From Lenzites betulinus (taxonomy: Eukaryota; Basidiomycota; Agaricomycetes; Polyporales; Polyporaceae), in contig JABYQU010000015.1 of NCBI GenBank assembly GCA_022264855.1, positions 372,001-436,000 of the forward strand: 64,000 nucleotides of DNA, given 5' to 3'. The translations under genes and the position numbers were made by a program. The notes under the pieces were generated by a model. The model was not told the DNA's origin, searched no databases, and worked only from the letters and a program-made list of their open reading frames with translations. Positions 1 to 64,000 of this stretch are shown piece after piece (the stretch's first letter is position 1; each line of letters begins with the position of its first letter).

Positions 1-1137
1 CTGGATCGCGGGATCGCGGACATGGCCGACGGAGAACACGACAGGCGCGGTCGCGCCGGTGACGCTGCCGAGGTCGTGCGCGAACGCGAAGACAGGCCAG
101 CGGTCGGAGACGGCGCGGAAGGCGGTGTCGCGCGTGTTCGCGAGCTTACCGTTGTTGATGAACTGCGCACGCACGACGACGTCTTCGCCATTCTGCCAGG
201 TTGCACCCGCGGTCTGTGAAAGACGTCAGTGCGTGAGCGACACGGGCGGGCCAATGATCGTACGTTCAAAGTCGAGTGGTACGCCGAGCCCTCTGTGACA
301 GATGAAACATTAGTCCTGCTGTGGCTAAGAACGCCGCGTGGGGACGTACGCTGGATGTGGTCGCTAACTTCGCCGAACTGAGTTTGGGAGGCGAGCTGCA
401 CCTGGTGCGTCAGGACGTTGCCGGTGGTCGTCGTCCAGTTCGCAGTGAGGCTGTTGTCGCCGGTGATCCATTCCGCGCTGATGTCCGTGTAGAGCTGCAC
501 GCTGTGCGCCTGTCCGTCGTTTGAGGTGGCGGCGACTGCGTAGTATGAGAGCGGTAGCGATTGATTCACGGGGTCGCTTGGCTGTAACGTTGATGTCAGG
601 GCGTCGGATATAGGAGAAGTGTAGAACTGGGCGGTGCACACCTCGACAGGGCTAAGGAACGTAACGGTAAGGTCGACAGGTCCGGCCGTCATGACGAAAA
701 TGCTTTGTGTAGATGTAAACTTTGAACGAGGTACAGTTAAGTGTCAGTGTACGGACATTACGAGCTCCGAGACTCACCTCCAGACTCTTCTGGGTGGCCT
801 TCTGGAAGGTCGCGCCGGATACGGAGGGATCGCCAAGCCAATTGTAGGCCACACCGTCAACCTTGACGAAACCTGCCCATCCCAGAATCTATAATATGGT
901 GTTAGAAGGCCACCGGAAGCAGATGTAAGAAAGACTTACACTTCCGGTCCAGAACGTAGGCCATGCACCGTTCAAGGCGGTCCCTGCGCCCTGGGGGAGC
1001 CATGCAGACAAGTAGGGGGATCGGACCGCCAGCGGCACGGCCGCGGGGTTGAACGGGGTCGCGGTCCACGTTACTGCGCCCAGCACCGGGGCGAGAAGCA
1101 CAGCGCACCAAGCTGCAAGTAAGGCTGGCGCGTACAT
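1..1137 (-). CDS. GtaA-type secreted glutaminase, 5' part (cut by window edge)
   Basis: The minus-strand gene starts at the ATG at 1137. The N-terminus has a hydrophobic signal peptide (LLAAWCAVLLAPVLGA) followed by the family hallmark AVPLAVRSPYLSAWL. Later exons on the minus strand give GWAGFVKVDG/AYNWLGDP-type residues, PVDLTVTFLSPVEPS-type residues, and near position 1-220 AFRAVSDRWPVFAFAHDLG. These match the N-terminal and central domains of fungal glutaminase A (GtaA; DUF4964/DUF5127/DUF4965). Known family members are extracellular or wall-bound and release ammonia from glutamine; activity here is inferred. At least four short introns are visible. It is a close paralog of the gene at 3759-7202 on the same strand. 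The catalytic and C-terminal parts lie outside the window, so completeness cannot be judged. Confidence 0.85.
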
Positions 1138-3758
1138 CGTCGTTCGTTGGACCGACGCCCAGCGCCCTGTAAGCTTTTAAGGAGCGGCAGGGCCTGTGAC
1201 TGCCGACTGCCATCACGTTAGCCGGGACATGAGCTCCTCGTGCAGACGCGCATCGGGCCCGCAGCCGCAGCGTCGCTGGGGGAAGAGCATGCTTAGCGCC
1301 AGTCAGCTGCTCGCGCAATGTGACGAGGGGCACGGTGTCGAAGCAGCACCGTGGAGGAGAGGTGCGTCATCAAAGCCTTCTTCTATGCGCATATGGTCAA
1401 ACCTTGCACGGAGTTAGATGTGGACTCTCGTTCGGTGTCGGACACCATGTGGTCGCAGAGAAGAGCGGGCCGCAAGAGGCCGCAAGAAGTTTTGTGCAAC
1501 CATATGACGATGATGTAGGCAATACTAGGCACAGCGAGGTCTTTCTCGATGGTGGAGGTGTGAACGGACAACGCTAGCACTCGCATCAGTAATCAATCAC
1601 CGAACACATTTGTAGCAGCAACGATCGCATACCTTGTCTTGCGCAACCCATGGGCGCGTCTAAGTCATGTTCCCGCCTGCGTCAGCCAGATAATGTGATG
1701 GGAGTTACATAGAGATGATCAAAAGGCGCGGGGGCACTGTAAATCGTACCCGTGGCATACGTTGGAGGAGTGAGTGGCGGTGCCTCAGACGCATCAGTAT
1801 TACTATTAGTGGCGTCGGCTATTGGAACGGCTTTGTGGACAACTAGGTTCCCGTGCGTTACCACTATGGCCTAGAGTTCAAGAAGTCAGGAGTCAATCCC
1901 GTCCCATGATCCTGGGGATCGTATGTTCGTTGTCAATCGAACACACGAACACTTCCTCGTCGCCGGGGCCCAGCATCAGGAAAAACCTCCCTCTGACATA
2001 GCCACTATATCGCAAATATACTGAGCATGTCACAGTATATCAGAAATATATCGAGCATGCGGTGATATATCGCGGATATATAGAGAATGTCACGATATAT
2101 CGATGGTATCCCTCAGAGATTCCTGATATGTCTCGATGTTTCAAGACATATCGGGCAAGCAAACGAGCACACATACTCAGTATATAGTGACGCCAACATG
2201 ACGAGAATCAGTCTGCCATATTCTTGCACAAAGCAGACGTCCTGTTACATATGCACCCAGTTGATAATATGTATCATACCCGATGTAGTGCGACGCAGTA
2301 GAGGTACACCATGTATTTCTATGCTGCAGGATCGACTCTGTGCAGAGAATACAATCAGTTTCGTTGACATAACATGACATGCTACCTGCCACGGAACTCA
2401 CGGATAGCAGGCTGTCCCCCGGCGGCCCTACAAGTGTTGATGACGCGTGGATGAATTTATTTACCAGTTACTTAGCATGCAGCGTTACAACAACCTTTGA
2501 GGAGAGGATACGGCAACATTAATGAGGTTTTGAAATGGATGACGGACGGCCATCGGTGTATGTTGCTGTCGTCTACCTCAAAGTTGTACTAGTAGGCCGG
2601 GAACAGGAATTTGCTAAGTACAAACTACGCGACGCCGGCGGCAGTTTGTTTATGTATATTTGGTTTGATCAAAAGCGCCCGAGTACTTGCTGGCGCGGAC
2701 GGTGCGCTGGCGCGTTGCTCCTCCTTCTTTCCTTCCCCTCCGAGTCTCCTACACGCCTATACCAATACGTCTGTCTTCCTCGTTCTCCGCTAGCTCTTGG
2801 TACCTCCTATCACAACCACTGGCTTCTGGCATGGGCTTTCTGCTCACGACGTCCATCATCCCGCGAAACCTCCCAAGTAAGTCAATCGCCACTAGTGACA
2901 TGTCAATGACGTGAGTGCCAGTTAAGTTTGTCCACTATGTCGGCAAGACCCTGTATGGCCTGTATAGGGTTCACCGTACCCAGTCAATGGTGAGTAGTCT
3001 TCTTCGTTGGGCTGCGTGGAGTCGCCGTCGTCCTACGGCATCTGACCACAGTGGGTTATACCGACAGTAGCTCCAGCGAATCGTCCTCGGTTACAGAAGG
3101 TATGTACAATCTGATATTTCCAGCAGTGAAGTGTGTCATAGCTGGCTGAAGACGGCTTGCTTGCCTTCGTCGTCATCGCAGGGGTCTTGTCTGGTAAGTT
3201 GGGTGTGCACCCCCTCAGCGCTCTATGCTCACATCATATACAGGTTCTGAGAGTCCGTATGAGCAGGAGGTTCAATATTCATAGTATACTCTTTGACTCA
3301 GCTACTAGTAGTCTATTTGTCATGTTAGGCCTCTGATGTATCATAGTCTTATCATAATATATGCCGCATTCACGGCTATTTCTCTTTCATAACCCGGTGT
3401 GCTATGTGGGAACATGCTCAGATATGTGGACGAAATACTGCAGAATGTGAAGATATATTGATGATATATCGTGATATACACCCACATCTAGAATCGACAC
3501 CACACGATTGCGGGAAATAGTGTGGCGACACATTATATTGGGATATATGCTTGAATGCCCGATATTTGGCGGAAATATGCCGTATCTCAACGGGAGGTTT
3601 TCCCTGATGAGGAACATTAGTATGCGAAGGTCCATGGACACATCGCGGGGGAACCTGACATGCCCACGTCTAGGCCATGATGCAAACGACTGACCAGATC
3701 AAGAAGATAATGCATACAGCCCAAATGTCCGAAAATGGTCCGTTGATTTGTCCGTCAT
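1138..3758. other. Intergenic region between the two glutaminase paralogs
   Basis: About 2.6 kb separate the start of the upstream paralog from the stop of the next one. Only short open frames are present, without recognisable domains or consistent splice structure. The AT-rich part near 2000-2110 carries a 30-bp tandem repeat (separate entry). Related TATATCGTGATATA-like words recur at 3455-3480. A 3' UTR for the 3759-7202 gene and a promoter for other genes would fall here. I see no supportable gene. Confidence 0.5.
2006..2103. repeat. AT-rich tandem repeat, 30-bp period
   Basis: The word TATATCGCAAATATA and its variants recur with TATAT beginning at 2006, 2036, 2066 and 2096. That is an exact 30-bp period over about 3.3 units. 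Each unit continues as AGCATGTCAC-like sequence. The units differ by several substitutions, so the array is degenerate. Each core is near-palindromic. Confidence 0.8.
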
Positions 3759-6700
3759 TCATCCCAAGATATACAGGGCAATGCCTGAGGCACATGCGAA
3801 CACGAGGGCGAAGGTCAGTCGAGCCCCGTGCTTGGAAACCGCAGAGTTAGTGCTGGTTGGCGTATGACTGGCGAGTGCGCTGGTACTGGAGGGTGTTCCC
3901 GGTGGGACGCTGTTGCTCGCGGGAGATGCCGGGGATGGGGGGCCTGGCGCGATCGAGCTGTTCGATTGTAACGCAAGCTGTGAACATCTTCCGTTAGCAA
4001 CAACTATGTTGTACAGCAATGAACAGACGCGCCAGGGCGAGGTGGCCACCAACGACGGGTCGCGCACGCTGAGAGTTCTCAACCGCGCCAGAAAGCGAAT
4101 CGTACCAGTCCCCTAGCGGCTGTGAGTTGTTGCCATCTGCAGCATACGCCAGGATAGCACTGATGAACAGGTCACGGGTATCGTCGTTTGTGCTGACAGC
4201 AGCGGTCCACATCTGCCAGTCTGTCAGGAATGCGTCAGCGTATGAGTGAGGCGGCGTAATGGTACGATGTAAAGTCACCAGATTTTGTGTACGTGTGCCT
4301 ATGAGCATTTAAACGCAACTCGTCATATCCTCGGGGGTTCAGTGACATTGTGCAGCAACTCACCTTGTATCTAACGGTACCCCATATATGTCTATAATGA
4401 TATATTTGAGTCGAATGATTAGCATGATAAAAATACCGAACTTACTGGCCTGGCTGCTGTACCATTTCGTCTCTTTCAAGAGAATTTAACATCGCGCCGA
4501 GAAGCCTTGCGATAGTATCAGGACTCACGTAAGTCGTATACAGACTGAGGGAAGATATTGGTGCCCAGCAACTTATCCGCATACAAGTTGTATGCGAGGC
4601 CCCAACTATGCATCCAGTTAGCTAAACTGCACACGCCGCCGACCACATAGTACGGTTACATACCTCGAGTCGTTACCATACTGCGAGTTAGTTGATGTCA
4701 GCATGGCGGGACTCTGCAGCAAACTCGACTTACGGCAAGCGTGAGGTGCGTGCCATCAGCAGCCATTGCAAGCTTCTCCCATTGTTGTACGAACTGGGAT
4801 GCGATTGTCTGTGGTCCGGGTCTAAGAAAGACAGACTTGGGGTAGAGGCTGCTCGAAAGAAACTCATATGCTCACCGCGTAGCTTGAGCTCTTCTCGGTG
4901 TCGCCCATTATATGCGCGATCTCCGACATGGCCTGAATCCCAATAATACCCTTGATCGCGAGGTTGGTTTGGTTGGCAAGTTCACCCGCAAAGATATCTG
5001 TGCTAAACTGATTGACAGGAGTGAGAGTGTTCTGCACCAGATACTGTCCCCACTGGTCAAGGAGATTGTACTGTTTTGAATAAATCAGTGGCAAGCCAAA
5101 TGTACGACCACACAGGTGCGTACAAAGGTACGGATGAGCGAGGTGTCATTAGTCCTCTGGGTGTAGCTCAGTGTCATGATGAGCATGTTGCCGGTTTCTG
5201 CGGTGATTTTGTGAGATAACTCGTGTCGCCATATCGCATTTTCACAAACCTTCGATCGGCATGAACAAGTCATTGCCTAAGCACACCGTGTGATAGGGTT
5301 ATTCCAACAAGCACTTGCGGGATACGAAGACGTCCTCGTACCATCATTATGCCCAGTTGCATTGGGATAGCTCACCCCTGTGAACGGTTCAGCAGAGCAC
5401 TGGCGGCTTCATGAAATGTAGAGAAATTGGCTGACCTAGGTCATGAACAGCCCATGCGTTGGGATACTGGCCCGTCGACTGGTATCTCAACAGCGGAAGA
5501 AGGAGTTGCTGGCCCAAAGCAGGGCTGATGTATAGCAAGAGCGGCCATGCAGGGTAGATGACATCTGCGGTGTTAACGTTCTATGTCGAGGTAAGCAAAG
5601 TCATGGCCTTGCCGGATGGACTTGAATTAGAGCACTTACGTCCTCACTGGAAATTGCTTGATGCGTGATTGCGGTTAGTTTAACAATGAGTAGCAAAGTC
5701 ACAAACAGGACTCACCTTTCATGAAAATCAATATGTCAGACACGTCGAAATTTGGGGTGTCGATCCCAGGGGTGGTGATCTCAAAAGCCCCGAATGTCTG
5801 CCTAATCGACAGAGCGACAATTGATGCGTAGTCACTCGAAATCTTCAATGCATCCTGGGAGACTTGGTTATCGAACGATCTGGCCCTCGCTGAAGCGTTG
5901 TCATAGTCGTCCAAGAATGCGGATATCTGAGAGCTCGACAATATCAAGTATACCTTCGCAAGATCTTAGGAACAAACAGACTTACGGCGGCATTGATGAT
6001 TGGGTATCGTGACCAGAAGGCCGCGCTCCTAGGTTGTAGTCCATGGTTCGCAACAACATACTGTGTCACAGGATCTCGAGCGTGTCCAACTGAAAAGACG
6101 ACCGGCGGGGACGGCGTGGTTATGCTTCCCAGATCGTGGGCGAGCGCGAATACAGGCCAATCATCTGAAACAGCTCGAAACTTCGGGTCTTGGGAGTTCA
6201 TGAGCACGCCCTTGTCAATGAACTGGGCCCGAACGACGATGTCTTGGCCCGTCTGGAACGTTGCGCCCTCAGTCTAAACACCATCCAAGGTTAGCCATAC
6301 ACCCCAATAACACCACGCCAAGGAATGTGCGCACATTCAAGGTCGAATGATAGGCGGCACCATCTATGCGCTCCGAGATGAGAATATCACCGCTTCGATG
6401 TGAATATAAAAAAAATACACTGTATACGATCGTTAACTTCAGTGTACGTTCTTGGAGACACAAGCTGAACTTGGTGTGTGATCACGTCTCCCATCGTGGT
6501 CAACCATTGTGCGTCGAGACTGTTGTCGCCCGATATCCACTCCGCACTGATGTCAGCATATATTTGAACTTTGTGCGTCTGTCCGTCGTTGGGCGTTGCG
6601 GAAACGGCTAAGTAGGAGAATGGCAACGACTGATTCACTGGATCGGAAGGCTATCGCAGACAAAATCAGTTGTGGTTCGGCTATCGCGGACCTCGGTGAT

Positions 6701-7202
6701 TCAACTTACCTCGACTGGGCTCAAGAAGGTGATGGTGAGGTCGACCGGCCCCGCCTTCATCACAAATATGCTTTGTGTCGAAGTAATCTGACAAGATGTC
6801 TGAGCATAGTCAACGACGCAACCTAGAGCGGGAAACCAACTTCAAGACTGCTCTGGACTGCTTTGGTGAAGTTGACGCCAGCTGGAAGTCCCGGAGTGCC
6901 GAGCCAACAATATGATATACCGTCTACTCGTGCAAACCCGGCCCATCCCAGAATCTACGGCTGCAACCTCAGCATTCAGGAACTACATGGGCGTGAAAAA
7001 CACTCACGGAACCGGTCCAGAATAAGGGCCACGCATCATTCAAAGCCGCTCCCTTCCCTTGGAAGAGCCAGGCGGAGAGGTAAGGTGATCGCACCGCAAG
7101 TGGAACGGCTGGAGGATTGAAGGGGGTGACCGTCCAAGGGAGAGCTTGCACTACGGTCAGTTGATAGCACCAGAGCGCAAGGATAGGCAGAGTGAAGATC
7201 AT
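3759..7202 (-). CDS. GtaA-type secreted glutaminase, complete, C-terminal membrane/GPI anchor
   Basis: The minus-strand gene starts at the ATG at 7202 with signal peptide LPILALWCYQLTVVQALPW and the family hallmark AVPLAVRSPYLSAWLF. Later exons give GLTITFLSPVE-type residues, PVNQSLPFSYLAVSATPNDG, AVSDDWPVFALAHDLGS, SFDNQVSQDALKISSDYASI and SGNMLIMTLSYTQRT. Then come LLDQWGQYLVQNTLTPVNQF, GIIGIQAMSEIAHIMGD and DWQMWTAAVSTNDDTR. This is the domain order of fungal glutaminase A. The C-terminus is a Pro/Ser/Thr-rich linker followed by a hydrophobic tail (LTFALVFACASGIALYILG), suggesting a GPI or single-span membrane anchor. More than ten short introns interrupt it. Predicted role is extracellular glutamine deamidation for nitrogen supply. 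Exact exon borders were not all resolved. Confidence 0.88.
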
Positions 7203-8300
7203 GTTCCCCTACGAGGCGAGTCTTAGTGACCCTCCGGGATGGATGGAGGTGTGGATGAATGCTGAAGGTCCTGGCGTTCGAAAGGCTATAAGGCGTCACA
7301 ACTTGATCACTGATGTAAGAATCGACAGTCCTTTGCTGATTAGCTACTGTCACCCGGATTGACTGCCACGATGCCGAGAGAAGGTCATGGCGAGGTAGTA
7401 GTCAGGCATTGGCGAGCGTCCAATGTGATATATCCGGCCCGGTCTAACACAGAGTGAGCAGTGGCTGTGGAACACGCCGATGTGCATTGAATGATTTTGA
7501 AGCCAGCAGCTACCCACAACATATACGAGGGCATATGCTGCAACGTAAAGATATCCTTGAATCATCGGGTAAGCGACGTAGCCGCGACTGACAGATCGCA
7601 GTAACTCACCGAGAAGTTCCTCCCGAGGCACTGACCAAACTCTACGGGTTGCGCCGAACGCATTCTTAGCGCAATGCACCACAGTAGGTGTCTCATCGAG
7701 CAGCTGGTGTACAAGAAGACCAGAAAGAGGAGCATATGAGTATCGACGACTGCACGTTGCTTTCAACGCCATGCTTGCGATTAGCCCCGGTCACGGTAAT
7801 AAATAAATATGGTAGGCGTCACCAAACTGGGCGCAAATTCCGATTCAGTCAAACATAGGTTTTTCTCATCTCTTACGGAGCGCTTTGTGTGAGTGGGCGT
7901 AATATTGCATCGCCATCCCAACATGCCACCTCCGAGTCCGATGAGGATGGGAAATCCGACTGCTCCCAGGCTGTTATGCGGCGGGCTTGGTTGCATGGAT
8001 ACTAGCATCTCCTAAACGCTCTGTAACATCGCCATCTTGAGGGAGAGGTGTTTGGTACGACTATCATTAGGAAGTACGTTGAGTACTCACCGTACCCGAG
8101 GTCGTATCGCCGTTGTCGCAAACTTGGCCCCGGCGCAGAGGAAGCGAGATGCCACTCCTAACGGGCTCACGCGAGAGCCACGTGGGATGTAGTGGCGGAG
8201 CGCGGTCCCAGGGGGAAGAGTCGACTGGCTCTCTCGCGCTCACTCCCACTTGACCAGGGTCACTCATCCCACGGACGCGCCGTCCTCGTCTCTTCTCCCA
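7203..8300. promoter_or_regulatory. Divergent intergenic region, glutaminase / WTAP-like gene
   Basis: 1.1 kb lie between the start codons of two divergently transcribed genes. Minus-strand open frames at 7350-7772 and 7781-8008 have no recognisable domain and no convincing splice links. I treat this as promoter sequence without a supported gene. Confidence 0.4.
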
Positions 8301-9590
8301 ATGGACCTCCCAATGCCCCGAGAGCTGGAGCTGGAAACCCTCCTGCGTCAACGCGACGCGCAGGTTGCCGATCTCACCGTGCGTACAGGATTGCTGCAGC
8401 TGATATCGCGTCGCGCCCGGCTGATACCTCGACGCGCACCAGGATGAGGTCACCCATCTACGCCAATTCTTGGCGAACCAGCCTCCTCCGTCAACAACAG
8501 AACCAACCACTATTCCGCCGGCGTTGATGTCGCTGCTTCTGCCGCACCTGAACCAACCGCCCACTGACGCCACCTCCGGTTCGAGTACGGTCACAACTGC
8601 CCTAGTTCAGAGGGTCAAGATTCTTCAAGAGGAGAACGACGAGCTTTATGAGCTCCTGAAGACAGCAGAAACAGGCCGCTTGAAAGAGGACGTCCGTGCA
8701 CTGAGACGAGTCGTTCAGAAGCTCGAAGGAGCGCTAAGAGGTGCGTTAGACGCGCACGTACCTGTCTAGCAAGGAGGAGCTGACGACAGACCGTGCTCGT
8801 CACAGAGTCTCATCAAGTCATAGCGGGTCTCTCGTGCGTTTATATTCTGGTTGCCTTGATGTATCTTGCTCAAGTTCTTATATGCAGCGCTGAATTGGAG
8901 CGATCGCAAGACTCGCTCCTTCAAGCACACGGGCGCCAACCACACCGTCCTCACCAGCCATCGCCCGCCCCACGGAACCATCAGCCCCCACCTCATCTCA
9001 CGACAGCAACGAACGGAACCGGGAAACTTCCACCCACGGGACCTCGTGCACACAAGAAGCCTCGGCTCTCTGAGAGCCAAATATCTCCTACTTCCTCCAA
9101 CTCTCCTCTGCCGATCCCTCCCAAACCTCACCTCTCAGCCGCCAATGCAACCCCTCGGGGCATGTCCCATGATGGACGTGGCGCCGCGGATAGGAAGCCG
9201 GCGGATAACGTGAAGATGGAGGTCGACGATGATGCGCGTTCACGATTACGGTCGCCCGTCCTAGAGCGCGACCGACCTCCTCATCATGACAGGGAGCGCG
9301 ACAAGGAGCGCGACCGTGATCGTCCAAACGACCGTGCTAGAAACAGGGATCGCGAGCGCGACAGGGAGCGCGATCGTGACCGCGACCAGGACAGATCTTC
9401 TCGCCGCAACGGAAACGGTGGCGGTGGCGGAGGAGGCGGCCGCAGAGGTCGACGGTCAAACGCCGCCGCTAACAACAGCAGCAGCAATAACAACAGCAAC
9501 AGCAACAATATCAGTGGAAACAATGGAAACAATACCAACGACCATGGAAATAGCGCGGATCGGACGTTAGCGGAGCGTATGGGACTGTAA
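8301..9590 (+). CDS. WTAP/Mum2-like coiled-coil protein with RD-rich tail
   Basis: Four exons (8301-8378, 8443-8740, 8806-8833, 8888-9590) join in frame to 368 codons. All introns have GT..AG ends. The start is ATG 8301; there is no good ATG upstream in frame. The joined exons 2-4 read KILQEENDELYELLK, LRRVVQKLEGALRESHQVI and AGLSAELERSQDSLL. This is a long coiled coil matching my recollection of the fungal Wtap/Mum2 family, a subunit of the mRNA m6A methyltransferase complex. The C-terminal third is low complexity: a Pro/His-rich stretch, KKPRL (possible NLS), a run of R-D/R-E dipeptides (about 9285-9390), a Gly run, then an Asn/Ser run and TLAERMGL at the end. Such tails suit nuclear RNA-binding scaffolds. 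The family call rests on the coiled-coil pattern only. Confidence 0.65.
9285..9535 (+). repeat. Low-complexity coding repeats (RD/RE, poly-G, poly-N/S)
   Basis: GCGACAGGGAGCGCGAY-type units encode alternating Arg-Asp/Arg-Glu, followed by GGTGGCGGA-type codons and AAC/AGC runs. Purine-rich codons make the opposite strand look like a Ser-Arg/Leu-rich open frame, which is a shadow. Confidence 0.75.
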
Positions 9591-12147
9591 TTGGACACTC
9601 AGCGTGGAAGTGACATCTTTATTGCGGCACGCGGACCCTTGAGCCATAGGCGCTACTGCTCGAGTCTATACGGTACGATGCTCTCCCCTGAAACTACAGA
9701 GTCTTTGTATCACTAGCGGTCTAACATATGGCGTATCTCTTTTCTCATCCAGTGTATTCATACCGCCTTGTTCTCGCTCTCGTAATGCTTTGCGGAATCA
9801 GTAACATATCGTATTGTTTGTTGTATCTATCCCATATTCTTTGCGTGTTGTGTATATGACGGCTGATGTGACCTCTGACGAGTGCATTAGTAGATCTCTG
9901 GACTATCGTGCTCATACCTGCTAAGCCACTTCCTCGGTCCGATGTCCTCTGTGTTATGTAGCTCACAAGTGTGTCTTTAGTCTCGTCGGACGTTCCTACC
10001 ACAGTTGTTGTATCATTACGATGTACACGTATACGATGAACCCCTACTATAGCGCTACGCAGCCTGACCTATACGTCTGGTCTGCAAGCTACTATACACA
10101 CCCCACTCCAGATACCCAGGATCGAGGTCTCCGTGTTCCCGGGTCACATTGACAAGTTGTATGTTCCAGGGCACCAGCATCCGAAGACGACAGCCATGTA
10201 GAGTTCGGGAAGCACACGGACAACCGCGCCGCACATCTCGCCGCCTCCGTCCCCGTCGTATGCGGTCCAGCACGAGTTACTCGTCCATGCGTGGTCTTCG
10301 CCTCAATGGGAATAGGCACCCGAGCACCCTGACATTCTACCCGCGCGTTGGGCAACGCCCATGGGTCACGCCAACAGGAAACGTCAAGCATACTCTTCGC
10401 CCGATTGCACCGAGCCATCCACCCCGCCCCTTCAGACACTCTTCGACGATGCACGCGCAGGGCCACACACGCGCCCACCCCGCGCACCACCGCGCCCTGT
10501 CAAGAACCCGCCCTCGGACGACACTGTCGCCCGAGTCGGCCTGCATCATGCGCGGTCGCCGGTGCTCCCCGCCCGGCGCCCCACGGATCTCCAGCGGGCT
10601 GGCCACACGACCTCACACGGCGACGAGTACGCGGCGTCCTCCCGCCGCGGGTGCGGGATAGTGATGCGTTACGCTCGCCAGCCGCCCGCAACGGCATCTG
10701 GAGGGGTGCGCTCGGGTCCCAGCCGCCCTTCGTCGGCTCTTCGTGTTTGGGGCGTCGGCCTCGGGGCGTCACGCAACCACACAAGACAGCTCGCTCGGCG
10801 TCGGGTCGGGCAGGGCCATGCCTTCTAGCCTTCTGTCTCCCGCAGGACATCACGCCCGCGATATGTGCGGTAGATCATGCGCATGCTGCAGCTGTGGCGT
10901 TACACTCGTCCGTAAGTCCCCGCGCATACTTTCGGCAACCTGGGCTGCACCTGCTCGGCCTGAGTCCGAAAAGCGGCGACGCCGTTTTCTGCCTCAGGCT
11001 GCGGCGTGCGAGCCGCTCAGCGCTGAGTAAAACGCTATGTCGACACACGTCGCTTCCCGAGGGGCTGACAGCGCGCGGTGCTCGGCTGGGGTGGGCTTCG
11101 CGAGCCCCAGCGAAGCACAGCGTGGCCCCGGATACGCCTTCGCGCGGTCGGCGCACGCTACTGACCTCGCTGTGCATGCAGGAGCGCCCAACCCTGAGTG
11201 CCCGGATGGTTCTCGACCCTAGCCCTCCGGTGCTGCACAGGCCGGCACAACCGACTCGCGCCCGACTCGCTGGACGAAGCACGCAGGGGACCTTTCGCGG
11301 TCGTCTCTCAGTCCTCGCCGAAGACGCGGGCGCGCCCCGAGTGCGCGTCAGCCCCGGGAGCACCGCACACCGCGGCCCAAACTGCCGCCAGGCTCGCGCT
11401 GAGCAGTCCCGCGGTCGGAATTGCGAGGCTCTGACATGCAGATCGCCCGTTTGGCGTCAGGTTTCGGCAGGACGGTCGCGCTGGTGAGTCATGTCTGTAA
11501 CCCTTGGTCGTTGTACTTCGAGCGTCGGGCGTTACGCCCTCCTCGTGTCCCGAATGTGCAGTCTCGCCGCCAAGTGGCCAAGCTGATCCCGCACCATCCC
11601 CACGACAGCCCAGCGAGGTGCTCGCCATGTGGGAGGCGAGTTGAGGCGGGCGTCAGCCCGAGAGGTTCCCGCTGTTTGGTCCCGAGGTCCCATAACGTAT
11701 ACCCGACTGATAAGCACATTTAAGCTCGAATGCGCGCGTGCGCGTCGCGATCACGCCCGGCGTGGCACGTCTCGGTCGCGACATGTCGAGAAAGCACCTG
11801 GCAGGGAATCGGGATCCGGGCTACTGTGCAGTGATACCCCGCGCTGGGTAGAACCCCGGATCCCGAAAAGTACTAGCTTTCCGGGCACTCGATACCCAAT
11901 GGTCATTACTCTGATGCGCAATACTCAGATATCAGGCGCGCACGTTGCTCGGGAGGTTGTGCAGTTGTCGCACCGGGGACCTCGCATGGGCGCGTTCAGC
12001 TTTGTGAAATTCCCGTTCAATGGTCGGTTAGGGACGCGTTTGATGGCCTGCGCGCGTCATCTCCCCTCGTCTCCCGCACCGGGTCTCGAAGGAGATCGTC
12101 GGGGGCGGCAAGGCGTCTGTGTTTTCCGCCGCTTTGAAGCCCTTGAA

Positions 12148-12235
12148 CCAAAAAGAAAAGAAAGAAGAATGAGAGAAAAAAGAGGAAAAAAGAGAAAAAA
12201 AGAGAAAAGAGAATAACCAGGGGAAAAAAGGAAGA
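12148..12235 (+). repeat. Purine-only low-complexity tract
   Basis: About 85 bases are almost entirely A and G (AAAAAGAAAAGAAAG-type), with a few isolated pyrimidines. Such tracts can form triplex DNA or be old poly(A) remnants. No target duplication or reverse-transcriptase fragment was seen beside it. Confidence 0.6.
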
Positions 12236-13504
12236 CGGTTCTAAACATATCCTCCTTGCAGATCTCGCGTATGTGCTGCAACTTAGAAAGCGGCTCGCCT
12301 AGAAGTCACAAGCAGCTGCCGCAGTACTGATTGCTCAACCACCTGCGCAGATTCACGAGAAGATAATTACGCTGCATGCACAGCTGACCGACCTCGGCCT
12401 CTTGAGACTCGAATGAGCACACCAAGCCTACCATGCTCCGATAGGCTATGCAGACGAGCGGTGCTGCAAGCTTCAGGTTCTAGCTCTAGTGCGACCGAGA
12501 GAACGCGCGATACCGCAGTCTGAATACATCTTCGACAAGTTCGCGCCCGATAGCGTTTGAACCTACAAGTGCGGGGACGTTCGAACTTCACGCTGTATGC
12601 CTGTGCGCGGACAGTTACAGTGCAATGATCCTGATACACCTGCAGGCCCGCACAACAGGTTCTGAACCTCTATGATCGCGTCCCTTCCCCCTTCGCCGTG
12701 ATGCAGACGCGCCCTGCAGGAGGCTGTCCTCCCTGTCCGAGGCCCAACATCCCGGGGCCGATTCCAAATATTGGCGTGGCCTCTCACACGTCCACGTCAG
12801 GCCCCGGGCTGGGAAGCAGCGTGCGCAGGCGCATCACGCGTACGCATCGCCGCCATGTCCGTCGCCGTCTCCGTGTCCTTAGGCGCCTCCGCGGATTTAA
12901 GTCCCATATACATCTTGACACTAGCCCGAAAGGCGAACGCTCCCCGTTGAGGCCGACGAACTCGGAGCCAACCACTCGCGGAATTCCAAACGCACGCGCG
13001 ACGCCTCGCGTAGCTAGCGTGCTGATCAAACATACGAGTTGATTGCAATAACATATGTCATGCACATACATGATACACTGAGCAACTTGTAAGCAGCGCT
13101 CGGCCGTCGCGCGGTACGGCGAAAGCGCGTCGCCGGAGCGACCAGCTAATTGCAGCACTAGTACCAGTATAGACCTGCAGTGTTCATCCGTCAGAGTCAG
13201 CGTTGGGCGGTGGGAGTGTGAGAGCGGGCGCGAGATCGAGTGTTGAGTGCTGAGTGAGTAGCGCTGCTGCTGCGGCCAGCGAACGATCATCATACTTCGA
13301 AAGGTGAGGCTCGATGGCAGGGACGTCCGGGGCTGCGAATCGCGGTGCATTGCCGGCGCTGTGACGGGGCACCCTGGAACCTAAGCTAACCTTGGCTGCG
13401 TCTTCTCCGAGTCTGCGCGGTATTCGAGATCCCAGGACGGGCGTGTGTGGGTTCTGCCTTGGCTTGGCTGTACGCCGTGCCGGACATCTTTGCAAGTCCA
13501 AGTC

Positions 13505-13555
13505 CCAGAACCAAGCACCAAGCCCAAGAACCAAGCCCAAGAACCAAGACACGCC
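13505..13555 (+). repeat. Short tandem repeat, about 13 bp
   Basis: The word CCAAGAACCAAGC and variants recur three to four times in tandem just downstream of the chitinase stop codon. Confidence 0.6.
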
Positions 13556-13627
13556 AGCCCAAGCCAATTGCAACCTCCAAACCAAACCAGCCAGACCCCA
13601 GAGAAGCGACCATCCATGACGCACGCG

Positions 13628-15880
13628 CTACACCCGCCCCAGCCCATGCCACAACGCCTTCACCAAATCACCCTCGTCCGTGTCCCCGCTCATATCAAAC
13701 ATGTTCACGCCGCGCATGCCCGCCGCGCGCACGAGCTGCGCCTTCATCGCGAGCGAGTCCGGGTCGTCGTACGCCACGACCTGCCGCGCCGCGGCCGAGC
13801 GCAGGAACGGCGTGCTCGAGCACGCGTCCCACCCGCGCGCGAAGCCCGCGCCGCCGGCGAACAGCCGCTCCGGGGCCGGGGGGTGGGTGCCGTTTTTGTG
13901 GGCGGTGGCTGGGACTTGTTGGGGGGTACCAGGGGCTGAGGAGAGCGCGTCGGTGCTGTTGGAGTCGAAGTAGGGCACGAGCACGCCCTGTGCGACGAGG
14001 TCGCGGAATTGTATTTGGCCGTCGTCCGTGCCTCCGGCCTCATTATGCACCTGCGCGTCCGGGCCCAGCACACCCGCGCCCGCCGTCTCCACCAGCGCGC
14101 CTACCCACCCCAGTACCCGGCGCGCCGCGTTCGCTTTCCTTGTGCCTTTCGGTTTCTGTGTCGCGCGACGCATGTTCGTATTTGAGGGGGCTACGGGCGC
14201 GCGGGGATAATCGCGCGCACGCAGCGCGACAGCGTCCGAGCGCGAGATGTACCCGTACGAGGGCACGCCGAGCACGAGCTGCTGCGCGGGGAAGCCCGCC
14301 GCGGTCCACGCGCGGAGTGCCGCGAGCGCGCTCGCGCCCGCCTGCGTCGAGTTGTGGCACGCGTCGCCGAGGGGCGCGTTCGGCCCGGGCGTGGGCGATG
14401 CTGCGTGCGCGGACATGAGGTGCGGGAGCGAGTGAAGGGTTGGAGAGGGCGTGGGCGTGAGAAGGAGAGGTGGGTAGGAGGAAGGAGGTTGCAGGTTGTA
14501 GGTTGGAGGAGTGGAGCGAGTGGGAGGTTGCGATGGTCGAACGTTCGAGGTCCGGAGAAGAAGCAGAAGCAGCAGAAGCACCAGCGAGGGATAAGGGATA
14601 AGGAATAGGAGTCGTCAGCGAGCGAACTCCCGGACGCAATACCACCAACACCAACGAACGAAAGAAAGAAGCAACTCACAGCCATACGTATCATAATTCA
14701 TGAGCAGCACCCAATCCAGCACGCCCGCGAACGGCGCCACGTCCCGCATCGGCGCGCCGTTCTTGCCCGCGAACGGCGCCGTCTGCGCGGCGGCGGTGAT
14801 GACCGCGCTCGCGGGGAGCCCCGCGCGCAGCGCACGCAGAAAGTCGAGGAAGCGCGCGCCATCGTCCGCGCTCGCGCCGTTCCCCGGCGCGCCCGCCTGC
14901 GCGGGGTACTCCCAGTCGAGGTCGATCCCGTCGAGCGCGAACTGCGTGTAGAGCGCGCGGATGCTGCCCACGAGCGTCGCGCGGCCCTCGGGGGTGGCGG
15001 CTGCCGCTGAGAAGTATCTGTGGGGGGCGGACGTGAGCATGCAATTCGATCGGTCTGCTGGATATGGAGAGGGCCAAGCTACTCTGGAGCGGACCCTGGC
15101 TCTATAGGGGCGCGACAACGCGTCGCAGGCGTGCGGTATGCTGCTGCTGCCCAGGGTCCAGAGTCCAGAGCGAGGCCCCCTGCGGAGAGACAGTCCAGAC
15201 ACGCACCTGCTCCCATCCCACCCGCCCACGCTCAGCTTGACCTTCTTCCCCGCCGCATGTGCGAGCGCGACAACGCGCGCGAGCAGCGCCGGCGCGTCGT
15301 CCGCGCCGTCCCACGAGAGGCCGAACGCGGCCCCGGGCACCGCGAACGCAAAGTCGACCCAGTCGAACCGCGTGAAGTCGATCTTCTCCGGCGGGAACGT
15401 CTCGCCCGCCCAGTCGGGGTAGTACCCCATCACGAGCGGCGGCGCGGCGTGCGCGCCCAGGTTCAGGTTTAGATTGCCATTGAGAGCGGCTGGGCGCTGG
15501 GGCAGACCGGGGCCTGCGGCTGCGGCGGGCGCGGGGAGGATGGAGGGTGTCGGTGGCGGGACGGGCGGGGAAGGCGGCGGCGGGAGGAAGAGGATGGGGA
15601 GCTCAGCCCCGGCGCGCGGGGAGCGCGTACGAGGGGGATCCGCGGCGGCGGGGCTGCCAGCCGGCGGAGCGTGAACTGCCAGAAAGGCATCTGTCCCCGA
15701 CCCGTCCGCCGCTGTCCCCGCCGCCGCCGCCGTGCGCCCTGCGATAACGTTAAGTGCCCGCGCGGGCTCGGCGAGTGCCCGGCGATATTCCGGGGAGGGC
15801 GTGGGCACGCAGCGGACAAAGGCCCCGAAGAGCGGGAGGAGGGGAAGCCCGGCGAGGAGGACGCGGCGTGCGGAGGGCAT
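13628..15880 (-). CDS. Secreted GH18 chitinase
   Basis: Three exons (15880-15207, 15017-14680, 14400-13628) join in frame to 594 residues. Both introns have GT..AG ends. The start gives a signal peptide (RRVLLAGLPLLPLFGAFVRC) and then a Pro-rich linker. The GH18 barrel begins at PPLVMGYYPDWAGETFPPEK, with FDWVDFAFAVPG and KVKLSVGGWDGSRYF. The catalytic signature is DGIDLDWEYP (DxxDxDxE, all three acidic residues present). Strand 6 is VLLMNYDTYG, and C-terminal motifs are LVLGVPSYGYISRS and GMRGVNMFDMSGD. The family hydrolyses beta-1,4-linked N-acetylglucosamine in fungal walls or exogenous chitin. No chitin-binding module is visible. An Asn/Thr/Pro-rich insertion precedes the last barrel strands. 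High GC3 like its neighbours. Confidence 0.92.
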
Positions 15881-18355
15881 GGTCGCGGAGAATGTGCCAG
15901 CACTGTTCGACAGTGGATATTGAGGTGAGAAAAGGAACTGACTAGCAGCAGCAGCGCGGAGAAATGCAGGAGTAAACGGGGTAAACCGCCAGGGAGTGCG
16001 CGCGAAGAAGGCCTGCCAGAGGGAGATGGTGGGAAGAGGAGGAGGGGGTAGCGAGGTCGGGACGACGTGCGCGCGCAGCCGTATAATGGCCGCGCGCGCG
16101 ACGCGGCTGGCCGCAGAGGCTGGCGGTGGCAGGACCCCTAGAACTCCCTATATGAGGCCGACTCATAAGCGCCCTATATTTATAACGCTGAGGTCCATAG
16201 TAATACGGCGGATTTCAGCTTGTGGACTCACCTCGCAGTATCTGGTGACCGCGTGCGCGTTTTAGATGGACGGTGTCGGTCATTGGCAAAACTTTTACTG
16301 ACAAGTAGAAGGATACAAGCGTCAGTATCGAAGATTTGAGACCGGCTTTCGTTCCAGGATTGATCTGACCTATCCGTCAGGTTTTCTGACATTGTTACTA
16401 TACAGGCTATAAGTCGGCTTACGCTAACTTGTACATCGGGCCTTGGGGGTCCCCAGCCCCGCCGCCAGGCCTTCATGCGCATGTCCGAACTGCTCGACCG
16501 GATAGCTAGCCGGCTCAGTGACCAGTGGACCACTTTTGGGCCTTTGTGCCCGGACTATGACCAGAAGCCCAAAAATCGCTCACGACGCGCAATGGGCCAA
16601 GGTTCTGGTCCGAAACAGGGTAGGTCCAGGTCCAATACTGGTTTCCTGGTTCCAGGCCAGAGACAGGCTTGGAGAGGTGCTTGGAGCACCGACAAAAAAG
16701 CACAAAGAACCACTGTATGCCGCTTTGATGTCCCTTCTAACTGAGCTTCAAGACCTGAGGCAGGCTCGTGTTGAGGTTATCTGATTAGATGTCGAGACAC
16801 GACGCGGGAATTCCCGTACAAAAATTCTCTTGTTATATAGAGCGCCGATGCCTGATTGTATCCTTACGAGTTTGACCTTCGGCAACCCCCCCGCTTGTCC
16901 CCATCCCGTCTTGCGTTGCCACTCAAGGACAAATCGCCTACTTTACGCTCGCTAGCCCCTCCATATATTTGTTCCTCTATCTTGCTCCGCTCGCTCGACC
17001 CGACGCCCACCCGCACCTTTAGCGCCCGCTGCGCGCAAAAATCATCAGCTCGGAACCAGGCTGTCGACAGGAGTCCAGTTTCGGCGCTGTTTCAAGCCTA
17101 TTCCGGAGGAGAACCGCGGGCAAATGCGCGTCGTGGCTAGAAGCTGTCCGGACTACTACCATAGGCACTTTTAGGGGTCCTGCGGTGGCGCACCACTAGT
17201 AGCACTGTGTAGCCCAGATGGGTAGATTGCATTCAGGACGCGGCGAAACGACGCTGATCGCGCCAGAGCGGGCAAGATTGCAATGGCCCCCCGCTCGATC
17301 AGCGTCGACGATCTCTCACAGCGCGCGCGAGGACCAGGAGCGCGGCGGTAGGTGTGCCATAGTATGGGTGGCGCGGTGGCAAGCGAGGAGCGGGCGCGGT
17401 CCCCCAGATACGTCCATTGTATTTGAGGAGGACAATGGCGGCGCGGGATATCAGTGATCAGAACGAGAGACGGAGAGCGTTTGTACGTCTTACAGCAGCC
17501 CTCGAAGGGCAGAAGCACGCGCAGATGATCGCGTCGTTTTGGGTGTGGGAGTAGCTAGATTGCGCATGTGAAGGACGCGCCGCGCCGTTGCAGGCTCTGG
17601 ACAGCAAGCGAGCGAGCGTATGTGCCGGCACTAGCGGGATAGCGACGAGCAACAGATCTGGGGGACGTGGTGAGTAGCCGGCAGGGTAAATGCGCGGGAG
17701 GCAGCGAACAAATGAGGCGGGATACGGGGGCAGGGTACAAAGGCAGGCCTGCCTTGTATAGGTTTATGGTGGCACGCGGAAGTGAATGCAGAAGCGCGGA
17801 GAAGGTCTGCGAAGTCGCGCGAGAGACAGGAGACCATGCAGTCGGCGTATGCAAGGTCGGAGAAGGAGCGGGGAGGTGATGTGGTGGGTGCTTGCTCGGG
17901 CGGATACGGATATCTGGACACGGTGGACGAGGCGCCACGACCAGAGCGTGGACGACAGGCGTCCCCCCCGGAGCGCAGACAGTGGGCGCCTAGATGGCGA
18001 CGTGCGAAGCCCCGTCGAAGGCTCGTCGAAGCTCTCGTGGACCACGCCCGCCCGCAGACTGCTCTCTTCCGCGGAGGATTCGCGGCGGGGCGAGTGATGG
18101 ACCCGATATACGCGCACAGAGGGACGGGAGGGAGCACGGCGGGCGTTTGGCGGGAGGAGCAGCGCGCACGTCTCACACCTCGAGGCGTTTCGAATCTCGC
18201 AATCTCTGTCCAAACCCGGCCGCGCTCACTGCGTCCGAGCCGTAGCCGTAGTGCCACCCACCGCGCAGCTTCTTCTCCCTTCTCCTGTGCCCGCTATATA
18301 TACGCCCGCCATCCGCCGTCTCCATCCGCCCGCTCCCCCTCCCCTTCCACTAGCA
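15881..18355. other. Intergenic, no supported gene
   Basis: This holds the promoter side of the chitinase (minus strand). TATA-like words occur at 16148-16178 and 16965. Internally repetitive sequence lies near 16520-16660 (GGTCCAGGTCCAATACTGG-like). Open frames at 16518-16784, 17631-18257 (-) and 17782-18936 (+) overlap each other in several frames, have no domain, and are treated as chance frames of GC-rich DNA. Confidence 0.4.
18294..18304 (+). promoter_or_regulatory. TATA box of the Pro/Ser-rich gene
   Basis: CTATATATACG lies about 55 bp upstream of the ATG at 18356 and is followed by a pyrimidine-rich leader, typical of a fungal core promoter. Confidence 0.45.
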
Positions 18356-19009
18356 ATGTCGCTCAGCTGTGTGCCCCCCCGCATGCCCTCGCCCCAGTTC
18401 GAGCCCGCCCCGCTCCCCTCGCCGCCCCCCTTCCCCCGCCGCGTCTCCTCCCGCTCCCGCCTCCACCTCCCCTCCACCCCAAGCGAGCCCCCAATCCCAC
18501 CCCGCCTCGTCGGCTCCCCCCTCCTCGAAAAACTCACCCACCAGCCCCCCGCGAACACGGCAAGCCCACAGGCCCCGCACCAGCCGCTGTGGTTCGACGG
18601 CGACGAGTTCGGCATGCGCGCCTCCGCCTCGACCTCCCCTGCCTCATCAACCTCCTCCGCGTACGCGAACTCAAGCCCGAGCTCAAGCCCGCGCAGCACA
18701 CGGCGCGCGCACCGCCGCTCGCCCTCCGTCGCCTACCCCCGCCGCACGCGCTCGCACTCGCCGCCGCCCCCGCCGCCCGCCGCGTCCGCCGCGCCCCCGC
18801 CCGTGCCGCCCATCCCCTCCTCCGCATTCGACGCCCCCGGCACGCGCCGCCCCGTCCTGCGCGCGCCGCTCCCGCTCCCCGCGCAGATCGTCATCCCCGA
18901 CCTCCGCTCGCTGGCGTCCGTGAGCAGCAGCAGTAGCAGTAGCAGTGGCGGCGGGTACGCGCGCACGCGGAGCCCGAGGCGCCGGGGCGTGGGCTGTGAG
19001 TCGCATTGA
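18356..19009 (+). CDS. Pro/Ser-rich hypothetical protein
   Basis: A single exon of 217 codons starts at ATG 18356, shortly downstream of a TATA box. It begins MSLSCVPPRMPSPQFEPAP. It contains a non-repetitive core (PPRLVGSPLLEKLTHQP, LWFDGDEFGMRA) that looks more protein-like than its surroundings. Then come Ser/Arg-rich (RRAHRRSPSVAYPRRTRSH) and poly-Pro/Ala segments, an aliphatic patch (QIVIPDLRSLASV) and a poly-Ser run. No known domain is recognised. It is probably largely disordered. The dense alternative frames on both strands reflect its GC content. Confidence comes from promoter position plus the structured patches only. Confidence 0.45.
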   Translation: MSLSCVPPRMPSPQFEPAPLPSPPPFPRRVSSRSRLHLPSTPSEPPIPPRLVGSPLLEKLTHQPPANTASPQAPHQPLWFDGDEFGMRASASTSPASSTSSAYANSSPSSSPRSTRRAHRRSPSVAYPRRTRSHSPPPPPPAASAAPPPVPPIPSSAFDAPGTRRPVLRAPLPLPAQIVIPDLRSLASVSSSSSSSSGGGYARTRSPRRRGVGCESH

Positions 19010-21495
19010 GCTGCGTTCGTGAGCCGTGGACGCGCGCTGAGCGCACTTGACACGCAAGTCGCGGCGTATGGCGAGGAGCCGCCGCGCGCGTGGAGGCACA
19101 ACGAGAAACACTTTGCGCGCGGGAGGGCGCAGAGGCCCGGGACGAAGTGAGCGCGCCCGCGGACCCTCCTCCTCCACCTCCCTCCCGTCCCCTCCTCGTC
19201 CCCTGGTCCTCTACGCGCGCGCCCGCGCGGGGACGCTGGACGACGGTGTACCATCACCCCCATGCACATGTGTCATCCCCCGCCCCCGCCCGCCCGCAGG
19301 GTCGGGCCATGTCGACCACGTCTTTCTCCATCCGGTACCATCAGCCCTACTCTACTGCCACATTTTAGTGCGGCCCCCACAGCTCCTTTTCGCCTCGTCT
19401 CGTCGCGTCCTCCGGGTTTTTCTGTGTCACCGGCTTCTTCGTAATCGCCCCCGGCCAGGGCTGGCCAGGGTCAATGGCCCTCATTGCATCGCCCCGTCCC
19501 AAACCATCATCAGCTGCGCAGGGCTCTCCGATGCTCCTTCCGCGCGCGCTCGACGTGCGCGCCCGGTGCATGCGCATACATCCTTCGGGCTTTCTCCTTT
19601 CGACCACACTTCCACCTACACTCTCCTTCGCACATGTCCTCCTGGGTTTTTCGGCGCGTCTCTCGCTCCTTCGCATATTCGCATTTTCGCACTTTGCATC
19701 TTCGCTGTATAGAGCTTCTGCATTTTCACTTTCATTTGCATCTTCAGGCTTCTCCCCTGCGCGGGGTGTCCATAGCGTCCCAGCTCCCCATGTCCCAATA
19801 CTCGATACTGTACATCAACTCTCCCCCACCCTCGCGCGCGGCGGCTGCCGCGCGTTAATTTACATACTGTGCTAATGGCCCCGCTACTCGTACTCGTACT
19901 CGCACACCACGCTCTCTCTGCAGGTCCCTAGTCGCGCCCCGTCCCCGACGGGGCGCACCCCAGTACATATAGTGTCCCATCACCTACTGTTTTCTACCCC
20001 TCCCGGCGCCGTTCGCCGAACGCGGTCGCGGGGAGGCTGTATGCTAGCTGTATAATGCATGGCCGCGAGCCTGTCTGTCTGTCTGTCGTCCATCATGCAT
20101 CATCGTCTCTCCTCGTGCGCCCTGAGTGGACTTAAGCTTGAGTTTGGGCTTGCGCTTGCACGCTGAACGCTAACAGCACCGCCGCTTGGCAGCGGCCACG
20201 CCCGCGCCCTCGAATTCGAACCTACGCTGGCAGCTGCTGTCGCAGACTCGCATCGCTGCCGCGCAAACTTACAGGGTGCGTTCTGCGCGGTTCGTGATAG
20301 AGTCCATAGTGCATCCGCATCTGGATATCTGGATATCTGGATCATCTTCCTCCGAGTTCCTTCCTGCCTTCGCCGGGACTAGGGGACTGTTCGCGCGGAC
20401 GTCGTGATCATGCATGGTAGGTCGATAGCTGACTGCGTCCACAAGACCCGGCGCGGTTCTCACAAGTTCTCCGAGTGCCCAGTACTCAGTTCTCAGCTCT
20501 GGATCTAATAGCTGGCGCTGCGGCCAGCTGCAGTCTTGCTATACAGCCTATAGATATCATCATCATCAGCTGCGCCCGCGGGCTCCCGGCTTCTCCGCAG
20601 ATCGAGCACACAAGTTAAGCACGCGTCGCACCCACGGCCTATTACCGTCGCCCAAGGCCAGGGCGCTGGTAGAACCTGGCAGAACCCCGCGCCAGATAGA
20701 AGGAGAAGATACGCCCGTGCGTCCTGGGCAGCCTGGGATCTTCGTGTTCGGTCAAGACTGAAATTGCTTCCGGCGACTTTGGACTCACAAGGACCTTGAC
20801 GGCCATTGTCAACTGGAATAGTATTGCCAGTGCAGGTTTGAGACTTGCCACTCGGGCACGGCGCGGCTACAGGTCTTGATCCTCTATTCTGGGCCCGACG
20901 TGCTGCTGAGCTCAGAGCGGGAGTGTCAATATCGCCAGTGATATCCGCAACAGTGTCAGCAAGTGCTCACTGGAGAAATGGGCAGGGCTGATGCATATGA
21001 GCCTCGGGCAGGGTCGACGAGTTGACATAGCACGGGGCGCGAGGCACAGACTGGCACTAACCATTGTTGAACCTGCGCTATTGATATCGTGACCGTTTCT
21101 GCACACGATGCATTATACAGACTCTTCGCGGATACATATTAGGCGCCAGCGACGCGTCCCGAATAGGCAGGTATTGTTCAAAACGGAAGGTTGACTCCCT
21201 GGACTCACGAGGCTCGGTGCATCGCATTATCGCCCTTGTCACGGTCCTCGTGTCTGCGCGTTGTTTACGCGACGGCGCGCGACTCGCCATCCCACCACAC
21301 CCAGCCTACGCGCAGCTAACCGGTACCTTGTATTCCAGGTAGTGCTAGTGCCCGCTTCCCGAATACCGCTCCGAGTACCGACCAGGGCCTAGTAGGGTAG
21401 CCTTGAACGGAGCGCGCCTCACGATCCACCGCTCGCGCGCGCACGACCCATACCCGGCGAAACCGTCTCCCAGAAACACCCCACCGGCGACCAGA
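19010..21495. other. Intergenic, microsatellites, no supported gene
   Basis: It contains short repeats only: (TACTCG)n near 19884, (GTCT)n near 20072 and a GGATATCT triplet near 20323. Open frames are short or pyrimidine-biased. The last part is upstream sequence of the Myb-like gene. Confidence 0.4.
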
Positions 21496-24105
21496 ATGAA
21501 TCCCTACGACCCCGCGCGCGGCGTGCAGGGTCCGGGAGCGGCGGGGCCCAGCGGCGCCGCTGGAGACCTCGGCGCACTCTTCGCGGCGCTGCAGGCGCAG
21601 GCGCAGACTCAGCAGCCCCAGTTCCAGCCCAGCGGCGCGTCGTTGCCGATGGGGATGCAGCTCCCGCTGTTGCAGGCGATGCATGTGCAGGGCTTCTCCG
21701 GACAGGGTGCTGGGCTGCCGCAGCAGCCACAGGCGGGGGTCCAGTGGCAGGGACAGCAGGGGTTTTGGCCTTCGCAGGTTCAACAGGTTCAACAGGTTCA
21801 GCAGCAGCAGCAGCAATGGCCCGGGATGCCGCAGCAGGGGCAGTTGCTGCAGACCGTGTCTGCGCCGACGTTGCAGATGCTCGCGTCGGCGTACCAGTTG
21901 TGGCAGCAGCAGCTCCCGCAACCACTACCGCAACAGCTGCCTCAACAGCCACCGCTACCGATGCTGCAACAGCAACAGTACCAGCCGCCGCCTCCGCCGC
22001 CGCAGGTCCAGCAACCGCAGCCCCAGCTGCAAGAACAACAGAAGCAGCAGCCCCGACGCGAGCACCAGAAACAACCACAGCGGACACACTCGCCGGCCAA
22101 ACGGCCCAGAACGTCGTCACCGCCGGTTGGGTCGAGGCTCGATGACGAAACGCGCATCATCGATGCGTTGAAGGCCTGCAAAGCGAATGGAACCAATCCT
22201 CGTGAGGCGTTGGAGCAACTGGATGGTGTAAGCGGTCGTGCGTCCGGTGTGTGCGGCGGGACAGTGTCGCTTATGGGCTCCTTCTAGGTTAACGACCATA
22301 GCGCATCTGGTAGGGCTGCATGTCTAGCGTGATGCCGTCCCATGGTATTGATACTGACCTTTTCACGTGCAGCTTGGAAGGACTACTTCCTTGTGCACCT
22401 CGACAGGTTGTATGCCCATGTCCGGCCGTCGTCAGAGCGAAAGCCCTCCAGCAGCGGCTCAGCTCGGCTACCGAACCCATCGCAGCGGTATGTGCCACCA
22501 GCTTGTGGCCACCCCGCTTCCAGCTTCTCACTCAATGTATCCTAGACCGCGCCCGCCCGACCTGCCAAGAGCGAACGTACAACAGTCTCCCGAGCAGCAG
22601 CGGCGCCCGGGCTCCTCAGCCTCCCCCAATATACCCAATATACCCCGGGTGCCGCCGCGGCCTAAGTCCCCCGCTCCCGCTCTCGCCCAAATTTCAGTCT
22701 CAACTTCAGCAGCAGCAGACGATAAAGGCACCAACACGCCCAGTCGCTCGGAGAAGGCCCCCACCCCGGGCAGCCGGAGCAGACGGGGCGAGCGCATCGC
22801 CGACTTCCACGTCATGACGCTCATCCCCCACACGGACGGGCGCACGAAGCCCACGCGGCCCGCCGGACGTGCAGGGACGTTCACAGACGCAGACCGGATA
22901 TTCTTCATCCACTTCCTGCGCTGGCGCCTCGCGCAGGACCCGCTGCTCGCGAAGGACGATCTCTACGAGGAGCTCGCGGAGGAGGTACGTCCTCGTCCCG
23001 GAGAGCGTGGCCCTGAATGTGCTTGCGGGCGGCTCACGCTGGATGTGTCGCAGGTGCCCTACCATAGCGCGGACGCGTGGAAGCGGCACTGGGACAACAA
23101 CCCCGAGTTGCCTGACCGGATCTTCATCGAGGCTGGGCAGGGAGCGGACAAACCCAAGCAAGCCTCGGCGCCAGGCCCCAAACCCTCCCTCCCTTCACGA
23201 CCCGCCATGGCTGACGGCCATTGCGGCCATGCCTCCGACGGCGGTGGCGGCGTCGACCATAATGACAATGACTCCGACGATGGCGACGCGGATGGGGCAG
23301 ACCAGCAGGGTGGGGGTTCGTCAGAGAGCGACACCGCCAGATTGGGAGGGCGGCGCAAGAAGGTCACGCACGCAGACATGCGCGCCATGGCGCGATACAT
23401 GTACGAGAAGATGAAGGCGAACGAGTGGGACCCGTCCGCGTCCGCGACGCAACGCTGGACCGAGTTCGCGCAGCGGCCACAGGTGCGTCGACGTCCGCAC
23501 CACGCACCTTCTCCTCCCTGCCCCACCCCCCACGCGCATGGGGCGCCTGCTGCTATGGCGGTCGGCCGCATACTCATCTGGGTGGCGTGTTCCCGAGTTG
23601 TTTCCACTTACGCTTACGCTGGTCGGGTTTGCGTAGAACAAGACGAGGCGTTCATTGATGGCCTGGATGGCTATCGAAAAGAAGAGAGCCGCTCGTATGT
23701 CCCAGATCCTCCGCGATCACGATCTTCACCGCTCATCAACACACTATCCCTCCAGAGATCCAAGCGTATCTGAAGGAATACAGGAAGCAGCAGGACTATG
23801 CAGCGAAGCATACGTCGTCGTCCGGGCAAGACACCGCGACTATGCGCGGCAGTTCATCCGCCATGCGCTCTGACTCGCTTTCCAAACCCCCGATGGGTAC
23901 ACACAGCAAGATGGAGCAGAAGCCGAGCCCGACGATGGACGAAAAGCACATCGATCTTGCCTTCCGCTCCCAGGCGAGGTTAAAGCCAGACCCCGACTTC
24001 CCGCGAAAACGCTCGGCCGACCAAATGACGGCCGAGGACGAGCTTCCCGAGCCGAAGCGGCAGAGGGAGTGTATTCCGCCCGAGGTGATTGAGCTGTCAG
24101 ACTGA
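21496..24105 (+). CDS. Q-rich nuclear protein with Myb-like segment
   Basis: Seven exons (21496-22227, 22288-22309, 22373-22487, 22546-22984, 23054-23482, 23637-23694, 23756-24105) join in frame to 714 residues. Residues 30-200 are Gln-rich with short glutamine runs. A basic patch (SPAKRPRTSSPP) precedes a short helical region read across introns 1-2 (DALKACKANGTNPREALEQL, then VNDHSASAWKDYFLVHLDRL). A tryptophan-rich helical segment follows (FTDADRIFFIHFLRWRLA, then PYHSADAWKRHWDNNPELPD). Its spacing of aromatic residues resembles Myb/SANT or Rap1-Myb domains. A His/Asp/Gly acidic stretch, a second basic helix (NKTRRSLMAWMAIEKKRAA) and a C-terminal NLS-like FPRKRS and EPKRQR follow. Likely a DNA-binding or chromatin protein; targets unknown. 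Ends 183 bp from the convergent UBA1. Confidence 0.6.
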
Positions 24106-24288
24106 CAAGCTACTGCTCGCTATGTATCATCATGTATACCGATGTACGTTTAGTATCGTTAGGCACGGATTTAGTTTGGCAGATCTCGGAGGCACTTCAC
24201 ACACAGGATATTGGATGTATACATACATTGCAATTCTTTGACTTCTATATACCATTGTACACGCTGATTATACGACAGATCGTTCCGC

Positions 24289-27200
24289 TTACAGATACAC
24301 GACGATGAATGGCACCTGAGAGACCCTGTCAGCGACCTTGGTCCCGTGTACCAAAAAAAACGAACTCACCTCGACGTCCTCGCCTTCCTCGTCGCTGACC
24401 ATGACCTCGACGATGAGGTGCTTGGTGTGCGCGGGCAGCGGCTTCTTGCTCACATGCTCGACGAGCTTGCTGAACTTCATCGGGAGGCGCTCCTCGCTCT
24501 GCAGCAGCAGCGAATGTTAGCTTTCTGGCACCCCACGCAACAGCAGCGGACGGAACACTTGCCTTCTTCTTGCCGATGAAGGAGCTCCAGAGCATGCTGA
24601 CGCCCTGGCTAACCATGCTGATCTCCAGCTTGTGCTCGCGCTGGAAGTAGTCGACGAGGTCCTTCAGCGTCGGGTCGTTCTTGAACTCGAAGCGGTCCCA
24701 GAGCGTCCAGTCGATGCCGTTGTACGTGCTCTTCTTCGGCGCGATGGGCTCCGAGAAGCCGAAGAATGGCAGCGCCAAGTTCACGAAGCCGTTCTTGTAC
24801 GCCTCGATGTTCTTCTTCCCGTCGATGAGCTGCACAACAGCACGAATCAGAAGACTGCTGGCAATATGAACAAATTTTGCATACCTTGTACAGCTCGAGG
24901 CAGACAAGACCGGTCACCAGTGACGTCGTAGTGGCGATGGCGGGGATGATCTTGCCCGCAATCTGCTTCGTCGTGTGGCGGTCGGCAGGCGCGATGCTGT
25001 AGTTCAGCGCACGCAGGTTGGAGGACGCGGTGATGAAGTCGATGTGGTGGTTCGTGTCATCATCCTTCTCGAACTCGACGGGGTTCAGACGGTAACCGAC
25101 GAGCGATGAAGGAGCGGGGAGCTGCTTCAGGTAGTCGGCAAGGTCCGAATCTACTAGATCCGTAAGACATCTATTCAGTCCACGGTAAACACACGTCACG
25201 TACCACCGTTGTCATTCGAAGGGGTGGGGTCGTTGTCGTTAATCTGGACCTTGACGCCGCTCTTCGGGGTGAACTCGGGAACGATGACCTCGTCCGCGAC
25301 CTTCTTGAAGACCGCAGGGTCAGTCTCGCCCCGCAAGCCATAGTTGAAGGCATGGAGGTTCGCAGCGGCGATGATGTACTGAAGGTGGATAGGCTACAGA
25401 TCTTGCAATTAGTGATATATTACGCCGAAACTCGCTGCCGACCTACGTTGTTGGAATCGAAGGTGAGCGGTTCGGGCGCACGCTTCGGTCCACTCCAGAA
25501 CGGCTGGCCAGTGCTCGTCACCGCGTCCTTCGGCAAGCTGTAGAGCAGCTGCTTGATAGAGTTGCTGTACTTCTCTTCGAACTGCAGGCGCGCCCAGACA
25601 ATGCACTCCTCAAAGGTGAGAGGCTTGCTCGTCACAAGGTACGACGCGATCTGCTCGACCTGCTCCTTCTGCTGGCCAGAGTACCTCAGGTTGTTCTCGA
25701 GGAAGTTGGGCTCGGACAGGTAAGAGTTGACGACCTGCGGCGGCTTGACAAAGAGGCTGTCGAACTCTTGCCTCGCCCACTGTTCGAATGTCAGCAATAG
25801 CACTGTTTATGTCAGCAACCGAGATATACCTCAATGGTGTGTTGGATCTGGTTGGGGAAGTTCTTGACAGTACACACGGGCGTCTCCTTCTCCGGAGGAT
25901 CTTGCGACGAAGAGTACGACTCCGTGAGGTGCGGGACGATCACTTGGGTGTTTCCCTTCGTGCCAAGCGTCCCGGACTCGAGCAGTGGCTTGAGGTAGAA
26001 TACGCAACGTTGGTCCATGTACTGGCGCGCCTTGACGTTGTCAAGCGCGTTGGTGACACCGTCGATGCTCGCAAAGAAGGCCGTATCGTATACATCTGTT
26101 ATCATGTTAGACAGCACCCTCGAAGTAAAATCGCTCGGATGGACTTACTCTCAGTGTCAGGACCGACTGGCTCTTGCTTGCTATCAATCTTGCCCTGTAG
26201 ATCCGGGTTCATGTCGGCAACAGCAGCAGCCGCTACCTCCGCCTTGAACTTGCCCAGATCCTTTGCACGGAACAAGAACTGACGGTTGAGGTTACTCTTC
26301 TCGATAGTGTCCAGGTCAGTTACGTGGATCTTGCCATTCGGGCCCGTAGCGAGACCAATCATACTCCAGTTCTTCAGCATCTCACAGCCGATAGCCCCAG
26401 AGCCGACAAGGAACTCCCTAAAGTTCGCAATCTTGTCTTGGAAATTCTTACCGAAGACCACGATCTGACCGTCGTAGCGCGACCCAATCGGCTGAGCGTC
26501 TTCCTCGGTGGGGAGTTCATCAGGCAAAGATTCGAGCGAGTCGAAGTAAAGGTACTGGAGCGCGGGGTGGAACTTGGCCGAGCATGCCTTGAGAACTTCC
26601 TGAGCAACAAATCCGCCAAGAACGGCGTTCACTGGCGCAATGTCACCCGTAGCCTGGTAGGCCAACTCGGTCAAGACCTTCTCGTCGACGTCGGCATCGA
26701 TTTGTTTGGCCAGCTTGACCAGCTCAGCGGCATCTTCAGCGTTCCGTGGACGGGGAGAACGCTGGTTCTGCTCCTCAAACTGTGAGAGGGCCTGGAAACC
26801 GGCATGGAGGGCGGAGGGGCGGTCGAACTTGGAGAAATCGGTAATGAGATACTCCGGCTTTTTGAGAGATTCACGGAGGGATTTCTTAAACAGTATGTGA
26901 GATTTCGCAGGACTCAAAACAGAACGTCCGTATACTCACGAATTGCAAGATCTTCGGCATTTTGACCTGGGTAAAAATACCCCCAGCCTTGTAGTCATCG
27001 AGATTGGAGGTGTCGCCGATAGCAAAGGTGTAGGGACCCTTGACAGTGATCTTACGAGGTTCGCAGCCGTTGAGCTGCGTCATGCCCTGGACCTCGCTGA
27101 AGGTTACGAAATCGCCGTCCTCTAGACCATGGCGGGTTTCGTCTAGACAAGTCACGACACCCTCACCATCCTGCAAGGAGTTAGGTACACGAAACGCGTC

Positions 27201-28144
27201 GCGTCATTGTTTTCACGTACCTTGTCAATGGAGGCAACAATCCCAGAAAGAGGTTGCTCGCCAGTGGGGTCTACGCACGTGAACTTGGGGCCGAAGTCAT
27301 TGAACGAGTATCTAATCAAGTCGGTCAGATGCACACTCAGCAGACAACTGTCTTCTGAAGAAGCTCACGCAAAGAGACCGCGAGAGTCAGCGGAAATGAA
27401 GTACACGCCGTTCTGGTGTGTCCAGTCGTCGATCTCTAGCTGCTTCTTCAGCGACACGCCGCAAAGCACGACGACCTGCGCACGATGCGTAAGCGGGGAA
27501 GCCTAGCACGGTGAAATGCATCTAGTGCCGTACCTGGAAACCCTTGATGAGGTCGACGGAAATTTCTTGGCCGGCTTGCCCGCCAAGATTCCGCACGGGG
27601 ACATATGCGTTGAGCTCAGCCAAACGAGGAAGCGTTGCCGCTGCGCGAGGCTTGCCGACGTCTTCTTGACGCAGGAAGAACTGGTACGGCTATGAGCAAG
27701 TACACTGCGTATGACTGCGCCACAGCTGCATACCTGACTGCTCAGATCCGCTAGCTGAACGGGCTCAGGGTCGTAGATCGTGACAGACTTGACACCAGCA
27801 AGTACAATGTTCTTGGCTAGCGTATAGAGGTATTAGCATCGAGGTCGTTCCCCACCATGCCCTATGCAGAAACTCACCAATTTCGACACCAAGGCCCTTC
27901 ATTCCGACGATCAAGACGTTCGAAGCGGCCATGCGCTTCATGGCTGAAAAGCGCGTCAATTAAGACCGGGTACATCCCCCTCAGATGTCCTTACCTTCGT
28001 GACCAAGAACATAGCTGAGGAGCTGCGGTTAGCCCAGGAAACGCGTATCCAATCAGTAAGCACTCACAGTTGGCGAGAGTAGAGACCCTCGTCAATCGCG
28101 GCCTCATCGACGTCCATCGCAGACGGGAGGTTCGTGGCAGCCAT
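24289..28144 (-). CDS. UBA1: Ubiquitin-activating enzyme E1
   Basis: About 1,015 residues over more than ten exons on the minus strand, start ATG 28144 ([20 protein letters not shown] then LYSRQL). It activates ubiquitin by ATP-dependent adenylation and thioester formation, in cytosol and nucleus. The inactive adenylation half has [19 protein letters not shown]. The FCCH region has [20 protein letters not shown]. The active adenylation domain has [20 protein letters not shown] and [20 protein letters not shown]. The catalytic cysteine is in [12 protein letters not shown] (codon at 25872-25874). The C-terminal ubiquitin-fold domain ends at 24289 after [19 protein letters not shown]. All key residues expected of an E1 are present and length matches the family. 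Its promoter is shared with DPH6. Confidence 0.96.
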
Positions 28145-28397
28145 GATTCGTAACAGACGTGAAGTGTGCGAGTGGATGGAGGGGTGAGGAGAGAGGTGGA
28201 GGAGAGAGAGAGATGGAAAGAGGCTCCTTGGACGGTGGCGGGGTAAGATTACGATGCCAGACGCGCTCGTGCTGCACGCGACTCTGACGTAAGCGCAGGA
28301 TCTACGCGAAATCTATATTGGCGCTTCGTAAGCTCTGCGCACTTAGCGAGTATCTATCTTACTCAACCCCTCGGCTTTCGTCCACGACGTGCTTGTC
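28145..28397. promoter_or_regulatory. 253-bp divergent promoter, UBA1 / DPH6
   Basis: Only 253 bp separate the two start codons. It contains a GA-rich run (about 28180-28215: GGAGGAGAGAGAGAGATGG) near the UBA1 side and no TATA box. This fits a bidirectional housekeeping promoter. Confidence 0.55.
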
Positions 28398-31020
28398 ATG
28401 AAATATGTCGCATTGCTCAGCGGGGGCAAGGACAGCTGCTTCAACCTTCTACACTGTGCTAGAAATGGTCACGAGCTCGTCGCTGCAGCGTCTCTAGGCC
28501 CTGAACAAGGCAAAGGTTCGGCTACCCCGCATCCCTGACTAGTAGTTCGTTGCCGACCCTGAAGATCCTAGAGGAACTCGACTCGTATCTCTACCAGACT
28601 GTCGGCCAGGACGCGATTGAGTTTGTAGGACAAGCCTTGGATGTGCCGCTCTTCCGGAGGGTTATATCTGGGGCGGCTGTCGAGCAAGGCGGCGAATACG
28701 GAGGCCGAGATCCAGCACACAGTGAAGGCATTCGCGGCGACGAGACAGAAGATCTCTATGAACTTCTCGTCACTGTCAAAGTGGATACGTTATTATTTGA
28801 GCGACGTCCATGGACTAATAACGCGATCGCATGTTCCTAGACGCATCACCCGGAGGTACAGGGTGTATCCGTCGGAGCGATCCTCTCCAACTACCAGAGA
28901 GTGCGCGTAGAACATGTGTATGTACACATCTCCGTGGATGCCATATGCACATTTTTAGACCGTCCTAGATGCCGTCGCCTAGGTTTGACTCCTCTATCCT
29001 ATTTGTGGCATCGTGACCAAGAGGAACTGCTGGCTGAGATGGTTGAGGCTGGCATGGAGGCCATCCTCATCAAGGTCGCAGGCATCGGACTCACCGCGAA
29101 ACACTTGGGCAAGACTCTTGCGGACATGCAACCAACTTTAATCAAGCTGGTTAGTGTTTTCATGTAAGGTGGTACGGGAATACCGACTGGGATGCATCCA
29201 GAACCGTCTCTACGGCTCACATATTTGTGGAGAAGGCGGGGAGTACGAATCTCTGACTCTGGACTGTCCACTCTTCAAGTCCCGTATCAACTTGTGAGCT
29301 ATCCCTTTTTTGTGAGTCCGCCATTCATATATGCTTACACCAATAATCTTCTCAGGGATGAAGTCGAAACGGTGATTCACTCCGACAACGACTTTGCGAC
29401 GGTTGCATACCTCAGAGTCAAGAAGGCCACCCTTCAGCCAAAAATCGCTACCGAAACGAATGGCATTGCAGCGCCGCCATTGCTGGAAGCGCAGTTCTTA
29501 CAGATTCAGGACTCCCTCTCAGCGTCCACATGCTCAAGCGCGAATCTTCCAGCTAAATCTATTCGCGGCATTCCCTCGCCGCAAACCAGCAGCCAGAGGA
29601 AAATAGGGAACTGTGTTTCTGTTGTTAATGTCCAGCGTGATCTTCAAAGTCGGCGGGACGATCTTCCCTTGGAGGACGAGGTCCGAGAGTGCTTCGAGAA
29701 ACTAAAAGGTGTCCGCGAACACTGAAGTGCCCTCGTCAACCAACCAGCTCACATAATTTTCAGAATGCCTTGCAAAGTACCCACTCACCCTCACCGACGT
29801 CGCCAACATAAACATCCTCATCTCCTCCATGGACCTCTTCGCGCGCGTCAACGCGGTCTTCGCCACCTATTTCGGCACGAGCCCACCCGCCCGTGCATGC
29901 GTCGCCGCCGACCTCCCCGCGCCTGTTAGAGTTCGTTTGGACTGCATAGCGTTCGCGGAGACGACGCCCTCCTCCCGTCAAGCACTGCACGTTCAAGGGC
30001 TCAGTTATTGGGCTCCCGCGAATATCGGGCCCTACTCTCAAGCTATCATAGTAAGCTCAGCCTCAATATACCTCTAATTACCCCCACGCTCACCGCCATA
30101 ACAACTCCCGCCGCACCTCGCAGGCAGACGAACGCGTCTTCATCTCCGGCCAGATTGGGCTCATTCCAAGCAGCCTCGCCCTCCCGTCCCCACGCTCCCT
30201 CGCGCTCGAGGCCGCGCTCTCCTTCCAGCACGTGCACCGCGTCGTCGACGCGCTCAAGACCAACTCCGGCGGTGGCTGGGCGGGCCATTACCAGAGCATT
30301 GTGTACTGGCTCGTGGATGCAGCCAGCGTCCCGCCCGTGCGCGAGGCGAGCGTGCAGTTTGAAGGGGTGCGTGCTACCGTGCTGCTCGCTGGTGCTAATG
30401 CGGATAGGCTGACATGCCCTTTGGGGATGAAGGACGCTGGCGCACCGACGTTGTTTGTTGTAGTGCCTGAACTGCCCAAGGGTGCGCTCATAGAGAAGCA
30501 GGTGATGCTGCATACTGGCCAGTGCGACATCGAGGAAGATGACGGGACCGTCATCCGTGGTTCTGTAGTGCCTTCTTTCGAAAGCGGTCGGTGGCACTTC
30601 CTCATAAACACTTTGTCCTTGTTGAACACTTCACCAGGGGAGTTCGCGCCCGCGAGTGGAGAGGCGCATTGGGAGATGTCCAGCTTCCGCGAGACACCAT
30701 CCAAAGTTGCGTTGGTCTGCGTTCGCGGAAATGTCTCGGGGCTGCTCAAGCAGCTCCGCGATATCCCTGCTCTGCAAGACCTCCCCTCGGCAGCCCTGTC
30801 GATCCGGCTGTTCTACAACGCCACAAAGACTCAAGGTAACACAGACATCCCCTATACTGGTCACAAGCAGGCTGACGGACCTAACGCAGCTGCCTCGTCA
30901 GCCACAGCACTCATCCAAGACCTCGGTTCGGCGCCGGTCACACCCATCCCGTGCAGACACCTCGCGAGCAGAAAGGGCGACGACTGGGATTACGCGATCC
31001 TTGCTACATGTACAAGATAG
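28398..31020 (+). CDS. DPH6: Diphthine-ammonia ligase fused to RidA-like domains
   Basis: Start ATG 28398 gives MKYVALLSGGKDSCFNLLHC, the SGGKDS PP-loop of the ATP-binding DPH6 family (last step of diphthamide synthesis on eEF2). Exon 2 joins as KEELDSYLYQTVGQDAIEF. Later exons give GVSVGAILSNYQRVRVEHV, RLGLTPLSYLWHRDQEELL, MEAILIKVAGIG and the conserved ICGEGGEYESLTLDCPLFKS. Two RidA/YjgF-like domains follow: one around 29770-29960 (TLTDVANINILISSMDLF, FARVNAVFATYFG), the second from about 30000 (GLSYWAPANIGPYSQAI, ERVFISGQIGLIPSSLAL) to the end at 31020. The fusion order is as in yeast Dph6. At least five introns, one with a TAG-containing 57-nt body right after the PP-loop exon. Convergent with the transporter at 31215. 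Confidence 0.92.
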
Positions 31021-31214
31021 CATGCGGGGGAGGGTAGTTGATGTACAACACACAAACGAAGTAGAAGAGATGTGGCACGGCGAGCGTCCGAGACGGGGAT
31101 CCGTTAGTGGGGAAGTAGTTCAACGCAGGAACTTGGAGAAGAAACGTAGACTGCAGCTTTGTACATCGCCAGCGAAACCAAAAGACGGAAGAGGAGTAGA
31201 TAGGACGGGGCCGT

Positions 31215-33852
31215 TCACGGCGTGCCCTCCTCCTGGAGGACCTTGAGCTCTGCGAGCCGCCGGCGCATCTCCTTCTCGGTGCGCGTAGGCGGGACCATGC
31301 GCGCGATGACTGCGCCGAACTACAATCACTGTGGTCAAAACTCTGCAACGCGCCCCCCTTTGATTGAAACTCACCAGAGTGCACACGCCGCCAAACCGGA
31401 GCACCCACGCGACGCCGTTCTTGCCATACAGCGCATTGTTCGCCGGATCGGCCTCCGCGTCCGCATCCACGATGCGGAAGATCGCGCTCGACACCAACGC
31501 GACCTGTATGCCTCTCCTTCAGCGATGCGTGCAATGAGAGTGAGTCGAAACCGCTTACGACGAACTGCGGCATGACGATCGCGAGGTTGTGGATACCGAG
31601 CACGGTACCACCAGACGCAGCTTCATCGTCCTGCTGCAGAGCACTCGCGTTGTGCTGATCGAACGAGCGGCGCCTACGAACGAGCGGGGTACGCTCGTTT
31701 TCGGTCTGCCTGCTGTTCCGCCGCGCCGCGGGGGTCGAGAGCGTACGACTGTGCGACGGACGGCGAAGCCACTCGCGCGCGGCCGCGTCGCCCTCCGACG
31801 CAGGCTCGCGCTCCTGCTCCTTCAAGAACTGTCACGCCCAGGCACGTCAGAACCGCACTCTACCCCTGGCTAGACGCGCACGTTGACGCGGACGCACCTC
31901 CATGATGATCGCGAACGGCGCCCAGCACGCGACAGCCCAGCAGATGCCGACGAGGCTGACGAGGATGATCGCCTGCCACACCTTCGTGACGAAGAAGGTC
32001 ATGAGCGTGAGGAACGTGAAGAGCAGCATCGCGCCCGTCCAGATGTTGCGCAGGAAGAAGGGCATGATTGGGAGGCGGAGGGGCTTGCCTCGCCGCGCGG
32101 CGTCGGCGCGCCATTCGCGCACCTGCCCGCGCAGGCGGGAGAGCTCGGCGTCCTCGTCCTCGTCACCCTCTTGCGCGAGCAGACGCGCGTCGCGGCGAGT
32201 TAGGTAGGGAAGGAGTGTCCCTGCGGCGACGGCAACTGCAAGGGCAGGGCGGTCAGATGTTAGCTGAACTTTGAACGGGCGACGACGTACTGATGCTGTA
32301 CAAGAGCATGGCAAAGGCTCCGGTCCTTGTTGCGTAGTCATGATCAGGCTCCGCGTCAAGTTCATATGCCATGACTTGACCAATGTAAGTGGTGCTAATA
32401 GACGCGGTGTTCAGTATGTTACGTCTTCCGTAGGTCATGGCCAGCCAACTTACGAATAGAACAGGAACGGGAACCTGTAAGATCATATCAGTGTCAGCTG
32501 TCTAGATAGGCGGATGCAGAACCACTCACCATCCCATAAACGCGAAGACCTGGACGTAGCAGACGCGCCGGATGGGCTTCGGAAGGCTGAGAATCGTCGA
32601 GTAAATGCCCTTGAAGACATCACGGACGCTGTTCCTGTGAATGGAAGAGAAGTCAGGCAATGTCCAGCGTGCCGCTCGACAGTCAAGCCTTACCCCTTCT
32701 CAATCCGCTTGTTCTCGCGTTGTTGCTCCTCCTGCGTCCAACACGTAATCCAGACCGTGCCAGCGAGGATGATCATGCACACAACACAGAATTTGCGGAA
32801 CTGAGACCCGCCCAGGAGGCGGAGGATCGGCATATTTGCAAGCGGCAAGAACCCTGCAAACCAGCTTCCCTGTTAGACATCTCCTGACCATACTCGGGAG
32901 CTAGACCGGGCTTCGTACCGAATCCATAGCCGACGATGTTTCCGGCGTTGAGCATCCTGCTGTGCCACGCATTGCCAGCGTTGAGCTGCTCGGGCGGTGC
33001 TACATCCAAAAGTAGGTTGCGCAGGGATGCCTGCAGCGCGTTGAGCGCGAAATCGAGCAGGTAGAATGAGACGATCGCGAAACCAATAGCCGTGTCTGTC
33101 ACCTGTTTTTGCAATTAAAAGAAATCAGCCCATGTAGTGTATGAACGTGTGCTGAGCTTACCGTCTTGATGTACTTGGGGTCCCAGCTCTCGCCGTCTCC
33201 GAAGAGGTCCACGAAGAACCCAGCAATCTCACGACAGTACGCGAGCGTAAGGGTAGAAATCACGAGTACGACGGTCGACGTTACGATCCAGTAGCGCCGC
33301 CGGTATTTGGAGGTCGACGCGTCCGAAACGGCACCTGCATGCACGGATGAGCGGATTGCGCCACGGGCCCTCCGCGATCTCTGCACACTCACCAATGACG
33401 GGCTGCGCAATAAGGCCGCTGATAGGCCCAGCAAGCCACACGAGACTCGTGAGCTGCTCGGAGAGGCCAAGGTCGAGGAGGAACGGCGTCCCATATCTAC
33501 TCGCGCGCATCAGCACTTGCCCAATCACCCCTTGCCCCTCTCCGCCATACACCTCGAGCCGTGTGCGCGAGCGCGAGACTCACCCAAGCTCAACAGTCCA
33601 CGCGACCTGCGAACCCGCCATCGCGATGCTCAAATTGATCAAGTCGAGCGTGGACATCCTCTTCTTCCCCGACGCCGACGCATCCGCGGCCTTGCCGTTC
33701 GTCCTGCTCGCGGAGGGCCCGCGCCCGTCCTGCTCGATTTCTGACCGCTGGGACTTGTTCGACGCGCGCCGGCCGCGCTCGCTCGGACGGATGGGCCACG
33801 CAATCTGGGACCCGGAGTCGGAGTCGGGCTCGTTGGACTCGGGGAACGTCAT
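31215..33852 (-). CDS. SUT-type sucrose/alpha-glucoside proton symporter (MFS)
   Basis: Start ATG 33852, stop 31215, about nine exons. The N-terminus is a cytosolic Ser/Arg-rich tail. Then come transmembrane segments with family residues: LDLINLSIAMAGSQVAWTVE, YGTPFLLDLGLSEQLTSLVW, GPISGLIAQPVIG, SDASTSKYRRRYWI (GXSD..RRR-like loop), QASLRNLLLDVAPPEQLNAG and WHSRMLNAGNIVGYGFG. Then RVCYVQVFAFMGW, NLAIVMPQFVVALVSSAIF and WVLRFGGVCTLFGAVIARMV. This pattern is the GPH/SUT family (plant sucrose carriers, S. pombe Sut1). The long central cytoplasmic loop rich in Arg/Glu separates the two halves. Predicted plasma-membrane uptake of sucrose or maltose. The LINE insertion begins 273 bp upstream of its ATG, in the same orientation. 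Confidence 0.88.
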
Positions 33853-34111
33853 CGCGGGAGTAGGTGCTTGTCACTCGCGGTGTCGCTGATCACAGTCGAG
33901 AGTCAAGAGGGCGAGGCGGAGGGGAGAGATGGCCCCGGGGGCTATATGAAGCAGGGAAGGGGACAGCGAGGAGAATGTCCGGGCGTTGCGCGCGCGGTGC
34001 CTGCGAGCTGGAGGGCGTGGCGGAGAAGGAGAGGAGGCTGCTGCTTTCGGCATTACGCAAACGCCAGCGCCTCCTGCTCGAGGCTGCTCTCGATCGAGAT
34101 CCATCTCGCTT
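33853..34111 (-). promoter_or_regulatory. Remaining promoter of the sucrose transporter
   Basis: About 260 bp of original upstream sequence remain between the ATG (33852) and the LINE target duplication. Anything formerly further upstream now lies beyond 53485, 19 kb away. Confidence 0.5.
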
Positions 34112-34125
34112 GTGCGCCCTAACTC
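34112..34125. repeat. LINE target-site duplication, left copy
   Basis: GTGCGCCCTAACTC (plus a following T shared with the T-run) is repeated exactly at 53472-53485. It lies directly beside the 21-T run that marks the poly(A) end of the element, exactly where target-primed reverse transcription places it. Confidence 0.93.
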
Positions 34126-34146
34126 TTTTTTTTTTTTTTTTTTTTT
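34126..34146 (-). other. Poly(A) tail of the LINE (21 T on + strand)
   Basis: A pure run of 21 T on the given strand equals a poly(A) tail in LINE orientation. It follows about 130 bp of 3' UTR after the original ORF2 stop at 34277. Confidence 0.9.
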
Positions 34147-34276
34147 GGTGCAACCCAGCTTCCGGGCCATTGGCCCTCCACTGGGCGGAGCAGGTAGTTG
34201 AGGGGTTCGCACCCATCGCACCACGGGGGAAATGCATTATGCACGCTGTCGCAGTGTGGGGCTTCTCCAGGCGCCG

Positions 34277-34353
34277 TCACCCGGTGCGGTGTCGGTCGCC
34301 GTCACAGAGCATACCCACTAAAACCCCCGGCGTTCCGATCCAGTTCTCTGGGA
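34277..34353 (-). pseudogene. Detached C-terminal end of LINE ORF2
   Basis: Past the hAT and the second copy of its 8-bp target, the ORF2 frame continues on the minus strand for 22 codons (NWIGTPGVLVGM-type residues) to a TGA at 34277-34279. The frame is preserved exactly across the target duplication. This shows the hAT landed in an intact ORF2. Confidence 0.85.
34346..34353. repeat. hAT 8-bp target duplication, left copy
   Basis: CTCTGGGA directly precedes the hAT terminus and is repeated at 38391-38398. Eight base pairs is the hAT-superfamily signature. Confidence 0.95.
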
Positions 34354-34382
34354 TAGGGTACCGTGAAGAAGTGCTTGCTTTT

Positions 34383-34472
34383 TAACAGCTGTTTATTAAC
34401 CGTGTTAATAACATGTTAATAACTGTTAACAAGCCGCATGCCCCAGGAGCCCGGTTAATAAGTGTTAATAAG
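34383..34472 (+). repeat. hAT left subterminal TTAATAA cluster
   Basis: TTAATAA occurs at 34405, 34416, 34455 and 34465, with the reverse complement TTATTAA at 34393. Such subterminal arrays are the usual binding sites of hAT transposases. Confidence 0.75.
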
Positions 34473-34704
34473 GCCGGGAACTCATCTGGCCGATGGGCGA
34501 CAGACTTGGTGAGGGCCTGTGCCTGGGCAGGGGTTGAGGAAGATCTGTATAGTCCGTTGAGTGACATCATTGGGCAACGTCCCAAGGAAGCAGCTTCCGA
34601 CCGGTCACCGCGCCGCGCCGACCTCATCTTCCAGCACTCAAATACTCAGGAAACGCCCTCTACTCACTGTCTTGCATAAACTCCTGCCTTCACAAGACTG
34701 GGAA

Positions 34705-37700
34705 ATGGCTCTTGGTGCTTCTCGTCGCCTCGCAGAGCTAGGAGACATACTTGCCAACCTTCCCGAGACTCTCCCGTGCCCGGCATTCTCCGAAAATTTC
34801 CCATTTGTTGGCTTCCAAGTCGATCCTGAAGATGTTGACATGGTGGGGACAGTCTCCGGTGCTATAAACCGTGCTCTGGAGTTAGCTTTCGGGTGGGAAG
34901 CGAGGAGCAAAGGCACCCTTCCCATCACGGAGCGTGGTCCGGGTGTGTGTGCGCTTGTGGAAGTTCTCAAGCTTTACCAGGAGGCCTGCGATAACCCTGA
35001 GTCGGATGCAATCCTCCTAAAGTGGATTGATGACATCCGTGCCGGTGCAGAAGAAGCCTATCGCCTTGCTAATTGCCCCGTAAGTATCAATTGCGTCCTG
35101 CAGTACGAAGCTCAGCTCTGAGTACTTACCAGCTCCCCACATGGCAGTTCCCGCCCCAGGGTTTGGAAGCAGCGCATGAGACACATGGATCCGCGGGATC
35201 TTCCGCCGCTATGAAGCTTCCGAGCAAGAAGCGGAAACGAGCCACCTCCGAGTGGGAGAGTGATGACGATGAAGTGCATGCCTCTGCCAATGCAAGGGTT
35301 AGTTAACTACTAGTGTAGCATTAATGTAAATGTGAATGCCGAAGACTGAATGATCACTTTACATACAGGACAAGGACAAGGCCATGCCGCAACGCAAGGA
35401 TCTCCTTGATGTGCCGTGGTCACCTCCCACGAAGAAGACAAAGGGTCGGCCCAAAAAGGAAGCAAACGTCAAGCTCGCTATCAAGTGCAAGCATCGCACG
35501 TCCGGGAAGGCCTACTACCGCTGTGTTGCTGAAAACTGCGACTACATTCGCTTCGGTCATCCTCAGAGCCACCGTGTTCTCAAGCATGCGGTCCAATGTC
35601 GGCAGCTGCCACCAGACCTGCGTGAGAAAGCACTCGAGTGGTCAGCCGCAGAGTCGCTCAGCTCGCAACTCGAGGGCGCAGTGAAGTCGGCTCCAGACAC
35701 TGCAACTTCTACTCCACCCACCGACTCTGCCGGGACCACCACCCCGCTTGCGAAGTTACAGACACAGCTTGCACGCGATGCTAGTGGCGACTCGAAGGAG
35801 CCCCAGGTGAAGAAAGGAGGTCTGGGGGAGGTGCTTGTCTCCGTTGGACGTGAAGAGCTCCGTAAGAAGGTGGACTTTCATGTTGTAAAGCTCATCTGTG
35901 TGCGTGGCCTTATCCCGACGGTTGTCGACACCCGCGAATGGAAGGATCTCGTCGGGGAGCTCAACCCGCGGTACAAACCGACCTCGTCCACCACTTTCGT
36001 CGAAAAATATATTCCATCGGAGGCTGCCCAAGTACGCGTCCTACAGCTCGAGATCCTCAGGACGTTGGACAACCTGACCTTGACGTACGATGGAGGATCA
36101 ACTCGAAAGCCACAGTCAGTGTACACAGTGCATATCACGACCCCGGATCGTCGCGTTTTCTTCGTTACAGGTGACGAAGCCACACGCGAACATCATACTG
36201 CTGAGTATGTCAAGGGAGTCATTGTGGAGGTGTGTTGTTTCCTAGCTCCCATTTTACTGCTCATTTTGAATTCCCTATAGGTCATACAACGTGTTGGGCC
36301 AGAGAGGTTCTCCGGTGTATGCTCAGATAACACTGGGAACACCCGTAAAGCACGTGAGCTTCTCGTTCAGAGTCTACCAGCCATTGTCAACCTCCTCGAC
36401 TGCTGCCACCACCTTCACAACACATCCAAGGATATCACACAGCTGTCGGACTTCAAGGAGGTACGTTCTACAGAGGTTTAATTGACAATTTGCTTACAAC
36501 GTCGGTGGTAGTTTATTTCGTCGCTCCGCAACATCATTAAGTACTTCAAGAAGTCGAACATTGCATCTGCGGAGTTGACCATCGCACGCGCTGAAGAAGG
36601 TGCTGGGCTGCGTGGGTTGCAAAGCATTGGGAAGACTCGATTCGCGACCGTGTATTGGAGTGCGGAATCGCTGTGCACTAGCCTGCCGCTCATCCGGAGG
36701 CTTGTAAGCTCCAATAAGCTTGCCCTCAAGGTCCTTTGTTACGCATTTTGAGCGTGCTCTTGGACTGACATTTTCGGTGATCTTACAGGATGTCAGATTC
36801 GAGAAGGCACTGCTCGAGGAGGGCAGCATGGCCTCGATGAACTTCGAGATCCAACTACGCCGCTACATCTCAATCGTAGCTCCAATCGCACGTGCCATCA
36901 AGAGCCTCGAATCGACCGATGCGACCGCAGCAGACGTCTTTGTATTCTGGCACGGCATTGCCGCCATGCTGCGTGACCTCCTTGGTCGTCCCGAGGCAGA
37001 GACGTCCATCTCTCCGGTCCTGGCTGGCAAGATTCGCGCAATTGTCAACAGACGCTTCAAGGAAATTATCGACCACGCCCCTGCTGACATTTATTTCACC
37101 GCCTTTTTTCTCCATCCAAGTGAGTAGCTTATGTGCTTATGCCTTTCAATACTGACAACACGTTTATGATTCAGAATACGCTCGTTCTGGCATTCTTGCA
37201 AAGCCAACGTCGATGTCAAACTCCATCTTTGTACCGCCTCATCCCAAGGCGAACTCGAAGACCTCAGACAAGCGAGACGATAGTGAGGATACTCCAAACC
37301 CCCGCGCGTTCCGCCGTGCCAAGCAGTTCCTTAAGGGCCAGCTGCGGGAGGAGATGAATCGCAAGATACACCGGGTCGTCCGTGAGAACAAGCGCAAGAA
37401 GGTTGTCCTTGACTTCCGACAGCAACTTCTGGCGTATGCCAAAGGCGAGTGGCCGTTCAACCAGCCGCTTGACGAGACCAAGGGGGATGGCCGTCCAGTC
37501 ATGCAGTGGTGGCTGGATCTCGCGTCGCATCCGCATGCACAAGTCCTCGCGGTGAGTACACTGTCTATTCAACCTGCAGAGTCGCTCGGTCACTGTAGCT
37601 AATCCTCCGCATGCAGATGCTCGCCATCAAGATCTATTCAATTGCTATCAACTCCATGGCAGACGAGCGTACACAGTCAAACTTTACATGGTTTAACTCC

Positions 37701-38190
37701 GCACTGCGCAACCGCCAAGAGGTCAGCACACTCGTCAACATGATCCAAGTTCGCCAGTGGTACCTCAACAAAGTAGTTTCCTTCAAACCATGTTCTTGTG
37801 CTGCCACACTCACCTTTGCACTCTCAGGACCTCAGCCGCCCACCACGCACATCCCCCACGGTTCGCTGGGCCGATTTCGACAAGAGCCTCTCGGAACGAC
37901 GTCAAAGGGCTGAAGAAGATCTTGGGGAGGAGGAGTTCTTTGAGGAATGGCCCAACGACGACCACAGGAGGCCATCCGAACATATGGCATCCGAATCTGA
38001 GCTCGACGACGCGGCCTTTGAGGCCGACTCGCAGATGGATCTTTCTGCGGCTGCGCTGCGCACGCTGCTTCGCGAGAAATTGGAGGAAGAAGAGTCTGAT
38101 TCTGACAATGAGAGCTCTGGTAATGTGGAGGGCGCGGCGGCGAGTGCTACAGAGGACGAGAGCGACGACAACGAGCTCTGGGATTTCTAG
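34705..38190 (+). CDS. hAT transposase (DUF659 and hAT-C), spliced
   Basis: Exon 1 starts at ATG 34705 (MALGASRRLAELGDILANL) and ends at 35079. Exon 2 starts at 35148 with FPPQGLEAAHE and an NLS-like KLPSKKRKRA. Exon 3 contains MPQRKDLLDVPWSPPTKKTK, then a BED-like zinc finger (CKHRTSGKAYYRC, VLKHAVQC). The DUF659/RNase-H core has LTYDGGSTRKPQSVYTVHI, VFFVTGDEATREHH, FSGVCSDNTGNTRKARELL and LLDCCHHLHNTSKDI; its acidic residues fit the expected DDE positions. The C-terminal dimerisation region has SNFTWFNSALRNRQEVSTL and IQVRQWYLNK. The tail is acidic, ending ESDDNELWDF. Six or seven introns. No stop or frameshift was seen in the joined exons, so it may be active. Confidence 0.88.
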
Positions 38191-38212
38191 CTACGCAGAG
38201 GATCGCCTCGCA

Positions 38213-38362
38213 CTATAATTAACAAGCTTCCCGGTTAATAACATCTGTTAATAAGTGTTTCTAACAGGTTTAATATGTTGTTAACAGTCTGGTTAATAAG
38301 CGTTAATAACCCTGGTTAACAAGTGGCCTTCCGGGGTGCCGGTTATTAACTGTTGGTTAGAA
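38213..38362 (+). repeat. hAT right subterminal TTAATAA cluster
   Basis: TTAATAA occurs at 38235, 38248, 38293 and 38303, with TTATTAA at 38343. The count (four direct, one inverted, the inverted one outermost) is the same as at the left end. Confidence 0.75.
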
Positions 38363-38387
38363 AGCCGGATGACTTTTTCACGGTACC

Positions 38388-41300
38388 CTACTCTGGGAGC
38401 GCGGCTTCATCGCACAACGTTCCTCTCCAGGTATCGAGGACTTTCTTCTCCGGAATCGCTCTCCTTCCCCATTTCTTCTTCGTGCGCTCCATGTCCAGGC
38501 GCAGCCGTTCATTCATCACAGTACTCCACAGCCTCCGGATGTGGGCCGCACTGTGTACTTTTGTCGGAGTGTCGCACCAGCCAATGACACGCTCACATCT
38601 GAGTCGCCAGATGAGGTACATCGTTTCGGGCACAACGATTCGCACAAGCCTCGTCTTCCCGTGGTCAACGTTCCCGTCGCCATCTTTGATCGACAATGAC
38701 GGTGCTCCCAGGGCCAGCCCCGTCGATAGGGGCGGCATCTTTATGCCCCTGCGGGCCAGGGTCTCTTCAGACAGGTCCCACAGGAGCCGCTGGCCGGGCG
38801 CCACGCATTCCCGGATGATATGGTCCAGCGACTCCTCCACCTCACATGTATTGCATAAGGCCCGATTTTCGTAGCCCGGTATGTTCCACCAGTAGCTTCC
38901 TACTCTGTGTACCTCATGCATGGCCTTCCAGAAGAAGACTGATACTTTGGTCGCTATGTCTGGTCCTTGCACGTTCCTCCACAGGCTTTCTGTCGATGGC
39001 CATACGTTCAGGCCTAGTTGCATACCCTCTTTTATCATTTCCACATTTCGGTCTGTCCTTCTCCTGCCTCGACGCGGGGACCAGCTCATTATTCCCCTAT
39101 AGGCCAGTTTTTGGGTGAGCGCGGACAGTTTCGCACCCGGCAGTAGGAAGCGTCTGTCATCTTCCGTAAGTTGCGTTAGTTGGGTCCGCGGCAGTTTCGT
39201 GCCTTCGGCAGCCAACTTGTCAGCCTCCTCATTACCTTTGATTCCAGCATGGCCTTTCACCCACTTGAGGGTGGTGGTGGCGCTGCGCCTTCGCAGTCTG
39301 GCCACCACTCGCCGTAGAATGTCTTTGTTTGCGACGTCTATCCAGCCTCTATTCTCCCACCTTTCCAGGTGCAGGGTTAGGCCTTTGTAGATGTACATGG
39401 AGTCTGTCAGCACTAGCAGCGGCACAAAATCGGGGGCGCACTCCGTCGCCATTAGGACTGCATACGCCTCGGCCGCCTGATTTGATTGGTCTGTCCCCGG
39501 CACACGTCTGGCGCAGTTGAGACTGCATCCTGTCGCAACCCACCTTCCGGATCCCGCCGCCGCGTTCTCCGCGCCATTATCTTGGCAGGAACCGTCTGTG
39601 TATACCGTAACTGCTTCATCTTGCAGCTGGAAGGGGCGTGCCGCACGTCGCGCTCTTTTCCTCTCGGTGTCCTCCGGTCGCACGAAGATACGGAAAGCGT
39701 CTCCTACTATGTCAGTGGCTGATGTGCTGGGGTTGAAGAGTAGTTCACTCCCATCCTGTGCATTTGCCACATTCGCCGCTCGGCGCGTTCTGGTGAGGCT
39801 CAGGTTATCCGCCGGCACGTCTACACTCGGCCTCCACTTCTCTCTCAGCCTCGCTAGCATGGTACTTGCCGCCTTCGCACATCTCGCGGGGTCGTCGCAT
39901 CCCCTTAACGTTCTGTCGTCTACACACTGGGCACACCGGCAGTCTTTCCTCGCCCTGTGTCTCTCCGTACTTGTGGGCTGTCGCACAGTCTTCAAACAGT
40001 CAGCGACCGTCATCACCCCGTGGTTCTCCCGTAGACATCTCCCTGACTTGGAGTTCGCCGAACTTCTCTCCTGCACAAGCGCGAAGTGGTACCATACCGG
40101 CAGGGCTTCGGTTAGGTTTCTGCTTGGGCTCATGGCATCAAGCCTGACTCCGAACTTTCTCGCCACCTTGATCATCTTGGCCAGGTCTCTCGGTAGCCCC
40201 GCCGTTGAGGCGGTGTTGATATCCCATGATTGCAAGAACACGTTTACTCTGGCGCGTTTGTCGACCACCCGTTGCGGTGCAAGGATTGCTCTGGCCACCA
40301 GGGCGTCCGCCACGAAAGCCCATCGCGGTCTCGCGCTTGACAGATCCAGGTATTCCTTCAGCCACATCAGTTCGATGGCTTCATTTCTCGCACTCAGGCA
40401 CAGCAGGCCCAGACCACCTTCCCCAGCTCTGGCCGTAGTAACCTCTTCCGCTACCGCAGCCGGCCTCCCTTGCCACAGGAAGTCTGCAGTTATCTTCTTT
40501 AGGCGGGTTTCGACAGTTGTCGGCATCCCTTGTACTCTCGTCAGGTATTGTGTACGGCTTCCCACCTCCAGGTTCGCAATTAATTGCCTGCCTCTGAGGG
40601 TTGGGCGGCGCCTCTCCCAGCGATCTAGGTTCCGTTCGATGGTGTCGACCACCGGTATCCACGGCGCTTCGTCATCCTGTCCCGGGCCAAGCCACGCACC
40701 TAGGATTCGTGTCGCCTCGCCTTCCTCTAGTATCCTGGTCCCAGCCGGCATTGCATTTTCCCCCGCGGGTATAGCCCTTGCTAGTCTCAGCCGGTCGCGG
40801 TACGTTCTTGGCCCGATCGGTATTACCACCGTCTTCGGCTCGTTAAACTTCGCCCTTGCCCCGGCGCACCACCTGTTTAGGATGGCCAGGAGGTCGTTGT
40901 AGCTGTCAGTTCCCCTCATGAAGACAGTTGTATCATCCGCGAACATCGTCGTGATCACCCTCTCAGGCAGCCCCGGTACAGTGATTCCATCTAGCTTCGA
41001 GGCACGCAGTGAACATGCGAGTGGCTCTATGGCCAGGTTAAACAGTAGGCAGGATAGGGGGTCACCTTGTCTGACTCCGCGTCTCACGGCGAAGCTTGCG
41101 CTTAGTACACCGTTCAACATTACCGCACTTCGGGCGCTCCGATACAGTGCTTTTATCGTGTTTATAAAGCGCTCAGGAAAGTTCATTTTCTTTAGCACGG
41201 CCCACAGGTACTCATGGTTGACTCTGTCATACGCTTTCTCTTGGTCAAGCGCCACAATCGCGCCCTCAACCTCCTCGGCCTCAGCATATGCCATAATTTG

Positions 41301-43565
41301 CCGGGTGAGCTTTACGTTGTCGTGTATTTTGCGCCCGGCCACGAAGCCAGCTTGGTCCGGATGTATTAGGTGGTCCGCTACGAGGGCGAGTTTCATGGAC
41401 AGTGCTTTCGTGAGCATTTTGTAATCGGCGTTCAGGACCGTGATCGGTCTATAATTGTTGATATCTCTCACGTCTCCTTTCAGTTTATATATGGGGCATA
41501 TCCATCCTAGCGCTAGCGGGGAGTCCTCGGGGAGTCCGTTCGCCTCTATATCGTTGAAGGCCGTCTGGAGCATGGCCGTTACGTTGAAGGCCGGCTCATT
41601 TTTCTTTACGTCCCTCTCCCACCTCCTGTGCATTGCTTGCCAGAACTCCGTCGTTAGACCGTCCAGCCCCGCCGCTTTTCTTGTTGCCGCGCTCTCCAGT
41701 GCTTGTTGCACTTCTATTCTAGTAAGCCGTTCGCCCAGCTTCCCTTTCTGTCTTGCGTTCAATCCCACGTCTACATCATTTAGAGCCTCGTTTACCGCGA
41801 CTGCCTGGCCCTCGGGCCCTTCGAGGGTGTCGTCGTCTTGGATACTATCATAGTGTTTCATAGCCAGGTTCGCCATTGCACTCGATGAGGTTGCCGCGCC
41901 TGTGGGGTCGCCTCCGGCATTCCTCAGCTCGTAGAAGGGGTCTCTTCGAGGGCGTTCTTTCCCCTGTCCAAGCCAGAAGCGTGACATTCGTTCCCCTTCA
42001 ATCCACTGTCTCGTGCGTGCCTCTTCTCGCTTGTTCTCAAAGCGTTTCTCTTCCATCGTGGCCAACGTCTTCTTCAGTATTCCCATTGTGCGCCTGTTCT
42101 TCTCGCCCTCTACACCTTCGTCGATGTTTGTTTGGGCAATCTCGTTGACCTTCTCCTTCAGGTTCTTGATTTTCCGGTCCCATTTGGCGTACAGCGCCTT
42201 CACTCGGCTTCGCGCCCTTGATACTACATTTTGTTTAAATTCGAAGTACACCTCCTGCACACAGCTCGGGCTGCCTCCGGATTGGTGTGAGACCATCTTT
42301 TCATGGCACACACGGCCCTCCTTGACAGTCTCGTCGAGGAAGAGGCGGTCCGTTACTACACACTTCGGGATGACCCAGCGGCCTGTCCCTATGAAGGGGT
42401 CCCCGTAGTTCGCTACGGTCACGGAGGCGAGGCTGTGGTCTGTGCACACTCCGGAGCCAGCGACTTTCCAGTCTGCTGCTTTGTTCATGAGGTCGGTCGC
42501 AATGTATATTCTATCGATGCGGGACTGGCTTCCTGTACTTTCTTGTGTGAAGGTGAACGTTCTGACACCAGGGTGCGTCGCCCTCCACCCGTCGGTTAGC
42601 CGCAGGGTGCGCAGTACAGTTCTCAAGCTTGACCTCGGCTTCTCCGGGTCCGGTCTCGATGGTGCGCGGTCCTCCTTTGCCTCCACCACGTTGCAGTCCC
42701 CCATCAGGATGTCCGGTTTCCGACTTCCTGTGTTGTCGAAGTAGGAGGTTATGTTGTCCCAGAAAGTCGCATTTTCAGTGGCGGCGTTTGGTGCGTATAC
42801 GTTCAGCACACGCATAGTTCCTGCCGCTCCCCACCGTATGCTGATCATGATTGCTCTGCCCGGTAGTAGTTCCGTTATCGGCACACCTTCCTCGGTGTCT
42901 ATTACTCGTTTGTTTATTACGAAAGCCACGCCCCTCGCCGCCGTTGGCGAGATAGGATCTAGAGACGCCACAATCATCAGGGAGTCCGCGAAGAGGCGGT
43001 TCAGGGATATCACTTTTTCTTGGGTAAGATGCGTTTCTTGCACCGCTAGCACGGCCAGGTGCTCACACTTCATTAGTTGGTTTATACGCATCCACTTCTC
43101 ACCGGGGTTTGCGTCAGTTACAGGTCCACCTCCACGTATGTTTAGAGTCGCTAATTTCATTCTGCCTTTGGACTTCTTTCCCGCTTCGCGTCTATGTCGC
43201 GGGGTTGCCGGCTCGTACGCTCCGGCCGTGCTGCTCCTCTGGCTTCCGGTTTGTTGGTCGGAGGCCCTCGCTCTCTCGGTTTGCTGTAGGGCGTCTCCAC
43301 TGCTGCTCCAAGGTCCAGCCTCGGGCTCCGTGGTTTCGACGTTGGGGGGGGCACCATGGCCAGCCGTGGTGGCGCCATTGCCGAACTCGGGGCGTCCGTC
43401 ATCAGGACTGAGGGTTATGGCGCGGGACTCAGGCCCTCTGGGCACCTCGAGGCGCGTGTTCTGTAGGTCCGACGTTTCGTTGTCCGTGTGTGTGGTGGTA
43501 TTGATTGTGTTGTTTGCAGCTGATGTAGCCCTTGGGGTTACAGCCGTCTCCCCGAGGCGCTGCAT
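38388..43565 (-). CDS. LINE ORF2: APE endonuclease, reverse transcriptase, RNase H
   Basis: 1,725 codons, uninterrupted from ATG 43565. Residues 1-135 are a disordered Thr/Ser-rich extension. The APE endonuclease follows from about 137 (KLATLNIRGGG, AVQETHL, RVLNVYAPN, LMGDCNVVEAKED, SRIDRIYI, TDHSLASV). The reverse transcriptase has NNYRPITVLNADYKMLTK, IVALDQEKAYDRVNHEYLW, RRGVRQGDPLSCLLFN and MFADDTTVFM (FADD near residue 875). RNase H starts near 1320 (VYTDGSC, AAEAYAVLMATE, VLTDSMYI, WVKGHAGIKGNEEADKLA). A zf-RVT-like CNTCEVEESLDHIIREC is near the C-terminus. All catalytic motifs are intact. The present stop TAG (38388-38390) is the end of the hAT terminal repeat; the original stop lies at 34277, so 22 residues are lost. 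Confidence 0.95.
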   Translation of the reverse strand: MQRLGETAVTPRATSAANNTINTTTHTDNETSDLQNTRLEVPRGPESRAITLSPDDGRPEFGNGATTAGHGAPPNVETTEPEAGPWSSSGDALQQTERARASDQQTGSQRSSTAGAYEPATPRHRREAGKKSKGRMKLATLNIRGGGPVTDANPGEKWMRINQLMKCEHLAVLAVQETHLTQEKVISLNRLFADSLMIVASLDPISPTAARGVAFVINKRVIDTEEGVPITELLPGRAIMISIRWGAAGTMRVLNVYAPNAATENATFWDNITSYFDNTGSRKPDILMGDCNVVEAKEDRAPSRPDPEKPRSSLRTVLRTLRLTDGWRATHPGVRTFTFTQESTGSQSRIDRIYIATDLMNKAADWKVAGSGVCTDHSLASVTVANYGDPFIGTGRWVIPKCVVTDRLFLDETVKEGRVCHEKMVSHQSGGSPSCVQEVYFEFKQNVVSRARSRVKALYAKWDRKIKNLKEKVNEIAQTNIDEGVEGEKNRRTMGILKKTLATMEEKRFENKREEARTRQWIEGERMSRFWLGQGKERPRRDPFYELRNAGGDPTGAATSSSAMANLAMKHYDSIQDDDTLEGPEGQAVAVNEALNDVDVGLNARQKGKLGERLTRIEVQQALESAATRKAAGLDGLTTEFWQAMHRRWERDVKKNEPAFNVTAMLQTAFNDIEANGLPEDSPLALGWICPIYKLKGDVRDINNYRPITVLNADYKMLTKALSMKLALVADHLIHPDQAGFVAGRKIHDNVKLTRQIMAYAEAEEVEGAIVALDQEKAYDRVNHEYLWAVLKKMNFPERFINTIKALYRSARSAVMLNGVLSASFAVRRGVRQGDPLSCLLFNLAIEPLACSLRASKLDGITVPGLPERVITTMFADDTTVFMRGTDSYNDLLAILNRWCAGARAKFNEPKTVVIPIGPRTYRDRLRLARAIPAGENAMPAGTRILEEGEATRILGAWLGPGQDDEAPWIPVVDTIERNLDRWERRRPTLRGRQLIANLEVGSRTQYLTRVQGMPTTVETRLKKITADFLWQGRPAAVAEEVTTARAGEGGLGLLCLSARNEAIELMWLKEYLDLSSARPRWAFVADALVARAILAPQRVVDKRARVNVFLQSWDINTASTAGLPRDLAKMIKVARKFGVRLDAMSPSRNLTEALPVWYHFALVQERSSANSKSGRCLRENHGVMTVADCLKTVRQPTSTERHRARKDCRCAQCVDDRTLRGCDDPARCAKAASTMLARLREKWRPSVDVPADNLSLTRTRRAANVANAQDGSELLFNPSTSATDIVGDAFRIFVRPEDTERKRARRAARPFQLQDEAVTVYTDGSCQDNGAENAAAGSGRWVATGCSLNCARRVPGTDQSNQAAEAYAVLMATECAPDFVPLLVLTDSMYIYKGLTLHLERWENRGWIDVANKDILRRVVARLRRRSATTTLKWVKGHAGIKGNEEADKLAAEGTKLPRTQLTQLTEDDRRFLLPGAKLSALTQKLAYRGIMSWSPRRGRRRTDRNVEMIKEGMQLGLNVWPSTESLWRNVQGPDIATKVSVFFWKAMHEVHRVGSYWWNIPGYENRALCNTCEVEESLDHIIRECVAPGQRLLWDLSEETLARRGIKMPPLSTGLALGAPSLSIKDGDGNVDHGKTRLVRIVVPETMYLIWRLRCERVIGWCDTPTKVHSAAHIRRLWSTVMNERLRLDMERTKKKWGRRAIPEKKVLDTWRGTLCDEAALPE
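38391..38398. repeat. hAT 8-bp target duplication, right copy
   Basis: CTCTGGGA immediately after the right hAT terminus, identical to 34346-34353. Confidence 0.95.
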
Positions 43566-43869
43566 TGTCCGGCAGCTCGGATTCAGCGGTGCGGCTTCCC
43601 TTTATCCAGCGGTCGGCGCGCTTGAGCCTCTCGGCACGGGCAGCTGTGGCCTCAATAGGCCCCCGTTGGTTTCGCTCCCCAGCCGCTTTCCTGTGTCCAG
43701 TGGACCAGTGTATTTGGGCGTGCTGGGGGGCCTGCCGCGGGCCGGCTTGGCTGGCTGGGCCGGCCCATGGCGTCGCCCGCGGCCAGTTTTCAGGGGCGAC
43801 ACTGTGTGTTATGCATAGTGGGACGATACTATCTGTAGCATTGTGCGCTGATGGTGTCTATCAGGTATG

Positions 43870-45093
43870 TTACATTCCTTGCCCTTCGTAGTGCTGTCCC
43901 CTGCCCGGTGTCATGCTCCGTGTACCTCTGTATGCACCGAAACCTCTCCCTCTGCCTCTAAAGGTGCCGGTCTGAGTGTGTGTCGTCTGGTGTGCTTGGG
44001 CCATCTCATTCTCCTGCGTTTGCTGCGGTCTGATGCGCCCGAAGCTGCGAGATTTGATTGGGGGGGCGTTCCAACCTTGGATATGTGGGAAGGGGCATTT
44101 GTGGGACACATGGTCCGCGCTGTGGCACACAAGGCATAGCTCGATTCTCCTCGCTGTCGCAACGGGGTTGTACTGGCTGTAGAAGGGCATCCTCATGAGG
44201 CTCGATCTCCACTGTTTCCAGGTCTCGGCGTTCCCGGTCGGCGAGCTGCAGAAGACCGCCGCTTGCATGTTACCGTTACTGAGCTGGTCTATACGGACTT
44301 CTACGCTTGCGGCTATGATAGCGGCGGCGACATCGGGGGGGGAGTATTGGAGCGAGGGGTGGCTCTGGACGAGGTCCGTGATTGTAGCGAGGATGGGTTC
44401 GTTCGCGAAGGCTTTCCGGACCGAGTCTACAACGTCGTTGTTGTGGTTCGTCGTGAAGCCCGCCAGCGTGAAGAGGTAGCGCGGTATTACGAGTTTCCTC
44501 TCGTACATGAAGAGGGTTATCCATACGCACGAGAGCACCTTGATTTTCGCCAGCTCCGTGATCCTCGGTTTCGAGAGCCCACGGATGATCCAAGTCTTAG
44601 GCGTACCCGTGCGACCCGGAGGTCTTACCCACTCAGGTTGCGGCGCTATTGGTACGAAACCCGTCTCGCCTGTGACGTGGTGGAGGGCTTCGTAGATCTC
44701 GTCGCATATCGGCTTCCGTTGGTGCGGCTCTGGGTATCCGACGTTCGCCACCTGCACGAAAAGGATAGTGCCTTCTTCGCACTTCCAGGCTTCGTCGACC
44801 CTGGTCATGGCGAGGTCTTCTATGAGGCCCTCGGGGTGTGGCTGGTGGACCGTGGGGAAGCCGTTCTCGGGGGCTGGGGTGAATCCATATCCGTCTGCCC
44901 CGGGCGTGGCCGGGGCTGTGTGTGGCTGTGGGTTCTCCAGTCCACCTTGCGTCCAGGGGGTGGCCTGTCTATCTGTTCTGGCATGCGGTGCTAGGAAGGA
45001 GGGAAGGACCTCTACGTGCGACTGTCCCGCAGGGTCGTTGTTCTCGTCGCGTACGGTGGTCTTCATTTCGTTGCTAGAGAGTCGCCCTCTCAC
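43870..45093 (-). CDS. LINE gag-like ORF with CCHC knuckle (proximal copy)
   Basis: An open frame of 407 codons begins with a GTG at 45093; the first ATG is about nine codons later (MKTTVRDENN). It has a structured central region (EGTILFVQVANVGYPEPHQR, TWIIRGLSKPRITELAKIK, VIPRYLFTLAGFTTNH). A CX2CX4HX4C zinc knuckle follows (CLVCHSADHVSHKCPF), then an Arg/Gly-rich RNA-binding tail. This is the arrangement of LINE ORF1 nucleic-acid-binding proteins. It ends about 300 bp before ORF2 starts. The frame upstream (45167-46285) may be its N-terminal half, split off by a frameshift. Confidence 0.75.
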   Translation of the reverse strand: MRGRLSSNEMKTTVRDENNDPAGQSHVEVLPSFLAPHARTDRQATPWTQGGLENPQPHTAPATPGADGYGFTPAPENGFPTVHQPHPEGLIEDLAMTRVDEAWKCEEGTILFVQVANVGYPEPHQRKPICDEIYEALHHVTGETGFVPIAPQPEWVRPPGRTGTPKTWIIRGLSKPRITELAKIKVLSCVWITLFMYERKLVIPRYLFTLAGFTTNHNNDVVDSVRKAFANEPILATITDLVQSHPSLQYSPPDVAAAIIAASVEVRIDQLSNGNMQAAVFCSSPTGNAETWKQWRSSLMRMPFYSQYNPVATARRIELCLVCHSADHVSHKCPFPHIQGWNAPPIKSRSFGRIRPQQTQENEMAQAHQTTHTQTGTFRGRGRGFGAYRGTRSMTPGRGQHYEGQGM

Positions 45094-45166
45094 CGGTGTT
45101 ATTGAGGTGTTAGCGACCCATTTGTTCAGACCCTTCGTCGTTAGTGAGCATTGTTTCTTCAGTCCA

Positions 45167-46285
45167 TTATTGGGTACGTACGTGCTCCGCGTTCACGGGT
45201 ACTGTGTCTTTCGCTCCGGCTCCGTCTACGTCCATGTTGACATCAAGGGCGCTCCACGGGAAGTTGGTCGTTTGATTCGTGCGACTCGCGACAGGAGTTT
45301 TCGACGGGGCAGTGCTGGTCTTATCAACTTCCTTCCCTTTGGTCGTGCTGATCACAGATCCAGGCAGGTCGGGAGGGATCGTGGATTTCAGCCAGCAGGC
45401 GGTGTTGTCCGTACTGTCCAGAGGGTCCTCGGGGGGCGGCAGTGTGGGAGAGGGTCGTGCTGGGGTAGCGTTGTCCTGTCCCGGCTGGCCTGCCCTCGGG
45501 GGCTGTTGGGCGCGGAACTTCCGGAATCGTACGTAGGTTTCATGTCCTCGCTGCCCTCTCGGTGGCGGGGTATTCGGCCGCTGTCTTTTCCTGGACATGT
45601 GCTCATCTCTGGCCTCTTCTCGTCCTGGGATGGTATTTCCGAAGCGGTCAACACCGTTTGTCACGAAGCGTTCGATGTCCTTCCCGTCTGAGATTACGGT
45701 GTCGCCGATGGCCGCGGCATAGTCCTCCGACGTGACACTGTCACTGCCGTGTACGGATAGGTTGCGCCAATCTTCCGTGGTCGGGGAGTCGTATCTTCTG
45801 GGGGAGCTAGGCTCGCTAACACCGTCAGAGGTCCAGTTTCGGAGCATATACTGTCCCTCCAACAGGGGGGGGATGGGTTCTAGTTCCGGTGCTAGCGAGT
45901 GTTCGTAGAGCGTTCTCGGCGCGCTCGGTCCTGGGGTTGGCTGCCATTGGATGGCGCCGGTAGTGCCTCCTTCACGGGATGCTTGGTTGGCGTCGCCCAC
46001 GGGCGCTGCGCTGTCCTGGCTTGGGCTGGTGGTCAGGCCGCCGCCCTGTTATTCGTTAGCAGGACAGAGCGGTCGCTTCCCATTTCGTCTCACCGTTACT
46101 AGGAGCTGGTGGGTCGTTCGTCCGTCCATTCTCGTGGCTAGCTCTGCCGCCCTCTGATTGTAGTGTTCCTGCGCCATTTTGATCTGCTTCTGCTTGGGGG
46201 TCGTTGGCGGGCTTGCCACAGCCTGTGCGTATGTGTACGGTTTAGGGGCCCCCGGGCCGGGTTGGGTGTGTGCAGCGGGTTGCAT
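45167..46285 (-). CDS. LINE ORF1 N-terminal frame with one in-frame TAA
   Basis: From ATG 46285 (MQPAAHTQPG, then KPYTYAQAVASPPTTPKQKQ) the frame runs to 45167 and is broken only by a TAA at 46049-46051. Coding-like sequence continues at once (QGGGLTTSPSQDSAAP, then GDANQASREGGTTG). The next frame, 45093-43870, starts 74 bp beyond its end in another register. The Tyr/Ala/Gln-rich start resembles ORF1 N-termini of Tad1-type elements. Either a decayed ORF1 or a stop-readthrough arrangement. Confidence 0.55.
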
Positions 46286-46638
46286 AGTGCGTGTTGGACG
46301 ATGCGATGAAAGTGGGCTGAGGTGAGGTCCGACTGGCCAGTTGTTGTGTGGTCGGTGGCGTCTGCCTCAGTCTTTTAAGCATTCCCATTGCATTTTGGCG
46401 CGTGTGGTGTCATGATTCCTGTCTTTCACGGCATGGTTGCTGGCAGGGTTCGTTCGTCTATTACCTGCTCACAGCTGTCTGCTGGTCCAGGCGCTGCTCT
46501 GCCATCCTGTCATTCTCGTTTCGTTCTGGCTGGTTACTCTCCTTAGTCGTTTCGTTGCAGTGAGAAAGCATGTTTCAAGATGGGTTAGGGGGTCTGCGTA
46601 CGTATGTACAAACTATGGCCAGCTCATGGCGGCACGTC

Positions 46639-48321
46639 CTAATCCTGACCGCGTGCATTTTTCTTCCTCCTGCTTCCTCTCGCTTCCGCTCCGATCCAGC
46701 CCACGATGTTCTTCTTGTCGTACATGCACAGGTGGGTAGTGTGATCGACCCCATGACACGTCTTGCAGCGACATCCGGTTCTCGGCTTTCCGGTGGCGAA
46801 GGGGAGGGTGGTTTTCAGGATCGTCTTCCTCCATTCTTCCCAGTCGTTCCCGTGTAGCGTCGGCGGTCTGCAGTATATCCTCGCGACCGGGCCATTGATC
46901 GAGCGGTACATATCGCCTCCCATGTCTTTGACACTCACGCGTACAGAGTTCACCACGGCTCGGACGCCTTCCATTGGTGACGCGAATTGCGTTGTTTCGT
47001 CGTTTGCGATGACGCGGCAGGTCTCGCGGAGGATGTCCCCGGTGAGCATGATTGCTTTCATGGCCGCTTCTATCTCGAGTTCGTCCTTCGTTCTGAGGGA
47101 CGTTGCAGCGAAGAGGAACATCGGCACAATCGGGTCACGTTCGATGATTCTGAAAGGGGCTAGCGCGTTGTCCCAGGTCGTCCTGTTGCGTAGCGTCGCG
47201 TGCGAGGATGGGCGCAGGTTTTTGAGGATCCATACCGTAGGGGCGTTCCATTTCGCTCCTTGGATCGGGATATCCGGTTTCTCTACCTCGACTCCCTCAT
47301 CTCCGGTGATTAGGACCACGGCGTTTCGGAGCTGTTGGCCGATCGTATTGAGTTGTTCGTTATCGACGTCCCCGGGTCCGAAGACGTCTACCATGCACGC
47401 GGTGTTGGCGGGGAGCTTGTCGAAAGCTTTAATCCTCGTCGGCGGGATGTGGCGCAGGTGGTCCCAGGGGCCGGCTGTGTGAACTCTCGGGAAGCCCCGC
47501 GCTGGCTCTCGCGTAACATGTAGCATCCCGGTGTCGTACGGTTTCGTCTTGCCTCCGTCCGCTGTTAGGCCCGGCGTTATGTAGAAGATGTGCTCCAGTT
47601 CACGCGCGCGCCGCACCACATCGTCATCTCGTACCGCCCGTTCGCCGTCCTGTTCCTGGGTGGGCGTTTCGCTGTGGGTGGTCGGCTCCTCGCTCACCCG
47701 GCACGGCGTGCGTAGCCCTTGGCCGTAGTTGCGGGAGTTTGTGAGGGTCCCGGGGGTCAACTCGGTCCAGGTGGTTTCAGGGAGCTTCCAGTCGCTGTCG
47801 GGCCGCCCCGATCGTGCGTCGTAGGGGTGGGGTCGTTGCTGGGGGAGGTATCGCTGCATGTACTCTCCTTCCTCGCTGCCGGTTTGCCCCAGAGGTTCTG
47901 TGATCGTGAGCGTTGGGTAGACACTTCCGATATGCGGTGCTGCTACTGCGGGACCGTTTTCGCGGGGTGTTCCGGGCCACGCCCCGGCTTCTGGGCCCGT
48001 GCACGCGAGGGGGGCTGGGGGAGCGGGTGGTTGGATATATACCCCGTTCTCGGCCAGGGTCTTCAGACCGAGCGTGACGATCTGCAGCAGCATGCTCATG
48101 TTGGGCTGCTGCGTGGCCGGGGTCTCGGTGTGTTCGTCTTGGGCGATTCTCTTGCGGTCGTCGCTCGTTTTCTGTCTTTTTTGCGCGATGTCCACGGGCG
48201 GCGTGTGCGGCCTCTTTTCGGCGGACGCCGTTTGTCTGGCGACAGGGGGGTCACCGGTGCGGGGGTCGTAGGGGGGCGGGGCGGGCTTGTGGACGGTGAG
48301 AGGGGCTCGCACATAGCGCAC
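46639..48321 (-). CDS. LINE gag-like ORF with CCHC knuckle (distal copy)
   Basis: 560 open codons. The frame opens with GTG right after a TAA and has no ATG close to its start. The N-terminal 130 residues are Pro/Thr-rich and basic (KRPHTPPVDIAQKRQKTSDD), followed by MSMLLQIVTLGLKTLAEN. The central domain (CMVDVFGPGDVDNEQLNTIG, WILKNLRPSSHATLRNRT, PIVPMFLFAATSLRTKDELE) and knuckle (CKTCHGVDHTTHLC) parallel the 43870-45093 ORF. Both have the CHxxDHxxHxC pattern and a WK/EEW.. segment just before it. This suggests an internal gag duplication or an acquired second gag. Confidence 0.72.
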   Translation of the reverse strand: MRYVRAPLTVHKPAPPPYDPRTGDPPVARQTASAEKRPHTPPVDIAQKRQKTSDDRKRIAQDEHTETPATQQPNMSMLLQIVTLGLKTLAENGVYIQPPAPPAPLACTGPEAGAWPGTPRENGPAVAAPHIGSVYPTLTITEPLGQTGSEEGEYMQRYLPQQRPHPYDARSGRPDSDWKLPETTWTELTPGTLTNSRNYGQGLRTPCRVSEEPTTHSETPTQEQDGERAVRDDDVVRRARELEHIFYITPGLTADGGKTKPYDTGMLHVTREPARGFPRVHTAGPWDHLRHIPPTRIKAFDKLPANTACMVDVFGPGDVDNEQLNTIGQQLRNAVVLITGDEGVEVEKPDIPIQGAKWNAPTVWILKNLRPSSHATLRNRTTWDNALAPFRIIERDPIVPMFLFAATSLRTKDELEIEAAMKAIMLTGDILRETCRVIANDETTQFASPMEGVRAVVNSVRVSVKDMGGDMYRSINGPVARIYCRPPTLHGNDWEEWRKTILKTTLPFATGKPRTGCRCKTCHGVDHTTHLCMYDKKNIVGWIGAEARGSRRKKNARGQD

Positions 48322-48941
48322 GACGACTTACTTCATGGCCCACCAGTCCTGTGTTGATCTGTTTTCCCCATATATCGTCGTCCTCTGTTATTTCATCAAG
48401 GCCCATTCTTCCGGGTTCGTATGCGGCGCGCGTTTCGTCCTCCTGCTCTTCCCAGAGTCCAAAGAGTGCGGGGACATCCTCGGGGTGCCAGCGCCAGATT
48501 CGGGGGGCTTTGGTCGAGCGGTGGAGGGGAGTCGGGCACGTATTCGTACCTCCGCAGCACAGGCGCTTCGTTCACCATCTTCCGTCCGTTTCTGCGCAGG
48601 GACGTTCGAGGTCGTGTGTGTGTTGAAGAGGGTGGCAAGGGAGGTTGCAGGGCAGGGTAAGCAGGTCGTACTGACAGGCCGCCACGAGGCTGACGCCGAC
48701 GCCTCCGGCTTGCTCGCGCCCCGATTCTCCATATCGGCCTTGTTGGGCGCGAGATCGCGCTGGCGAGCAGGGGGCGGTCGGGGAGGGAGGGTGCGTCGAC
48801 GTCGCTCGGGCGCTCGGTCGTCTTCTCCTCCTCGGGGTCCAAGGCAGTTTGTTGTGGTTTGTTTGTGACTCTCGGCTGCTTCTCGACTTTGTTTATTGTT
48901 ATATCCTCCTGGCGCTCCGTTTGCGCGTCCCGCGAGCGCAA
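48251..48941 (-). pseudogene. LINE upstream frames split by a +1 shift
   Basis: Two overlapping minus-strand frames look coding. The first (48941 down to about 48510) has no ATG until MVNEAPVLRRYEYVPDSPPP. The second (about 48565 down to 48251) continues as RIWRWHPEDVPALFGLWEEQ and GRMGLDEITEDDDIWGKQIN. The natural hand-over point is a run of six C (48502-48507 on + as G). The second frame in turn overlaps the start of the 560-codon gag-like ORF. Frameshift decay or a programmed shift are both possible. Confidence 0.4.
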
Positions 48942-49299
48942 GTATATCCGGCTCGTTTCGCCTTGTGCTGCGTCGTCGTTGTGTTGCGTCTGCTCCTACC
49001 CAGCAGTTACTGCCTCATATTCTAGGTGTGTTCGAGCTGGTGCAGGTCGTTTAAGTGGCAGCTCATGCTTGTCATTTTCCGGCAGGTTCCCCTTTATGCG
49101 TCTTTACTTCTTCATTAACGTGCCTAGTTTACTACGGCAGCTTGTGATTTGCATTGGTGACACGCGAGACATGGTGTTCAGAGGGCGGTTCGCTCTTTCG
49201 CTGCTTAGGTACAGGCCAGGGGGTGGATTCATCGCGCGTTGTGTTCGTGTTTGGCATTGATATTTGTAAATTGTGCGTTACAGCACGGCGCGACCTGGC

Positions 49300-49850
49300 T
49301 TGTCGAGCTCTCGTGCTCTTACGTTCAAGTCGGCTGGGAGGGGTGTGTCTCTAGTTTCATTGTCCACTTATGGTATGTCAGGTTCTTTAGTGTTTGGCTG
49401 TTTGTGTCCTTGACGTCAGGGTCTGGCTGTCCAGACGTGCGTTTTCTGGTATGTTGTGGATTGTTTCTTTCGTCGTTTCACTCACGCTGTGTAGCTTCGT
49501 TTCCAGCTTTATTCCAGTCTCGGCCGTCTCGTCGCATGTTGCTGTCATTGTTTGCACCAGCGTGTTCATTTGGTTTCCTTACGGGCTTCCTTTTCCGCAG
49601 CTTCCATCCTAGATCGTCCACGCGGGTTGCCTTGTGGCTTGCGTTATTAATCCGTTGTCCAGGTGGTTCGCATTTGTCAGGCTTATGATGCGTTGCCTAG
49701 GCGAGTTTCGGGCGTGGCAATTTCACCTTTGGCGTCCTCCGGTTTTGGCGTATCTTTTGTTTCTGCCGGACACCGCCTTCGGCAGGCTTATCTGCGTTCG
49801 TCCGGCAGGAGATAGAGGCCGATAGACGGGGGGAAAGAGAGGGGGAAAAA
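49300..49850 (-). pseudogene. Fragmentary coding-like frames in LINE 5' region
   Basis: On the minus strand short stretches in different frames have the Lys/Glu/Asn/Thr-rich make-up of real protein: GQRINNASHKATRVDDLGW then NNDSNMRRDGRDWNKAGNEA, MNTLVQTMTATCDETAETG, and EDAKGEIATPETRLGNAS. They abut stops and frame changes. I read them as remnants of another ORF, not as a current gene. Confidence 0.3.
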
Positions 49851-49945
49851 AAAGGGGGGGTGACGGTTAGGGTTCACCGTGTGTGCATTTACTACTGGTG
49901 CGTTTTCATACATTGCTCTCTCGTCGTGCTCTCCTCGGGCCTACT

Positions 49946-50446
49946 CTATGTTCCTTCCTCATCTGACTCTTCAAGGCTTTTCACCGGCGCATTCGCCCTT
50001 CCAACCGCCGGCAGCCTTCTCGTCGCCTTCGACGTCCACGATATCGCCCTATGAGTCGCCCAGTGTCTCCAGCTCAGCGCGACGGTTTCGGCGGTGAGTT
50101 CCACCGTCAGGTATACGAGTTCGATCATTGACCACTCGACCTCGTTCTTGACGACGAACTCCACTGTGTTTCTCTCCAGGGTCCTTATCTGCTCCACGTA
50201 TCCTTCAACGCCCAGGTCGACTGCCCTCGACGGTATCGGCTCTGCGTCCTCGCCGTGTTGTCCTTCGTCAACGCCCGTAATTCCTCTCATCCTCACTTTC
50301 TGTCCGATCGTGATGGGGTTTGCGGGTACGATGGCTACGTCGTACCATGCAGCGTGCTTCCATGTCATGTTCTCGGGGTTGTGGGTGGGTGCTAGGCCTC
50401 TCTCCCTTACTATGATGGTGTTGACGGGAGTGGCAAGGGGGGGCAT
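49946..50446 (-). CDS. LINE small ORF of unknown function
   Basis: 166 codons from ATG 50446 (MPPLATPVNTIIVRERGLAP). The composition is that of a soluble protein (YDVAIVPANPITIGQKVRMR, EGYVEQIRTLERNTVEFVVK, NEVEWSMIELVYLTVELTAE), ending in an acidic SLEESDEEGT. No known domain is recognised. It is the first ORF of the element in transcript orientation. A poly-pyrimidine stretch (on -, 49830-49860) follows it. Confidence 0.5.
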   Translation of the reverse strand: MPPLATPVNTIIVRERGLAPTHNPENMTWKHAAWYDVAIVPANPITIGQKVRMRGITGVDEGQHGEDAEPIPSRAVDLGVEGYVEQIRTLERNTVEFVVKNEVEWSMIELVYLTVELTAETVALSWRHWATHRAISWTSKATRRLPAVGRANAPVKSLEESDEEGT

Positions 50447-52016
50447 TGTCGTGGTCGTGTATCAGGTGGGTGGGTGACGTTCGGCCCTCTGGGATTTTAT
50501 ACTCCGGCGGCGTCGGTTCTCACCCTGCTTCCTGGTCAGCTGTCTTCCGTGTCTCATTTGTCAGTCAGGCGCGCGGGCTCCGTGGCTTCCTCTCATTGGC
50601 TTTGGCTCTTATTTCGTAACTAGAAACTTTGTTCCTACATATGCTGGGCTGAACATTGCTTGGCTTGGGATCTATCTTTACTGTCCAAAATCGGTTACGT
50701 TCGTTCGCATGTAGCGTGACCACTACTTCATTATACTTTACTAGCTGGCGGCATCAGTTTTTGGATTTGAGGATCCTGCATTCTTGTATATGCATAGTTC
50801 TGGCCCCATGCTCATGTTTTATTTTATTCTATTACGTCACTACCTTGTAGGCTTGTGCAGGCTGTTCCTAGCATTGTTTGTTGGGTATTTGTTCTGTGAT
50901 TCTAGCCTTGTTATATGTTGGGGTGGAGGCGGCCTTGCCGTCCGTTCAGTATGTTTAATTCATTGGCCGGTTATTCTTATGTTTCTCCGATTTCGGGAGG
51001 GGCTTGGCTTGTCCTTTCTTTGGTAGGCTTTGTGTTACCTATGCTCCTTCATAGGGGGGGGCTTCCTGCGTATCGTGGGGAGGGGGGGGGCGGGGGCTAG
51101 ACCGCCATGGCACCAGTACACCGGGTCTATTCCGCCGGCATGTCTCCCGCCTATTCGGACCGCTTCGCGCTGTTTAATTGTGATGCGATGTTTGGACATA
51201 CGTTCGGTTTCAGGATTCGAGTGCATGCCTTTTGGCGTTCTGGTCGTTTGCTGCATTGGCACTCGCGCCTCCGGCGATATTCGCCATGTTCAGGTGGGCG
51301 AGCATTTGTTTCTCGCTAGTTTTCAGATATCAGTCTATTAATCTACGGTTATTCAGCCATATCTTCCTTTAGGCGTCTTGGGGCACCTTTCGGTCCGGTC
51401 CGGCGCGTCTGTCGGCTTGTGCCTGTTTGGTCCTAGTTGCATCTGCTATTGCGGCCAATTAGTTGTGGCGCTTGCGCGGTGTATGGTTTATACTCGTTGT
51501 GTTAGATGTCTGTTTTGTTCTTGCATTTGGCGCCTGCACGGGCCGTGTCGTTTATAGGAGCGGTTCATCCGGCTGTGTGTACTCGTCCCTTTTGTACAGT
51601 TCACCAGTCGTGTACAGAGCGCAGTTTAGCTTGGTCGTATTCTCCGCTGTACCGTACTTCTTTCCACTGCGGGCGCTACCTTTAGGTCACTCGTTCGAGC
51701 CCGGGATTGCTTATTTATTTCATTTTGTTCTGGTCGCCTTATCAGTCCGCGGGTCACACGTTCAGGCCCACTCCTTGCCTCTCTTTTCTCCTCGTCCTTT
51801 CTCTCGCAGGGGGGTTAGCTGCCGTGGCGTTACTGTTACTTGGTTCATTGCGACTTATTGTCTGATTTCGCTGTCTTCTATGTGGATCCTTGTCCTGATG
51901 TTGCGTGTCGGCCTCGTCTTATCTTATCTTGCTAGCGCTATGATTGGCGCCTCACACGTGGTGGTCATGCTTCTGGGTTAGGGTTTGCACTGTATCACCC
52001 CTTCCCGTGTATCGTG

Positions 52017-52942
52017 TAGGGTACCGTGAAGAAGTGCTTGCTTTTTAACAGCTGTTTATTAACCGTGTTAATAACATGTTAATAACTGTTAACAAGCCGC
52101 ATGCCCCAGGAGCCCGGTTAATAAGTGTTAATAAGGCCGGGAACTCATCTGGCCGATGGGCGACAGACTTGGTGAGGGCCTGTGCCTGGGCAGGGGTTGA
52201 GGAAGATCTGTATAGTCCGTTGAGTGACATCATTGGGCAACGTCCCAAGGAAGCAGCTTCCGACCGGTCACCGCGCCGCGCCGACCTCATCTTCCAGCAC
52301 TCAAATACTCAGGAAACGCCCTCTACTCACTGTCTTGCATAAACTCCTGCCTTCACAAGACTGGGAAATGGCTCTTGGTGCTTCTCGTCGCCTCGCAGAG
52401 CTAGGAGACATACTTGCCAACCTTCCCGAGACTCTCCCGTGCCCGGCATTCTCCGAAAATTTCCCATTTGTTGGCTTCCAAGTCGATCCTGAAGATGTTG
52501 ACATGGTGGGGACAGTCTCCGGTGCTATAAACCGTGCTCTGGAGTTAGCTTTCGGGTGGGAAGCGAGGAGCAAAGGCACCCTTCCCATCACGGAGCGTGG
52601 TCCGGGTGTGTGTGCGCTTGTGGAAGTTCTCAAGCTTTACCAGGAGGCCTGCGATAACCCTGAGTCGGATGCAATCCTCCTAAAGTGGATTGATGACATC
52701 CGTGCCGGTGCAGAAGAAGCCTATCGCCTTGCTAATTGCCCCGTAAGTATCAATTGCGTCCTGCAGTACGAAGCTCAGCTCTGAGTACTTACCAGCTCCC
52801 CACATGGCAGTTCCCGCCCCAGGGTTTGGAAGCAGCGCATGAGACACATGGATCCGCGGGATCTTCCGCCGCTATGAAGCTTCCGAGCAAGAAGCGGAAA
52901 CGAGCCACCTCCGAGTGGGAGAGTGATGACGATGAAGTGCAT
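52017..52942 (+). mobile_element. 5' fragment of a second hAT copy (926 bp)
   Basis: It starts with the same terminus TAGGGTACCGTGAA and matches 34354-35279 at a constant offset of 17,663 bases without an indel. Every translation I compared is identical. It retains the left terminal repeat, left TTAATAA cluster, transposase exon 1 (52368-52742) and half of exon 2. It breaks off after GAAGTGCAT. The 8 bases before it are GTATCGTG. Confidence 0.93.
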
Positions 52943-52959
52943 TCACGATACTATCGTGA
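52943..52959. other. Palindromic excision/repair scar
   Basis: TCACGATAC followed by TATCGTGA. The first nine bases are the reverse complement of GTATCGTGA, that is, of the left-hand 8-bp target (GTATCGTG, 52009-52016) plus the next flanking base. The second part is the same flank in direct orientation lacking its first base. This is the shape expected from a hairpinned flank opened off-centre after hAT excision. Confidence 0.6.
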
Positions 52960-52967
52960 GCGAGGCC

Positions 52968-52983
52968 GGGGGGGGGGGGGGGG
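52968..52983 (+). repeat. Run of 16 G
   Basis: Pure G run 9 bp from the scar, followed by GATCATTC. Possible G-quadruplex former. Confidence 0.85.
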
Positions 52984-53471
52984 ATCATTCTGAGCCGGTA
53001 GGTATTGTTATCTTAGACCCCGAGGGGTGGGCTCCTAGGAGCTTACTCCGGAGAGTTTCAAGTGCAGTGGGGGGCGTTGTTTACGTGCATCCGTGCGGGG
53101 GCTTACACTGACAGGCTGGCCCTTCTCTGCTGACTCTCGTTCCGTTTCCCTCCCTTCATTGGCTCGAGATTGGGTCGCCTACTTAAGGTGTCATATGTTC
53201 CACCTCTCTGTCGGCAGTGCCTTTCTCACTCTATTCTTCGGCTGTGTTCATTTGGAGTTCCACCGTTTATGTGCTCATTTGTTGTGTTCGCCGGTTTCGA
53301 GGCTTCTTGCGTGGTCTGTGTTTTCGCTCTGCTGTGCACATTCGCTGGTCCTTCTTTATGTATTCGTCAGGTTATGGCACCTGCGATGCCCCCACGGTGA
53401 GCTGGCTCAGGCCCGGACCGTGGGAAAGTGCGACCAGGTGGTGGTGCGTGGAAGAGGAGCCCACATGATCC

Positions 53472-53485
53472 GTGCGCCCTAACTC
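53472..53485. repeat. LINE target-site duplication, right copy
   Basis: GTGCGCCCTAACTC followed by T, exact match to 34112-34125. Marks the 5' end of the LINE. Confidence 0.93.
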
Positions 53486-53860
53486 TGTCCACAATGTGGC
53501 ACAAACCCGTCCAGACCCCAGGCACGTCCTGCTCAGCAGCCTTGACCACAGCAAATGTACGGTTCTCTCGCCAATGCAACAGTGTTCCGAGTTGCGCACA
53601 CATATCCGCGGGTACTACATGGTCAATGACACAACACAGCAAGTTACACAGCGATGCAGTCGAACAGCAGCAGCTAGCCGTACACACAATCCTAATCCAG
53701 ATCCCTCCAAGCGAGGGAAAGCCACAAACGGCACTCTCAACCACCCTCCTCCGCCCAAACCCCACCCTGATCGATGGCGCGAAAATCATGCCGGCCTGCC
53801 CATCCCCAATCAACCCCGCCGCGCGCCCAAGGCTCGCATCGCGCCTGCCCCATCGCACCC
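53486..53860. other. Intergenic, 3' flank of the ankyrin gene
   Basis: Unique sequence between the LINE and the stop of the ankyrin gene. Before the LINE landed this joined directly to 33853-34111, so the transporter and the ankyrin gene were about 630 bp apart. No gene seen. Confidence 0.5.
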
Positions 53861-55921
53861 CTATCGAAGCACCGCGTTCACAGACGCGTTCCGCCGATGG
53901 CTCGCGCTCGACACGTGCTGGTCCAGGCTGTTCTTGTGCGACGACAGCAGGTTGAACGGCAGCCGCCGCGAGTGCGTCGACGACGTCGCGGTCGTCGGCG
54001 TCATCATCCGCTCCGGCTCTTCTGTCACCGCCGGTGGTGGTGGGAAGCGCGCGTAGTCGATCGAAGGCCCGGTGTAGTTCTTGTCTGGCAGGGCCGGTTG
54101 GCTGCCCGCGCGCCCAATCGACGGCCGCGACGTTGAGTTCTGCGTCGGTGTGGGGAGGGCGGAGGGATCCGACGTCGCCGACGAGAAGCCGTTCGTCTGC
54201 TTCAGCATCGCCGGGCTGGTCCCCGATCGACTCCGGGGTTCCTGTATCGACTGGTTCGACGGGATCGTGAGCGGTTGCGGTACTGTGCGCAGCTGGGCCG
54301 CGGACGCAGACGGCCGCAGTCGACGTCGGGGTGCGACAGACCCAACAGTGACAAGAGAGGATAGCGCGGAGATGTCGTCGTCCTTCGGCGGTGGCGCTGG
54401 TGGTGGCGACGCAGGCTCGTTCTGTGAAGGGCTGTCTGTGGACGCCGTCGTAGCGCTTCCGCTCCGTTGCCGCATCTTGTACTTCTCCATCGCATCCGCA
54501 TCCCGTTCTCGCATCCGAGTCGCTATCGGAGACAGCGCCGATGCCGGATTTGAGCCTCCGTTCGGTAGGAGGGTCGCAGAGCCTGGTTGTGATATCGGCG
54601 ATGGGGCAAATCCAAACGTACTTGCCGAGGAGCTCGCAGATGGTTGACCGGCCGAATGTGTCGCCGATGGTAATGCCGTTGGCCGGCGGGAGGGAGAAGA
54701 CCAGAACCTCGAAGATTGTGCAGGAGTGGACTCGAGCACATCACCGCTGTCCGAGGTCGTCGTTGTACGACTCGTACCTGATCCGCTTCGCATCCGGACA
54801 GACCCGTTGTTGACAAAGGCGTATTCTCTTGGGGAGGGGGGATACACCTGCCTGGCCGCCGTGGCCGCCCAATCCGTCCCCCTCGCCGCAGCTTGTTGAA
54901 ATACATTCCGCCGCGCCTTCTTGTTGTTCTCAAATTGTATTCGAGCGGTGTCCTGCAAGGTGTCTCGTGTACTTATTCTGCACAGGGAACGTGATGAGCC
55001 ATCGGTCACGGCAGATGGCCGTATATACTGACGAATAGGCGTAGTCGGACGGCGTGAAGCCCTGATTATTCCGCGCGGAGTACTGGCACCCACGCTCGAT
55101 GAGCAATTGAACCACCTGTGCTAGCAGCAGCCTGTCAGAGCTTTTCCTGTTCGGGTATGGGCCCAACGCACGGTAATATGGCCCCAGGCGCTCGCGCTGG
55201 ATGAGAAATTTAAGTTCCGGCACTTCCTCGACGGGGTGACACCATGCTCACTAGTGTAATGGGGTGTTACCCTCGTTATCGGCGAGGTCGAAATCCGCGC
55301 CTAGATCGCAGAGCATCTGCCAGGCGGTCAGAACCGGTGACAAGCGGCGGGAAGGCACCCCGAACTTACGCGCACGAGCTCCTCGTTCCCCTTGAGCGCG
55401 GCAACGTGGAGGGCGGTCTTCCCTTCCGCGTTGGCCCAGTCGAGGATGTCGGGGTAGCGGTCAATGTACATACGAGCCATACGCAGAGTTGCGCCGAGGA
55501 AGTCCTGGTCGGGGGGACCAGACGAATGTGGTGTTGATGGAGGGGGACGTGCTTCGGCTAGGAGTGTGAGGATTGTGTTGTTGTCCGAGTCCTGTTGCCG
55601 ACGCCGGCCAGTGAGCACACGCCACCGTGCATACGAGCGGAGGTATACGCACTTTGCTGTACTCGTGATCGTCATGACCTATGCTGAGCAGATACTCGAA
55701 CGTCTCCTCATGTCCCAGGACAGCGGCCCACGCGAGAGAGGTATACCGCCTGTTGGACGGCTCGGGGTTCCGCATTTCGGTCCTCTTGATCAGTCGCTTG
55801 ACGAGAAAGAGATTGTTCTCTAGATGGGACGGTCGGCACGGAGAGAGATGGGACACATCAGTCAAAAAAGCGGACCTTTCACGGCCCTGCGGAGGCGGGC
55901 AGAGGCGTCCTTTTCGGCCAT
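53861..55921 (-). CDS. Ankyrin-repeat protein with long disordered tail (Avo2-like?)
   Basis: Start ATG 55921; exon 1 (55921-55876) joins exon 2 (from 55819) as SARLRRAVKENNLFLVKRLI. Further exons give ankyrin units: RRYTSLAWAAVLGHEETFEY, GKTALHVAALKGNEELVR, DLADNEGNTPLHYASAWGHI and VVQLLIERGCQYSARNNQGF followed by TPSDYAYS. A basic helix (ARIQFENNKKARRNVFQQAA) leads into about 350 residues of Ser/Pro/Thr-rich disordered sequence with a short conserved-looking patch (SPREYAFVNNGSVRMRSGSG). N-terminal ankyrins plus a disordered tail is the layout of TORC2 subunit Avo2 in yeast, but that assignment is only by layout. At least seven exons, stop at 53861. Confidence 0.78.
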
Positions 55922-56383
55922 GGCGGAAGGGCGGACGCGAGAGAGGGAGAGGAGAGGTGGATGGCGGAGGGAACGGTGTAGGAGGTTACTTGAGCGGAAG
56001 ACGTTGCACAGCCCAAGCGGGCAATCATAAGGAGAAAACGGTCACGTGCCACGGGTCGCACCAGGTACGTAATGTCACGCTTTGCGCCTTCCGCCAGTTA
56101 TACCCTCGGCACGGAGCTCGGCACGCCCTGCTCGCGCTCGCCGTGGGCGCGAGACTCGAGCCCGAGCCTCCTGCTCTCTCCGCTGCCCTCTGTGCTCGGC
56201 CGACGACATTGACAATATTCTCGCTCGCGCACCCGGACGGCCGCGACCATCGGACTGGCACCCTGCACCGCTCCCAGCCGCCCAACCAGTGCTTTGTTTT
56301 GCAGCGTTCGACCACGGCCCATCATCTGAAGGGCCGGTGCCGTTTCATAACTTTCATCAGTCCATTTGTCCACGTCCACCGCA
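55922..56383. promoter_or_regulatory. Divergent promoter, ankyrin gene / STEEP1 homolog
   Basis: 462 bp between two start codons facing away from each other. No TATA box. The open frames here are chance frames. Confidence 0.45.
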
Positions 56384-57121
56384 ATGCCCAAAGTCGTATC
56401 GCGCTCCGCGGTGTCGTCCTCCACGGACGGTATGTCTCCGGACTTGCCCGCACACATCCCTGACCGGCTCACCTCCCATCGTCTTCTAGCGCGGCCCACG
56501 GCATCATCAACGGCAGCCCTCCGCGTCTACTGTGTGTGATCCTTTTGCGCTCCTGCGCTGCTTGAGGCCTGAGGCCTGAGGATTGATTGCTGACACTGAC
56601 CCACCTCCGCTCCTGCCCAGACTGCATTTGCGGCGAGTTTATTGTGCGTGTTTCGTGCTCTATTTTCCCCCGCTGCCCTCGGCCTCACACGTCCTATTGT
56701 TCTCCGCCGCGCGCGCAGCTTGTCATCGACAAGAGCCTAGCGACCCTTCCCCGCCGACAGGCCGATGGCGCGACCGTCATTCGCTGCCACGACACCGAGG
56801 ACGCCAAGGCCCGGGTGTTCAAGCTCAATGGCGCACCCAAGGACCCAATCCTGGTGGAGCGGTGAGTCGCCCGCCCCCCGCTGTTTGCACACGCCCGGCC
56901 GTCCCTCAATTAACTATCCCATCAGACAAGGTGGGCATGAGAAACAGTACAGGTTCCATTGTCCCCGCTGTGCCCTCCCCGTTGCGTACCAGACCACGCC
57001 TCCGCCCGCCAAGTCAGGCCCGTTCTTGTATGTTTTCAAGGGGGCTCTTAGCCAGATACAAGGGCAAGTGCCGTCGGACGCGTTCGACGACGAGGCTCTT
57101 TTGTCTGACACTGCCGCATGA
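56384..57121 (+). CDS. STEEP1 / UPF0428 (CXorf56) family protein
   Basis: Five exons (56384-56429, 56490-56531, 56621-56643, 56719-56861, 56926-57121) join to 149 residues. The order is MPKVVSRSAVSSSTDA, RVYYCICGEFILVIDKSLA, TLPRRQADGATVIRC, ARVFKLNGAPKDPILVERQG, GHEKQYRFHCPRCALPVAYQ, and KSGPFLYVFKGALSQIQGQV. The CxC pair near the start and the CPRC pair form the family's conserved cysteines. The human homolog helps STING leave the ER; the role in fungi is not established, and a link to the spliceosome has been noted for the family. Length fits the compact fungal form. A 23-nt micro-exon (56621-56643) encodes the CICGEF motif. Confidence 0.85.
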
Positions 57122-57337
57122 TGAACCATGTCCACATCTCTGCTTCAGATTCAGTGTTCCGTTTGTATCAGACCGACCCGAAACATGTACGGCATAACTA
57201 CCAATATATTGCTCTAAACAAATCGCGTACGAAAATAAAATACAGGTGACTAAGTCCTATGGGATCTGCCAAGCAAAAACTTGTCAGTTCAACTATCCCC
57301 ATCCGTGACATACGAACAAAGATAGGAATGCGATGTG

Positions 57338-57353
57338 TCAGATACCGTTGTAG
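57338..57353 (+). repeat. 16-bp direct repeat, copy 1
   Basis: TCAGATACCGTTGTAG, exactly repeated at 57615-57630, 277 bp away. Confidence 0.7.
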
Positions 57354-57420
57354 TTAAGAATGTTTACTCATGTCCGTCCATGCCGCAGCAGGACGTTCAT
57401 ACAGTGTGAATAAAGTGTCA

Positions 57421-57826
57421 TCAAGCACGAGAGCAGTTGGCGGAAATGGGCTGGAAAAAATGACGGACGAGACACGTACCTTTCCGATTGTCCAACCCTC
57501 TGAGCCCACGCGATTCCTTCGAAACAACCACGATGGAACGAAGCACTGAAAAGAAGATATGTTAGCACACAAGCGACTGGAAGCGGGGTACAACGATGTG
57601 AACACAGAAGCGGCTCAGATACCGTTGTAGAGATAGATGATTTCACGACGCATGGGGCGTTCGTATGTTTGGGAATATAGATAGCATCACCGAGAGTCCG
57701 CGGGGATATCGTTACTCACCTTACTGATGACCATCCATACGCGAGGAGGTACCCAGCGCAGACGGAGTCCGCTAAGAAAATTGTGCGGATGGGCGCCTCT
57801 TATACTCACGGTGCAAGGACAAACAT
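57421..57826 (-). CDS. Possible small spliced ORF, unknown
   Basis: On the minus strand four GT..AG-bounded pieces join to a small protein: start ATG 57826 (MFVLAPGLRLRWVPPR), then VWMVISKCFVPSWLFRR, NRVGSEGWTIGK and PISANCSRA, stop at 57421. Donors GTGAGTATA, GTGAGTAAC and GTACGTG and acceptors TTTTCTTAG, TTTTCAG and TTTTTTCCAG are good. The first intron would be only 38 nt, shorter than usual. No homolog recognised; could equally be a non-coding spliced RNA. Confidence 0.22.
57615..57630 (+). repeat. 16-bp direct repeat, copy 2
   Basis: Second exact copy of TCAGATACCGTTGTAG. Confidence 0.7.
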
Positions 57827-58511
57827 GCCACAACCTTAGTGGGGCCGCTCGAAATGGCAAGTATTGTATGCATCCACTTCGATCGCGACTTGGCCAGTGC
57901 TGGTGGGATATCCTGCAACTTCGTTGCGATATCTACCTCTCTCTGGCGAGCTATCTACTTTAACAAACATGGGCTATGTCTACAATATTTACATCGCCTT
58001 TGACCGCACTCCACTCCGAGTTTCTCGCGTACATATGCGCTCGATCTTCTTTTCGCCAGGCAGCCTGGTCGCAAATTCAGCGACATGTTCAGCAAGCAAA
58101 GGAGTTTACGCTTGTGCTTATGCGTGTCCAAATCTCTTGATACTTTTAGGAGCTCGTCTCTCCGGTCCGCCGGGGATATGTGACTGATTGGGGGTGTGCC
58201 GAGTCGCATATTAAGTGCCCCCATCTGTAACAATCAATGCATTTGTTTCTTATGCATTCATCCGAAGACCGAGGTTCGAAACACAACGCACCGGCGACCA
58301 TATCAGTGATATTTGTAGCTTCGGCTTCTCGAGAGACGATAACAATGATAGACTACACACAGCTTAATCATACTATCTTACAACATCGACTCGGACAGAT
58401 TCGTTATATAAGGGTGCCGACTCCCACAGGATACACATACACCATTCCACCCCCTGCCGACGTTCCCCGCTAGGGCACGCCAGGCCAGCGTCAACCGCGA
58501 TCATCGTGCGC

Positions 58512-61289
58512 TCACCAGTCCATCTTCGTCTTCCCACCCGTGACCGGAATGCGCTTGCCCTTGTACCCAAAGCCATCCAGCCAAGGCCACATCTCGCTAC
58601 GCCGACTCTCGAACTCTTCGATGAGGGCCTCACGCTGCAGCGTCAGCGCGATGTCGTCCAGCCCATTCAGCAGGCAGTGCCGTCGGAACGCGTCGGCCGT
58701 GAACGCAAACGCAGGCTTGCTGCTCGCGCGCCGTACCTCCTGCTTCTCCAAGTCTACCTCCAGCTCCAGTCCTTGCTCCGCCTCGGCAGCGAGCTCCGCA
58801 CACTGCTCCTCGGGAAGGACAATCGGGAGCATTCCGTTTTGGAATGTGTTGTTCTTGAAGATGTCTGCAAAGCTCGGTGCGATGACGCACATGATCCCGA
58901 AGTCCTTCCTGAGCATCGCAACCAGACATCGTCAGTCGAGGCCGACCAGCAGTACGTGTGATACGTGCGGGTACTCACAGAGCCCAAGGTGCGTGCTCCC
59001 GGGAGCTGCCGCAGCCGAAGTTGTGCTTGTCGCATACGAGGATCCGTGCGTGTGTGTACGGCTCGCGGTTGAGGACAAAGTCGGTCGGCTGCCCGTCCGC
59101 TCCCCACCGCAGGTCCGCGAAAAGCGCTTTCTTCAGGCCGGTCCGCGTCAGCACTTTCAGGAACCGCGCTGGTGTGATCACGTCCGTGTCTATGTTCTCA
59201 GTGTGCAGCGGGGCCGCGATCCCCTTGACAGTCTTGAACCTCTCGACCTTTGACGATGCCTCTGAGTTGGGCAGAGTGCGCTCGATCACGGGTACCGTCG
59301 CGTCCTGGGTCTCTGTCGGCTCCGGAGGGGGCAGCATCGGGTCCGTCAAGAACTCATTCGCGGTAGCAAGCTTAAGCTTCGGGCCTGCTGCGAGCTTCGC
59401 CTCCGCCTCCGCGCCGAGGAACTTACGGACATCCGTGAGCTTGCCTACAAGAGCTGCTGCGGCTGCCATTGCCGGGCTGACCAGGTGCGTACGTCCTCCG
59501 GGACCTTGGCGCCCTTCGAAGTTACGGTTGCTCGTGCTTGCGCAGCGCTCCCCGGGTTCGAGGTTGTCCTCGTTCATGCTCATGCACATCGAGCAGCCCG
59601 CCTCGCGCCAGTCGAACCCAGCCCGCTTGAAGACGACGTCGAGGCCCTCCGCCTCCGCCTGCTGCTTGACCAGACCAGAGCCGGGGACTACCATCGCGTA
59701 CAAGCCATCGGCGACCTTGGCCTCGGGTCCAGCGGCCAGGACGGTCTTGGCCGCAGAGCGTAGATCCTCGATGCGCGAGTTCGTGCACGAGCCGATGAAC
59801 ACCTTGTCGAGCTTCACCTCCTCCATAGGCGTGTTGGGCGCAAGGCCCATGTACTTCAGCGCACGCTCGACCGCTGCGCGCTTGCTGGCGTCCGTGAACG
59901 CCGCGGGGTCGGGCACTTTTCCGGTGATGGGTACGACGTCCTGCGGGGATGTGCCCCAGGTGACGGTTGGGATGATGTCCTCTCCGCGGAGGCTGACCTC
60001 GACGTCGAATTTCGCGCCTTCGTCCGAACGCAGCGTGCGCCAGTACGCCTCCGCACGGTCCCACACCTCGCCCTTCGGCGCGAGCGGGCGGCCGCGGAGG
60101 TAGTTGAAGGTGATGTCATCAGGAGCGATCATGCCCGCGCGTGCGCCGGCCTCGATGGACATGTTGCACATACTCATGCGCGCTTCCATGCTGAACCCAC
60201 GCACGACCGAGCCCGCGTACTCGATGACGCAGCCTGTGCCGCCAGCGGTGCCGATGACGCCTATGATGTGCAGGACGACGTCCTTGGAGGTGACGCCTTC
60301 GTTGAGCGTGCCTTCAACGGTGATGCGCATGTTCTTCGCCTTCCGCTGCAGGAGAGTCTGCGTTGCGAGGACGTGCTCGACCTCGGAGGTACCGATCCCA
60401 AATGCAAGAGCGCCAAACGCGCCGTGCGCTGCACCAGTTATCAGTGTGAGAGCGGCTTCATGAAAATAGCTTTACTCGATGTGTGGGAGTCCCCGCATAC
60501 ACAGGTAATACCGGGGAGCTGACAAGCTTTGAGACGCGGCGTGTCCAGGAATAGAATCGGACTACGCACAGTGAAACCCTCTTCAGGCCCGATAACATGG
60601 ACGATACCCTGCCGCCGGTCGGCCATGCCAAAATACGTCAAGCCGAACGCCTTGACGTTCACCTCCAGAGTTGTACATTGCGCACGCGAGTCAGGCTCTG
60701 CGACGAACTCTGAGACGGTAGTGAAGTTCTTGCGTGAAACAGTCCTGTTGAGAATGCCGGTCGGTCAACATGTTCTGAAGGTTACAAGAAATACGCGGGA
60801 GGGGGCGTGAACTAGAACGGGCGGGCAGAACAAATCCATCGACTCACGGAATATTGTGGTCTACAGTCGCAAGCGTGCAGTCCGTACGGCGTACAGGGCG
60901 TCCCGCACTACGGCTAAGTCCAATAGACCCCGTCAGAACCACAAGCCGACCATAAGTTAGCAAGCGCACTCACAGCCCCTGAAACGCCTGGGGGCTCGAT
61001 ACTTCATGGACTAGATGCCTGCTCGTCAAGCATCCATGTGAGCACGCAGCACCGGGCACGCAAAGTAAAGGACGAGCACGCACCGGTCAATGTAAATCAG
61101 GCCCTGCCCGTTCTCGTCGACGTCGCTGCAAAACATACGGGGGCACGATAGTGGTCAGCGCTTGCTCAGCGGCGGCGCGGCACCCAGATGGATGCATAGC
61201 GCTGCCAGAAGGGGAGTTGAGAGGTACATGATATGGTCGTCCCAAATCTTGTCATATAACGTTCTCGGCTGGTTCACGGGTGCAGGCAT
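58512..61289 (-). CDS. LEU1: 3-isopropylmalate dehydratase
   Basis: Start ATG 61289 ([20 protein letters not shown]), stop 58512, several introns in the 5' third. It isomerises 2- to 3-isopropylmalate in leucine synthesis, cytosolic in fungi, as a single polypeptide fusing the bacterial LeuC and LeuD parts. Motifs are [47 protein letters not shown] and [19 protein letters not shown] (the cysteines bind the 4Fe-4S cluster), and [18 protein letters not shown]. The LeuD part has [47 protein letters not shown] and the C-terminus [18 protein letters not shown]. Length and all key residues match the fungal enzyme. Divergent from the HSP31-like gene. Confidence 0.96.
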
Positions 61290-62251
61290 GTTTCTGTTGT
61301 TGTTGAGGTTAATGTTGCAGGTATGACTTGAGTGCAGGGAGTATGCCTGTGCCCGCGGGGTGGGGTACTATGTGGGATTCCCGTGGTGTCGTATAGGTTC
61401 CGGGGGAAAGTCTAATTGACTGATCCCATTTTAACTTCGCTATGAATACACCCCGGTGACCCCCAGTCTGTCCGGGACGGACGTACTAGATCTACGGACC
61501 GCTCGTGGTTGTCGGACCGCCGCCTTCGACCACGTCTTGCGTTGTGATCGCGCAACCCTTCAGCTTTTCGAGCTCTTTCTCCACCTTGATCACTCTAACT
61601 TGTGCTTTGATCTGAAAAGCATGAGTTCGACTTATATTACCAGCTTACCTGGCCCTGTGAGCAGATGTATGGCCATGCTCGTAACAGATCGAAGACGCTG
61701 TCAGCACTGCTAGAGGCTATAATCAAGAGTGCCGTGACATGCTGTGCCAAGGATTTTTGCACGCACTCAGCGGAGGTGCTTACAGAGAATGTGCGGAGTC
61801 CTTTGTGCATATACATTCAACACGAGGCTATGGGACCGTGGTAGACGACCGGGGTATGCGAAAATTAAGGAAGAACAGTGTAGAGCTCCGGCGCGGTACG
61901 TACGGTAGCCGACTCGGAGCACTTACACACTCGCCCGAGGACGCGAACCTTCTCGATTACCAGCCGCACCAATTGCAATATACCCCTGTGCGCAAACTTG
62001 CTCTTAGAAACATGCATATGTATATGAGGAGGCGGGCCCGACTCGGGCGCATGACTAAACCAAACTCAAACCCACGATATCGTCATGCGAATCTGCGATC
62101 GCCCGCCATCGGCGCGCACGCACCACGCTCAGCCCAACAGTGTATAAAAGCTCTCAGGTGCAAGTACTCGTCCTCACTAACATCCGAACTCACTCACACT
62201 GCCCACATCTTCTGCAACCCACCACCACTCACCACCACCACCACCACCACC
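61290..62251. promoter_or_regulatory. Divergent intergenic region, LEU1 / HSP31-like
   Basis: 962 bp. A clear TATA box (TATAAAA, 62143-62149) lies 103 bp upstream of the HSP31-like ATG, and a CACCAC run (62221-62250) leads directly into that ATG. On the LEU1 side no canonical CCGGNNCCGG Leu3 site was found. No gene. Confidence 0.6.
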
Positions 62252-63133
62252 ATGTCCAAGCGCATCCTCTTCGTTTTCACCTCCGCCAACAAGACCCTCA
62301 CCGGCGCGCAGACCGGCTGGTACCTCCCCGAAGGCGCGCACCCCTACTACGGTACGTCCTCCCGCGCGCCGCCTTCAAGTTCCGCACGCACCTCCTGACA
62401 AGTCCCCCCGGTTTCTTTCAATCGATCAGTGCTCTCCCCGAAGTACGAGATCGACTTCGCGTCGCCCAACGGGCCGAACCCGCCCGTGGACGAGGGCAGC
62501 GTGCAGAACTTCAAGGACGACGTGCCCAAGTTCCTCGAGAACGCGACCGTGCAGCAGAAGTTCGCGAGCGCGAAGAAGCTCGCGGACGTCAGCGCCGCGG
62601 ACTACGACGCGGTCTTCTACGTCGGCGGGCACGGGCCCGTTATGGACCTCGCGTCGGACCCCGTGAACATCAAGCTCGCGTCGGACGTGAGTAGCGATGG
62701 TTCAAAGTGCGAGAGCCGCGAGAGCTGACGGGCATGCACACGCAGTTCTTCCGCGCGGGCAAGATCACGTCTGCGGTGTGCCACGGCCCCGCGGCGATCG
62801 TCGGCGCGACGGACGCGGAGGGCAAGAGCATCTTCAAGGGCCGCAAAGCGACTGGCTTCTCGGACCTAGAGGAGGAGCAGATAGGGAAGGTCAAGGACGT
62901 ACCTTTCCTCCTCGAGGCGCGCATCAAGGAGCTCGGCGGCGCGTACGAGAAGGCACCTGAGCCCTGGGGGGTAAGCATTCGGTTTACATAGCAGCGCGCA
63001 CTCCGAGACAAGGTACTGACACGGATGGTTTTCGTAGCCGCATGTCGTCCAGGATGGCAACCTCATCACTGGTCAGAACCCGGCGTCGGCGCACCCGATT
63101 GCCGAGGCCATCGACAAGGCACTTTCGGCTTGA
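62252..63133 (+). CDS. HSP31/DJ-1-PfpI family protein (glyoxalase III-like)
   Basis: Start ATG 62252 (MSKRILFVFTSANKTLTGAQ, then TGWYLPEGAHPYY), four exons, stop at 63133, about 235 residues. Motifs are VLSPKYEIDFASPNGPNPPV, DYDAVFYVGGHGPVMDL, the nucleophile elbow ITSAVCHGPAAIVGA with the catalytic Cys, LGGAYEKAPEPWGPHVVQDG and NLITGQNPASAHPIAEAIDK. This matches the fungal Hsp31 branch of the DJ-1/PfpI superfamily, which detoxifies methylglyoxal and acts as a stress chaperone. The strong TATA box suggests inducible expression. Confidence 0.92.
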
Positions 63134-63455
63134 GTTAATTGATAGAGTCGTGTAGTATATCTGTGTTTTAAGAAAGGTCAAACGTTTGGGCAAAACGAGC
63201 CGATAATGAACGCTCTGAGCGGGACTTTGATCACACCGGTTGGCGCATAGAATGATGCACAGGTTCATGTTGGGGTAACACGAACGAGCGCGTACGAACT
63301 TGAAATTCACTACGCCATGAAGAATTGCAGTGATCGATTCCCTGCGAACGAACGCGACTGAGAACGTACCGTCCTTCGACGACGTAACTTGAGCCCCTCA
63401 CAGCGTCTGAAAGGCAACGTCTTGAGATACAGATTACACGATATGCAGTACAAAG
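63134..63455. other. Convergent intergenic region
   Basis: 322 bp between two converging stop codons, AT-richer, no gene seen. Presumably both 3' UTRs. Confidence 0.5.
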
Positions 63456-64000
63456 CTAGATATACGAAACAGACATCACCCATCCCTTCTTCAACGTGAA
63501 GCCGTCCGGTGCTTCTTTTGCAACAGACGCCAGGTCCGGGGACTCGAACGTGACGTACGCCATCTTGGCCCGCTGTCCCGCCGCGGTTGGTGTGGGTGAA
63601 GGTACGGCTTGTACGGAGTGGTACCCTTGGTATCTTCATATTCGGTCAGCATACAAGTTGTTCTACGAGCAGAGTAACATACTGTTGGAAGAGCACCGAT
63701 AATACGTCGTCCGTCACTTCTTGTGGGAGGTTGACGCACATTAGTCGTGCGGATGGTAGCGGGAACCTGGCCTATGGACGTCGGCGCGATGTGAGCCTGT
63801 ACAAGCGCTCTCAAGATGCACGCGAGTGACATACCATTTGAGGGCGCAGGCTGCTTCGCAGCGACGTTGTCATCGTCCTCAATCTCCATCTCCTCCCCAT
63901 CGTCGTCGCTGTTGTCCGTCTTTTGGCGCTTGGACTCGCGCGCATCCTCGTCCATCCGATCGTCCTGCTGCCGCTTCTCGGAGCCGTTCAGCGCACGCGC
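63456..64000 (-). CDS. U1A/U2B''-type spliceosomal RRM protein, C-terminal part
   Basis: Minus strand, 5' part outside the window, stop at 63456-63458. The visible linker is basic-acidic (DARESKRQKTDNSDDDGEEM, then AAKQPAPSNG). The last exons encode a second RRM: RLMCVNLPQEVTDDVLSVLF (RNP2), GYHSVQAVPSPTPTAAGQRA and KMAYVTFESPDLASVAKEA (RNP1-like), ending DGFTLKKGWVMSVSYI. This is the pattern of the C-terminal RRM of U1 snRNP A / U2 snRNP B''. In fungi one protein often covers both roles. Which paralog it is needs the missing first RRM. Confidence 0.8.

Follow-up and report, generated by a model that had tools for sequence, protein, structure and literature searches.

A 64,000-nt stretch of the Lenzites betulinus genome (contig JABYQU010000015.1, positions 372,001 to 436,000; hereafter the window) contains an ORF2 of LINE type lying between two exact copies of a short word. 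LINEs are usually seen as compact elements with two ORFs, limited by poor processivity and frequent 5' truncation. The question raised by this locus is whether all of the DNA between the two copies, apart from two nested hAT pieces, is one non-LTR retrotransposon of about 14.4 kb, as a sequence-only reading of the window had proposed.

Ends and net length of the window element

Exact copies of the word GTGCGCCCTAACTC stand at 34112-34125 and 53472-53485, with no other match at two or fewer mismatches within the window, and because the following T matches at both sites the direct repeat is 15 bp long. The target-site duplication (TSD) at the 5' end therefore lies at 53472-53486 and that at the 3' end at 34112-34126, where it adjoins a run of 21 T (34126-34146), a single T being common to duplication and tail. 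The poly(A) tail of this minus-strand element occupies 34127-34146. The final ORF2 codons and a short 3' UTR (34147-34353, minus strand), ending ...GGTTGCACC ahead of the poly(A), resemble the ends of related elements. The duplication of 14 to 15 bp and the poly(T) run claimed by the sequence-only reading were thus both exact. Among the repeat families listed, the 15-bp repeat was the only link between both ends apart from the two hAT copies, and no LTRs were present. The AT skew of the plus strand was strongly negative from ~39 to 52 kb, which fits one strand-biased unit.

Both nested hAT pieces were found as claimed, and both are outside the LINE proper. A complete hAT at 34354-38390, lodged in the ORF2 3' end, begins TAGGGTACCGTGAA and is flanked by 8-bp duplications CTCTGGGA. 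The second piece (52017-52942) is a 926-bp fragment, 100% identical to 34354-35279. Subtracting 4045 nt (the hAT plus one 8-bp duplication) and ~943 nt (the fragment, its duplication and a footprint, by our own sum) from 19345 nt leaves an element of ~14.36 kb on the minus strand. Since a hAT sits in its ORF2 end, the window copy itself is probably damaged.

ORF2 (38388-43601, minus strand; its first ATG is at 43565 and the end of the nested hAT provides the stop) lies between the duplications in the matching orientation and has the expected APE, RT and RNase H domains, with the motifs FADD, TDGS, HAGIKGNEEAD, GDCN and TDHS; its APE matches Pfam PF03372. The closest solved structure is human L1 ORF2p (PDB 8sxt, 4.3e-44; 153 bits vs 80 for R2), which is a lead rather than a clade placement; these matches do not establish the Tad1/I-like kinship that the sequence-only reading had thought possible. 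With an APE, a LINE-type RT, no LTRs, a poly(A) end and TSDs of variable length, the element is a non-LTR retrotransposon. The best of 416 database protein relatives of ORF2, drawn from the 7985 scored candidates that shared most words, came from Trametes versicolor and was 49% identical. Such relatives occur in other fungi.

Relatives in the same genome

The host assembly (37.4 Mb, 108 contigs) was searched for related elements. Scoring among 107 candidates gave 27 ORF2 matches, 41-56% identical with the window copy excluded, and in an RT-only search 46 of 68 matches spanned at least 488 of 511 residues, window included. Dozens of diverged copies are thus kept in one fungal genome. At this level of identity the family is shown by its structure and not by an abundance of near-identical copies (ORF2 was measured in three such pairs), and with so many relatives in the host genome we discount a nesting artefact.

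Many of these ORF2s are preceded by relatives of gagA, gagB and ORF0 in conserved order, and the ORF order is identical to that of the window at C19, C28, C30, C32, C35, C41, C65 (two), C1 (two) and C25. In 25 of the 27 loci an A-run lies no more than 1.5 kb beyond ORF2; the exceptions are the window copy, whose tail lies beyond the hAT, and C31. The latter has neither gagA at the expected place nor a poly(A) end, and so looks like a broken copy.

Duplications of 12-21 bp joining the base after the poly(A) to the element start were found in all 15 relatives tested, out of 26 fetched; these were chosen by an ORF0 match, which favours complete copies, and C31 was viewed separately. When the 3' flank of each element was compared with its own 5' region, repeats of 12-21 bp were recovered in 16 of 16 elements (15 bp in the window). 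As a control, 240 mismatched pairings gave 6-8 bp in 223 cases and a maximum of 12 bp in one pairing. The weakest true duplication, at L007, is also 12 bp, yet it falls exactly at the conserved 5' end described below. At all 16 insertion sites 0-4 A stand between G/C bases, a weak preference that would be compatible with a short T stretch pairing to the poly(A) tail.

From duplication to duplication, the 11 two-gag elements measured 13.21-14.25 kb and four elements without a gagA match (C21, C27, C76, C78) 11.21-12.05 kb; these lengths include the poly(A) and any unrecognised inserts. A shorter element inside the window, starting near 46300 or 43600, would be expected to have relatives starting there with their own duplications, and none of the 15 tested relatives did so.

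Movement of the full 14 kb in one piece is best shown by a nested insertion on contig C65. There, an element of 14.04 kb lies inside gagA of a second element (14.18 kb after subtraction), with a TSD at the break, and when the flanks are rejoined an open frame of at least 355 aa reads as gagA.

A shared 5' end

The window element begins with a conserved 5' UTR of ~100 nt (53367-53471, minus strand), in which GGCTCCTCTTCCACGCACCACCA at 53461-53439 is preceded by 10 extra nucleotides. A common start, of the kind that the sequence-only reading had proposed to look for in other copies, was present in 14 of the 15 tested relatives, namely 1-6 variable bases (11 in the window copy) followed by GCTC(C)TCTTCC...ACCACCA. 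The remaining relative, C41, is probably slightly 5'-truncated. Across the genome, exact matches to the motif mark 20 distinct places (23 rows, three overlapping), and the reversed pattern matches nowhere. Fourteen of these places are ends of the elements examined, three (C15, C33, C67) lie upstream of fetched ORF2s, and the others are C70, C77 and C78:132211. The first ~100 nt are similar even between the window and C78, whose ORF2s are 42% identical.

Evidence for a conserved structure in this RNA is moderate. In an alignment of 15 of the 16 elements (C41, in which the end is absent, was omitted), two candidate hairpins have changes on both sides, one of the hairpins having been drawn by eye. 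The named structure had 92.7% of cells paired and a covariation score of 0.144; each value was reached by 0 of 500 shuffles, and slid controls were 33-44% paired. RNAalifold placed another third helix there, with a slightly unfavourable covariation term (+0.49). The number of further pair types was unremarkable (163 of 500 shuffles), the small hairpin that comes first is almost invariant, and the single-sequence fold of the window RNA was ordinary (z of -1.3, compared with -2.5 and -3.3 for two others). A search of Rfam, self-cleaving ribozymes included, gave no match up to E 10 for 53300-53500 and none up to E 1 for 14 relatives.

Could the locus instead be composite, with an ordinary LINE of 6-7 kb (ORF1 and ORF2) beside or inside a second element supplying ORF0 and gagA, and with a 15-bp match that is coincidental or belongs to one of the two? 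The tandem gag-like ORFs do resemble two elements, and C31 is without gagA. However, the four-ORF order recurs, bounded by exact TSDs, at 10 further loci as well as in the C25 chimera, the same 5' motif stands at all 20 places, and a 14.04-kb unit has inserted as a whole; moreover, all 12 gagAs belong to a single clade, and the two-gag ORF2s, with one exception among 12, group together (see below). If the other loci were segmental duplicates of one composite locus, their differing TSDs and divergence of about 50% would not be expected. We therefore regard a composite origin as highly improbable. Relatives of like order and size that are bounded by TSDs (15 of 15 tested), a common 5' end and the nested insertion lend strong support to the proposal of one non-LTR element interrupted by hAT pieces, and the window locus is almost certainly a single autonomous-type LINE of ~14.36 kb, about double the normal LINE length, belonging to a giant family in the L. 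betulinus genome.

ORF0 and the two gags

Upstream of ORF2 the element encodes three further proteins. ORF0 (49946-50446, minus strand) encodes a family-specific protein of 166 aa without a recognised domain, which was aligned with its relatives. Matches were found at 20 other loci, single-gag loci included, with lengths of 149-189 aa as cut (two cuts reach the end of the stretch and two have no ATG at the chosen start). P41, G48, G82, E96 and N101 are invariant in the alignment, which holds 20 of 21 rows, L061 being omitted. No convincing relative of ORF0 was found in Pfam or PDB. By eye, and as an impression only, the protein appears strand-rich, with an amphipathic C-terminal stretch and an RR motif.

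The product of gagA (46639-48406, minus strand) has 573 aa and a CCHC knuckle, and is read from exons 48406-48332 and 48285-46639 around a putative intron at 48331-48286; the spliced product is identical to the L. betulinus database protein P0123. The product of gagB (43870-46285, minus strand) is a 772-aa protein with a CCHC knuckle and an RG-rich tail, and its single frame requires two putative introns, at 46093-46046 and 45181-45133, between putative exons 46285-46094, 46045-45182 and 45132-43870. All three putative gag introns have GT...AG ends and a CTAAC or CTCAC box. The three-exon gagB remains putative, resting on the GT-AG ends, the CTAAC box and the frame, and it should be noted that in four two-gag relatives (C1, C32, C25, C65) the gagB frame runs uninterrupted for 675-739 aa, which counts against it. 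Both gags have Cx2Cx4Hx4C near the C-terminus, invariant in the alignments of gagA (11 rows) and gagB (17 rows). Ahead of the knuckle, a low-confidence model (pLDDT 56) gave weak RRM and other ferredoxin-like matches, with no RRM found in Pfam.

All four ORFs had fewer non-synonymous than synonymous changes per site in every pair measured, with ratios up to 0.35, several pairs being near or at saturation. For the C28/C30 pair, dN/dS was 0.20 in ORF0, 0.10 in gagA, 0.04 in gagB and 0.10 in ORF2, and the range was 0.06-0.20 in ORF0 (four pairs) and 0.10-0.35 in gagA (three pairs). These values bear on whether ORF0, gagA or both are passengers (host genes taken up by the element, or 5' transductions) that play no part in mobility. 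Such a reading would account for an ORF0 that has no convincing Pfam or PDB relative, and for relatives that move without a gagA match (C21, C27, C76, C78). We nevertheless consider it unlikely, given the low dN/dS of both genes and the occurrence of ORF0 at 20 other loci, single-gag ones included.

Origin of the gag pair and probable chimeric elements

The two gags are homologous, with 273 columns aligned by profile comparison at probability 100, E 6.7e-40 and 21% identity. In a gag tree of 43 rows, the 12 gagAs formed one supported clade (100/99) apart from every gagB. The tree omits L001 (a duplicate of the window), the near copies L018, L020 and L024, and L013 (C21), whose frame is short; L027 yielded no gag. 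In an RT tree of 27 own-genome loci and 12 of 120 listed database proteins, 11 of the 12 two-gag ORF2s and the broken C31 formed one clade (93/82, just below the starred level), and C25 was distant, grouped with a different lineage. On this tree the two-gag label requires three changes: we take one to be a gain, one the breakage of C31 and one an exchange in C25. Together with the gagA clade, this makes a single gain of gagA probable; the donor may have been a lineage of the C65c or C69 kind, with gags similar to gagA and almost as similar to gagB.

The homology of the pair would also follow from a recent tandem duplication of gagB within the lineage, giving gagA without separate older descent. 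Constraining gagA and the gagBs of two-gag elements into one clade, however, costs 60.7 log units (p-AU 3e-06, a p-value weakened because the group was named after the tree was seen). In addition, the gagA profile fits the gags of other loci (C65c, C69, C42, C1d, C27b, C40b, C21b; E 1.7e-49, 29%) better than it fits gagB, but the gagB profile, too, fits them (E 7e-47, 22%) better than gagA. A recent duplication is accordingly a quite improbable source of gagA. An older gag duplication followed by losses may instead account for the pair.

The exchange that we read in C25 concerns two elements, C25 and C56, which look like chimeras: their gagB is of the window type, whereas ORF2 and the 3' end belong to the C76/C78 lineage. 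In C25, ORF0 and gagA are present as well, and the element, at 14.25 kb, has a TSD of its own. The ORF2s of C25 and C56 differ little (dS 0.01), suggesting that the chimera has itself multiplied.

A model for the giant family

The element has the order 5' conserved RNA, ORF0, gagA, gagB, ORF2 (APE-RT-RNase H), short 3' UTR and poly(A). Transcription would begin at the conserved 5' terminus, from a promoter presumed to lie there, and would give one full-length polyadenylated RNA, which may be coated by the two gag paralogues and perhaps by ORF0. Target-primed reverse transcription is established for L1, and the anatomy of the element is compatible with mobilisation via RNA by the same route, as in other APE LINEs. 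The APE of ORF2p would nick the target, and the bottom-strand 3' end would pair with the poly(A) and prime reverse transcription. The template would then be removed by RNase H, and second-strand synthesis across the staggered nick would leave the duplication of 12-21 bp. If the putative gag introns are real, the transposed form would be the unspliced RNA.

We tentatively propose a broader reading, which we hold to be possible rather than probable, of a new giant-LINE lineage that replicates by means of a hetero-gag particle. Here two non-redundant gags of ancient divergence and a dedicated small ORF0 protein would act on a 14-kb intron-containing genomic RNA, and the conserved 5' end would serve for recognition or as the start, and so keep copies at full length. 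Within this hetero-gag reading, gagA would have been acquired a single time, with the gag module later joined to a foreign ORF2 (C25/C56), implying that particle and polymerase modules are exchangeable.

All 15 tested relatives are insertions of 11-14 kb, of which 14 start at one 5' motif and 11 have a further conserved protein besides two homologous gags. Should this hold, poly(A)-LINEs would reach larger sizes than hitherto known, and the family would offer natural material on what makes LINE copying complete, with ORF0, the gagA/gagB pair and the 5' RNA as testable parts.

Comparison with known LINEs

L1 has a poly(A) end, variable TSDs and scattered insertion sites. The family described here shares these features and has a homologous APE and RT (PDB 8sxt, 4.3e-44), whereas it is about twice as long as L1 and has an RNase H, two CCHC gags and ORF0.

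We found no description of a LINE this large or with two homologous gags in the literature covered, a scope that lay outside Repbase and the main fungal LINE survey. The sequence-only reading had suggested an undescribed giant lineage; the giant family stands, with 15 of 15 tested relatives at 11.2-14.25 kb, and "undescribed" fits the literature result without being proven by it. Fungal LINE clades named in the available texts are Tad, Deceiver and Inkcap (PMC4427930), Tad and Deceiver (PMC3411680), and Inkcap and Tad1 (PMC9674265). These LINEs are similar to ours in their fungal hosts and LINE-type RT, but the Tad-like element given in the available text of PMC4427930 has 5905 bp and two ORFs, compared with 11.2-14.4 kb and three or four ORFs here.

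Two other systems share single features. According to the available text of PMC2861651, the bdelloid LINE Hebe has copies that are not 5'-truncated, a CCHC ORF1 and a poly(A), as do the elements here; Hebe, however, belongs to the jockey clade, has two ORFs rather than three or four, and is subtelomeric. In the Jockey superfamily, ORF1 evolution is described as reticulate, with transfer of whole ORF1s between lineages, and the Type I ORF1 combines an RRM with CCHC (PMC4120745). The available text of that study makes no mention of two homologous ORF1 genes per element, whereas gagA and gagB coexist here.

Relatives in the host genome

In the host genome assembly (G000), ORF2 is nearly identical within three pairs of copies, lying on contigs C40/C33, C15/C78, and C56/C25, with dS values of about 0.01, which suggest that three or more lineages have multiplied recently.

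The copies on C56 (L024) and C25 (L025) look like chimeric giant LINEs, each with a gag module of the window type joined to an ORF2 and a 3' end from another lineage. The ORF2 dS between these two chimera copies was 0.01.

A further locus (G000:C21:1364694-1368266; L060, L083) contains a long gag frame and ORF0, and no RT match was found within 20 kb of it when the host genome was searched with the RT part of the window ORF2. It is possibly a non-autonomous relative or a deleted copy.

hAT insertions and target sites

In the window element, the ORF2 stop is an in-frame TAG (38388-38390) contributed by the end of the complete hAT, and beyond this hAT the ORF2 frame, read by eye, continues for about two dozen codons from 34353 downwards. 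Where the hAT fragment is truncated (52942-52958), it ends in an inverted copy of its own 8-bp duplication, followed by the duplication less one base (CACGATAC-TATCGTG); the site looks like the footprint of an abortive, hairpin-type hAT excision.

At each of the 16 target sites (those of the window element and its 15 TSD-tested relatives), the bases flanking the A-run (0-4 A) on either side were G or C, possibly reflecting an endonuclease preference.
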